Origin: Chloroflexota bacterium
GTDB taxonomy: Bacteria; Chloroflexota; UBA6077; FW602-bin22; JAMCVK01
NCBI GenBank assembly: GCA_023475225.1
Contig: JAMCVK010000044.1
Location: 1 to 40,280 of the forward strand
DNA length: 40,280 nucleotides
Direction of reading: 5' to 3'
Below the pieces are notes generated by a model that worked only from the letters and a program-made list of their open reading frames with translations, was not told the DNA's origin and searched no databases. This document shows, one piece after another, positions 1 through 40,280 of the stretch. The position numbers and the translations under genes are program-made. Position 1 is the first letter of the stretch. Each line of letters begins with the position of its first letter.

Positions 1-218
1 CTGGGCTGCTTCAGCACGAGGAGGAACCGTTCCCCATCCTCGAAGGACACCACGTCTGAGGGCAGGGGCACGAAGGGGCGCAGGGCCTCCACCAGTTCTG
101 CCCGCTGGATGACCAGCCCGCTGATGTGCAAGGGCCGCAGGGGGATGGGTGTGCCTGCCCCCTCCAGGGAGAGGGGCCTCTGCCCATCACCTGCTGACTT
201 GAGCCGCACCTTGCCCAC
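1..218 (-). CDS. Unidentified protein, N-terminal part (runs off left edge)
   Basis: The minus-strand frame stays open from a GTG at 218 to the window edge, giving about 72 residues that begin VGKVRLKSAGDG and end FLLVLKQP. The start is supported by a GGGAGG ribosome binding site six bases upstream. A consensus promoter (461-489) and a terminator-like hairpin (about 233-275) lie just before it. I do not recognise the family. The visible part is mixed alpha/beta in character, with no signal peptide or membrane segment. Codon choice is strongly G/C-ending, which suits real coding sequence. The function is unknown and the C-terminal part lies outside the window. Confidence 0.5.
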   Translation of the reverse strand, partial: MGKVRLKSAGDGQRPLSLEGAGTPIPLRPLHISGLVIQRAELVEALRPFVPLPSDVVSFEDGERFLLVLKQP

Positions 219-232
219 GGTGCACCTCCCAC

Positions 233-275
233 GAAAAAGATAAAAAAAGAGGACGGTTGTTCGTCCTCTTCATCG
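233..275 (-). terminator. Strong intrinsic terminator/attenuator hairpin before the edge gene
   Basis: Read on the minus strand, a perfect nine-base stem AAGAGGACG/CGTCCTCTT with a six-base loop is followed by a run of T, then TATCTTTTT. This is a textbook rho-independent terminator. It lies only about 15 bases before the ribosome binding site of the edge gene and about 180 bases after a consensus promoter. It therefore either terminates a short independent RNA or acts as an attenuator for the gene starting at 218. Confidence 0.75.
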
Positions 276-454
276 CCAGTGCGGATGGCCAGCGCTCTCC
301 TTTCGAAGGGAGAGGGATGAGGCCAGGTTGGAGAGATAGATCGCTGGGGGAAACGCCCTTGCTGCTTATGAGGGGGGTTGAAGGTCAACGGCCAGGTTGT
401 CCTTCCCACAAGACCCTCCTAAGGGATGGGTGATAGGATGCCCGCTCGCCCATT
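276..454 (-). ncRNA. Structured leader or small RNA, family not recognised
   Basis: This is the stretch between the consensus promoter and the terminator hairpin. On the minus strand it carries CAACCTGGCC twice, a stem CTCTCC/GGAGAG, and an AGGAGG motif ahead of a GTG near 409 that could start a leader peptide. I looked for T-box, TPP, SAM, cobalamin and signal-recognition RNA signatures and saw none. The promoter and terminator boundaries are directly visible. Whether this is a cis-acting leader or a separate RNA is open. Confidence 0.35.
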
Positions 455-460
455 GCTTGA

Positions 461-489
461 ATTATATAGGCAGAGGGATGAGTTGTCAA
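461..489 (-). promoter_or_regulatory. Consensus sigma-70 promoter
   Basis: On the minus strand TTGACA (484-489) and TATAAT (461-466) are separated by exactly 17 bases, a perfect match to the housekeeping consensus. Transcription should begin near 454 and run left into an approximately 235-nt leader that ends at the hairpin 233-275 and the edge gene at 218. It is one of the strongest promoter matches in the window. Confidence 0.85.
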
Positions 490-509
490 GGGGTTTGCTC
501 GAGAGTGAA

Positions 510-723
510 TACCTCCCCCAAACCCCCGCAGAGGGGTTCAAGGTGGCCCTGCGGGCTTTTTGTTGAAATAGGGGGGACACCCCCTGTGACCCCCGTCAGG
601 AGGGCTTCGCCCCTGCACTCCCCGTTTTATAGGGGAAGCCCTATGGGCTTTTTGTGTTCTGGGGCACATCCGAAAGACCCCGGCCAAAGGGATTGCACCC
701 CCTTGGAACCCCCCGTTGTTCAT
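510..723. repeat. GC-rich palindromic intergenic repeat material
   Basis: This gene-free stretch is made of short G- and C-runs arranged as imperfect palindromes, such as CCCGCAG/CTGCGGG and AAGCCC-TAT-GGGCTT followed by TTTTTG. On the minus strand it includes TTCCAAGGGGGTGCA, which recurs on the plus strand near 32370. It resembles the repeat material at 20875-21180, 23065-23280 and 39944-40060. The open frames across it are low-complexity Pro/Gly-rich and not convincing genes. Confidence 0.5.
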
Positions 724-798
724 CAGCCTCTTGTCTCCAGTTACAGTTATATTGTAAGGGCTACCTCTCGCCGAACTCTTACATTAATAAATCCAGCC

Positions 799-1284
799 TC
801 AGGGGGAACTTAGCCCACCCTCTACCTCCTCTACCTCTACCACCATCTCCACCTCCACCGCAATATCGCTCGGCAACTGATACATCCCTACCGCCGAACG
901 GGCATGCTTACCACTCTCACCAAAGAGGGAGACCAGCAGATCGGATGCGCCGTTGGCTACCTTCGGCTGCTCCGTAAACTCCTCAGCGCTGTTCACAAAC
1001 ACCAGCAGTTTCACAATACGTTTTACTTTATCTAAATCTCCCAGGGTAGCATTGATCGTACTCAGACAGTTCAGCGTCGTCAAACGCGCCGCCGCATAGC
1101 CCTCTTCAACAGTGAGATCTCTCCCCACCTTCCCCGTGTAAGCCGGCCGGCCACCCTTCGTCGGGCCATGGCCGGATACGAACAACAGGTTGCCACTGCG
1201 TACAGCGCCCACATAATTGGCCACGGGCACAACCGGTTTCGGCAAGGCCAAGCCCATCTTTTCAAGCTTATCGACAACCATCAT
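799..1284 (-). CDS. RidA/YjgF-family protein (enamine/imine deaminase-like), copy 1
   Basis: RidA proteins hydrolyse reactive enamine and imine intermediates released by PLP enzymes. This 161-residue protein belongs to the longer RidA subgroup whose N-terminal third reads PVANYVGAVRSGNLLFVSGHGP (about residues 19-41). Arg129 in the HARSAVG segment sits where the family's substrate-binding arginine is found. The Glu-rich tail is mildly unusual. The start overlaps the KDPG aldolase stop as ATGA and follows a perfect AAAGGAGG site, so the two are translationally coupled. It is the last gene of the leftward catabolic cluster, which contains a second RidA. Substrate is unknown. Confidence 0.85.
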   Translation of the reverse strand: MMVVDKLEKMGLALPKPVVPVANYVGAVRSGNLLFVSGHGPTKGGRPAYTGKVGRDLTVEEGYAAARLTTLNCLSTINATLGDLDKVKRIVKLLVFVNSAEEFTEQPKVANGASDLLVSLFGESGKHARSAVGMYQLPSDIAVEVEMVVEVEEVEGGLSSP

Positions 1285-1943
1285 TTTGAACCTCCTTTTC
1301 TCGCTTCCTGAACGGCCACAACGAAGGCACGGGCCCGTTCTGTGAGAAGCGCAAAATTACCCTCGGCTACGGTTCGCTTATCTACCAGATTGCCCCCTAC
1401 CGCCACGGCCACCGCCCCCGCTTTGATGAACTCACCGGCATTGTCCAGACTGACGCCTCCGGTAGGCAGGAGCCTCACTTGAGGCAAAGGGGCCAGAATA
1501 TCCCTCAAGTATTGTGGCCCCAGGGCTCCCGCCGGAAAGACCTTCACCAGGTCCGCTCCCAGCTCCCAGGCCGTGAGGATTTCCGTCGGTGTGAAGGCAC
1601 CTGGTATCACCGCTACCCCATAGCGATGGCTTAGGGACAGCAGCGCTGAGCTCAACGTCGGTGAGACGACAAAGCGAGCCCCAGCCAGGATAGCTGCTCG
1701 TGCCGTCTCCGCATCCAGCACTGTACCAGCCCCAAGTAGTACATCCTCCCCAAAAGCAGCCGTGCTCTCCTCTAACACCTTGAGCGCATTCGGGGTCGTC
1801 ATCGTAAACTCGATGATGCTGACCCCCCCTCTTTGTACTGCCTCCGCCACACGTAACAATTGCTGTGAATCGCTCAAGCGAACAACTGCGACAACCCCAC
1901 AGTCGATAATGCGTTGAATCTCTTCCTGTTTGCCCTTCATCAT
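1281..1943 (-). CDS. eda: 2-keto-3-deoxy-6-phosphogluconate (KDPG) aldolase
   Basis: This class I aldolase cleaves KDPG to pyruvate and glyceraldehyde 3-phosphate. In the 222-residue frame (counted from an upstream TTG at 1949) the Schiff-base lysine is in DLVKVFPA (about Lys136) and the general-base glutamate in IIEFTMTTP (about Glu47). The phosphate-binding LLPTGGV follows near 160. Length matches the Eda family. I prefer the ATG at 1943, eight bases after GAGGGG. It lies just downstream of the KDG kinase, so the pair completes the lower half of an Entner-Doudoroff-type route for the acid sugar made by the dehydratase at 4499-5689. Activity on the 2-keto-3-deoxy-6-phosphogalactonate epimer is possible. 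Confidence 0.92.
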   Translation of the reverse strand: MMKGKQEEIQRIIDCGVVAVVRLSDSQQLLRVAEAVQRGGVSIIEFTMTTPNALKVLEESTAAFGEDVLLGAGTVLDAETARAAILAGARFVVSPTLSSALLSLSHRYGVAVIPGAFTPTEILTAWELGADLVKVFPAGALGPQYLRDILAPLPQVRLLPTGGVSLDNAGEFIKAGAVAVAVGGNLVDKRTVAEGNFALLTERARAFVVAVQEARKGGSK

Positions 1944-1958
1944 TACCAAAACCCCTCT

Positions 1959-2999
1959 CTATCTCTGAATCTTCGTGACCACCGCCGCCGTTTGATGCTC
2001 CACTTCGGCCAGCGTCACCCAGCTGAAGTCGCCCGGTATGGAATGTTTGAGAACCGACATAGCATCGCCATAGGCCACAGCCTTGGCCACATCGCCAGTA
2101 AGATAGCCGTAGATAAAGCCAGCCGAATAGGCATCGCCAGAACCGATCCGATCCACCAACTCCAGTTCCGTGATTCTCCCCCGGTAAGTCCGATCGGCCA
2201 GGGCCAGGCTGGTCCAGCTGCCGCGCAACACTGTTGGAGCCTGTCTGATAGTAATGACTACGACCTTGAATCCGAACTGTTCCTTGATCTCCTGGGCCAT
2301 CATCTCTTCACTGCCGGAGAGCCCGAAGACCGTCTCCAGGTCATCACTGGTAGTCAGCAGAATGTCCACATAGCGAAATAGTTGCGAGAGCGTCTGGCGA
2401 GCCTCATCCTTCGTCCAGAGCCTGGCCCGGTAATTGAGGTCGAAGGTCGCCAGACAATGATTATCCTTTGCTGCGCTTAAAGCCGCCTCAGTGGCCTCAG
2501 CGCATGGTCGGCTCAGGGCTGGCGTTATGCCACTGGTGTGAAAAACCCTCGTCCCCTTCAACAGAGCGGGCCAGTCGATCTCCTCAGCCACCAGCCCAGC
2601 TATGGCCGAATGGGAGCGATCGTACAATACCTGGGAGGCCCTTGGCGAGGCTCCCATCTCGATGAAATATAAACCAACTCTTCCCTCCTTGGTCCACACC
2701 ACGTGAGAAACATCTACCCCATGCGTCATAGCTCGGCTGGCAATCATCCGACCAAGCTGATTGTCCACAAGCCGGGATACCCAAGCAGTCCGCAGCCCCA
2801 ATCGACTGAGCCCCACGGCCGCGTTGAGCTCCGATCCACCTACAGTTACCTCCAGACTGGTCGCCTGCTCCAGCCGCTGGAAGTTCAGTGGGGTAAACCT
2901 GATCATTGCTTCACCAAAACAAACGACGTCATACATCTGTTTATGCTGCGTCAGCGCGCAGACGTCCTCCTTTCGCAAAGAACCGCTCCTGACGACCAT
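1959..2999 (-). CDS. kdgK: PfkB-family sugar kinase, probable 2-keto-3-deoxygluconate kinase
   Basis: It phosphorylates KDG to KDPG, the substrate of the aldolase encoded next. PfkB features are clear: the N-terminal motif VGGSELNAA (about 53-61) and the C-terminal signature DRIGSGDAYSAGF with catalytic Asp289. The fold normally begins at MYDVVCFGEAM, Met22 of this frame (2936), giving 325 residues. The ATG at 2999 is three bases after the RidA stop and would be translationally coupled. An AAAGGAGG sequence inside the extra N-terminal stretch hints at yet another start (perhaps a CTG), so the true start is uncertain. The neighbouring aldolase makes KDG the best substrate guess, though other ketoacid sugars are possible. 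Confidence 0.88.
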   Translation of the reverse strand: MVVRSGSLRKEDVCALTQHKQMYDVVCFGEAMIRFTPLNFQRLEQATSLEVTVGGSELNAAVGLSRLGLRTAWVSRLVDNQLGRMIASRAMTHGVDVSHVVWTKEGRVGLYFIEMGASPRASQVLYDRSHSAIAGLVAEEIDWPALLKGTRVFHTSGITPALSRPCAEATEAALSAAKDNHCLATFDLNYRARLWTKDEARQTLSQLFRYVDILLTTSDDLETVFGLSGSEEMMAQEIKEQFGFKVVVITIRQAPTVLRGSWTSLALADRTYRGRITELELVDRIGSGDAYSAGFIYGYLTGDVAKAVAYGDAMSVLKHSIPGDFSWVTLAEVEHQTAAVVTKIQR

Positions 3000-3002
3000 C
3001 AG

Positions 3003-3392
3003 CTAGCACTCGTCAGGGATACAAGCGACGGCATCAACCTCTATGGGGAGTCCTCCCCCTAAAACTACCTGCACCGTCACCCTGGCTGGTGGATCGCCGC
3101 GGAAGTATTCCCGATACACCTCATTCCAGACAGGAAAATCGGCCATGTCCCGCAGGTAACAGGTCACCTTCAGTACGTTATCCATAGAAGTGCCGGCCGC
3201 TTCCAGGATCGCCTTGATGTTATCCAGGGTCTGCCTGACCATAGCCCGCATATCCCCGCTGATCAGATCGCCGCTCTCCGGATCGAGCGGTCCCTGACCA
3301 GCCGTAAAAACCAACTGTCCAAATCTGGTGGCCTGGGAGATCGGACTACGGGAGACAGGCGCTTTGTCGGTTCTTATAATTTCCCTTTTCAT
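3003..3392 (-). CDS. RidA/YjgF-family protein (enamine/imine deaminase-like), copy 2
   Basis: This is a compact, typical RidA of about 129 residues. The conserved segments TRFGQLVFTAGQGPLDP, NIKAILEAAG and PPARVTVQV are present. Counted from the upstream TTG, Arg105 falls where canonical RidA has its catalytic arginine, and Glu119 in GLPIEVDAVA is also conserved. It should deaminate 2-aminoacrylate-type enamines or imines. It lies between an Ldh-type oxidoreductase and the KDG kinase with almost no spacing. Its placement with PLP lyases in the same cluster suggests it handles an imine intermediate of the pathway. The ATG at 3392 is preferred to the TTG one codon earlier. Confidence 0.92.
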   Translation of the reverse strand: MKREIIRTDKAPVSRSPISQATRFGQLVFTAGQGPLDPESGDLISGDMRAMVRQTLDNIKAILEAAGTSMDNVLKVTCYLRDMADFPVWNEVYREYFRGDPPARVTVQVVLGGGLPIEVDAVACIPDEC

Positions 3393-3407
3393 CAAAGACT
3401 TCTTTTA

Positions 3408-4463
3408 CTACAACATCACACCCAGCTCGTTTCCCAACGAGCGTAGCTCTCGCAATATGTCTGCCGCTATCGGTATTCCATGGCGTAGCCTCTCGCCCCG
3501 GGTGCGCTCCTCAATCTCGCCGGGGATGAGCACTTCGGCCACGCCTTGGGCCGGCTTGATCGCCTTCAACTCCCGAATCAACTGATCCATACGTCCCTTG
3601 AATTCATCAACGGGCAAGAAGCTGCCCACCGGCAGGGCAGCGAAGAAGTGTCCGATGCCCTGGGGGCGAGTCAGGTTCTCGTATAATCCAGCGGTTTGCC
3701 GTCCGAAGCCCGCCCCTGTAAGCACAGCGGAGATGACCTCGAAAGTTAGGGCCAGGCCATAACCCTTCGCCCCTCCTACCGGGAGGAGCATACCCGCCAT
3801 GGCCGCAACGGGGTCAGTGGTGGGAGCACCGTGCGAATCCAGGGCCCAGCCCTCAGGGATCGGCTCGCCTCGTTGGGCGGCCAATCTGATCCGTGCTCGT
3901 GCTGACACGCTGGTAGCCATATCCAGGACTACCGGCCGTTCTTGACCAGCAGGGATGCCCACCGCCACCGGATTGGCCCCAAAATAGGGTTCAGCTCCAC
4001 CCCAGGGGGCCATCACGGCTGAACCATTAGTTGTCGCCACCCCAATCATGTCCTCCTGTACAGCCATCAGCACATAACGGGCGGCTGCCCCGAAATGGTT
4101 ACTATTTCTCACCCCAGCAGCAGCCGGTCCGTCAATCCGCTTCGCTTTGGCCAGGCATAGTTCCATCGCCCTGGTGCTTACCGCCTGGCCCAGCCCATTG
4201 CCCCCATCAATCAAGAGGATAGAGGTCGTCTCACGAATGACCTCTATCCTTGGCCTCGGTTCCATCAGGCCCAGACGCAGCCGGCGAACATAAATGGGCA
4301 GGAGCCTTATCCCATGGGTATCCACACCTCTCAGGTTCGCCTCTACGAGCGCTGTGGCCGCAACCACCGCATCATCACTGGGCAGCCCACACCTCTCCAG
4401 GACCTTGGCCGCAAACCCGTGCAGATCCTCTGCAGATAGCTTCTCCGGCATTTGCCCAATCAT
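3408..4463 (-). CDS. Ldh2/malate-L-lactate-type NAD(P)H oxidoreductase
   Basis: Family members (malate/L-lactate dehydrogenase, ureidoglycolate dehydrogenase AllD, 2,3-diketogulonate reductase, piperideine-2-carboxylate reductase) interconvert 2-oxo or imino acids and 2-hydroxy or amino acids. Family landmarks are DTHG with catalytic His (about residue 50), NSNHFGAA (about 120-127), and the glycine-rich GGAKGYGLALTFEV segment. The open frame extends to 4526, but the preceding gene ends at 4499 and a GGAGGAGG site about ten bases before the ATG at 4463 supports that start (351 residues, normal length). The substrate cannot be read from sequence. The ureidoglycolate lyase-like gene upstream makes an AllD-like role one option, reduction of a keto-acid another. 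Confidence 0.85.
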   Translation of the reverse strand: MIGQMPEKLSAEDLHGFAAKVLERCGLPSDDAVVAATALVEANLRGVDTHGIRLLPIYVRRLRLGLMEPRPRIEVIRETTSILLIDGGNGLGQAVSTRAMELCLAKAKRIDGPAAAGVRNSNHFGAAARYVLMAVQEDMIGVATTNGSAVMAPWGGAEPYFGANPVAVGIPAGQERPVVLDMATSVSARARIRLAAQRGEPIPEGWALDSHGAPTTDPVAAMAGMLLPVGGAKGYGLALTFEVISAVLTGAGFGRQTAGLYENLTRPQGIGHFFAALPVGSFLPVDEFKGRMDQLIRELKAIKPAQGVAEVLIPGEIEERTRGERLRHGIPIAADILRELRSLGNELGVML

Positions 4464-4498
4464 TGCTGACGACGCCTCCTCCATAGAAGTTGATCGCC

Positions 4499-5689
4499 TT
4501 ACCAGAGGGTACGACCGGGGACCCAATCTGGTCGCCTTGGGTCTTTGATCGCGGATAGTACACCTTCCCGAGTGTGCAGCTCGGCATAATACCGAAACTT
4601 ATCTTCATCGAGTTCCACCCCAAGTCCAGGGCCAGAAGGGACAGTCATACAGCCGTTCACGTAGTTTAACTTTCCTCCAACGATGATGTCATCCACCTGA
4701 TGATGGTAATGGGCGTCAATCGCATAGGCGATTTGGGGGGTCGAGGCGGCGATATGCAAGTAGGCAGCTGTGGAAATACCCAGTTCAACACCGCTGTGAA
4801 GTGATAACCCCAACTGGAATGTCCTACATACCGCCGCTAGTTGCTTCGTAGCCCATATTCCACCCCATTTATGAGGGTCACCCAGGATGATATCCACAGC
4901 ACTCAGGCGCACAGCCTGCGGTATCTGCTCGAAGTCCACAACGCACATATTAGTGGCTAGTGGTATGGGCAAATCGCGGCGCAGCCGAGCCATGCCCTCG
5001 ATTCCCGATGTTGGATCCTCCAGGTACTCTAGATCGTATTCCAGGAGTTGCTGGCCGATGCGTAGACTCGTTTGGGGTGACCACACACCGTTGGGGTCAA
5101 CCCTTATCTGCACACTCTTTCCAAAAGTCTCCCGCAGAGCCTTCACCGTGGCCACATCGTGCTCCGGGGGAAACACCCCTCCTTTCAACTTGAGAACACT
5201 GAAGCCATACCGCTTGATCAATTCCTGACAATAAGCGACTATCTCTTCTGGCGTAGTCTCTCCACCACCCTGATCGCCTGGATAGCGATAGAACACGTAG
5301 GCCGAAAAGGGGACCTGACTGCGATAGAGACCACCAATCAACTCGTAAAGCGACCTCCCAGTCGCCTTGCCCATGAGGTCCCATAGCGCCATCTCCAGGC
5401 CCCCGATGGCCGCCAACCCACCGTAGCCGGAGAAGTAGGGTGTCAACTGAAACCTGGATAAAATTTTCTCCAGATTGAAGGGGTTCTCCCCGATGATCTC
5501 CCTTCCAAGACGATCGCTGATAGTCCTGATCTCACCCCCACCCATCGTCTCCCCAAGCCCCACCAGTCCATCATCAGTCATAACCCGTATAATGTTACGA
5601 GTGATGCCCGTTCTGACCCCCCAGGCCCAACGGATAGGTGCTTCCAGCGGTATATTCACAGGGGTCACCACGACATTTCTAATGGTCAT
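4499..5689 (-). CDS. Enolase-superfamily acid sugar dehydratase, glucarate dehydratase-like
   Basis: Members dehydrate acid sugars to 2-keto-3-deoxy acids using Mg2+. The 396-residue protein aligns by motif with the glucarate dehydratase subgroup: TRNIIRVMTDDGLVGLGE, the K-x-K catalytic pair (Lys167/Lys169, VLKLKGG), DPNGVWS (Asp198), LEDP (Glu224), ATNMCVVDF (Asn247), GDPHKWGG (Asp271) and the general-acid/base His298 in SLHSGVELGIS. Glucarate dehydratase proper has HSNNHFDIS at the last site, so the specificity may differ. The product would feed the KDG kinase and KDPG aldolase downstream if the substrate is a hexonate. It starts two bases after the DUF4392 stop. Confidence 0.88.
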   Translation of the reverse strand: MTIRNVVVTPVNIPLEAPIRWAWGVRTGITRNIIRVMTDDGLVGLGETMGGGEIRTISDRLGREIIGENPFNLEKILSRFQLTPYFSGYGGLAAIGGLEMALWDLMGKATGRSLYELIGGLYRSQVPFSAYVFYRYPGDQGGGETTPEEIVAYCQELIKRYGFSVLKLKGGVFPPEHDVATVKALRETFGKSVQIRVDPNGVWSPQTSLRIGQQLLEYDLEYLEDPTSGIEGMARLRRDLPIPLATNMCVVDFEQIPQAVRLSAVDIILGDPHKWGGIWATKQLAAVCRTFQLGLSLHSGVELGISTAAYLHIAASTPQIAYAIDAHYHHQVDDIIVGGKLNYVNGCMTVPSGPGLGVELDEDKFRYYAELHTREGVLSAIKDPRRPDWVPGRTLW

Positions 5690-5691
5690 TT

Positions 5692-6702
5692 CTACTTTTC
5701 CTCCACCGATCTCAGGGCATGTTCGACTTCTTTAAGGCCATTACGAACGATCTGGGCCAGCATCGTGAGGAGGGCAGCATGGATCTCAAACGGCTGGCCG
5801 TCAGCCATCATTATCTGACTCGTGTAGATGCCATCCCCAGCGCCGGCCCGCACACAATCCTCCAGGATTCGCCTCTCCATATCCGCAGAATGCAAGAGCT
5901 CAGGGGTCTCCAGGAGAAAGGCTAACATCGCCTCCACCCCATAGGCCCCCCAATTAGAGATGGCGGCCACGACTAGTGCATCCGTAACCGTGGTACTGGC
6001 AATGGCTGGGCCGTTCGGATGGACCTCCTCAACAACCTCGACGAACTGCCCGAAACCTATCTCGTTTCCACCATCGCCTATCCCCAGGGTGAAGATACCC
6101 CGCCTTCGCGCCTGATCGAAGAAGAGATCGATCCGAGGCTCGTCCACCACCTCCTTACCCGTCATGTAGTGCATTGTACCCCTGGCTGTTACCCCTTTTA
6201 CTTCAATGGATACCATGGCCGCAGGGCGATAGGTATCAAGGAAACTTGCAGCCCGTTCTAAGGTATCATCAGGATTCTCCACCGGTATGGGTACCATCAC
6301 CCCTGCGTGGCGTCGCTGCTTCGCCATTCGGTAATCCATCATCGTTATCCCGGCCGTCTGCACTGCAGCATTGATGGGTTCAGCATAAGCCTCAGCGCAG
6401 AGGAAAATGGGTGTGGCCCCCAGACCGAGGTCGATGGCTCGCGCCAGTGCAGCTGCACCAAGCGGGCCATCCGTCTCCCCCTTCGGTAGCCAGATTGGCG
6501 CGCCGGCCCCTGTGGCGATGACGATGTTGTCTTCCTCGTGGACGTGACTCAGTAATCCTCGTGCCGCCAGGAGTGTAAGAGGCATCCCAGCCTTGACTCG
6601 GACCCCTTCGTACAGCCGGTGGATCACACCCCTTGGCACCCCTCGGGTGCGCATCTCGATAGTGATGAGGCGGTCGATGTACTCACCTACCACTTCTGGC
6701 AT
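5692..6702 (-). CDS. DUF4392 family protein (D-glutamate cyclase-like), copy 1
   Basis: The family matches the C-terminal domain of animal D-glutamate cyclase, which turns D-glutamate into 5-oxo-D-proline. Bacterial stand-alone members are largely uncharacterised. Diagnostic segments are ATGAGAPIWLPKGETDGPLGA (about 63-83, split here by a family insert), the core GIGDGGNEIGFG (207-218), and AISNWGAYGVEA (248-258). Unlike the second copy (13406-14446), it has lost the Cys-rich KCQCPCGG segment that precedes the last motif. It starts inside the 3' end of the ureidoglycolate lyase-like gene (20-base overlap) behind GGGAGGG, so the two are coupled. The substrate is unknown, and D-glutamate is only one candidate. 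Confidence 0.82.
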   Translation of the reverse strand: MPEVVGEYIDRLITIEMRTRGVPRGVIHRLYEGVRVKAGMPLTLLAARGLLSHVHEEDNIVIATGAGAPIWLPKGETDGPLGAAALARAIDLGLGATPIFLCAEAYAEPINAAVQTAGITMMDYRMAKQRRHAGVMVPIPVENPDDTLERAASFLDTYRPAAMVSIEVKGVTARGTMHYMTGKEVVDEPRIDLFFDQARRRGIFTLGIGDGGNEIGFGQFVEVVEEVHPNGPAIASTTVTDALVVAAISNWGAYGVEAMLAFLLETPELLHSADMERRILEDCVRAGAGDGIYTSQIMMADGQPFEIHAALLTMLAQIVRNGLKEVEHALRSVEEK

Positions 6703-7234
6703 CTAGCCCTCCCCATTCTAACAAAACTATTTCGAAGCTGATGTTCCACCTCTCTAGCAAGTTGACCATGTGCATATCATCGTACATCGTGTGTTCCCGC
6801 AGAATCATCACGAAATCGGCCGACGGTGCCAGAGGGAAGATGAGATGATGCCACGTCCCTCTGGCCAGGTTGATCCCCACACTCCCATCCAGGAGGAAGG
6901 CCGTGACCTCCTCGGGATTGGGACCGACCTCCAGGTCGCTGATGTCACCGGCAGGGGCCAAGGCGATGATGCTTGGCTGTCCCCGCAACGGTATGAAGGC
7001 TTGCGATGCTTGTAGGTGTCGCTCCATCTGATGAAACCTTAATTCTCGAAAATGCACAGTTAAGAATCCAATCTGGGTCGCCTTGTTCAGCATCTCCAAC
7101 CGTACCACGTGATCCCAGTATTTGTTGACTGGGCTTTCAATATCAGGAGGCCGTAAAGGAGGCCCAATGACCTCCCCGAATGGCCCGAAGGCCTCTTCTG
7201 TCAGCGGCCTGGCCTGAATCCTCTTCACTTCCAT
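6683..7234 (-). CDS. Ureidoglycolate lyase-family protein (AllA-like)
   Basis: AllA releases urea from ureidoglycolate to give glyoxylate. This 183-residue cupin-like protein shows the N-terminal FGPFGEVI (about 17-23), the middle ERHLQASQAFIPL (about 71-83) and the characteristic GTWHHLIFPL (126-135) with two histidines. Length is typical. No allantoinase, allantoate hydrolase or uricase is nearby, which argues against a plain allantoin pathway and for a related C-N substrate. It sits 49 bases after the importer permease and overlaps the DUF4392 gene. Confidence 0.82.
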   Translation of the reverse strand: MEVKRIQARPLTEEAFGPFGEVIGPPLRPPDIESPVNKYWDHVVRLEMLNKATQIGFLTVHFRELRFHQMERHLQASQAFIPLRGQPSIIALAPAGDISDLEVGPNPEEVTAFLLDGSVGINLARGTWHHLIFPLAPSADFVMILREHTMYDDMHMVNLLERWNISFEIVLLEWGGLDARSGR

Positions 7235-7283
7235 GATTCACCTTCGTAGCGCTCGAATGCCTCAGCGAATCCCATGTCAGAGC

Positions 7284-8186
7284 CTAGGTTCCCATCTCCC
7301 GGCGTAGTCTAGGGTCCATCATATCTTGTAGCCAATCGCCGATAAGGTTAAAGCCAAGGACGAGCAACACTATGGCCAAACCGGGAAAGGCAATAATGTG
7401 CGGTGCTACGCGAATATAAGCCCTACCACTACCCATCATTGCTCCCCATTCAGGGATAGGGGGTTGCACCCCAAGTCCCAGGAAGCCCAAGCCAGCAGCG
7501 GACAAGATAGCGATGCCCAAGCGAAGCACGAATTGAGTTAACACGACTGTGGGCACTATATTCGGTAATATGTGCCGCAGGACGATGCGAACGTCGCGCG
7601 CCCCGCCCATACGGGCCGCCAGGACAAACTCCTCTTGGGCAATGGACAACGTACTGCCACGAGAGATTCGGGCAAATATAGGTATGGAGTAAACCCCGAC
7701 AGCTACAGTAACGTTGGTTACACCCGGACCCAAGGCCGCAGCGATGGCAATGGCTAACAAGATGCCGGGGAAAGCCATCAGCACATCCATCAGTCTCATG
7801 ACGATCTCATCAACCTTACCCAGGAGGTAACCAGCAGCGACGCCCATCGCCGTACCAACCATAGCCGCCAGACCTATCGCTCCTCCAGCGATGAGGAGGG
7901 AATAGCGCGCTCCAAAGATCACCCGCGACAGGATATCCCTTCCCAGTTCGTCTGCTCCTAAGGGGTGTAGTCCTGAGGGACCACTAAGAGCCACGGCGAA
8001 ATTCTGTTCCAGAGGGTCAAAGGGTGCCAGGTAAGATGGGATCAAGGCGATGGTAACAAACACCGCCAGGATCAGTCCACCACAAAGCAGTCGCCAGTCT
8101 TGCCTCAACAGCTCCTGGCCAACCCAGCGGGCGAACATCAGCATCGCTTTACCATCAGACATTTTGAGCGCTTTCGCGGACAGCAT
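7284..8186 (-). CDS. Dpp/Opp-type ABC importer permease (DppC family), importer 1
   Basis: This is an inner-membrane permease of the peptide/opine/nickel class. It has the N-terminal DppC region with the first membrane segment near residues 35-55, then HPLGADELGRDILSRVIFGARYSL, the inner-loop EAA-like segment around AARMGGARDVRIVLRHILPNI, and the C-terminal LGLGVQPPIPEWGAM that is diagnostic of DppC. It begins six bases after the DppB stop. No ATPase gene (DppD/DppF) follows; the next gene is a ureidoglycolate lyase-like protein. Substrate is unlikely to be a dipeptide given the catabolic context, but that is inference. Confidence 0.93.
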   Translation of the reverse strand: MLSAKALKMSDGKAMLMFARWVGQELLRQDWRLLCGGLILAVFVTIALIPSYLAPFDPLEQNFAVALSGPSGLHPLGADELGRDILSRVIFGARYSLLIAGGAIGLAAMVGTAMGVAAGYLLGKVDEIVMRLMDVLMAFPGILLAIAIAAALGPGVTNVTVAVGVYSIPIFARISRGSTLSIAQEEFVLAARMGGARDVRIVLRHILPNIVPTVVLTQFVLRLGIAILSAAGLGFLGLGVQPPIPEWGAMMGSGRAYIRVAPHIIAFPGLAIVLLVLGFNLIGDWLQDMMDPRLRREMGT

Positions 8187-8192
8187 GGCACT

Positions 8193-9119
8193 TTACCTGT
8201 AGCGAATACGTGGGTCGATAACAGCGTAGGCAACGTCCACCAGGAGATTAGTCATTATGAATAAGGTCGCAAACACCAAGGTAATCCCCTGAACCATGGG
8301 GAAATCGCGGAAATTCACCGAGTCGATCAGCAATCTACCAATCCCTGGCCAGGCGAAGACTGTCTCAACAATGACTGCGCCGGAGAGCATCGCCCCAAAG
8401 TTCAACCCTACGATCGTTATGACCGGAATCAAGGCGTTTCGTAGAGCATGGCGGCCAATCACCAAGACTTCTGGTAGCCCTTTCCCCCTGGCTGTACGCA
8501 AGTAATCACGCTGGAGAACCTCGAGCATGCTCGACCGCATAGTGCGCGCGATGATGAAAAGAGGGATCAGGGCCAGGGTGATGCTGGGAAGAATGAAATG
8601 CGCCAGCCCATCCTTGCCCCCTGTAGGAAGGAAGCCAAGCTGTACGGAGAAAACGATGATAAGCATAAGTCCCACCCAAAAAGAGGGCAGTGATATCCCC
8701 AAAACACTACACAATAGGACCGACCTGTCAGCCCAGGAGCGGCGTTTCACGGCGGCATAGACCCCCAAAGGCAGCCCGATGCCCAGCGCCAGGGCGATGC
8801 TGGCCAGGGCCAGGTCAAGGGTGGCTGGCAGTCGGGACAGTATCTCCCAGGATACATCCCTCCCTGTCTGTAAAGAGAAACCCAGGTCGCCACGTGATGC
8901 CTTCCATAGGTAATCCAGATACTGGACATAAAGCGGCCTATCGAGTCCCAATTTATGCCGTATTAACTGGATGTCCTCATAGCGAGCTGTGTCACCGGCC
9001 ATGATCACGGCCGGATCGCCCGGAATGACCCTCAACACCAGGAAGACGACGGTCGCCACCCCCAAGAGCACGGGGATAGTGATTAGTAGTCTACGTAGGA
9101 TAAACCGTTGCACAGTCAT
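8193..9119 (-). CDS. Dpp/Opp-type ABC importer permease (DppB family), importer 1
   Basis: This 308-residue integral membrane protein has six predicted membrane segments. It begins with FILRRLLITIPVLLGVATVVF and carries the family motifs VIPGDPA, DRPLYVQYLDYLW, the loop YLRTARGKGL-ALRNALIPVI, and VFAWPGIGRLLIDSV near the C terminus. It forms the membrane channel with the DppC-type partner encoded next. It is separated from its binding-protein gene by 178 bases containing a 17-bp hairpin, so it is probably expressed at a lower level than the binding protein. Confidence 0.93.
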   Translation of the reverse strand: MTVQRFILRRLLITIPVLLGVATVVFLVLRVIPGDPAVIMAGDTARYEDIQLIRHKLGLDRPLYVQYLDYLWKASRGDLGFSLQTGRDVSWEILSRLPATLDLALASIALALGIGLPLGVYAAVKRRSWADRSVLLCSVLGISLPSFWVGLMLIIVFSVQLGFLPTGGKDGLAHFILPSITLALIPLFIIARTMRSSMLEVLQRDYLRTARGKGLPEVLVIGRHALRNALIPVITIVGLNFGAMLSGAVIVETVFAWPGIGRLLIDSVNFRDFPMVQGITLVFATLFIMTNLLVDVAYAVIDPRIRYR

Positions 9120-9164
9120 AGCCTGATCACCAAAGGGCCCTCATTGTCTCAGAACAGGCGCCTT

Positions 9165-9201
9165 GGCTGGGGGGCTGAGCCAATGGCTCAGCCCCCCAGC
9201 C
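9165..9201 (-). promoter_or_regulatory. Perfect 17-bp inverted repeat between binding-protein and permease genes
   Basis: A 17-base arm (9165-9181) is followed by AAT and an exact complementary arm (9185-9201), rich in G and C. No T-run follows on either strand, so it is not a classic terminator. In this position, after a highly expressed binding-protein gene, such hairpins commonly protect the 3' end of upstream mRNA and lower permease expression. That role is inferred here. Confidence 0.7.
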
Positions 9202-9297
9202 CTACCGGTTGCAGAGACACCCCCCAAGAGAATCATTGCCACTCCCTACACCCGCTTGGCCGGTCCCGATAAGCGCGCGGGGCGATCCATCATAACC

Positions 9298-10887
9298 TCA
9301 TTTCTTCGTAGCATTAGTCAGATAGACGTAGCGGAAGGGAGTCACTGCTACACCCTCCACGTTACGATTCACACCAGTAGTAATAGCGATGGTATACAGG
9401 TAAATGTAGGGCGCATCCTTCCATAAGATCTCCTGGACCGCGGCGAAATGCTTCAGCCTCTCCTCTTTATTGGTCGTACTCCCGATAAGGCTTATGAGCT
9501 CGTCCACTTTGGGGTTCTTGTACCTCATATAGTTGAAGTAGCCAGGCACGTCAGTCTTATCAGATAGGATATTATTCTGGAGAGTCTGATAGCCATCGCC
9601 GGTGGAAGGCACAAAGGCCCACTCGAAGAGGTCGTAGGTGGCCTTATCCGCCGGCACCTTCAGCAGACTGAAGTAGGCCCCAGCCTCTTGCTTGACCAGC
9701 GATACTTCAACACCGATCTTGCGCAACTGGGCTTGCACCACTTCCCCTAGCCGGACATCACTCGGATATAGCTTCTCCGGCATCCACAGGACTATTTTAA
9801 GGGGTTTACCCGCCTTCTCCAGGACACCCGTGGGTCCTGGCTTCCAGCCCGCTTCAGCCAGCAGTTGCTTGGCCTTGTCCGGGTCATACGGGTATGCTCC
9901 TTGAGACTTATAACCGAATGTGCCCGGCGTCAGGACCGAATCGGACACCTGGAAGAGTCCCTGGAACAACGTGTCAACGATGCCCTTCTTATCAATGGCG
10001 TAGTTGAAGGCTTGACGAACCTTTGGACCATCGAAGGGCGGGTGAAGCACGTTGAAGCCTATATACTGCGCTTGCAGGCTTTGCCGCACGATCACATTCA
10101 GCTTCGGGTTCGCCTTCAGGCGAGCTACGTCGGCGGCTCCGATGGCTGTAGCTATGTCGGCCTCACCTGTTTCCAGCATGGCCGATCGTGTCCCATCCTC
10201 TGGCACAGGACGGAAGATCAATTTGTCGATCTTCGGCGCACCTTTAAAGTAGTCCTTATTCTTGACCAGAACTACCTTTTCACCAGGCGTAAGCTCCTGT
10301 AAGGCAAAGGCACCGGTCCCCACCGGGTGTTGGGGAAAGTCCTTCCCCCATTTCTGCACGGCCGCCGGACTGACGATGCCAGCCGAATGATGGGCCAGGT
10401 AGTTCAACAACGGCCCGAAAGGAACCGTGGTAACGAAGCGCACGGTGTAGTCGTCAATCACATCGACGCTCTTAATAACCGGAGCGAACAGACCCCGGTT
10501 AAGAAAAGCCATCTTGGGATCGACCAGCCGATCAAAAGTGAATTTAACCGCTGCAGCGTTGAAAGGTGTGCCATCGTGAAACTTAACATTTTTTCTCAGA
10601 TGGAAGGTCCAAGACAACCCATCAGGAGAGACTTCCCATTTCTCGGCCAGCTCCGGGTGCACATCCATCTTCTCGTCGAAACGAGCCAGATAATCGTAGA
10701 TGTGGGTAGTGATATCCGGTTCAGCCCGCACCTTGCCGGCTGCGGCTGGATCGAGCATGGCAAAGGTAGTCTCCTGAGCGACTGTGACCGTTTTTTCCAC
10801 CGTTGGTGGGGCGGCACAACCAACAGCCAGGGCGAAAATCAATAGGCAAACTACGAGCCCCATTGTAACCAGATTCGATTGACGCAT
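9298..10887 (-). CDS. ABC importer substrate-binding lipoprotein (SBP family 5), importer 1
   Basis: It captures the substrate outside the membrane for the permeases encoded downstream. The ATG at 10887 is preceded by AAAGGAGG at good spacing. It gives a signal peptide (residues 1-23) ending in the lipobox LAVGC with lipidated Cys24. The family-5 fold (529 residues) shows LAEKWEVSPDGLSWTFHLR, KFHDGTPFNAAAVKFTFDR and a C-terminal APYIYLYT segment. An upstream in-frame extension to 10929 lacks such support. A second, Tat-dependent homologue is encoded at 21226-22953. Ligand is unknown. Confidence 0.93.
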   Translation of the reverse strand: MRQSNLVTMGLVVCLLIFALAVGCAAPPTVEKTVTVAQETTFAMLDPAAAGKVRAEPDITTHIYDYLARFDEKMDVHPELAEKWEVSPDGLSWTFHLRKNVKFHDGTPFNAAAVKFTFDRLVDPKMAFLNRGLFAPVIKSVDVIDDYTVRFVTTVPFGPLLNYLAHHSAGIVSPAAVQKWGKDFPQHPVGTGAFALQELTPGEKVVLVKNKDYFKGAPKIDKLIFRPVPEDGTRSAMLETGEADIATAIGAADVARLKANPKLNVIVRQSLQAQYIGFNVLHPPFDGPKVRQAFNYAIDKKGIVDTLFQGLFQVSDSVLTPGTFGYKSQGAYPYDPDKAKQLLAEAGWKPGPTGVLEKAGKPLKIVLWMPEKLYPSDVRLGEVVQAQLRKIGVEVSLVKQEAGAYFSLLKVPADKATYDLFEWAFVPSTGDGYQTLQNNILSDKTDVPGYFNYMRYKNPKVDELISLIGSTTNKEERLKHFAAVQEILWKDAPYIYLYTIAITTGVNRNVEGVAVTPFRYVYLTNATKK

Positions 10888-10999
10888 TCTTGTTTTCCTC
10901 CTTTGTTTCCTAGGCGACCTAACCATCACGGAGCAAACAATTTACGACACAGCCTATGTGCACTGCCCGCAACCTATAGCTGCTCACCTCCCTCCTCGC

Positions 11000-11243
11000 C
11001 TAGAGACGTCCATACTTCTGGTACAGCTCGGCCAAAGACCCTCCTCGGTGTATCCCCTTCCTGATTTTGTTCTCCACCTGTACGATCTTTTCCGCCTCTA
11101 GCAACACCTCTACGATTAGCTCTTTGGGTACTATTACTACGCCATCAAAATCACCGAAAACGAAATCGCCAGGCTGCATCAGCCGGGACATATAGCCTTT
11201 TATAGCGCTCACATATCTCTTCGCTGGTCAGTTCCGTCTCCAC
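11000..11243 (-). pseudogene. RraA/HMG aldolase-family remnant with internal deletion
   Basis: The C-terminal piece (11000-about 11200) encodes QPGDFVFGDFDGVVIVPKE and ends in YQKYGRL, a typical RraA-family end (4-hydroxy-4-methyl-2-oxoglutarate aldolase/oxaloacetate decarboxylase type). Upstream, in a different frame starting at a GTG at 11243, I read VETELTSEEICERYKRLYVPA, which looks like the N terminus of the same family. The middle, roughly 130-140 residues in intact members, is missing at the join. It is therefore an internally deleted, frameshifted gene. It lies between a phosphoesterase and importer 1, so a retro-aldol or decarboxylation step may once have belonged to this pathway. 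Confidence 0.72.
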
Positions 11244-11275
11244 CTTCTCGCCCCCTGCACCTGGCACTGTTCAGC

Positions 11276-13363
11276 TCAGGATCCCTCGCTATCTTCTAAA
11301 GCATTGGCGATGATCTGTCCCTCCGCTTGAGCCGGGGCGGGTACGCCCAGAAGATAGGCCATCGTCGGGGTCACATCCACCGTCCAGGGTGGCACCGGCA
11401 GACAATAGCCTCTCCTTATCCCCGGGCCAGCCATCACCAGGACGGCCCGCACCGAGGAGCCACAGATGGCCGCATTGGGCAGGTAAGCCCCGTGAAACCC
11501 CAGCATCCGACCATACCTGGTCTCGATGCCGGTCGGGGGTACAGGGTAAACATAGTCTCGTAGAGTGAGCATACGCTCCTGGGGCTCCAGATTGCGCAGG
11601 GAGGGCTCCAGTCCATAGCCGGGCCTGAGAAAATAGACTACATCGCCGACCGTATCATCCCATTGTCCCAGAAAGGTCGCTTCATCTTTAGGCAAAGCCA
11701 GGACAATGGGACATTCCCCTGTCTCCGGGTCTCTCAACGAATAGAGCACCCGCGTGATTTCCTTACACACGCTTTCATATTCCTTGCCCGAATCCACGAT
11801 GCCCTCTGGATCCCTTCCCTTCAGATTAACCCAAACATTCAGAGCCAAGGGATAATCGCCTGGTACAGCCCTGGTTCGTGCCCAATCTACCACCAGTTTA
11901 TCATTCTCCTTCTTGTAGGCCAGCAGCCCGGCCTCAAGGAAGCCCTTCCCCAGCCATAGGGTCTTAAGTACCGGCAGGGCGGCATGATCCGAGACGACGA
12001 CCACCAGTGTCTCTGGTCCAGCACAGCTGCTCACGATCTCCCCCACCAGTCCATCCAGTACTTCATACTCCTGCCGGAACCGTTCCCAGGCCTCCTCCGC
12101 CCTTTGGGGATCGTAGTATTTCCACCACGGACAGAGTTCGCCCAGAGCCTCATGGTTCAAGCTATCAGGGGCGTGTATCTGGACGAAGAGGAGGTCCCAG
12201 GGGTACTTCTGGGCCAGATAACGCGTCATGGCCGCTATCCCCGCCGCCTGATGCGGAACCGACGTGGGCTCATATACCGGACAGACAACCGGCACCTTCT
12301 GGGTCAACTCCTCCTCTTCCCCCGCCCGCTCACCACTCTCCAGGGCCAGCATCTCCTCAATCAACTCCTCCCCTACCCCCTCCGGATAGGCCCAGCCCTC
12401 GGCATTGAAGATCACCGTCCGCTGTAGGCTCACCCTCCGCCCATCCGACGACAACTCCTCCAGATGTAACCTGAACTTGCCCCGCACCGGGGCATAGGGC
12501 GTCTCAAAGTCAGCACGAAGCCACCCGCTCCACTCCCCCACCTTGAGAACACAAAGAGCCTCCTTAGCATCCTTCTCCCTGGAGATAAGCACCCGATCAT
12601 ATCCCCCACCTTGAGCGCCCAGGAGCAGAAGATGATAAACCAGCTTCTCGCTAGAAGACGCATCACCTACCCTCCAGCGCCCATCCTTGTCGGCCCAGAA
12701 CCCCACCGAGCGAGGCACCACAAGCTCCCCCTCCAGGGGCGGACGAGAGGAGGAGGGAAGATTGCGCCAGCCAGCAGCCGGAGCAAGGCTGAGCGGGATG
12801 GGACCACGCGGATTGTCCCCCAGGCCGAGCGGAACGGAGACTAAAGGCATAGGACCTTGCACCTCATCCCCAGCGATGTAGCGATTGGGATGACTGAGGC
12901 GGGAGAGGACAGAGGAGTAGGGACCGGAGCCATCAACCACGATGCCCTTCTTGATGTTGGGTGGCCAGCCACCGGGATAGTTGACCAGGATACATTTCTT
13001 ACCTGCCCGTTCCGCCGCCTGCCAGATGTACTCAGCCCGCGATAACTGGTTGAGGTTCACCTTGGAGATGTTGGCAAACCGCGGGAAGATGTTCAGGGAC
13101 ACGTCATGCACCTGATCGAACGGCTCGCCGGGGAAATGGATGCCAAAGGAGTTAAGCCCGTGTGTCCCCGTCCAGGCACCGGTGCCCAAGCTTGTCCAGT
13201 TAGTCGGTGTATCTACAGGTGGCGAGGAGTACATCGGCGAGTAAACCCCCTCGGCCATCAAACGGCCGATGGCGGGCATATTCCCCTCAGCCACGAACTT
13301 CTCCACCATCTCCGGCATCAACCCATCTATACCGATCAAGATGACTCGCTTCACTCTGCTCAT
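11276..13363 (-). CDS. Alkaline phosphatase-superfamily phosphoesterase (type I phosphodiesterase-like), copy 1
   Basis: The superfamily uses two metal ions and a Thr/Ser nucleophile to cleave phosphate mono- or diesters, phosphonates or sulfates. Visible landmarks in this protein of about 695 residues are IGIDGLMPEM (metal-binding Asp near 13), DTPTNWTSLGTG (nucleophile Thr near 57), QIHAPDSLNH, VSDHAALP and a late GFHGAYLPNA histidine. It has no signal peptide, so it appears cytoplasmic. The ATG at 13363 follows AGGAGG at eight bases. It is a close paralogue of 15614-17680: the first 160 residues are almost identical, while residues about 165-250 are not. Substrate is unknown. Confidence 0.88.
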   Translation of the reverse strand: MSRVKRVILIGIDGLMPEMVEKFVAEGNMPAIGRLMAEGVYSPMYSSPPVDTPTNWTSLGTGAWTGTHGLNSFGIHFPGEPFDQVHDVSLNIFPRFANISKVNLNQLSRAEYIWQAAERAGKKCILVNYPGGWPPNIKKGIVVDGSGPYSSVLSRLSHPNRYIAGDEVQGPMPLVSVPLGLGDNPRGPIPLSLAPAAGWRNLPSSSRPPLEGELVVPRSVGFWADKDGRWRVGDASSSEKLVYHLLLLGAQGGGYDRVLISREKDAKEALCVLKVGEWSGWLRADFETPYAPVRGKFRLHLEELSSDGRRVSLQRTVIFNAEGWAYPEGVGEELIEEMLALESGERAGEEEELTQKVPVVCPVYEPTSVPHQAAGIAAMTRYLAQKYPWDLLFVQIHAPDSLNHEALGELCPWWKYYDPQRAEEAWERFRQEYEVLDGLVGEIVSSCAGPETLVVVVSDHAALPVLKTLWLGKGFLEAGLLAYKKENDKLVVDWARTRAVPGDYPLALNVWVNLKGRDPEGIVDSGKEYESVCKEITRVLYSLRDPETGECPIVLALPKDEATFLGQWDDTVGDVVYFLRPGYGLEPSLRNLEPQERMLTLRDYVYPVPPTGIETRYGRMLGFHGAYLPNAAICGSSVRAVLVMAGPGIRRGYCLPVPPWTVDVTPTMAYLLGVPAPAQAEGQIIANALEDSEGS

Positions 13364-13405
13364 CAAAAAATCCTCCTGAGAGAATACTCTATCTATGATT
13401 CAACC

Positions 13406-14446
13406 CTAGGCGAGCCAGGGATAGCGTGGCACGCGGTAGAGCCGTCCTGGATCAGCGCCGCTCTTCACTACAAACCCCATAATGTCGATCAAGGCGGCGT
13501 GGATATGCGGTGGGACAGCATCGGCCCCCGGATCCAACAGCCCCGGACCATCATTGTTCGCCCCAGCATCGGCGCACTCCCGCTGCACCCGTAGCTCCAT
13601 TTGCGAATCGTGCAGCACCTCCATGCGGCCCAGTATGCTGGCCAGACAGGCCTCGATACCGTAAGCCCCCCAATTGGAGATAGCGGCCATTATCAGTACA
13701 TCAGGCACAAATTGTGGAACGATCGACCCCCCGCAGGGACATTGGCACTTGGCTGCGCCGGGTACATGCTCTATCACCGCCTCCTTAATCATTCCACAAC
13801 CCAACTCGTTACCGCCATCCCCGATGCCTATGGTCAGGATCCCCCTGGCCTTGGCCTCAAGGAACATGTCATCCACTTTAGAAGTCCATTCGGTGTATGC
13901 CCCACCGGTGGCCGTATGCCAGCCCCCGTTCTCGTTTCTGCCCGCCTTCTCTATAGTGATGAGCGCCTTGGGCCTATACGTCTCCAGCAGATGGCTTCCC
14001 ACCCGCTTCGCCTCACCAATACCGATAGGGAAGGGCACAACGGAGGCTGTAGTGGGCAGCTCCAGCAAGCGGTCTAACCCAAAGGTATAAAGTCCGGCAC
14101 TTCTGACCGTCGCCTTGGCCAGCTCCACAAAGTCTTCCTCTATGACGATGATGGGCTTAGCCCCTAAGCCGAGGACCAGGGAACGAGCTAACGTGGCCGC
14201 CCCGATGGGCCCGTCCTGCTCTGGCGCACGCCAGGGCAGGGTGGGCATGCCCGTGGCGATGATCACTGTATCCCCCTGACCGACGACGTCGGCCAGCCTT
14301 TCGGCCGCCAGGAGAGAGAGCGGATCACCCTGCTTCGCCCTGGCCGCCTGATAGAGGGCCCCGATGATACCGCGCCCAGTGATATCAATGCTGATCAGTT
14401 GGTCAATACTCGCCCCGACCTTCCGAATATTATCTGCCAGCTGCAA
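13406..14446 (-). CDS. DUF4392 family protein (D-glutamate cyclase-like), copy 2
   Basis: This is a paralogue of 5692-6702 with the same landmarks at the same positions: ATGMPTLPWRAPEQDGPIGA (about 64-83), GIGDGGNELGCG (207-218) and AISNWGAYGIEA (about 255-266). It keeps a Cys-rich segment KCQCPCGG (233-240) that the other copy lacks and that may bind metal. Translation starts at a TTG six bases after GGAGG. It follows the D-cysteine desulfhydrase-like gene after a 121-base gap. Family knowledge points to D-glutamate/5-oxoproline chemistry, but two diverged copies in one locus suggest two related substrates or steps. Confidence 0.82.
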   Translation of the reverse strand: MQLADNIRKVGASIDQLISIDITGRGIIGALYQAARAKQGDPLSLLAAERLADVVGQGDTVIIATGMPTLPWRAPEQDGPIGAATLARSLVLGLGAKPIIVIEEDFVELAKATVRSAGLYTFGLDRLLELPTTASVVPFPIGIGEAKRVGSHLLETYRPKALITIEKAGRNENGGWHTATGGAYTEWTSKVDDMFLEAKARGILTIGIGDGGNELGCGMIKEAVIEHVPGAAKCQCPCGGSIVPQFVPDVLIMAAISNWGAYGIEACLASILGRMEVLHDSQMELRVQRECADAGANNDGPGLLDPGADAVPPHIHAALIDIMGFVVKSGADPGRLYRVPRYPWLA

Positions 14447-14485
14447 TCTCTTCCTCCGCTAAATAAGTTTAGATTTATCCGCCGC

Positions 14486-14510
14486 GGTGGATCAGCTGGG
14501 TAGATCCACC
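14486..14510. repeat. Inverted repeat in the gap between PLP-lyase and DUF4392 genes
   Basis: GGTGGATC (14486-14493) and GATCCACC (14503-14510) are exact inverted arms around a nine-base loop. It lies in the 121-base gap between the D-cysteine desulfhydrase-like and DUF4392 genes. No T-run follows on the minus strand, so I read it as an mRNA hairpin or a possible protein-binding site, not a terminator. Nothing else recognisable lies in this gap. Confidence 0.45.
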
Positions 14511-14567
14511 TTTGGTCATTTATCGACAGGCGCCTATCGCCTCTTACCCCCTCTGTTCCCGAGGCGA

Positions 14568-15611
14568 TCAAGGACCAAGCAGCCAGTCCTTGTAGGCGAA
14601 GAGGGCCGGTGTACCACCGGTGTGGATAAACACCACCGTCTCCGATGGACGCAGGCGACCCTGTCGAATATGATCGATCAACCCGGCCATCGCCTTGCCG
14701 GTGTAGACTGGGTCGAGAAGGATACCCTCCGAACGCGCCATGAGGCGAATCGCCTCCAAACATCCCGGTGTGGGCAGGCCATAACCGGGACCCACGTAGT
14801 CGCTGTAATTCACAACGTCAGCTGGGCTTATCACCAAGTCCCATCCCAGCATCTCAGCGGCCTGATTAGCTATCATGGCCGTCATAGCACAGCGATCGGT
14901 TCCATTGCGTGGGCTGATGCCCACCACCTGAAAACTCGCTTTCAAGGCCTCCTTAGCCAGGACTACCCCGGCCTGCCCCTTGCTCGACGAGCTGAGATAG
15001 ATATGGTCAACAGCAGCTCCCATCTGCTGCAACTGCTCTTCAATCTCCAGTGTGCACAGGACATAGGCCAGCGCCGAGGCCACCGCGAACATCTTGGCGT
15101 GGTTCATAACGTACGGTATGTAGCCAAGACGGCGTTGCTCCTCAGCAACGCTTCGAAGAACAGCATCCATCTCCGCCCAACTGCTCACCTGGACCAGCCG
15201 GACCTCAGCCCCCAGGACCTTATCGATCAACAGATTGCCCTGCCAGCCCCAGTCCCCCCTATCGCCCCGTAGGATAAGGATAGTCCTCATTCCCAGGACA
15301 TTTGCCGCAGCGGTGGTCTGCCGGGCCGCGTTGGATTGAGCCTCGAGCCCAGCGATGATGACGTCCGCCCCAAGCTCCCTGGCCTCAGCCATGCGAAACT
15401 CCAGATTACGGGTCTTATTCCCTCCAAAGGCCAGCCCGGTAAGATCATCACGCTTAATGAAGATGCGGGGACCTCCTAAAGCCTGAGAGAGGCGCGGGCA
15501 ATAATGCAGGGGGGTGGGGAGGTCGGCCAGCCTCACCCGGGGAAGCCGGGAAATGGTCGAACGAATCTGTTCCAGCGAGAGCGGTGGTCTCAGCTTCTGT
15601 ATCACCTCCAT
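14568..15611 (-). CDS. PLP-dependent D-cysteine desulfhydrase/ACC deaminase-family lyase
   Basis: Members deaminate D-cysteine, 1-aminocyclopropane-carboxylate, cysteate or other D-amino acids through PLP, yielding keto acids and ammonia. The PLP lysine is Lys66 in FGGNKTRNLEF, with FIKRDDLTG before it. QSNAARQTTAAA follows; most desulfhydrases have a His after QSN (QSNHxRQT), here Ala, so the substrate is probably different. GGTPALFAYK closes the protein (347 residues). The frame extends to 15800 within the neighbouring phosphoesterase, but GGGAGGA six bases before the ATG at 15611 fixes the start. It starts two bases after the phosphoesterase stop. The cluster's RidA proteins would be natural partners. 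Confidence 0.87.
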   Translation of the reverse strand: MEVIQKLRPPLSLEQIRSTISRLPRVRLADLPTPLHYCPRLSQALGGPRIFIKRDDLTGLAFGGNKTRNLEFRMAEARELGADVIIAGLEAQSNAARQTTAAANVLGMRTILILRGDRGDWGWQGNLLIDKVLGAEVRLVQVSSWAEMDAVLRSVAEEQRRLGYIPYVMNHAKMFAVASALAYVLCTLEIEEQLQQMGAAVDHIYLSSSSKGQAGVVLAKEALKASFQVVGISPRNGTDRCAMTAMIANQAAEMLGWDLVISPADVVNYSDYVGPGYGLPTPGCLEAIRLMARSEGILLDPVYTGKAMAGLIDHIRQGRLRPSETVVFIHTGGTPALFAYKDWLLGP

Positions 15612-15613
15612 GT

Positions 15614-17680
15614 CTATCCTCCCGTACTTTCTAAAGCCTGGCCGATGATCTTGCCCTCTGATTGGGCTGGAGCCGGTATGCCCAAAAGATGGGTGATGGT
15701 CGGGGTCACATCCACCGTCCAGGGCGGCACCGGCAGCCGATGTCCCTTCCTTATCCCTGGCCCAGCCATCACCAGGACCGCCCGCACCGAGCAGCCCCAC
15801 AGATCAGCGTTCGGTAGATACTCGCCGTGTAGCCCCTGCACATGACCAAATATTCTGGTTTTGATGCCCTCGGGCCCGACCGCATAGAAACAGGTTGTAG
15901 TGGAGAGCATAGCCTCCGTTGGCTCCAGATTGGGCAGGGTGGGTTCCCCCGCATAACCAGGCCGGAAGTAATACACGACGTCCCCAACTGTATCACCCCA
16001 CTGCCCTAAAGTAGACGCCTCCTCCCGGCGTAAAGCCAGGGCCACCGGACACTCCCCTGTCTCTGGATCCACCAGCGCATAAAGCGCCCGAATGATCGCT
16101 CGACGTACCTGCTCATACTCCTCCCCGGGCTCCACGCAGCCATACCTCTCCCGTCCCTTCAGATTGACCCAGACGTTTAGAGCCAGGGGCTGCACGCTCG
16201 CTAGAGGCTGATCAGCCAGGACAGCCTTGGTCCTCTCCCAATCCACCACCAGTTGGCCATTCTCCCTCTTGTAAACCAGCAGCCCGGCATCGAGGAAGGC
16301 CCTCCCCAGCCATACCGTCTTGAACGTCGGTATGGCCGCATGGTCGGAGAGCACTATCACGAGTGTCTCCCCATCAGCACAGCCTCCGACTATCTCCCCT
16401 ACCGCCTTATCCAGCGCTCCATACTCCTGACGAAACCGCTCCCAGGCCTCTTTAGCCCTTCGCGGGTCGTAGCCCTTCCACTGGGGACAAACCTCGTTTA
16501 AAGCCTTATGGTTGAGTCCGTCAGGGGCGTGAATCTGCACAAAGAGAAGATCCCAGGGGTACTTGTTGGCTAGATAACGGGTCATTGCCGCTATCCCTAT
16601 GCATTGGTCAGAGATCGACTCATAGACCTGGCAAAGGGGACTGACCTTATGTCTGAGGCCGCTGCCCCGCCCAGCAGCCACCTTCTCCTCAAACTCCAGC
16701 ATGTGGTCGATGAGCTCATCGGCTATCTCTGGGGGATAGGTCCAGCCCTGCGTATTGTAAATGGGCGTGCGGTACAGCACGACCTCCCGCCCATCAGGGG
16801 ACAGTCGCTCCAGTTTGACCCTGAACTTGCCCCGTACCGGCCCATAGGGCGTCTGAAAGTCGTCGCAAAGCCAGTCGCTCCACTCCCCAGGCCGTAGTCG
16901 GGCGAGGGGCCGCTGGGCATCCCTATCCTTAGTCAGGAGCATCAAGTCATAGCCAGGGTGGCCCGAACCTGTGATTAACAGGTAATAGACCAATCCTCGC
17001 TTGGATTCGAAATTGGCCAACTCCCCACCAAGCCTCCACTCGCCATCCTCGGAGACCCGCAAGCCAACCTCACCGGAGATGACCAGAGCACTCTCCCGTG
17101 GCAGCGGGGATGACTGAACCAAGCCAGACCAACCCTTCGCCTCCGTGAAGATGAGGGGGATATACTCGCCCGAGATAGCACCGTCCTTGCTGGCGTAACG
17201 GCTGGGATAGGTCAGGCGGGAAAGAGGCGAGGAGTAAGGGCCGGAGCCATCGACCACGATGCCCTTCTTGATGTTCGGTGGCCAGCCCCCGGGATAGTTG
17301 ACCAGGATGCACCTCTTCCCCACCCGTTCGGCCGCCTGCCAGATGTACTCAGCCCGCGATAACTGGTTCAGGTTCTCTTTGGAGATATTGGCAAAGCGAG
17401 GGAAGATGTTCGAGCGCACCCAGTGTACCTGGTCGAAGGGTTCGCCAGGGAAATGGATGCCGAAGGAGTTAAGCCCATGTGTGCCCGTCCAGGCCCCCGT
17501 GGCCAGACTGGTCCAGTTGGTCGGTGTATCCACAGGTGGCGAGGAGTACATCGGCGAGTAGACCCCCTCAGCCATCAAACGGCCGATGGCCGGCATGTTC
17601 CCCTCAGCCACGAACTTCTCCGCCATCTCTGGCATCAACCCATCCAGACCGATCAGGATGACCCGCTTCACTTTCTCCAC
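15614..17680 (-). CDS. Alkaline phosphatase-superfamily phosphoesterase (type I phosphodiesterase-like), copy 2
   Basis: This 688-residue protein has GLDGLMPEM (metal-binding Asp13), DTPTNWTSLATG (nucleophile Thr57), QIHAPDGLNH, LSDHAAIP and a late GLHGEYLPNA. It has no signal peptide. The GTG start at 17680 is ten bases after AAGGAGG. It duplicates 11276-13363: N-terminal and catalytic segments are very close even at DNA level, but residues about 165-250 (an insert in the cap region) differ strongly, so the copies may have different substrates. It is tightly linked to the threonine synthase-like gene upstream and the PLP lyase downstream. Confidence 0.88.
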   Translation of the reverse strand: MEKVKRVILIGLDGLMPEMAEKFVAEGNMPAIGRLMAEGVYSPMYSSPPVDTPTNWTSLATGAWTGTHGLNSFGIHFPGEPFDQVHWVRSNIFPRFANISKENLNQLSRAEYIWQAAERVGKRCILVNYPGGWPPNIKKGIVVDGSGPYSSPLSRLTYPSRYASKDGAISGEYIPLIFTEAKGWSGLVQSSPLPRESALVISGEVGLRVSEDGEWRLGGELANFESKRGLVYYLLITGSGHPGYDLMLLTKDRDAQRPLARLRPGEWSDWLCDDFQTPYGPVRGKFRVKLERLSPDGREVVLYRTPIYNTQGWTYPPEIADELIDHMLEFEEKVAAGRGSGLRHKVSPLCQVYESISDQCIGIAAMTRYLANKYPWDLLFVQIHAPDGLNHKALNEVCPQWKGYDPRRAKEAWERFRQEYGALDKAVGEIVGGCADGETLVIVLSDHAAIPTFKTVWLGRAFLDAGLLVYKRENGQLVVDWERTKAVLADQPLASVQPLALNVWVNLKGRERYGCVEPGEEYEQVRRAIIRALYALVDPETGECPVALALRREEASTLGQWGDTVGDVVYYFRPGYAGEPTLPNLEPTEAMLSTTTCFYAVGPEGIKTRIFGHVQGLHGEYLPNADLWGCSVRAVLVMAGPGIRKGHRLPVPPWTVDVTPTITHLLGIPAPAQSEGKIIGQALESTGG

Positions 17681-17703
17681 AGAACCATATCCTCCTTATT
17701 TGG

Positions 17704-18966
17704 CTATCTCGTCGGACCGATCTCGCCCCATACTCGGCGCGCCATGGTCATAAACTGGTCTAAATCGCAGTTGATGACCGGTGGTGGCGAGAACATGGAG
17801 AGGGATGCCTCCGGCTGCTTGAGTCCAGAGGCGGTGACCACGCAGACCACCCGCTCCTCCCGCTGCACATCGCCCCTCTCGACCATCTTCTTCAGAGCGG
17901 CCACACTGCTGGCCGCCGCTGGTTCAGCGAAAATCCCTTCCTGCCCCAGCCAGGCTATCGCCTCCAGCATCTCCTCATCCGATACCGCTTCGGCGCTCCC
18001 ACCCGATTCATATATGGCTCTTAAGGCTCTTTTGCCTCCCCCCAGAGGAGCATCAGCGGCGATGCTCTGGGCGATGGTCTTCCGGTTATCCCCAGCTGGT
18101 GCGGCCACCTGCCGTCCTTCCCTATAGGCTATGACGATGGCCGGGGTGGCCTCAGGCTGCACCCCTACCATCTTAGGTAGGCTAGCAATAAGCCCAAGCC
18201 TCCTCAGTTCGTTGAACCCCTTCCAGTCGCCAAAAAGCCCCCCACCGGTGCCCACCGGGTGAATCACCCAGTCTGGCACAGACCAGTTGAGCGCCTCACA
18301 GATCTCATAGGCATAGGTCTTCATCCCCTCATGCCGGAAGGGGTTGATGAAGTTGGTGAATTGATAGAGATTGAGCTCCGTATTCACCCTTCTTAAGAGC
18401 TCGGTCACTTCAGCGAAGGTCTGAAAGCGTACTTTAATTACCTGGTGGCCGTAGACCAGGATCATAGCTAGCTTCTCATCGGTCGTCCACTCATTCACCA
18501 GGATGAGTGCCTGCATGCCCGCCTTGGCTGCATAGGCGGCGAAGGAGCCACCGGCGTTCCCACTGGTGTAGGTGAGGGCCTGTTTTATCCCCATCTCCAC
18601 CGCTTTGCTTACGGCAATCGAGAAGGACCGATCCTTAAGGGAGGCCGTGGGGCCAATAGTGTCATCTTTAACATATACCTCTGGCAGTCCCAATTTGGCC
18701 CCGATCTTCTGGCAACGATGCAGCGGGGTTCCGCCCTCACCCAGGGACACCATATGGCGCTCATCCTTAAGGGGAAGCAATTCTCGCCAGCGCCAGATAG
18801 AACGGCCGCGCCGTTGCACATCCCTCAGCTCAAGGCGCGAACGGATAGCCTCGTAGTCGTAGACGGCGTCAAGGAAGCCACCACACTTGGGGCAGGCATT
18901 AACGGGCTCAAGGTCCGAGTAAGTAGCTTGGCAATCATCACAAACTAGTCCAAGAATACAGCCCAT
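17704..18966 (-). CDS. Threonine synthase-like PLP enzyme
   Basis: Threonine synthase converts O-phosphohomoserine to threonine. Relatives with the same fold perform other beta- or gamma-eliminations and replacements. The 420-residue protein has a four-cysteine N-terminal zinc-ribbon (Cys9, Cys12, Cys25, Cys28), the PLP lysine Lys111 in ASLKDRSF, TSGNAGGSFAAYAAKAG (134-150) and a phosphate-binding GTGGGLFGD. Length and zinc ribbon match bacterial/archaeal threonine synthases. Its place inside a catabolic importer cluster, without thrA or thrB, makes a specialised role on a phosphorylated or amino-sugar-derived substrate possible. The start has GAGGTGA before the ATG at 18966. Confidence 0.8.
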   Translation of the reverse strand: MGCILGLVCDDCQATYSDLEPVNACPKCGGFLDAVYDYEAIRSRLELRDVQRRGRSIWRWRELLPLKDERHMVSLGEGGTPLHRCQKIGAKLGLPEVYVKDDTIGPTASLKDRSFSIAVSKAVEMGIKQALTYTSGNAGGSFAAYAAKAGMQALILVNEWTTDEKLAMILVYGHQVIKVRFQTFAEVTELLRRVNTELNLYQFTNFINPFRHEGMKTYAYEICEALNWSVPDWVIHPVGTGGGLFGDWKGFNELRRLGLIASLPKMVGVQPEATPAIVIAYREGRQVAAPAGDNRKTIAQSIAADAPLGGGKRALRAIYESGGSAEAVSDEEMLEAIAWLGQEGIFAEPAAASSVAALKKMVERGDVQREERVVCVVTASGLKQPEASLSMFSPPPVINCDLDQFMTMARRVWGEIGPTR

Positions 18967-18970
18967 TGGG

Positions 18971-19912
18971 TCACCTCGCTAAATGTCTTAATCTGGGATC
19001 GGTGATATCGCGCAGCCCGTCGCCCAATAGGTTGAAGCCGAGCACTAGCAGGGCGATGGCGATACCGGGAAAGGCTACCAGGTGCGGGGCGATGCTCACA
19101 TAGGTGCGCCCTCGACTCAGCATAGACCCCCATTCAGGCTCCGGGGGTTGCACGCCCAATCCCAGGAAGCTAAGAGCCGCCGCGATAAGGATGGCTGAGC
19201 CGATCCCCAACGATGTCTGCACAATTATCGGTGCTGTACAATTGGGCAGCAGATGGGCCAGGAGAAGCCTGGCATCCGAGGCACCGATGGTTCTGGCGGC
19301 CAGGACGAAATCGAAGTTCTTGACCGTGAGCACTACCGACCGGGTGAGCCGGGCGAAGCCGGGGATGGCCGTGAGCCCAACAGCGATGATGACGTTCGTC
19401 GCCCCCATGCCCAGTGCGCTGACGATGGCTATGGCCAGAACAATGGTCGGTATGGTGAGGAGAACCTCTACAGCCCGCATGATCAAAATATCCAGACGAC
19501 CGCCATAATAGCCAGCCAGCAATCCGGCCGCTACCCCAATCATCATACCGATGCTCGTAGCACTTAGGCCGATAAGAAGCGAAACGCGTGAGCCGAATAT
19601 TATGCGGCTGAGGATGTCACGTCCCACATCATCCATGCCTAGGGGATGAGCGAAGGAGGGGGGCTGTAAACGATAGGCCAGATTCGTTTCCAGGGGCGGG
19701 TATGGAGCGATCCAGGGAGCTGAGACGGCCATAAACACGAACAGCAGGGTAATAATCGTCCCCAGGGCGGCTAGCCGACTCCCCATAAGGAGTCTGCCAA
19801 GAGCCAGGCACGGATCGCCAAGGCGACGCCACAGGTGACCAAGCCATCTCCTAAGGAATAGCCCACTGACCCCCACTGGGATCACGGCCTGGTCATCACG
19901 TCCTTTAATCAT
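18971..19912 (-). CDS. Dpp/Opp-type ABC importer permease (DppC family), importer 2
   Basis: This is a DppC-class permease with the same architecture as importer 1: HPLGMDDVGRDILSRIIFGSRVSLL, AARTIGASDARLLLAHLLPN in the cytoplasmic loop, and LGLGVQPPEPEWGSML near the end. The frame is open to 19996, but the part beyond 19912 overlaps the DppB gene and reads as low-quality Cys/Ser-rich sequence. The ATG at 19912 (MIKGRDD), overlapping the DppB stop by eight bases, is the sensible start (313 residues). No ATPase gene follows; the next gene is the threonine synthase-like enzyme. Confidence 0.92.
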   Translation of the reverse strand: MIKGRDDQAVIPVGVSGLFLRRWLGHLWRRLGDPCLALGRLLMGSRLAALGTIITLLFVFMAVSAPWIAPYPPLETNLAYRLQPPSFAHPLGMDDVGRDILSRIIFGSRVSLLIGLSATSIGMMIGVAAGLLAGYYGGRLDILIMRAVEVLLTIPTIVLAIAIVSALGMGATNVIIAVGLTAIPGFARLTRSVVLTVKNFDFVLAARTIGASDARLLLAHLLPNCTAPIIVQTSLGIGSAILIAAALSFLGLGVQPPEPEWGSMLSRGRTYVSIAPHLVAFPGIAIALLVLGFNLLGDGLRDITDPRLRHLAR

Positions 19913-20825
19913 AGCGCACCCTAGGGTCCAGATACGAATAGGCGATGTCGATGATGAGGTTGAGCAGCAAGAAGACCATCGCATAAAGCAGCACAACCCC
20001 CTGGACCATGGTGTAATCGCGCATGCGCACTGAGTCTATCATCAGGAGCCCGATCCCTGGCCAGGCGAAGACTGTCTCCACAATGATGGAGCCCCCCAGG
20101 AGATAGCCAAACTGGAGACCGGCTATAGTGAGCGTGGGAATGAGGGCATTCCTGAGCGCATGACGTAGGAGGACAACCCTTTCCCTGAGCCCCTTGGAAC
20201 GGGCGGTCCGAATGTAGTCCTGCCCCAGCACCTCCAGCATGCTGGATCTGGTGAGACGAGCGAGGACAGCCATCTGATGAGCAGAAAGGGTGATGGCCGG
20301 CAGCACCAGCTGGGCCAGGGTGCCGCGCCCTGTAGCCGGTAAGAGATTTATCTGGACAGCCAAAACCATCATTAGCATAAGTCCCAACCAGAAGGCGGGG
20401 ATGCACACACCGGCGATGGCTCCGAGCATGCTCACCTGGTCATACACTGAGCCGCGCTTAACGGCCGAGACCACGCCAGCACTCAGACCAACCAGCAGGG
20501 CGATGCTCATCGCAGCCACCGTCAGCTCGATGGTAGCCGGAAAGCGGAGTAACAGTTGATCCAGAACTCCATACCTGAATACCTTAGATATGCCAAGGTC
20601 ACCGTGCAGAAGCCCCCAGAGGTAGTAAGCATATTGGATATAGATGGGCTTATCCAGCCCCATTTCCCGGCGGATAGATTCCACTACGTCCCGGGAGGCC
20701 ATCTCCCCAGCGATGAGCTGGGCCGGATCACCCGGCACAAGTCGGAAGATGACAAAGATCAGTGTCACTACGACGAGAGCGGTTGGGAATATTAACAGCA
20801 GTCTGCGCAGGATATAGGCCGTCAT
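19905..20825 (-). CDS. Dpp/Opp-type ABC importer permease (DppB family), importer 2
   Basis: This DppB-class permease of 306 residues begins MTAYILRRLLLIFPTALVV. It shows LVPGDPAQLIAGE, YIRTARSKGL with ALRNALIPTL, and VFAWPGIGLLMIDSV. The open frame continues to 21011 through repeat material that reads as Pro/Gly-rich junk. The ATG at 20825, with AGGTGA just upstream, is the real start. Homology with the importer 1 permease is clear but the two are not near-identical, so duplication is old or the systems were assembled separately. Confidence 0.92.
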   Translation of the reverse strand: MTAYILRRLLLIFPTALVVVTLIFVIFRLVPGDPAQLIAGEMASRDVVESIRREMGLDKPIYIQYAYYLWGLLHGDLGISKVFRYGVLDQLLLRFPATIELTVAAMSIALLVGLSAGVVSAVKRGSVYDQVSMLGAIAGVCIPAFWLGLMLMMVLAVQINLLPATGRGTLAQLVLPAITLSAHQMAVLARLTRSSMLEVLGQDYIRTARSKGLRERVVLLRHALRNALIPTLTIAGLQFGYLLGGSIIVETVFAWPGIGLLMIDSVRMRDYTMVQGVVLLYAMVFLLLNLIIDIAYSYLDPRVRYD

Positions 20826-21225
20826 CTCTTCACCTGATGAATCGCCGCTATAAGGAGAGAAGCCCTCATCCCCCCTAATCCCCCCTTCTCCCGTCCGGGA
20901 AGGACGGGAGAAGGGGGGATTAGGAACTAGGTCGAAGATTCTTCGAGGCCGAGCCCTATCCTTCTTCGAAGGACTCCCAGAAGGGGCGTCCCCCTTCTGG
21001 ACTATCCCCATCCGCCAGGAGAAGGGGGAAAGAGATTAAGGGCAGAGCCCGCAACCCTGTAGGGGCATGGTCTCCACGCCCTCTGTACTAGGGCAGGTCC
21101 CTAGAACCCTCCCAAAAGGGAACGCCTGCCTTGACCTCCTCTTGCCCAAAGGGATAAAGTCCCCTGAGGCTCCCCATTGTTTAACACTTCAACTATACGG
21201 CCACATAAACCCTCATCATTCGAGG
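20826..21225 (-). repeat. Gene-free gap with long hairpin and repeat copies between binding-protein and permease genes
   Basis: This 400-base stretch has no credible gene. It contains a perfect 22-bp hairpin (arms 20875-20896 and 20902-20923, five-base loop) and a palindromic module at 20975-21008 (arms 20977-20986 and 20991-21000) that recurs at 23074-23107 with two mismatches. Degenerate AGGGCAGAGCCC and CCCTAGAACCCTCCCA-type pieces at about 21040-21115 recur at 23064-23235 and 39990-40015. The position mirrors the hairpin at 9165-9201 in importer 1. The long hairpin probably tunes expression between binding protein and permeases. Confidence 0.65.
20975..21008. repeat. Palindromic repeat module, copy 1
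   Basis: CTCCCAGAAGGGG, then a short spacer and CCCCTTCTGG, ACTATCCCCA. The arms 20977-20986 and 20991-21000 are exact complements. The same module, with two differences, occurs at 23074-23107 in the gap before importer 2's binding-protein gene. Confidence 0.65.
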
Positions 21226-22953
21226 CTAGCGTTTGTAGGCATCGCGCAGAATGGTGAATATGGTTGGCCAGATTACGACCCCCTCCACATTCTTGCGCGC
21301 GCCCACCAGCAGGTCCACGGCATAGAGATAAATCAGTGGCGCATCCGCAGCGATCAGCTCCTGAACCTTGCCATAGTACTCCGCCCGCTTGGCCGGATCG
21401 ATATTGGTTTCGCCCAGATCGATCAGCCTATCCACCTCGGGGTTACTGTACCACATCAGGTTCCAGGCAAGAGGAGCCTTCTCCTTGGTTGGGTTAGAGT
21501 AGAAGATCTGACGCAGATGCTGATTTATCTCTCCAGTAGAGGGGTTGAAACCGAAAAGCAACATCTCATACTTCGCTTCGGCCGGTGGGAGCCTGAGATA
21601 GCCCCAGCGCGCCGCCGCTTCCACCTTCCAGATAGTGGCATCCACCCCAATCTTCTTAAAGCCCGCCTGTGCCGTCTCCACCACCTGAATATCCTTGGGA
21701 TACTCACCCTCCGAGGTGTTGATGGTGAACTTCAGCGGCTGCCCATCCTTCTCCAAAATGCCCGTGGGCCCCGGCTTCCACCCTGCCTCGGCCAGCAACC
21801 GCTTGGCCCTCTCCAGATCGTACTCGTATTTTTGGGCACTCTTATAGCCCTTGATGGCGGGTGCCGCCGGCGAGTCCAGCACCGTCGCATACCCCAGGAA
21901 CAGGTTCTTGACCATGCTCTTCTTATCAACAGCGTAGGCCAGGGCCTGCCTCACCTTGGGATCGTCGAAGGGCTTCTTCAACAGATTCATCTCCAGCCAA
22001 AAGGTACGTAGCCCCTTCTGGCGGATGACCCTGGTGTTGGCCCCCTTCTCTAGTCGAGCCGCCTCCTCCGCCGGGATGTCGTTGGCCAGGTCCGCCTCCC
22101 CCGTCTCCAGCATGGCCACCCGAGCGCCAGGCTCCAGCACCGGCTTCATAACGATCTTATCCAGGGCCGCTTTCCCCTTGAAGTAATCATCGTTCCTGAC
22201 CAGCACAACCTGTACACCAGGGGTGAACTCCTGGAGCTTGTAAGGCCCGGTGCCCACCGGGCGGGCCGTAAACTCCTTCCCCAACTTCTGGACAGCGGTG
22301 GGGCTGGTTATCCCTCCTGAGCCATGGGCCAGGTAATTCAACATCGGACCGAATGGTTTCTCTGTGCCGAGCTTGATCGTATGGTCATCCACGATCTGGA
22401 TCCGCTTGATGTGTAACCAAAGGGTCCGGTTGGGTGTGACAACCTTCGGGTCCAGGATCCGCTCTATATGGAACTTCACCGCCTCAGCGTTAAAAGGTGT
22501 GCCATCGTGGAACTTCACGTTCTTGCGCAGGTAGAAAGTCCAGGTGAGCTGATCGGGTGAGACCTCCCACCTTTCAGCCAGTCCCGGCACGATGTTGAGC
22601 TGCTCATCGAAGGTGACCAGGTTATCATAGAGCAGGAATACCGCCTCGTAGCTGGCTGGATAGGTTTGGGGATTAATCGAGTCTAACTCCTTAATGGGCA
22701 TGTTCTGGGCGTAAACGAGCGTCCCACCGATGGGCTTGGCTGGTGTGGGGGTCGGTGGCTTGACGGCCACTGGGGTTGGGGTCGGTGGGACGACAGCAGT
22801 CGGGGTGGGGGCAGCCGGGGCGGGTGCACAGGCAGCAAGAAGGGCGGCGATGCTTGAGGCCGAAAGCCCCAGGGCCGTAGCCCGCATGATGAACTCCCTG
22901 CGGCTTACCCTCCTTGTGACCAGTTCAGCGAGCAATCGATCGAACTCACTCAT
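21226..22953 (-). CDS. ABC importer substrate-binding lipoprotein (SBP family 5), Tat-type, importer 2
   Basis: This is an extracellular ligand-binding lipoprotein for importer 2. The N terminus has a twin-arginine motif SRREFI (Arg18-Arg19), a hydrophobic stretch and the lipobox LLAAC (Cys42), implying Tat export followed by lipidation. A Pro/Thr-rich spacer of about 35 residues (TPTP-type repeats) links it to the family-5 fold, recognisable by LAERWEVSPDQLTWTFYLR and KFHDGTPFNAEAVKFH. Total length is 575. The importer 1 protein uses a Sec-type signal without such a linker. The start has AAAGGAGA upstream of the ATG at 22953. No consensus promoter was visible in the gap before it. Confidence 0.93.
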   Translation of the reverse strand: MSEFDRLLAELVTRRVSRREFIMRATALGLSASSIAALLAACAPAPAAPTPTAVVPPTPTPVAVKPPTPTPAKPIGGTLVYAQNMPIKELDSINPQTYPASYEAVFLLYDNLVTFDEQLNIVPGLAERWEVSPDQLTWTFYLRKNVKFHDGTPFNAEAVKFHIERILDPKVVTPNRTLWLHIKRIQIVDDHTIKLGTEKPFGPMLNYLAHGSGGITSPTAVQKLGKEFTARPVGTGPYKLQEFTPGVQVVLVRNDDYFKGKAALDKIVMKPVLEPGARVAMLETGEADLANDIPAEEAARLEKGANTRVIRQKGLRTFWLEMNLLKKPFDDPKVRQALAYAVDKKSMVKNLFLGYATVLDSPAAPAIKGYKSAQKYEYDLERAKRLLAEAGWKPGPTGILEKDGQPLKFTINTSEGEYPKDIQVVETAQAGFKKIGVDATIWKVEAAARWGYLRLPPAEAKYEMLLFGFNPSTGEINQHLRQIFYSNPTKEKAPLAWNLMWYSNPEVDRLIDLGETNIDPAKRAEYYGKVQELIAADAPLIYLYAVDLLVGARKNVEGVVIWPTIFTILRDAYKR

Positions 22954-23284
22954 CTTCTTCTCTCCTTTGATTGGCTAACAACCGAACACCATCAACAAAC
23001 AACAGCTCCTTTCCAATGCAACCTGAACTCTATCTCACCTCCTTAACCTTTCTATAACTGAGCCCTAGAACCCTCCCAGAAGGGGTGTCCCCCTTCTGGA
23101 CTACCCCCAAACTCCGGCGGGAGAAGGGGGGAATAAATTTGGAGATACCCAAACCCCAGCAGAAGGACTTCGCCCCTCTGCATCCCTCTAATCTGCGGGA
23201 GAGGGGGGAGGAGGCTAGGGCAGAGCCCCGGAACTCTCCCAGAAGAGAAGGCATCTGAACGCAACCAATCCTCCTTGACCCCCC
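22954..23284 (-). repeat. Gene-free gap upstream of importer 2 with GC-rich repeat copies
   Basis: It holds the palindromic module at 23074-23107 (arms 23076-23085 and 23090-23099), a second piece near 23190-23230 with GCGGGAGAGGGGGGAGG and CTAGGGCAGAGCCCCGGAAC, and an isolated perfect Shine-Dalgarno string TTAAGGAGGTGA (minus strand, 23034-23045) that has no start codon at usable distance. The promoter of importer 2 should lie here or transcription may come from iclR, but I see no good -35/-10 pair. Confidence 0.55.
23074..23107. repeat. Palindromic repeat module, copy 2
   Basis: This is the second copy of the module at 20975-21008: arms 23076-23085 and 23090-23099 around TGTC, followed by ACTACCCCCA. 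It is preceded by AGCCCTAGAACC, which also occurs at 40000-40010. Confidence 0.65.
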
Positions 23285-24088
23285 TTAGTGCCGAAAGCCC
23301 AGCTCCCTGGATATCTGGGCCACAGTCTCCTTCACGGCCTGCCCAAACCTGGCGATCCTCTCCTCAGTCATCCGCTGCTCCGGCGCTGATATGCTGACCG
23401 CGGCCACAACGACGCCAGAATGATCGAAGACCGGCGCTCCCACACACCAGATGCCCTCCTCGTTTTCCAGGCGATCTATGGCATAACCTCTCTGCCGCAC
23501 AGCCTCCAACTCTTTCCAGAGAACATCGGCTGAGGTGATAGTATTGGGAGTACGTGGGGTGAGACCTTTTGCGACGACACGATCGACCATTTCCTTGGAA
23601 GAGTAGGCCAGGATGGCCTTCCCGCAGGCTGTGCAGTAGACAGGCATACGATTGCCCACGGCCGAATGCATGCGTACGAGCTGAGGGCTGTCTACTTTGT
23701 CTATGTAGACGATCTCGTCCTGGTCGAGCACAGTGAGATGCACCGTCTCTGAGGTCCTCCCCATCAGGTCGACGAGGAAGGGTCGGGCTTTGGCTCTTAA
23801 CTCTAAACCGTTTAACAGGGCCGTGGCCAGCCGTAACACCTTGAACCCAAGGCGATAGCGCTCCGTTTGTGCATCTTGCTGGACGTATCCCTGGGAACGC
23901 AGGGCCTGGAGAAGACGATGCACCGTGCTCTTGTGCCATCCCAGCCGCTGGCTGATCTCAGTCAGCCCCAACCCAGAGGTAGTATCACCCTCCACAAGGA
24001 TGTCCAGAACCCTTAACCCCTTTTCGAGGGTCTGCGCCCCGCGTCTATTGCCTGCCACAACGCTCGGAGATCGCCTATTTTGTTCCAT
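23285..24088 (-). CDS. IclR-family transcriptional regulator
   Basis: This DNA-binding regulator has an N-terminal winged helix-turn-helix (about residues 18-80, LTEISQRLGWHKSTVHRLLQAL) and a C-terminal IclR ligand domain including AVGNRMPVYCTACGKAILAYSS and AVSISAPEQRM. The start at 24088 (267 residues) is chosen because the promoter -10 lies at 24120-24125, so the frame's extension to 24148 cannot be translated from that transcript. IclR regulators typically control sugar-acid and aromatic catabolism; this one stands at the head of the catabolic cluster and next to a divergent ROK kinase gene. An inverted repeat over its transcription start suggests autorepression. Confidence 0.9.
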   Translation of the reverse strand: MEQNRRSPSVVAGNRRGAQTLEKGLRVLDILVEGDTTSGLGLTEISQRLGWHKSTVHRLLQALRSQGYVQQDAQTERYRLGFKVLRLATALLNGLELRAKARPFLVDLMGRTSETVHLTVLDQDEIVYIDKVDSPQLVRMHSAVGNRMPVYCTACGKAILAYSSKEMVDRVVAKGLTPRTPNTITSADVLWKELEAVRQRGYAIDRLENEEGIWCVGAPVFDHSGVVVAAVSISAPEQRMTEERIARFGQAVKETVAQISRELGFRH

Positions 24089-24099
24089 AACATGAAACC

Positions 24100-24126
24100 T
24101 TATATTACTTTCTGAAACTAATATAA
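24100..24126 (-). promoter_or_regulatory. Candidate operator of the IclR regulator
   Basis: TTATATTA (24100-24107) and TAATATAA (24119-24126) are exact inverted arms separated by 11 bases, whose centre contains the smaller palindrome TTTCTGAAA. It overlaps the iclR -10 box and transcription start, the usual place for a repressor site. The central TTTC/GAAA symmetry recalls operators of KdgR-type IclR proteins, but I saw no second copy elsewhere in the window. Confidence 0.6.
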
Positions 24127-24148
24127 CACATAACAAGAGTTTAGTCAA
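24120..24148 (-). promoter_or_regulatory. Promoter of iclR gene
   Basis: TTGACT (24143-24148) and TATATT (24120-24125) on the minus strand are separated by 17 bases. Transcription would start near 24113, leaving a leader of about 25 bases before the ATG at 24088. Confidence 0.75.
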
Positions 24149-24149
24149 G

Positions 24150-24223
24150 TTCGAGGGTGAACTGCGTTATTTACGACTGAAAAGTGGACTGTGGCGTGTG
24201 CAAAAGTCCTTGTCACCCTCGAA
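24150..24223. repeat. Perfect 11-bp inverted repeat in the iclR-ROK intergenic region
   Basis: TTCGAGGGTGA (24150-24160) and TCACCCTCGAA (24213-24223) are exact complements 52 bases apart. The enclosed stretch holds a shorter pair GGACT/AGTCC, so an extended cruciform or RNA stem is possible. It abuts the iclR -35 box and lies about 40 bases before the candidate ROK promoter, so it may be a looping regulator site shared by the divergent genes. Confidence 0.5.
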
Positions 24224-24260
24224 CCCTCATCTTCGACCTTCGGGCTGATTGATGCCCCAG

Positions 24261-24290
24261 GTGACAGGTGGAGAGAGGCCATGCTATACT
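24261..24290 (+). promoter_or_regulatory. Candidate promoter of the ROK kinase gene
   Basis: GTGACA (24261-24266) and TATACT (24285-24290) are spaced by 18 bases on the plus strand, a reasonable sigma-70 match. Transcription would start near 24297, giving a leader of about 90 bases that contains the inverted repeat 24321-24349. Confidence 0.5.
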
Positions 24291-24320
24291 GCGGAAGCGA
24301 AATCGGCAGCATCGATGGTG

Positions 24321-24349
24321 ATCCTATCGCGAAACTGGCTTGATAGGAT
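24321..24349 (+). promoter_or_regulatory. Inverted repeat in the ROK gene leader
   Basis: ATCCTATC (24321-24328) and GATAGGAT (24342-24349) are exact inverted arms with a 13-base spacer, lying between the predicted transcription start and the start codon at 24388. It could be an operator placed downstream of the promoter or an mRNA hairpin. It is not followed by a T-run. Confidence 0.5.
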
Positions 24350-24387
24350 GAAAGGATGCAGAGGCATTATGGCCATTATGAGGGGAG

Positions 24388-25353
24388 ATGGTGGGGCAGA
24401 AAATACCAGTCTTGGCCGTTGATCTGGGAGGGACACAGCTACGGGTCGCCCTGGTTGGCGCCGATGGACAGATAACCTTTCGCTACAACACCCTGACCAA
24501 AGCCGAGGAGGGGCTTGAGGCCGTACTTGAACGTATCTACACGGTGATAACCCAGGGGTTGCTTGCCGCTGGGAATGGAGGCGTTACCTCCATTGCTCTC
24601 TCCGTACCTGGACCAGTAAATCCCTATAGCGGCGTTATCTTCAGGCCTCCCAATATGCCCGGCTGGGATGAGGTGCCTCTTAAACAGCTCGTCGAACAAC
24701 GTTTCCATCTACCAACCCATATTGGTAACGATGCTAACGTGGCGGCCCTCGGCGAGCACCGCTTCGGAGCCGGCCAGGGCATCGCTCACCTGATTTACCT
24801 CACTGTGAGCACGGGTATCGGGGGCGGTGTGATCAGCAACGGCCAACTGTTATTAGGATACGGTGGCTTTGCCGCTGAACCAGGTCATATGACCATAGAT
24901 CGCAATGGCCCTATCTGCGGCTGTGGTAATGTCGGTTGCCTGGAAGCGCTGGCCTCAGGCACAGCCATCGCCCGCCACGCTAAGGAACGCCTCTTGAAAG
25001 GCGAAGATAGCCGTTTACGGGCAGTCCTGGACGCTGGTCTCGAGCAGATAAGCGCTGAACTGGTGGCCGAAGCGGCTAAGGCTGGCGATGGATTGGCTCT
25101 AACAGTTATAGAGGAGGCGGCCACAAACCTGGGGATCGGCGTGGTCAATCTGGTGCATATCTTCAATCCCCAGCTGATCATAATCGGTGGAGGCGTAGCG
25201 CGGGCTGGTGACCTCCTTTTTGAACCGGTACGGCGGATTGTCAGAGAACGAACGATGCGCATTTTTCAAAAGGAGCTGGACATCGTCCCCGCTGCGCTTG
25301 GGGATGATGTTTGCCTCCTCGGAGCAGCCACACTGGCTTTAGCCGTTGAGTAG
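24388..25353 (+). CDS. ROK-family sugar kinase (glucokinase-like)
   Basis: It phosphorylates glucose or a related hexose/amino sugar with ATP. The 321-residue protein has the ATP-binding DLGGTQLR (12-19), catalytic Asp115 in GNDANVAALGEH, STGIGGGVI, and the ROK zinc site with His167 in EPGH and the cysteine cluster CGCGNVGC (177-184). There is no helix-turn-helix, so it is an enzyme, not a ROK repressor. AGGGGAG directly abuts the ATG at 24388, so the GTG one codon later is an alternative start. It is divergent from iclR and followed by moaD-moaE. A link to the sugar-acid cluster is plausible but unproven. Confidence 0.9.
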   Translation: MVGQKIPVLAVDLGGTQLRVALVGADGQITFRYNTLTKAEEGLEAVLERIYTVITQGLLAAGNGGVTSIALSVPGPVNPYSGVIFRPPNMPGWDEVPLKQLVEQRFHLPTHIGNDANVAALGEHRFGAGQGIAHLIYLTVSTGIGGGVISNGQLLLGYGGFAAEPGHMTIDRNGPICGCGNVGCLEALASGTAIARHAKERLLKGEDSRLRAVLDAGLEQISAELVAEAAKAGDGLALTVIEEAATNLGIGVVNLVHIFNPQLIIIGGGVARAGDLLFEPVRRIVRERTMRIFQKELDIVPAALGDDVCLLGAATLALAVE

Positions 25354-25366
25354 AAGATCGATCTTC
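25353..25366. repeat. 14-bp perfect palindrome at the end of the ROK gene
   Basis: GAAGATCGATCTTC overlaps the last base of the ROK stop codon and is a perfect palindrome. No T-run follows, so its role is unknown. Confidence 0.35.
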
Positions 25367-25414
25367 GGATGGGTATAGCACCATTTTGCCAGGAGAGGGA
25401 GCGAGGTCACGAGG

Positions 25415-25675
25415 ATGAAGGTGAAGGCGAGGTTCTTCGCCGTATATCGCCAGATAGTAGGGCAAGATGTAGCCGAAGTTGATTTGCCTGATGGTGCTTC
25501 TGTAAGCGACTTATGGGAAGGATTGGCCAAGAAGCACCCTCAGATCCAAGAGCTCCTGAACGTCACGGCTTTTGCGGTCAACAAGGAATACGTCCCTTGG
25601 AACACTATCCTAAACGAGGGGGATGAAGTGGTCTTCGTTCCACCAGTGAGCGGAGGGCAAGGATGTTTGAGATAA
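25415..25675 (+). CDS. moaD: Molybdopterin synthase small subunit MoaD (with C-terminal tail)
   Basis: MoaD is a ubiquitin-fold sulfur carrier whose C-terminal Gly-Gly becomes a thiocarboxylate used by MoaE to build molybdopterin. The 86-residue protein has the expected fold, with NKEYVP and the near-terminal EVVFVPPVSGG. Unusually, five residues (QGCLR) follow Gly80-Gly81, whereas functional MoaD normally ends at Gly-Gly. The extension arises because its stop lies past the moaE start (25663); the genes overlap by 13 bases. Either the tail is removed by a protease or the overlap is tolerated in some other way. Confidence 0.87.
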   Translation: MKVKARFFAVYRQIVGQDVAEVDLPDGASVSDLWEGLAKKHPQIQELLNVTAFAVNKEYVPWNTILNEGDEVVFVPPVSGGQGCLR

Positions 25676-26073
25676 CTACGGAGCCACTCTCCGTTGATCC
25701 ACTTATCGAGCTGGTCAGGAAGGACGCCGATGGGGCTGTGGTGGCTTTTGTGGGCGTGGTGAGGGAGGTTTCTAAGGGAAAGAGGGTCAAATATCTCGAA
25801 TATGACGCCTACAAGGAGATGGCTGAGGCCAAGCTGAAGCAAATTGGGGACGAAATCCAGGAGCGTTGGCACCTGTCTGGCGTAGCCATCAGGCACCGTA
25901 TCGGCCACATGGAGATCGGAGAGACGAGCGTAGTCATCGCTGTTGCTGCTCCCCATCGCCGGGAGGGCCTTGAGGCGTGCCAATATGCCATTGACCGCTT
26001 GAAAGAGATCGTCCCCATCTGGAAAAAAGAGGTATACGAAGATGGGGAGGTTTGGGTAGGATCAGGAGATTAA
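25663..26073 (+). CDS. moaE: Molybdopterin synthase catalytic subunit MoaE
   Basis: MoaE transfers sulfur from MoaD thiocarboxylate to cyclic pyranopterin monophosphate, forming the molybdopterin dithiolene. The 136-residue protein shows GAVVAFVGVVRE (24-35), the AAPHRREGLEAC segment (95-106) and IVPIWKKEVYEDG with the conserved lysines Lys121/Lys122. Length is typical. Translation is coupled to moaD by overlap. No other molybdenum-cofactor genes are in the window, so the pathway is completed elsewhere. Confidence 0.93.
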   Translation: MFEITTEPLSVDPLIELVRKDADGAVVAFVGVVREVSKGKRVKYLEYDAYKEMAEAKLKQIGDEIQERWHLSGVAIRHRIGHMEIGETSVVIAVAAPHRREGLEACQYAIDRLKEIVPIWKKEVYEDGEVWVGSGD

Positions 26074-26089
26074 CGGCGCAGCCAGATTA

Positions 26090-26737
26090 CTAAGGGTCTT
26101 CTTCGAATACCAAGGGATAGTCAGCGTTTCTCCAGGCCATAATACCATCGCTCAGATTAACCAGAGCTGTGAAACCGTGCCGCTCTAAAATGCCTGCGGC
26201 CGTGCTACTGCGCATGCCCACCTCACAAACAATAACGATCTCCTTATCCTTGGGCAGTTTATCTAGGTGATCCTTCAATTCAGCAAGTCTGATCAGAATC
26301 GAACCCTCAATATAGCCCAATTCCCACTCGATGGGCTCACGCACATCTAATAATAGCGGTGTGAGCCCTTTCTCTCTGAGCTCGAGGAGCTCTTTCGCCG
26401 AAATCTGTTTCAATGTAACCAGGGGCAGACCCCCCTTAAGCCACGCCTCTACGCCCCTGGCTAAGTATCCCCTAAGATTGACGTGTCCAGCCTCGCGAAG
26501 TGGGGAGATGGCTCTTTCGATAAACAGGTTATCGTTGGCCACCAGGACCAGCGGAGTGCCGATGGGTATCAGTTGGGCCGCCAGTCTTGCTGAGCCCCTG
26601 TTATCTACCGGTATATTTAGCGAGCCTTTGATATGCCCAGCTCCATAATCCGACGGCCTGCGCAAATCTAGCGCAATGGCTCCGCCGGCCAGGTGCGTCT
26701 GCACCTGCTTGGAGGTGAGGGCCGCTACATCAGTCAA
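26090..26737 (-). CDS. Two-domain rhodanese-like sulfurtransferase
   Basis: Rhodaneses carry a persulfide on an active-site cysteine. The C-terminal domain (about 110-210) is intact: DVREPIEWELGYIEGSILI then VIVCEVGMRSS with Cys171. The N-terminal domain (1-105) has the scaffold LDLRRPSDYGAGHIKGSLNI but at the loop reads LVLVANDN, with no cysteine, so it is catalytically dead and perhaps structural. It starts at TTG (26737). Its end is 16 bases from the convergent moaE stop; sulfur supply for molybdopterin is a possible link but the strands differ. Confidence 0.88.
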   Translation of the reverse strand: MTDVAALTSKQVQTHLAGGAIALDLRRPSDYGAGHIKGSLNIPVDNRGSARLAAQLIPIGTPLVLVANDNLFIERAISPLREAGHVNLRGYLARGVEAWLKGGLPLVTLKQISAKELLELREKGLTPLLLDVREPIEWELGYIEGSILIRLAELKDHLDKLPKDKEIVIVCEVGMRSSTAAGILERHGFTALVNLSDGIMAWRNADYPLVFEEDP

Positions 26738-26763
26738 TGACGATTCAGATATATCTTCCTCCC

Positions 26764-27747
26764 TTAAAGACTTTCCCTGGCTATGTCAAGTGCCCTGAGC
26801 CGCCTGGACAAGAGGAATAAAGTTGCTACCCCTACGCTTACACCAAACCACAAGGTACAGAGGCGGATCAACAGCGTAGCCGTAGCCGCTTGAGCTGGGC
26901 TGACGGTCACCCGCAGCAACAATAACAGGCCAGCGATACTGCCCTCGGCGGCGGCAAGTCCGCCTGGCAATAATGAGATCGATCCAATCAAAGTCGAGGT
27001 GGCCAGAATGAAGGTCGCCTGCAAGAGCAGTAAGGGACTCGCCTCCAGACCCAAGCCCGTTAGCACGAAGAAAAAGGCCACACATTCAGCCGACCAGGAG
27101 ACGAAACCGATCGTTGTCGCCAAAAGTAAGGCGTCCATTCTCAGCAGTCGGTAAGAGCTCTCATAAAAGGTGCGTAGATGATGGGTCCACCCGGACAGCC
27201 AGTTTATCCTGCCACTCCAGGCGAGCAGCCTGAGTATAAATGACCGCTGTTGGCTGAGGACGACGATGCCCGCGCTTGCTACGAAGAGAAGAAGAAACAG
27301 TTGCCAGCCGTGTCCATAAATGACCAGACCGGCCGAAGCGAGCAGTAGCATGGCCAGGCCATCTGTGAGCCGTTCAGCGATAATAATGGGTGCTGATAAG
27401 CTAAGCGGTGTCCCACTGGTTTCTTTGAGCAAGAACGATTTCAACCACTCTCCAACCTTGCCGGGCGTGATCACCATCGCTAAGCCACCAAAGAAGATGA
27501 GAAAACTATCCCAACGCGGGAGCGCATCCACCCCGATTAATCTTAAATAATATTGCCACTTACAGAAGCGCAGCACATAATTGACCAAGGTCAGGGCCAG
27601 GATTAAAGGGATGTAGCCCCAGTAAAAATGGGCGAATGACTGGACAACCTTAGGGAAGTCGCCCAAAACAGCGAGGGCTAGCAAGACCACTAGCCCCAGG
27701 GCTAAGGGAAAAAGCATTCTCCCTTTCAGGTTAGCCAAGAGAGACAA
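26764..27747 (-). CDS. Flippase-like membrane protein (UPF0104/lysylphosphatidylglycerol synthase transmembrane type)
   Basis: This 327-residue polytopic protein has about eight hydrophobic segments. It carries the family's FLIFFGGLAMVITPGKVGEWLKSFLL (about 82-107) and a Gly-rich ISLLPGGLAAAEGSIAGLLLLL near 255-278, hallmarks of the group that includes AglD and the MprF membrane domain. Members are thought to move lipids or lipid-linked substrates; the precise role here is unknown. The start codon is TTG at 27747 after GAGGGGTGA. It lies between a DUF362 gene and the rhodanese, all leftward. Confidence 0.85.
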   Translation of the reverse strand: MSLLANLKGRMLFPLALGLVVLLALAVLGDFPKVVQSFAHFYWGYIPLILALTLVNYVLRFCKWQYYLRLIGVDALPRWDSFLIFFGGLAMVITPGKVGEWLKSFLLKETSGTPLSLSAPIIIAERLTDGLAMLLLASAGLVIYGHGWQLFLLLFVASAGIVVLSQQRSFILRLLAWSGRINWLSGWTHHLRTFYESSYRLLRMDALLLATTIGFVSWSAECVAFFFVLTGLGLEASPLLLLQATFILATSTLIGSISLLPGGLAAAEGSIAGLLLLLRVTVSPAQAATATLLIRLCTLWFGVSVGVATLFLLSRRLRALDIARESL

Positions 27748-27811
27748 GAATCACCCCTCGTCCTTATCAATGTGCGCCGCCCCAGCCGATTCTGGCCTTC
27801 GCCCCGTCTGC

Positions 27812-28903
27812 TTATCCTTGTGGCTCATAAGTTCGAAAAAGCCTCCCCCAGGGTGTCTCCATCATCCGGGCTACCCTTCGTTTGCCGATCAGGGGGAACC
27901 AGAAGAAGTCATAATAAAGCCTGGAAGCTATGTAGGACCATGGGGTTAGGGGACTGCGCAACAGAAGGTGTTCTAAGGGCTTGAGGGGACCATGGTAAAT
28001 CACCTTCTGTCCACGGCTGGCCAGGGTATCCTTGTTCGCCTGGAAGTGCCAATTCTCATTGGAGATGTCATCACCAACCAGCTCTATCTGGCGGGGGTCT
28101 CCGACGCCGAGGCCCATCTCGTGGGCCAGGCGAATGAACTCGATGGAGAGTGGGTCTAGTCCCATCAACTTGGCCGAGATGGCATCAATCGCCACTTGAT
28201 CGCCACTAGCCAGGATGATATTTTTAACATGAGGCACCATCGCCCGCGGTCCGGGGCCTTCTCCTGCTATAGTACCGTCCATCACCGCAAATATGCCGCT
28301 GTGGATCTCCCTCTGAATGATCAACAAATCGACCAACGTTTCGTGAATAGCAGCGTGAGCCCAATGCCGATTTTCGTTGAGCAACCCCCCAAAGGCATTT
28401 TTCATCGCCCCTGTTATTGTCGTGAAGACATGCGTCTTCACTGTAGGCAGGTGGCAGATATTCCTACCGACGAATAGGGCAGGGATGTGGATACCCTGCG
28501 GAAACACCCTATCCAGCGCCAGCAGTGGTGTTTTCGGCTCATACTTCAGCCACTCCACCCAGGGTTCGTATAAGTGTACGTTCCTTACCCCGTATTTCTC
28601 TACCACTGATTTATGTTTATTCTTGACTTCACCGATTTTAGCATCAACAACAACTGTGCGATTATGTCCGGCCATTAAGGTATCAGGTGCATAGCCGTCC
28701 TCGGTCAGCGTCTTAATCACGCCCTCCAATTGCCAGGGAGCGGTTGAACAGCCTGGATAATAATGATGCCAGGAGATATTCACCTTCAGGATGGTCTCTT
28801 TATCTGAGGGAAGATGGTCCTTATAGCCAGCCAGGCGCATCAGGCGCCCATAATCTTCCAGCACTGTCTCTGGACTGGTCCTAAGGACAGCGACCTTACT
28901 CAC
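27812..28903 (-). CDS. DUF362 domain protein
   Basis: This 363-residue DUF362 protein has LKVNISWHHYYPGCSTAPWQLEGVI (about 43-66), HLPTVKTHVFTTITGAMKNAFGG and ASGDQVAIDAISAKLMGLDP, which define the family. Many DUF362 proteins carry ferredoxin-type cysteine clusters; none is present here. The function is not established. The GTG start overlaps the stop of the HAD gene by four bases (GTGA), so the two are co-translated. Confidence 0.85.
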   Translation of the reverse strand: MSKVAVLRTSPETVLEDYGRLMRLAGYKDHLPSDKETILKVNISWHHYYPGCSTAPWQLEGVIKTLTEDGYAPDTLMAGHNRTVVVDAKIGEVKNKHKSVVEKYGVRNVHLYEPWVEWLKYEPKTPLLALDRVFPQGIHIPALFVGRNICHLPTVKTHVFTTITGAMKNAFGGLLNENRHWAHAAIHETLVDLLIIQREIHSGIFAVMDGTIAGEGPGPRAMVPHVKNIILASGDQVAIDAISAKLMGLDPLSIEFIRLAHEMGLGVGDPRQIELVGDDISNENWHFQANKDTLASRGQKVIYHGPLKPLEHLLLRSPLTPWSYIASRLYYDFFWFPLIGKRRVARMMETPWGRLFRTYEPQG

Positions 28904-29709
28904 TTAAAACCTGCCCTTACTGCTGCTAACTGCTGCTCTAACGCCTTGAGGTCTGCAAAAATATGATCCGGTTGAATGGGCGAGGAAACCAAGTCGTTCG
29001 GCGTAGTTACACCAGTCAGCACCAGGATGGTGGTAAGCCCAGCTCGCTGGCCACCAAGTATATCCGTATCTAAGCGATCCCCGATTATGGCCGTCTCTTC
29101 GGGCATTACCCCTAGCTGTTCCATCACTAAGGTGAGCATCTGGGTCTCTGGCTTGCCGACCACAAAGGGGGGAACATCCGTGCACGCTTCGATGGCCGCC
29201 AGAATAGCCCCGCAGCCCGGCACGAATCCGTCTGGTGTGGGCAATGTTCGATCCGGATTAGCCGCTACAAACTTAGCGCCCGCCCGGATAGCGACGCAGG
29301 CTGTGGCCATCTTTCTATAATTGACCTCTCGGTCCAGCCCAACTACCACGAACTGTGGGCGCTCCTCACTCAGACGGAACCCCGCCTCCAGAATGGGGTC
29401 GACGAGCCCCTCCTCACCAATGACGTACACCGCGGCCCCAGATGGAGCAGCCTTCTGTAAGTATTGAGCGGTAGCCTGTCCGGCCGTAAATACAGCCTCC
29501 GAGCCGATCTTGATTCCCATCCCGCTGAGCAAGGCGGCATAATATGCAGCTGTGCGGGTAGAATTATTGGTAACCAATTTGAATTTCAAACCATTCTGCT
29601 TAAGGAATCCGAAAAATTCTACCGCGCCGGGCAGCAGCGTCCTACCCCGATAGATGACGCCATCCAGATCGATAAGCAGGGCTCGGAGGTCGCTTAATCT
29701 GGCGACCAT
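28900..29709 (-). CDS. HAD-IIA family phosphatase (NagD-like)
   Basis: A haloacid-dehalogenase-type phosphatase acting on small phosphates such as p-nitrophenyl phosphate, nucleotides or glycerol phosphate. The 269-residue protein has motif I LIDLDGVIYRG (Asp14, Asp16), motif II VTNNSTR, the conserved Lys186 in VVGKPETQM and motif III IIGDRLDTDILGG (Asp211, Asp215). The middle holds the C2 cap. GAGGG seven bases before the ATG at 29709 supports the start. It lies just after the tRNA terminator and ahead of DUF362. Confidence 0.9.
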   Translation of the reverse strand: MVARLSDLRALLIDLDGVIYRGRTLLPGAVEFFGFLKQNGLKFKLVTNNSTRTAAYYAALLSGMGIKIGSEAVFTAGQATAQYLQKAAPSGAAVYVIGEEGLVDPILEAGFRLSEERPQFVVVGLDREVNYRKMATACVAIRAGAKFVAANPDRTLPTPDGFVPGCGAILAAIEACTDVPPFVVGKPETQMLTLVMEQLGVMPEETAIIGDRLDTDILGGQRAGLTTILVLTGVTTPNDLVSSPIQPDHIFADLKALEQQLAAVRAGFK

Positions 29710-29736
29710 TATTTTTCCCTCACCAGGTCATATTTA

Positions 29737-29765
29737 AAGAGCAAGAACCATTAGTTCTTGCTCTT
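29737..29765 (-). terminator. Terminator after the tRNA-Ser/tRNA-Arg unit
   Basis: AAGAGCAAGAAC (29737-29748) and GTTCTTGCTCTT (29754-29765) form a perfect 12-bp stem with a five-base loop. On the minus strand it is followed by TTTAAATAT, so it should end the tRNA transcript before the HAD gene. Confidence 0.75.
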
Positions 29766-29781
29766 CAGTGAAAAATATGGG

Positions 29782-29854
29782 CACGCCCGAGAGGATTCGA
29801 ACCTCCGACCTTTGGGTCCGCAACCCAACGCGCTATCCACTGCGCCACGGGCGC
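29782..29854 (-). tRNA. tRNA-Arg (anticodon GCG)
   Basis: This is a complete cloverleaf on the minus strand: acceptor GCGCCCG/CGGGCGT, anticodon stem TTGGG/CCCAA around loop TTGCGGA (anticodon GCG, codons CGC/CGU), T-arm with GGTTCGAATCC. CCA is not encoded. Most bacteria read these codons with an ACG (inosine) tRNA, so GCG is noteworthy. Confidence 0.93.
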
Positions 29855-29862
29855 ACTCGCTG

Positions 29863-29957
29863 TGGCGGAGGGAATGGGATTCGAACCCATGACGGAGGTT
29901 TAAGCCCCCGTAACCGCTTAGCAGGCGGCCGCACTAGACCAACTATGCGATCCCTCC
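29863..29957 (-). tRNA. tRNA-Ser (anticodon GCT)
   Basis: Class II tRNA with a long variable arm. Acceptor GGAGGGA/TCCCTCC, discriminator G and encoded CCA; anticodon stem GCCGC/GCGGT around CTGCTAA gives GCT (codons AGC/AGU). It is transcribed leftward ahead of tRNA-Arg(GCG). Confidence 0.95.
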
Positions 29958-29973
29958 GCGCCGTTGCGTCCTC

Positions 29974-30002
29974 ATTATAACAGCAAGCTAGCCAGATTTC
30001 AA
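29974..30002 (-). promoter_or_regulatory. Promoter of the tRNA-Ser/tRNA-Arg unit
   Basis: TTGAAA (29997-30002) and TATAAT (29974-29979) on the minus strand are 17 bases apart, with the tRNA-Ser 5' end about 16 bases past the -10 box. Confidence 0.8.
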
Positions 30003-30170
30003 CCATTTGTACTGCGGTCATGGTTCTGGGCCAGCAGGCCCTGACCCTGCTTTCTCTATAGCCAAGCGCTACGCTCCGTGTTAATATGTTATCGGGCTAA
30101 GAGATTCCCAATACCCCGCTGGATTCGGCCATTTTCCGCAAGGACTTACAGGCCTGAGGGAGGAGATCAG

Positions 30171-30641
30171 ATGGTACCAAAAGAAGCGCTCCAAGGAATG
30201 CAGTTATTCCAAGGACTCGATGATAGCCAACTGGACAAGCTGGCTAGACTCTGCCAGGAAGAGACATATGAGACTGGAGACATCATCTTCAGGGAGGGGA
30301 GTAAAGCCTCCAAGCTCTACTTGATCGATTATGGCAAGGCGATCGTCGAAATGGGCCACCTGACGGAGATGGAAACCGGTCAGGGCATAGTGGGGGTGAT
30401 AACGACCGGCGATAGCTTTGGCTGGTCAGCACTGGTCGAACCGCACTATAACACGGGAACTGTGCGCTGCCTGACTAAGGTCAAGGTTATCACCATAAAT
30501 GGGGAGGAGTTAGATAGGCTCTTCGATGCGGACCCCAAACTGGGGCTTCATATCTTCCGCAGATTAGCAAGCGTCATAGCTCGCCGCTTAAGGGAGACGA
30601 GGCAACTATTAGCCGAAGAGCGACAATCGCTGAGCCGTTGA
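30171..30641 (+). CDS. Stand-alone cyclic nucleotide-binding-fold protein
   Basis: The ATG at 30171 follows GGGAGGAG; the frame upstream of it is not needed. The 156-residue protein is a single Crp-type beta-roll: LFQGLDDSQLDKLARLC, YETGDIIFREGSKASKLYLIDYG, then the loop TTGDSFGWSALVEPHYNTGTVRC. The last segment replaces the canonical cAMP-binding GE-x-ALL and Arg residues, so cAMP binding is doubtful. The C-terminal helix RRLASVIARRLRETRQLL may be a dimerisation helix; there is no helix-turn-helix. It is probably a sensor or adaptor, partner unknown. Confidence 0.82.
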   Translation: MVPKEALQGMQLFQGLDDSQLDKLARLCQEETYETGDIIFREGSKASKLYLIDYGKAIVEMGHLTEMETGQGIVGVITTGDSFGWSALVEPHYNTGTVRCLTKVKVITINGEELDRLFDADPKLGLHIFRRLASVIARRLRETRQLLAEERQSLSR

Positions 30642-30763
30642 GCAATGATATTAAGAGCCTATCCGAGAACACCAACACTTCCACGAAGTGTGGCAATACC
30701 ATGACCTTACCCTCGTGGTGGCAGGTAACAACGCCACATAAGGATATAAAGAGGGTGTAGCAT

Positions 30764-31456
30764 CTATTCCAGTAAAACTAATAGAGCCATAATTCCTACC
30801 CCCAGTATTATTAAGATGAATTGCCCTAAGGATGTTGATAACTTAACTTCATGTTGGAGTTCTGGTATCAGATCCGACCCTGCTATATATAAGAAACCAC
30901 CAGCTGTAATTGGCAACATGGATAATGAGTAGCCTTGAACGTGTGGCCCTATGACCAGGGAGATGATAGCACCCAAAAGTGCCGTCAGGGCTGAGAGGAA
31001 ATTGAAGGCCAAAGCCCTCTTTACAGAAAGCCCCCCATGAACAAGCACACCGAAATCCCCTAGCTCCTGCGGTATTTCATGCAAAATAACTGCTAGTGTG
31101 GTAGTAATTCCGATGGGAATACTCACGGCATAACTGGCTCCGATCAGCATCCCATCAAGCATATTGTGCACCCCATCACCAATTAAATTCATGAAAACTA
31201 CGGGATGTAAATGTTCCTCAGAGGTGAGAATATGGCAATGTCTCCAACGAATAAACTTCTCTAAGACAAAGAAAATAAGAATGCCAGCCACAATATAGAG
31301 CGAGGTGGCTAAATTTGCACCGAGCTTTTCAAATGATTCGGGTAAAAGGTGGATAAAAGCATCACCAAATAACCCCCCAACAGCAAAGCTAACGAGAAAG
31401 AGCAAAATCTTTTTCAGTAGCTTCTGGTCCAGCGCAAGACTAAAGATGCCAATCAA
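30764..31456 (-). CDS. ZIP-family metal transporter
   Basis: An inner-membrane carrier for zinc or other divalent metals. From TTG at 31456 it gives 230 residues with GDGVHNMLDGMLIGASYA and LHEIPQELGDFGVLVHGG, the two ZIP metal-site helices, and HLLPES earlier. The frame clearly continues upstream to 31516 as IWTYTIISVALVSAISLIG, the expected first membrane helix, but the only codons available for a start there are ATT or ATC, placed after AAGGGG. The real protein is probably about 250 residues and uses a rare start codon, or a base is missing in the sequence. Confidence 0.87.
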   Translation of the reverse strand: MIGIFSLALDQKLLKKILLFLVSFAVGGLFGDAFIHLLPESFEKLGANLATSLYIVAGILIFFVLEKFIRWRHCHILTSEEHLHPVVFMNLIGDGVHNMLDGMLIGASYAVSIPIGITTTLAVILHEIPQELGDFGVLVHGGLSVKRALAFNFLSALTALLGAIISLVIGPHVQGYSLSMLPITAGGFLYIAGSDLIPELQHEVKLSTSLGQFILIILGVGIMALLVLLE

Positions 31457-31656
31457 AGATATGGCGCTGACCAGGGCGACACTGATTATGGTATATGTCC
31501 AAATCTCGATGATAATTCACCCCTTTATAACGCTAATCTTAGGGGTCGCACCTGACATTTGGGGTGCTGGCAAAGGTCGCCGCTGCCGTGAGCCAAACGG
31601 CCTGTGTTGTTAGGGTTCGATTAGCCGAATAGGGTTTCTTCTTGACAACGAACGGA

Positions 31657-32019
31657 TCAGCGGGCTCCGTTTGCCCTGATCCGGCAATCCTCGATAACCT
31701 CTTTGGGGATCATTCTCAGCGCTATGATGACCAGGACGGGTAAGATGATAACGTCATCGAGATAACCAAGTACAGGTATAAAATCCGGAATGATGTCGAA
31801 GGGCAAAAGGGCATAACCAACTGCCACTCCGAGAAGAAGTTTGGCCAGTTTCGGCGTTCGGCCATCTTTCAGGACGAGTTGATATACCTTGAGCTCGCGT
31901 TTTAGGCTTCTTCCTGTGGATTTCAACTCGTCCAGCATATAAGGATGCCTCTTCTGCCGAGCACCTTCTAGGATCCTTTCTACAGTTCGCCTTGTGAGGT
32001 GGCTGGGCACGGCAGGCAA
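31657..32019 (-). CDS. DUF1232 (YkvA-type) small membrane protein
   Basis: The 120-residue protein carries the DUF1232 core VAVGYALLPFDIIPDFIPVLGYLDDVI (about 70-96) with two hydrophobic segments, preceded by a basic helix. The function is not established. AGGAG six bases ahead of TTG at 32019 supports that start; an ATG at 31938 would give a 93-residue version that still contains the core. It follows the tRNA-His/tRNA-Arg pair on the same strand. Confidence 0.8.
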   Translation of the reverse strand: MPAVPSHLTRRTVERILEGARQKRHPYMLDELKSTGRSLKRELKVYQLVLKDGRTPKLAKLLLGVAVGYALLPFDIIPDFIPVLGYLDDVIILPVLVIIALRMIPKEVIEDCRIRANGAR

Positions 32020-32124
32020 TTTGCGCTCCTGGCAGAGGACAAGGCACCCCAGCTACCCGCTGGGGCATCCTGAGGATATCGTCTATATAAATCCCTCCGA
32101 AGGCTCGGCTAAGCTGTCAGTGGG

Positions 32125-32198
32125 GGTGGACGATGGGGCTCGAACCCACAACCACTAGAGCCACAATCTAGCACTCTGCCAATTGAGCTACGTCCACC
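32125..32198 (-). tRNA. tRNA-His (anticodon GTG)
   Basis: Minus-strand cloverleaf with acceptor GTGGACG/CGTCCAC, an extra 5' G (32198) facing the discriminator C as expected for histidine, and anticodon stem CTAGA/TCTAG around TTGTGGC. The T-arm contains GGTTCGAGCC. Confidence 0.94.
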
Positions 32199-32208
32199 AC
32201 AAGCCGGG

Positions 32209-32282
32209 TACGCCTGGAGGGACTCGAACCCCCGACCCGCTGCTTAGAAGGCAGCTGCTCTATCCTCCTGAGCTACAGGCGC
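32209..32282 (-). tRNA. tRNA-Arg (anticodon TCT)
   Basis: Minus-strand cloverleaf with acceptor GCGCCTG/CAGGCGT, anticodon stem GCTGC/GCAGC around CTTCTAA (TCT, codons AGA/AGG) and T-arm GGTTCGAGTCC. CCA is not encoded. It is the first gene after the promoter at 32308-32337. Confidence 0.94.
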
Positions 32283-32307
32283 CTAAAAGTTGCCCATTCT
32301 TTGTATT

Positions 32308-32337
32308 ATTATAGCCAAACCATCTTCGCCTTGTCAA
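32308..32337 (-). promoter_or_regulatory. Promoter of the tRNA-Arg/tRNA-His unit
   Basis: TTGACA (32332-32337) and TATAAT (32308-32313) on the minus strand, both consensus, with an 18-base spacer. The -10 box lies 25 bases before tRNA-Arg(TCT). Confidence 0.85.
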
Positions 32338-32339
32338 CC

Positions 32340-32498
32340 GCGGGCTGAGGCTGTGGGACAGCGGGGATTCCAAGGGGGGTGCAGCTCGAAGAGTCTTCGA
32401 CTTGGTAAGGGTCTTTTGGCTGGGCCGAAAGAGCCCAAAAGGCCGGGCCGCCTTGAGCCCCCTACAGGGGTGCGGGGAAAATATTCAACACGCTCAGA
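32340..32498. repeat. Gene-free gap with GC-rich repeat fragments
   Basis: Between the tRNA promoter and the DUF4445 stop there is no gene. The sequence contains TTCCAAGGGGGGTGCA (also found near 700 on the other strand), the palindrome TCGAAGAGTCTTCGA, and imperfect palindromes such as GGGCCGAAAGAGCCC. It belongs to the same repeat material as the gaps at 510, 20875, 23065 and 39944. Confidence 0.45.
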
Positions 32499-34343
32499 TT
32501 ACACTGAGGCGCGGATCTCGTTCGCGACGCACGATGAGGGCAGGGACAGCGCCGCCACAAACTTCTCTTGAAAATCGGGGCGGGCAGACAGTTCGATGTA
32601 TTGTACTCTTCTGGCAATATCTTTGGCGATGTCCCTTGCGGCCATAGAGAGCAGGGCCATTCTGGATCCAACGCTCGCTGCATTCCCCACGGAGACCAGA
32701 CGCTCCTCAGGCAACGGTGGTATCAATCCGATCGCCACCACATTGGGGGGATGGACGTAACTGCCAAAGGCCCCGGCCAGAAGCACCTCAGTTATCTGGT
32801 CATCCTCAATTCCAAGCTCTTTCTTGAGGATCTCGATGCCGGCCCTGATCGCCCCCTTGGCCAGCTGTAGCTCCCGAATGTCGCGCTGAGTAATGACGAC
32901 CGCGCTATGACGATCGCTATAGAGCACAAAGCCAGGTCCCTGTGTCGTAGTTATCAGCCTGGAGGACAATGACTTGGGCAAACGATCTGCCGCTTCTTCT
33001 CCGTTGATCAAGCGACCACTTTGATCAATTACACCCGCCCTGTACATCTCGGCCACGGCATCGATCAACCCAGAACCACAGATGCCCCGAGGCTTTCGCC
33101 GTCCAATTACTTGCACCTTGACATCATCGTCTATCCATACCCGCTCAATCGCCCCCTCCGTTCCCCGCATGCCATTCATTATGTGTGCCCCCTCGAAAGC
33201 CGGGCCGGCGGCCGTGGAGCAGGCCAATAACCTATCCTTATTACCGAGGACGATCTCGCCATTGGTGCCAATATCAATGGCCAGCTTTATCTCCTCACTC
33301 CGATGTAGTCCCGTGGCCAGAATGACGCCAACTGTATCGCTACCAACGAAGCCAGCGATATTGGGCAAGGCGAATACAGAGGCTCGGGGATGGATATCAA
33401 TCCCCAACTCCTTCGCTTTGACTGCTAGCGGATCAGTAACCACGGGTGCATAGGGGGCAACAGCCAATGAGATGGGCTTGATGCCCAACAACAGATGGTG
33501 CATACAAGTATTGCCGACGATGGTCGCCTCATAGATGTTCTCACGTCGCACACCCGTTTGTTGAAGCAGCTCTCCAATGATGCCATTGATCGTTTTGCTA
33601 ACTTCGTGTTGCAATTTGTTCAATCCAGATGGCTCATTCATCACCAGAGCTATCCGCGAAACCACATCGGCACCATAGTTCGCCTGAGCATTGAGGGCCG
33701 GGCTTACAGCCAACTGTCGGCCGCTGTGCAAATCCAACAGCATGCCCACTACCGTCGTCGTACCAATATCGAAGGCTAAACCAAAGTTCAGGGCCGTAGT
33801 ATCGCCTTTTTCAACAGCGATCAGCTCTTCTCCAACCAATACGGCTGTAACTTTGTAGCCGGATTCCTGCAAAACTCGCGGTAAATTACGTAGAACTGAG
33901 AGGTGGACAGTGGTCTCCTCCATACCTAGGCCCTCTTTAAGGCGGCTGAGATCGGAGCGTTGATCATCTAGCGATGGCTGGGGTAACTCCAGGAAAATCT
34001 TACGAACGTTGGGTGCTAAGCCAACTGTCTCTGTTATGGCGATGCGCGCATATTGCAGCCTTCCGATCGGTAGCTGTACGACGACATCGCCCTCAACAAC
34101 TGCCTGGCAGGCGAGCCGCCAACCCTCCTCAATCTCAGCAGGGGCTAACCATCCCCTTTCAGCCTGCGTCAGCGCCGTCAATTGGCCCCAAGCCTGAACC
34201 TTACACTTACCACAGACTCCGCGGTCTCCACACGGAGCATAGATATTGATACCAGCCAGAGAGGCGGCTACAACCAAATTGGTTCTGGTCGGCACAGCAA
34301 CGGCCCGATCTTCCGGCCGAAAGATTACCTTGGCCTCCTTCAT
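32499..34343 (-). CDS. DUF4445 [2Fe-2S] ASKHA protein, corrinoid-activation (RACo/RamA-like) type
   Basis: Such proteins use ATP and a reduced iron-sulfur cluster to reactivate oxidised corrinoid cofactors of methyltransferases. The 614-residue protein has an N-terminal ferredoxin domain with Cys38, Cys44, Cys47 (PCGDRGVCGKC) and Cys79, then the ASKHA ATPase domain with AFDIGTTTVVG, KLAIDIGTNGEIVLG and CSTAAGPAFEGAHI, as in RACo. It starts nine bases after the DUF1638 stop. No corrinoid protein or methyltransferase gene is nearby, so the partner is outside the window. Confidence 0.87.
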   Translation of the reverse strand: MKEAKVIFRPEDRAVAVPTRTNLVVAASLAGINIYAPCGDRGVCGKCKVQAWGQLTALTQAERGWLAPAEIEEGWRLACQAVVEGDVVVQLPIGRLQYARIAITETVGLAPNVRKIFLELPQPSLDDQRSDLSRLKEGLGMEETTVHLSVLRNLPRVLQESGYKVTAVLVGEELIAVEKGDTTALNFGLAFDIGTTTVVGMLLDLHSGRQLAVSPALNAQANYGADVVSRIALVMNEPSGLNKLQHEVSKTINGIIGELLQQTGVRRENIYEATIVGNTCMHHLLLGIKPISLAVAPYAPVVTDPLAVKAKELGIDIHPRASVFALPNIAGFVGSDTVGVILATGLHRSEEIKLAIDIGTNGEIVLGNKDRLLACSTAAGPAFEGAHIMNGMRGTEGAIERVWIDDDVKVQVIGRRKPRGICGSGLIDAVAEMYRAGVIDQSGRLINGEEAADRLPKSLSSRLITTTQGPGFVLYSDRHSAVVITQRDIRELQLAKGAIRAGIEILKKELGIEDDQITEVLLAGAFGSYVHPPNVVAIGLIPPLPEERLVSVGNAASVGSRMALLSMAARDIAKDIARRVQYIELSARPDFQEKFVAALSLPSSCVANEIRASV

Positions 34344-34352
34344 GCCCTCACC

Positions 34353-35039
34353 TCAGCCTACCATCAGCAGTTCCGCAAAAGCGCTTAATGCTATTTCCTC
34401 CCCAGGGTGAATGGTCAGGATATCGTGCCCCCAATTCCCCTCGGCCAACCTCCTCAACAGCTCCAGAGAGCCGGGGAGCTCTTCATAGCGCAGGCCCAGA
34501 AGGGCGGCCGCCTCCTGGGCGTGAGTTCGATATCTGGCTATATCATAGGCGCCCGTATCTATCAGGGCGATCCGCGTATAGTGAGCGTAAATCGTTTTGC
34601 TTACAAAAAGCGCCTTCTCAGCACCGTATTTCTCCACACAGCAACGGTACTCGGTCAGGGGGTCCATGCCCGTTTCAATCCATCCCTTGGTCAGATAATA
34701 AGTGCCCGGCTCTTTAAGTGCCTCCCTTCGTCGGGCCTCCTGGGAACCCAGCAGTAGGCTAATACAATCCTCTACGCGCGGTAAGACAAGACCGTGAGAG
34801 CCACTCCTGAGGCAGAGCGTGCCGTTGCCACAAAGTCCATAGGCGAGCACAAGCGTTGATCCCTCACTTGTATCCAGGCGCTTTTGAATCTCGAGCCGCA
34901 ATCTATCTGGAGTGCGATGCAGCCCATAGGGGAGAAATTCATACTCCAGATGCGAGGGCAATACGTGCAATAGCTCGTCCCGCAGTACCTCACAGGCAAG
35001 GACTTTATATCTTCCTGAACCACTCATCCCCGCGGACAT
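34353..35039 (-). CDS. DUF1638 protein
   Basis: Family features are the N-terminal VLACEVLRDELLHVLP and the cysteine-bearing YGLCGNGTLCLRSGSHGLVLPRVEDCISLLLGS (split here by the reader's eye into YGLCGNGTL and LPRVEDCISLLLGS). DUF1638 genes often accompany methylamine/methanol corrinoid methyltransferase systems, and its immediate neighbour here is a corrinoid-activator-type ASKHA protein. The ATG at 35039 follows AGGGAAG; an open extension to 35099 reaches the Ogt gene end. The molecular function is not known; cysteines at fixed positions suggest metal or corrinoid handling. Confidence 0.82.
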   Translation of the reverse strand: MSAGMSGSGRYKVLACEVLRDELLHVLPSHLEYEFLPYGLHRTPDRLRLEIQKRLDTSEGSTLVLAYGLCGNGTLCLRSGSHGLVLPRVEDCISLLLGSQEARRREALKEPGTYYLTKGWIETGMDPLTEYRCCVEKYGAEKALFVSKTIYAHYTRIALIDTGAYDIARYRTHAQEAAALLGLRYEELPGSLELLRRLAEGNWGHDILTIHPGEEIALSAFAELLMVG

Positions 35040-35100
35040 CTCTTCCCTACGCTTCGTGATGTAGTCCGCATTATGGCATACCTTGTGTTGCGGCGTCAAT

Positions 35101-35616
35101 TTAAGCGTCCTCTGCCAGGAACCTTACACCCTCCAAACGGAGCAGCGTTAGCTTGAGCACCAGTCCGCCCCCAAAACCACCTAGCCGACCACGGGCCGCA
35201 ACGACACGATGGCACGGAATGATGATAGGCAGGGGATTGGCGGCAACGGCCTGTCCAACAGCCCGGGCGGCCCTTGGCCGTCCGATTTGCTGGGCAATAG
35301 CACCATAGGTACTCACCTGTCCATAGTCGATGCGGCGCACTGCCTCCAAAACCGACCGTTCAAACGGCGTGGCCCATCCCAGATTGAGCCGGGCTGTGAA
35401 CTCAACCCGCTGGCCAAGGCTGTAATAGAGCAGTTGTACCAATAACGTCTCAAATTCAGCACTGGGCACAGGCTCATCCCCACAGTACAATAGTAAGCTC
35501 CTAATGCACCCCTCCTCATCCGGACAGGGTAGCGTAGAACAGAGCAAACCATCATCATCCCCAGCCACAGCTATATAGCCAAGGGTCGTCTTAATCATCC
35601 CAAAACGTATGGTCAT
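35101..35616 (-). CDS. ogt: Methylated-DNA--[protein]-cysteine S-methyltransferase
   Basis: It repairs O6-alkylguanine by moving the alkyl group to its own cysteine. The 171-residue protein has the DNA-binding helix RSVLEAVRRIDYGQVSTYGAIA, the Arg finger region GRPRAARAVGQAVAANPLP and the acceptor Cys135 in IIPCHRVV. Length fits the Ogt/MGMT family without an Ada domain. It lies within a tight leftward block between adenine deaminase and DUF1638; the link is probably only co-transcription. Confidence 0.93.
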   Translation of the reverse strand: MTIRFGMIKTTLGYIAVAGDDDGLLCSTLPCPDEEGCIRSLLLYCGDEPVPSAEFETLLVQLLYYSLGQRVEFTARLNLGWATPFERSVLEAVRRIDYGQVSTYGAIAQQIGRPRAARAVGQAVAANPLPIIIPCHRVVAARGRLGGFGGGLVLKLTLLRLEGVRFLAEDA

Positions 35617-35647
35617 CCCCTTTTCCTTTCCTTCAGGCTAGCCAAGT

Positions 35648-37450
35648 CTAGGCAGTGACGATCAGGTCCACAGGTTGGAAGGTCAAGGTATCAACCAGGC
35701 CACGATTGGTCAGGCGCAGCTCCGGAAGCACTGGCAGCGACAAAAGGGCAACGGTCATGAAGGGGGAGACCATGTGGCAACCCAATTCCTTCCAAGCCTG
35801 CTCCAATTCTCTTATCTTTTGATCAACTTCCTCCACAGGGCGATCAGAAACCAGACCAGCAATGGGGAGGGGTACTAAAGCCGAGACCTGTCCATCGCGC
35901 ACCACGATTGACCCACCGCCACACTCGGCCAATTTGTTAGCGGCGATAGCCATGTCCACGTCGTTCATGCCCACAATCAGCAAATTATGGCTGTCGTGGG
36001 CGACGGTGGAGGCGACAGCTCCGCCCTTGAAGCCAAGTCCTTTGACGAACCCCAAACCGATCGTTCCACTGCCCTTGTGCCTTTCAACACAGGCCACCTT
36101 GGCGATGTCCTTCTCCACTGCGGCCGAGATTAGGCCACTCCTCAAGGGCATCGTAACCTGAAGGTGCCGCGTTCCCACCTGGGCTTCGATCACCTCCATC
36201 ACCCTGACAGTCACTGACCCATCCTTACTAGGAGCGCGGATCAGAAAATTCTCCGCCTCGAGAGGGGCCTTGAGGTGAACGGACCGCTGGGCAAACTCAG
36301 GGTAATCGAAGGCAGGTAGGTCGTAGAGCACGCGTCCCCCCTCAGCGACAATGACCCCATCAACCATCACCTTATCCACCTGCATCTGCGTCAAATCTTT
36401 AACAAAGATGATATCGGCACACTTAGCGGGCGAAATACTTCCCAGATCGTGGTTGACTCGATAATACTCGGCGACGTTAATAGTGGCCATTTGTATGGCC
36501 GTTATCGGATTGATCCCTTCCTCGATCGCCCTTCTGACGATATGGTTAAGATGGCCGAGTTCGATAAGCGTGTGGGGATGGGTATCATCGCTGACGATCA
36601 TGGCGTGACGCGTGTCAATCCTTCTTTCTGTGATGGCTTTTAACGTAGCTTTGAGGTCACGCCAGGCTGACCCTTCCCGCATCATTGGGTACATCCCCAA
36701 GCGCAGGCGGGCCAAAACATCTGCGGCGCGGGTTGACTCGTGACAACTGCTGATTCCGGCCGCAGCATAGGCTTGCAGACCAAGCTCTATTTCGGGCACA
36801 GCATAATGCCCGGTGATCACCCTGTCTGCCTCCAATGTGGCCTGAAGTTCACCGTGTACACTGGGCTCTCCAGCTAGTACGCCTGGAAAATTCATCATTT
36901 CACCCAGGAAGAGTACACCATCCCAGCGCATCATCTCACGGATCTCCGCCGGTCCAATAACGGCCCCGGCGTCCTCAAGGCCAGGTAGGGCCGGCACACA
37001 AGAGGGCGCTCCCACATAGACCTTAAGAGGCAGGTTCCGGCTCTCGTCCAGCATCAACCGCACACCAGCGAGACCAAGGACATTGGCGATCTCATGAGGA
37101 TCCACAAAGACCCCAGTCGTGCCATTGCGCACGACGGCTCGGGCGAACTGGGTAACCGTGATCATGCTGCTCTCAATGTGCATATGTCCATCAAGCAGAC
37201 CGGGCACCAGGTAATATCCAGAACCGTCAATTATCTGGGTCTCCTCACCTATGGTATGACTGGCGTTGCCGATGATTATCACCCTTCCAGCCTTGACGGC
37301 TACATCCACATCAGGCTGAACCTCTCCCGTGTTTACGTTTACCAGCCTGCCACCCTTAATCACGGCATCCGCTTTCTCCCGGTCCATCGCCGCATTGACC
37401 AACGTGCGGGTCACCTCCGCTAGCTTCTTTCTGGTCGGCTGATATAACAC
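35648..37450 (-). CDS. ade: Adenine deaminase
   Basis: It converts adenine to hypoxanthine and ammonia in purine salvage. The 600-residue amidohydrolase has the metal motif DGHMHIESSM (His89, His91), FVDPHEIANVLG, IVSDDTHPHTLIELGHLN, and the C-terminal adenine deaminase domain with GLGFVKGLGFKGGAVASTVAHDSHNLLIVG (parts of one conserved stretch). Length is typical. It lies 42 bases after nadC in the same direction. Confidence 0.94.
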   Translation of the reverse strand: MLYQPTRKKLAEVTRTLVNAAMDREKADAVIKGGRLVNVNTGEVQPDVDVAVKAGRVIIIGNASHTIGEETQIIDGSGYYLVPGLLDGHMHIESSMITVTQFARAVVRNGTTGVFVDPHEIANVLGLAGVRLMLDESRNLPLKVYVGAPSCVPALPGLEDAGAVIGPAEIREMMRWDGVLFLGEMMNFPGVLAGEPSVHGELQATLEADRVITGHYAVPEIELGLQAYAAAGISSCHESTRAADVLARLRLGMYPMMREGSAWRDLKATLKAITERRIDTRHAMIVSDDTHPHTLIELGHLNHIVRRAIEEGINPITAIQMATINVAEYYRVNHDLGSISPAKCADIIFVKDLTQMQVDKVMVDGVIVAEGGRVLYDLPAFDYPEFAQRSVHLKAPLEAENFLIRAPSKDGSVTVRVMEVIEAQVGTRHLQVTMPLRSGLISAAVEKDIAKVACVERHKGSGTIGLGFVKGLGFKGGAVASTVAHDSHNLLIVGMNDVDMAIAANKLAECGGGSIVVRDGQVSALVPLPIAGLVSDRPVEEVDQKIRELEQAWKELGCHMVSPFMTVALLSLPVLPELRLTNRGLVDTLTFQPVDLIVTA

Positions 37451-37492
37451 AGCATACCTCCCCTTTTATTTGATGGCTTTTGGAGCTATAAG

Positions 37493-38350
37493 TTATATTT
37501 CTAGGATCAACTCGGCGCTGATATCCAGGGCGCGCACCGAATGGGTAAGAGCACCTACCGAGATAATGTTCACACCCGTCTCGGCGATGGAGCGTATCGT
37601 CTCCAGAGTCACCCCACCTGAAGCCTCAACGAGCGCTCGGCCAGCGATGACCCGGACCGCCTGGGCCATCTCCTTCACACTCATATTGTCCAGCAGAACG
37701 ATGTCAGCCCCTGCCTCAACCGCTGCCTCAGCCTCCTCCACCGTCTCCACCTCCACCTCAATTTGAAGCGTATGTGGGGCGCGTTCACGGACGTGCCGAA
37801 TCACCTCACCCAGGCCAAACCCAGCAGCACGCAGAGCAGAGAGATGATTGTCCTTAATAAGAACGCCATCGCTCAGGTTGTAGCGGTGGTTGAAGCCCCC
37901 ACCCATGCGCACGGCGTACTTTTCCAGGGCCCGTAATCCAGGCGTCGTCTTACGCGTGTCCACTATACGGACTGGCAAACCCTTAACGCTGGCCACATAG
38001 TGCGCCGTCTGCGTGGCGATGCCGCTAAGATGCCCCAAAAAATTGAGAGCTACCCGTTCACCGGCCAACAAGCTGGGAACTGCTCCTTCCACCGTAACAA
38101 CGATGTCCCCAGGCTTTACCCGCGTGCCATCCTCGCTAAGGATATTTACTTTCAGCGCCCCATCCACAGCCTGGAAGACCGCCGCCAGGACGTGAATGCC
38201 GGCTAATACCCCCTCTTCCTTGACCAGGATCGAGAGCCTTCCCCATGCCCCTCTCAGGGGTAAAGCCTCTGTGGTGATATCGCCCCAAGCCAGATCCTCA
38301 GCCAGCGCTCGCTTCACAATCGCTTGCACTTCAGCGTACGGAATATCCAT
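37493..38350 (-). CDS. nadC: Nicotinate-nucleotide pyrophosphorylase (carboxylating), quinolinate phosphoribosyltransferase
   Basis: It condenses quinolinate with PRPP to nicotinate mononucleotide in NAD synthesis. The 285-residue protein shows EDLAWGDITTEAL (18-30), LNFLGHLSGIATQT, the substrate-binding DTRKTTPGLRALEKYAVRMGGG region and VLIKDNH, then EVEVETVEEAEAAVEAGADIVLLDN. Length and motifs are standard. It starts 25 bases after nadB, whose product feeds the pathway. Confidence 0.95.
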   Translation of the reverse strand: MDIPYAEVQAIVKRALAEDLAWGDITTEALPLRGAWGRLSILVKEEGVLAGIHVLAAVFQAVDGALKVNILSEDGTRVKPGDIVVTVEGAVPSLLAGERVALNFLGHLSGIATQTAHYVASVKGLPVRIVDTRKTTPGLRALEKYAVRMGGGFNHRYNLSDGVLIKDNHLSALRAAGFGLGEVIRHVRERAPHTLQIEVEVETVEEAEAAVEAGADIVLLDNMSVKEMAQAVRVIAGRALVEASGGVTLETIRSIAETGVNIISVGALTHSVRALDISAELILEI

Positions 38351-38375
38351 AAGGAAACCTCCTCAGCGTAACAAT

Positions 38376-39923
38376 TCAGGCACTCGTTAGGGCTCCACGC
38401 CGGAAGTGAATATGCCGCTGCCAGGCCGCAGACATCTGGGGAAAATCAGTGCGGTAATGAGCACCCCTGCTCTCCTCACGAAGAAGGGCCGCCTCAGTTA
38501 TCAACCGACCGACTAAGACCATATTTCTCAACTCATGTGAGGAGCGGTCGATGGGTAAGGGTAACCGCGCCTGCCACGCCGCAAGGGTACGGCGGGCCTC
38601 CTCGAGTGACTCTCGGGAACGTTGAATACCTACTTTGCCCCACATCAATCTCTGCAGCAGGGGAGATGAGGGAGCAGGAACCCCGGACTGAACGCTTAAC
38701 TCTGCTAGCTCGACACGCTCTGGTAAACTCAGCGCAGATCCAGAGGGGGGGCCCTCCACGGTGCGCTGGATGATCCGTTTGGCGAAGACCACGACCTCCA
38801 GGAGAGAATTACTAGCCAGCCGATTGGCACCATGAACACCCGTGCAGGCGACCTCCCCACAGGCGAACAGACGGGCAATGTTGGTCTCTCCCCATATGTC
38901 GGTCTTCACTCCTCCAATCATGTAGTGCGCCGCGGGGGCGACGGGGATTGGCGAGGCGGTGATGTCGAGCCCATGCCCACGACAGAAGTGGTAGATGCTG
39001 GGAAAACGGCTGATGATCTGGGGCAAGGGTAGATGGGTGATGTCCAGGTAAACGTGATCAGACCCTGTGGCCTGCATCTCGGACAGGATGGCCCGCGCCA
39101 CTATATCACGTGCTGCTAGCTCAGCCTTCGGGTGGTACCTGGGCATAAATCGCTCCCCAGCGGTATTAACAAGGATACCACCCTCACCCCGAACCGCCTC
39201 TGAAATCAAGAAGGGCGGTGCCCCAGGCAGACGTAAGGCCGTAGGATGAAATTGGAAAAACTCCATGTCCTGAATCACTGCGCCCGCCCGGTAAGCCAGT
39301 GCTACCCCATCAGCGGTGGCAACTTCTGGATTTGTATTAAATAGGAAGAGCTGCCCTGCTCCCCCACTGGCCAGCACCAGAAAGCGACAGCCGAACTGGC
39401 GGTATTCGCCACTGCGGCAATCCAGGGCTACCACCCCTTGAACCCCCTCAGCATCAACCGCGATCTCAGTGACAAGATGGTATTCCAGGATAGTTACCGC
39501 AGAGCTCCTGGCTAAATGGCTAAGAGTCGTCTCAATTCGCGCACCAGTCGCATCACCGCCGGCGTGGAGCACCCGGGGCAGGCTATGGCCACCCTCCATC
39601 CCCAGAGCTACCTGTCCCTCAACAGTATCAAAGGGAACCCCCAGCCGGATGAGGTCGTAGATACGGTCGGCCGCCTCCTCAGTCAGGATATGCACTGCTT
39701 CCGTGTCGCAGAGCCCCGCCCCCACCTCTACCGTATCGTGATAGTGTTTCTGCGGTGAATCCAAGGGGCCTATAGGGGCAGCGATACCCCCTTGGGCATG
39801 CTTAGTGTTGCACTCATCGATACTACCCTTGGTTAGAATCAAGGTGCGTCCATGCTGCTGCGCCAGTAGGGCGGTATACAGTCCGCCGATTCCGCTGCCG
39901 ATCACCACATAATCGTAATCCAT
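38376..39923 (-). CDS. nadB: L-aspartate oxidase
   Basis: A flavoprotein that oxidises L-aspartate to iminoaspartate, the first step to quinolinate. The 515-residue protein has the FAD-binding VVIGSGIGGLYTALLAQ (6-22), KHAQGGIAAP, FFQFHPTALRLPG, the catalytic-arginine SEAVRGEGGILVN and ACGEVACTGVHGANRLASNSLLE. The C-terminal helical domain is complete. It is followed by nadC; nadA (quinolinate synthase) is not in the window. The ATG at 39923 has only a weak ribosome binding site, with GC-rich hairpins just upstream. Confidence 0.95.
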   Translation of the reverse strand: MDYDYVVIGSGIGGLYTALLAQQHGRTLILTKGSIDECNTKHAQGGIAAPIGPLDSPQKHYHDTVEVGAGLCDTEAVHILTEEAADRIYDLIRLGVPFDTVEGQVALGMEGGHSLPRVLHAGGDATGARIETTLSHLARSSAVTILEYHLVTEIAVDAEGVQGVVALDCRSGEYRQFGCRFLVLASGGAGQLFLFNTNPEVATADGVALAYRAGAVIQDMEFFQFHPTALRLPGAPPFLISEAVRGEGGILVNTAGERFMPRYHPKAELAARDIVARAILSEMQATGSDHVYLDITHLPLPQIISRFPSIYHFCRGHGLDITASPIPVAPAAHYMIGGVKTDIWGETNIARLFACGEVACTGVHGANRLASNSLLEVVVFAKRIIQRTVEGPPSGSALSLPERVELAELSVQSGVPAPSSPLLQRLMWGKVGIQRSRESLEEARRTLAAWQARLPLPIDRSSHELRNMVLVGRLITEAALLREESRGAHYRTDFPQMSAAWQRHIHFRRGALTSA

Positions 39924-40280
39924 CTATATTACCCTTATCCCCCTTACCCCCTTACCCCCCTCTCCCTGCGGGAGAGGGGGAAAGAAGGGCTAGGGCAGAG
40001 CCCTAGAACCATCCAAGGGTATTGGGCTGCGCCCCCCTCCTTGACCTCCCCTCAATCCAGCGGGAGCTGTTTGTGTTTTATTAGAAACTTGAAGAGCTTC
40101 GTCGCCCTTGTCTCCCAAAATGGGGTGTGCAGAGATGTAGCGCGGGGGCTTGTCCCTCAGGAGTGGGCAGATTCGATTTTGATGGAGCACGTGACAAAGG
40201 GGACATTACATGGGATGATTGCCTTAATCTCGCATCTCGCTCACACGAGAGGAAGGATCGTGCCCATGTGTGTCCCCGAT
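39924..40280. repeat. Gene-poor right edge with repeat hairpins
   Basis: It contains a GC-rich hairpin (arms 39956-39966 and 39970-39980, TGC loop), then CTAGGGC-AGA-GCCCTAG (39990-40006) and GAACC, the same module found near 23064-23235. From about 40060 the composition is ordinary. At the very end GAGGAAGGA precedes an ATG at 40266 (MCVPD up to the edge), which could start a rightward gene, but five codons are too few to call. Confidence 0.5.

Follow-up and report, generated by a model that had tools for sequence, protein, structure and literature searches.

Results

The window analysed here is a stretch of 40,280 nucleotides from a Chloroflexota bacterium. It holds a run of 20 genes, contiguous open frames matched to Pfam and NCBIfam families, all of which lie on the minus strand between positions 799 and 24148 and cover about 23 kb (Table 1). 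As the preliminary description of this DNA had reported, the genes run leftward behind an IclR regulator, which lies upstream on the same strand. At 14 of the 19 junctions, neighbouring genes overlap or are at most 49 bp apart. The five wider gaps separate the regulator from SBP1 (331 bp), SBP1 from DppB1 (400 bp), the CuyA-like lyase from DUF4392a (121 bp), PDE2 from SBP2 (349 bp) and SBP2 from DppB2 (178 bp). The two largest upstream gaps have a palindromic repeat in common, no convincing internal terminator was found in the cluster, and an Rfam scan of the window gave only four tRNAs, with nothing in positions 1-800. The gap between PDE2 and SBP2 contains a remnant of an RraA-family gene that had no Pfam match and was seen by direct comparison, with 25 of 53 residues identical to Runella RraA (43.5 bits, against at most 20 bits in 50 shuffles), and its annotated tblastn matches belong to the RraA family. 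Since the only two PF14336 genes of the genome and its only PF01081 aldolase gene all lie inside 14 kb of the cluster, the gene set is far beyond chance. Below, half 1 denotes SBP1-DppB-DppC-lyase-DUF4392a and half 2 denotes SBP2 through RidA2.

Table 1. Features of the leftward gene run, listed from the regulator onward (positions in the window)
Feature	Position	Strand	Match or remark
IclR-family regulator, first gene of run	23285..24148	-	PF01614 198 bits, PF09339
SBP1, family-5 solute-binding protein, importer 1	21226..22953	-	module-specific clade
DppB1 permease	19905..20825	-	PF00528/PF19300; start refined, ORF opens at 21011
DppC1 permease	18971..19912	-	PF00528; start refined, ORF opens at 19996
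Threonine-synthase-like PLP enzyme	17704..18966	-	NF006050 320 bits > 303; nearest PDB 2zsj
PDE1, alkaline-phosphatase-superfamily phosphoesterase	15614..17680	-	PF01663; genome-wide paralogue family
CuyA/D-cysteine-desulfhydrase-like fold-type II PLP lyase	14568..15620	-	start near 15617, overlaps PDE1 end
DUF4392a (PF14336), core of conserved module	13406..14446	-	53-58% to L059, L067, L068, L077, L086
PDE2, PDE1 paralogue	11276..13366	-	64% overall; first ~150 aa 91%
Remnant of RraA-family gene	11000..11179	-	in PDE2-SBP2 gap
SBP2, family-5 solute-binding protein, importer 2	9298..10929	-	clade 98/97 with module SBPs
DppB2 permease	8193..9119	-	51% to DppB1
DppC2 permease	7284..8186	-	54% to DppC1
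AllA/ureidoglycolate-lyase-like cupin, divergent	6683..7234	-	PF04115 87 bits
DUF4392b (PF14336)	5692..6702	-	216 bits; groups with L045
Enolase-superfamily GlucD-subgroup sugar-acid dehydratase	4499..5689	-	PDB 2oqh/4dye 349 bits, 3vdg 294 bits
Ldh2-family oxidoreductase	3408..4484	-	PF02615 406 bits; ORF opens at 4526
RidA1	3003..3392	-	TIGR00004 119.5 bits > 106
PfkB-family KDG-kinase-like enzyme	1959..2999	-	PDB 2afb (KDG kinase) 230 bits
KDPG/KHG-type aldolase	1281..1943	-	TIGR01182 184 bits > 156; ORF opens at 1949
RidA2 (PF14588 type), last gene of run	799..1284	-	profile match

All of the gene families first named were recovered with Pfam and NCBIfam, with corrections to the dehydratase, the importers and the name of DUF4392. 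The regulator is nearest to the BhcR and KdgR models of NCBIfam, both under cut-off. Two Dpp-type importers had been described; solute-binding protein and permease genes are present for both, but the ATPase genes are missing. SBP1 and SBP2 are 45% identical in direct comparison, and they are mutually closest among the SBP_bac_5 proteins of the genome (48%, the others reaching at most 39% over their full length). The two DUF4392 proteins match PF14336 with 216 and 214 bits, against 27.9. In both, the six acidic residues that bind metal in TON_0340 are conserved, as E76, D78, E167, D210, E214 and D301 in DUF4392b. PF14336 is now named 'D-glutamate cyclase-like, C-terminal' in Pfam.

The lyase is a fold-type II enzyme from the D-amino-acid-specific family of D-Cys-desulfhydrase and CuyA, grouped with ACC deaminase. 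Its nearest PDB entry is 7ysk, but it scores 317 bits with the CuyA equivalog NF052482, under the cut-off of 450. It retains the PLP lysine and the GGNK, QSN and DPVY motifs, whereas NH(A/G)xxF and SxxKG, common to the module members, replace the motifs of ordinary desulfhydrase-like paralogues; it is predicted to be an amino-acid ammonia-lyase. A sulfonate pathway of CuyA and sulfolactate dehydrogenase was rejected, as neither enzyme reaches its equivalog cut-off and further sulfonate genes were not seen. The lyase is of the PALP fold-type II and not SelA-like, and glucosaminate breakdown through DgaE within the window itself was likewise rejected, as the run holds no SelA-like gene; DgaE was seen only in relatives of the module. 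The threonine-synthase-like enzyme is absent from the other module loci mapped (L059, L060, L068 and L172).

The dehydratase, previously called glucarate dehydratase-like, does fall in the GlucD subgroup of the enolase superfamily, its KxK, D, E, N, D and H motif positions aligning with solved relatives, but is not a glucarate dehydratase (TIGR03247 171 bits, cut-off 829). Elsewhere its homologues have SDR, SMP-30 lactonase and RraA genes as neighbours, a plain aldonate setting, and are not accompanied by DUF4392. At the family level, the enzymes that would take the lyase product to pyruvate and glyceraldehyde-3-phosphate are present as the 2afb-like KDG kinase, which scores 300 bits with the KDG/KDGal kinase model NF041332 (cut-off 440), and the KDPG aldolase. 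RidA2 is 41-48% identical to the RidA of rhizobial and roseobacterial importer-DgaE operons; RidA proteins of its type adjoin DgaE in three loci (L190, L191, L193) and DUF4392 in nine proteobacterial loci, most of which have a PALP lyase adjacent.

PDE1 and PDE2 show the canonical metal-ligand and nucleophile pattern of the nucleotide pyrophosphatase/alkaline-phosphatase superfamily; D14, T53, D401, H405, D460, H461 and H625 (PDE2 numbering), the residues of the NPP pattern, are invariant in 11 paralogues and homologues. In this genome the family is matched about 17 times, and the operons concerned carry nucleoside hydrolase/phosphorylase, sugar importer, fatty-acid-type and GlcNAc/anhMurNAc-like genes. 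Because these operons are many and unrelated, the phosphoesterases say nothing about the substrate of the cluster, and a phosphodiester or phosphonate substrate was discarded.

Judged from the sequences compared, half 1 is a real cross-phylum module. L059 and L086 each carry DUF4392a, the CuyA-like lyase, SBP1 and DppBC side by side, with identities of 41-58%, and partial modules were found in L068 (SBP1 cut by the contig end), L077 (DUF4392a-lyase) and L067 (DUF4392a-SBP1). In genome G209 the order SBP1-DppB-DppC-lyase is kept up to the contig end at 57-68% identity (DppB1 57%, DppC1 60%). The SBP1 clade has members in L172, L059, L067, L086, L101, L089, L060 and L180. In L060, L180, L089 and L101 a DgaE-family lyase accompanies DUF4392 and a binding protein of this clade (support values 98/96 and 98/97), and the two lyase types were never found in one module locus. 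A DgaF-type KDPG aldolase and an FGGY kinase follow DgaE in L060, L180 and L089, the genomes with all three enzymes being two Paenibacillales and Actinocatenispora, while L101 has DgaE and FGGY. The lyase of L060, a locus of the culturable Paenibacillus thalictri, keeps the SHH motif and has as its best PDB match the Salmonella D-glucosaminate-6-phosphate ammonia-lyase (7lc0), in which the role of His-163 has been described (PMC9529869). PF14336 occurs in 2 of 201 genomes of the order around L060, both times in the DgaE-module operon. In G304, G306, G307 and G309, which carry DUF4392a-lyase or DUF4392a-SBP1, homologues of the KDG kinase reach 228-265 bits, whereas the four genomes of the DgaE type give 98-128 bits and G303, which has an FGGY-like gene after its lyase operon, gives 120 bits; this contrast is stated without a background rate.

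Discussion

We propose, with moderate confidence, that the genes of the cluster act as one unit in the breakdown of D-configured 2-amino-2-deoxy sugar acids (D-glucosaminate, a stereoisomer or an N-acyl derivative), to which a branch for ordinary aldonates is attached. The two sister importers would take up amino-sugar acids, and DUF4392, as a dinuclear-metal enzyme, might prepare or release the free amino acid by hydrolysing an N-acyl or lactam (or lactone) bond. The CuyA-like lyase would then eliminate the 3-hydroxyl group and RidA would hydrolyse the enamine/imine to ammonia and 2-keto-3-deoxygluconate (KDG), which the kinase would convert to KDPG and the aldolase would cleave to pyruvate and glyceraldehyde-3-phosphate, while the dehydratase would feed non-amino aldonates into the common KDG pool.

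The use of DgaE, DgaF and FGGY kinase with the same importer clade and DUF4392 supports this amino-aldonate reading, as do the recurrence of half 1 across phyla, the presence of the genome's only KDPG aldolase inside the run and, with the limit given above, the contrast in KDG-kinase scores. In keeping with it, the lyase is from a D-amino-acid-specific family and D-glucosaminate is a D-amino acid. Against an amino-aldonate unit count the plain aldonate contexts of the GlucD-like homologues, the scores of the DgaE and DgaF homologues under their equivalog cut-offs (311/600 and 228/300), and the lyase itself, which is under the CuyA cut-off and has a 61% homologue in G056 that adjoins dihydroxyacetone-kinase-like genes without DUF4392. 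It also counts against such a unit that the halves occur together in no second genome: a neighbourhood search of 80 genome loci, 301 genomes of the phylum and the plasmid matches inspected did not find them contiguous. The PLP lyase, RidA and kinase-aldolase route for a nitrogen-bearing sugar acid was upheld from the earlier interpretation, but the two halves as an established unit were not.

The main alternative, which we regard as possible though somewhat unlikely, is that the run joins two independent operons: half 1 would degrade a D-amino(-sugar) acid, half 2 would comprise a plain aldonate pathway of aldonate dehydratase, KDG kinase and KDPG aldolase with its own importer, and their adjacency would be recent or only regulatory. 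G309 has an operon of its own for the homologues of the dehydratase, aldolase and kinase, together with SBP-DppBC, on a different contig from DUF4392a-SBP1, and in G307 their relatives sit together. As the halves are contiguous in no other genome searched, half 2 may be a plain aldonate operon, and the gap with the RraA remnant at its start and the sugar contexts of the dehydratase homologues fit the same view. However, half 2 also holds DUF4392b and two RidA genes, one of which is of the kind that accompanies such lyases, and SBP2 has the half-1 clade as its sister group. In addition, a single IclR gene lies upstream of a run in which no internal terminator was found, and in L060, L180 and L089 members of this importer clade stand with a KDPG-type aldolase. 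With SBP2 in the SBP1 clade and RidA2 of the lyase-accompanying type, the route from a D-configured amino-aldonate through KDG to KDPG appears the best reading, to which we would give about an even chance.

It is improbable that ordinary D-amino acids or lactams, such as D-glutamate/5-oxo-D-proline or D-cysteate, are the substrates, with the DUF4392 proteins as D-glutamate cyclases and the CuyA-like enzyme as a D-amino-acid desulfhydrase or sulfo-lyase. In favour of this reading, the mouse DUF4392 protein was reported as a D-glutamate cyclase (PMC5339696). Likewise, DUF4392 lies near DUF1445 (PF07286) in proteobacteria, CuyA is the closest named family of the lyase, and Ldh2 is nearest to sulfolactate dehydrogenase (2x06, 261 bits). 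Such a pathway, however, leaves the KDG kinase and KDPG aldolase unexplained, sits poorly with the DgaE/DgaF co-occurrence and the changed pocket motifs of a lyase under the CuyA cut-off, and has no 5-oxoprolinase (PxpA/B/C) gene in the run. A ureide-type pathway, in which the cupin and an AllD-like Ldh2 (238 bits) act on a ureido or carbinolamide sugar-acid derivative, is most improbable, since in spite of its PF04115 match the cupin is far under the AllA equivalog cut-offs (82 against 230 bits; PDB 2bdr/1xsq about 55 bits; 35% to its closest relative among the sampled genomes of the phylum), was found in no recurring neighbourhood, and is accompanied by no allantoinase or allantoicase in the run and no allantoin genes in the window list, with Ldh2 nearer to sulfolactate dehydrogenase. 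Hardly more credible is a misassembly through PDE2, for although this gene at the junction has several close paralogues and contigs C9, C18 and C46 end inside PDE copies, exact matches between the window and the PDE-bearing contigs compared extend to no more than 104 bp (38 bp between PDE1 and PDE2), short for a misjoin, and SBP1 and SBP2 are sister proteins.

The proposed amino-aldonate route follows the same logic as the Salmonella D-glucosaminate pathway (dgaABCDEF; PMC9529869), which converts an amino-aldonate to ammonia and KDPG and then to pyruvate and glyceraldehyde-3-phosphate, and whose DgaE and DgaF have homologues in the equivalent place in L060, L180 and L089. Salmonella relies on PTS uptake and phosphorylation, whereas the window has an ABC importer, a fold-type II lyase, a KDG kinase and a PF01081 aldolase instead of DgaE/DgaF, and adds DUF4392 and RidA. 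The 'system III' cassette of Bacillus cereus, with GntP, GntR, KDG kinase, amidohydrolase, aldolase and PLP enzyme, was predicted for D-glucosaminate (PMC4896439); it shares the PLP enzyme, KDG kinase, aldolase and predicted substrate class with the window but has a GntP permease and amidohydrolase in place of Dpp importers and DUF4392. Plasmid operons of Phyllobacterium and Sagittula (L190, L193) also combine IclR, an SBP_bac_5 importer, a PF14588-type RidA and the PLP ammonia-lyase family, but their solute-binding proteins are only 24-25% identical to SBP1 and SBP2, and they carry an EF_0837/PRK09237-type amidohydrolase where the window has DUF4392.

In the cluster DUF4392 thus takes the position of an amidohydrolase or deacetylase in related operons. 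The window proteins share the six acidic ligands with TON_0340 and the mammalian D-glutamate cyclase (PMC5132392, PMC5339696), but the operon context here is one of amino-sugar-acid lyases and importers, which neither reported activity explains. We tentatively suggest, while considering it rather doubtful, that DUF4392 may be a dinuclear-manganese amidohydrolase (N-deacylase/lactamase) for D-configured N-acyl amino acids that frees amino-sugar acids for the PLP ammonia-lyase. If so, the D-glutamate/5-oxo-D-proline activity reported for the mammalian protein would be one particular instance of this bond chemistry, and the window would encode a new version of amino-sugar-acid catabolism with ABC import, KDG kinase and a non-orthologous lyase.

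Oxidation of chitin and peptidoglycan could plausibly yield amino-sugar acids, yet the literature consulted describes few routes for them: one in Salmonella, and others predicted for B. cereus and natronoarchaea. An importer-DUF4392-lyase module in several phyla would, if true, be a second widespread solution with a named substrate class. The metal enzymes of the DUF4392 family occur in archaea, bacteria and humans, and the two activities reported for them conflict; the module would give the family a defined pathway, and the cluster offers a starting point for explaining a group of enzymes that is also present in humans.

Organization of the gene run

As the preliminary description had stated, genes of the listed families lie in a leftward run behind an IclR regulator, and all 20 of them were confirmed to be read in one direction. 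The run is located on contig C44 of a draft genome (G000) of 2.74 Mb in 50 contigs, estimated as 96.9% complete. In transcription order, IclR is followed by SBP1 (a family-5 solute-binding protein, SBP_bac_5), DppB1, DppC1, a threonine-synthase-like (ThrC-like) PLP enzyme, the phosphoesterase PDE1, a CuyA-like PLP lyase, DUF4392a and a second phosphoesterase, PDE2, and then by SBP2, DppB2, DppC2, an AllA-like cupin, DUF4392b, a GlucD-subgroup dehydratase, Ldh2, RidA1, KDG kinase, KDPG aldolase and RidA2. SBP1 to DUF4392a is here called the first half, and SBP2 to RidA2 the second. Most junctions are overlapping or short, five gaps exceed 100 bp, and no convincing terminator was found within the run. 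Sequence similar to the palindromic repeat is also visible on another contig, at the start of locus L136, and the RraA family elsewhere accompanies aldonate dehydratases (L144, L145). The promoter and hairpin left of RidA2 had no Rfam match and form a possible small RNA.

Features in and around the gene run
Feature	Position	Strand	Remark
Gene run	799-24148	-	20 genes
T-tailed hairpin	271-246	-	after end of run, left of RidA2
Perfect sigma-70-type promoter	489-461	-	left of RidA2; hairpin about 190 nt later
RraA-family gene remnant, decayed	11000-11179	-	PDE2-SBP2 gap
PDE2	11276-13366	-	
PDE1	15614-17680	-	
Interspersed palindromic repeat CCAGAAGGGGNGTCCCCCTTCTGG	20974-21037		SBP1-DppB1 gap
Interspersed palindromic repeat CCAGAAGGGGNGTCCCCCTTCTGG	23052-23139		IclR-SBP1 gap
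ROK-family kinase gene	24388-25353	+	divergent from IclR gene
RACo-type corrinoid-activation protein	32499-35099	-	DUF1638 protein adjoining

Both copies of PF14336 (formerly DUF4392) and the single copy of PF01081 (the KDPG aldolase family) in this genome fall within the run. PF14336 was present in 34 of 301 genomes sampled from the phylum, and the gene combination is therefore not a background feature.

A recurring module with two lyases

Ten DUF4392 proteins were searched against GTDB species genomes, giving 80 loci in many phyla, onto which the window proteins were then mapped. The combination of DUF4392a, lyase, SBP1, DppB and DppC was found in an unclassified MAG (L059), and all five parts were present in a Clostridia locus (L086). 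An armatimonadotal locus (L068) carried DUF4392a, lyase and SBP1 up to the contig end, L077 (Bacillota) DUF4392a with the lyase, and L067 DUF4392a with SBP1, while G209, from the window's class, had SBP1-DppB1-DppC1-lyase (57-68%) up to a contig end. The first half is a conserved module. PDE and the ThrC-like gene were absent from the mapped module loci and are local insertions in the window.

In four loci, from Paenibacillus thalictri (L060), another Paenibacillales genome (L180), Actinocatenispora comari (L089) and a Bacillota MAG (L101), the same importer and DUF4392 were accompanied by a different lyase, of the DgaE (D-glucosaminate-6-P ammonia-lyase) family (361 bits in L060 and 373 in L180, against a cut-off of 385). 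Directly downstream in the first three lay a DgaF-family KDPG aldolase (PF07071) and an FGGY kinase; this PF07071 gene is the only one in the Actinocatenispora genome. In the order around L060, PF14336 occurred in 2 of 201 genomes, both times within the importer-DgaE operon. In the SBP tree, window SBP1 and the SBPs of CuyA-type and DgaE-type loci formed one clade (98/96). That a single importer clade goes with either of two PLP lyases would fit displacement of one lyase by the other over one substrate class. D-Amino acids are the substrates of both lyase families, and D-glucosaminate is one of them. A 61% lyase homologue with the module motif was also seen beside dihydroxyacetone-kinase-like DhaK/DhaL genes (L163), in a genome (G056) without DUF4392.

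The acidic ligands E59, D61, E115, D157, E161 and D246 of the DUF4392 protein TON_0340 correspond to E76, D78, E167, D210, E214 and D301 of DUF4392b, and all six were invariant in a ten-sequence alignment. Weak Mn2+ phosphatase (PMC5132392) and D-glutamate cyclase (PMC5339696) activities have been reported for DUF4392. Operons with DgaE-family lyases in Phyllobacterium, Sagittula and Klebsiella contain an EF_0837/PRK09237-type amidohydrolase/deacetylase, and no DUF4392 was seen in them; the reverse holds for L060, L180, L089, L101 and the window, and the Rhizobium operon (L191) has neither. From this alternation, it might be speculated that DUF4392 is an amidohydrolase. A Sinorhizobium plasmid operon (L149) likewise has a DUF4392 gene on either side of a 'selenocysteine synthase' PLP gene and an amino-acid ABC importer.

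Relation between the two halves

Among the SBP_bac_5 proteins of the genome, SBP2 is nearest to SBP1 (48%, versus at most 39% for other full-length ones), and it joined the SBP clade with support of 94/91 in one tree build and of 98/97 in another. RidA2 is of the PF14588 type. In plasmid operons of Phyllobacterium, Rhizobium and Sagittula that carry SBP_bac_5 importers, RidA proteins of this type (41-48% identity) adjoin DgaE-family lyases, and an IclR gene is also present in those of Phyllobacterium and Sagittula. This RidA type adjoins DUF4392 in nine proteobacterial loci, seven of which share a PALP-lyase cluster. Close KDG kinases (228-265 bits) are present in four genomes where DUF4392a is paired with the lyase or with SBP1 (G304, G306, G307, G309), whereas the best scores were 98-128 bits in DgaE-type genomes and 120 bits in G303, which has a CuyA-type lyase and an FGGY-like gene after the importer. 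Taken without a background rate of KDG kinase presence, this contrast fits a lyase whose step precedes phosphorylation (KDG kinase) or follows it (FGGY).

The two halves were found together in no other genome searched. G309 has a separate operon consisting of an enolase-superfamily dehydratase, KDPG aldolase, KDG kinase, SBP and DppBC, and G307 has dehydratase, aldolase and kinase grouped. Homologues of the window dehydratase (43-47%) lie in plain aldonate contexts, near genes for SDR, SMP-30 lactonase, epimerase and RraA. Thus, the second half could be an aldonate operon that adjoins the first.

Several contigs end within PDE copies. Exact matches of the window to the copies that were fetched reach at most 104 bp, which makes a misjoin of the assembly at PDE2 unlikely. 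Identity among close copies is patchy along the gene, at 72-91% over the first 160 residues and 48-96% over the remainder, a mosaic that suggests recombination between copies. PDE1 and PDE2 keep the complete alkaline-phosphatase/NPP residue set, but the substrate cannot be read from them, since their family is scattered over operons for nucleosides, sugars, GlcNAc-like compounds and others, with 17 matches in the present genome and about 35 copies in a same-order relative (G073). It is a lineage-expanded family of the alkaline-phosphatase superfamily, attached to many ABC-importer operons (L136-L141; G073). L140 has a second ThrC-like PLP gene (40%) between two PDE fragments; the operon also contains xanthine-dehydrogenase-like, amidohydrolase and dihydroorotate-dehydrogenase-like genes and resembles an anaerobic purine-degradation cluster.

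Substrate class

The published predictions that come nearest are the Salmonella dga pathway (PMC9529869), a cassette of Bacillus cereus with D-glucosaminate as its proposed substrate (PMC4896439) and a glucosaminate route of natronoarchaea (PMC12343721). ABC import and the link to DUF4392 set the window apart from all three descriptions, and such a version was not described in any DUF4392 paper found. The earlier proposal of a nitrogen-bearing sugar acid for the entire 23 kb holds only in part: the single unit is unproven, and the whole scheme, from a D-amino-aldonate to KDG and KDPG, stands at about even chances, but for the first half a nitrogen-bearing sugar acid is supported as the substrate class by the occurrence elsewhere of its importer and DUF4392 with DgaE, DgaF and FGGY.
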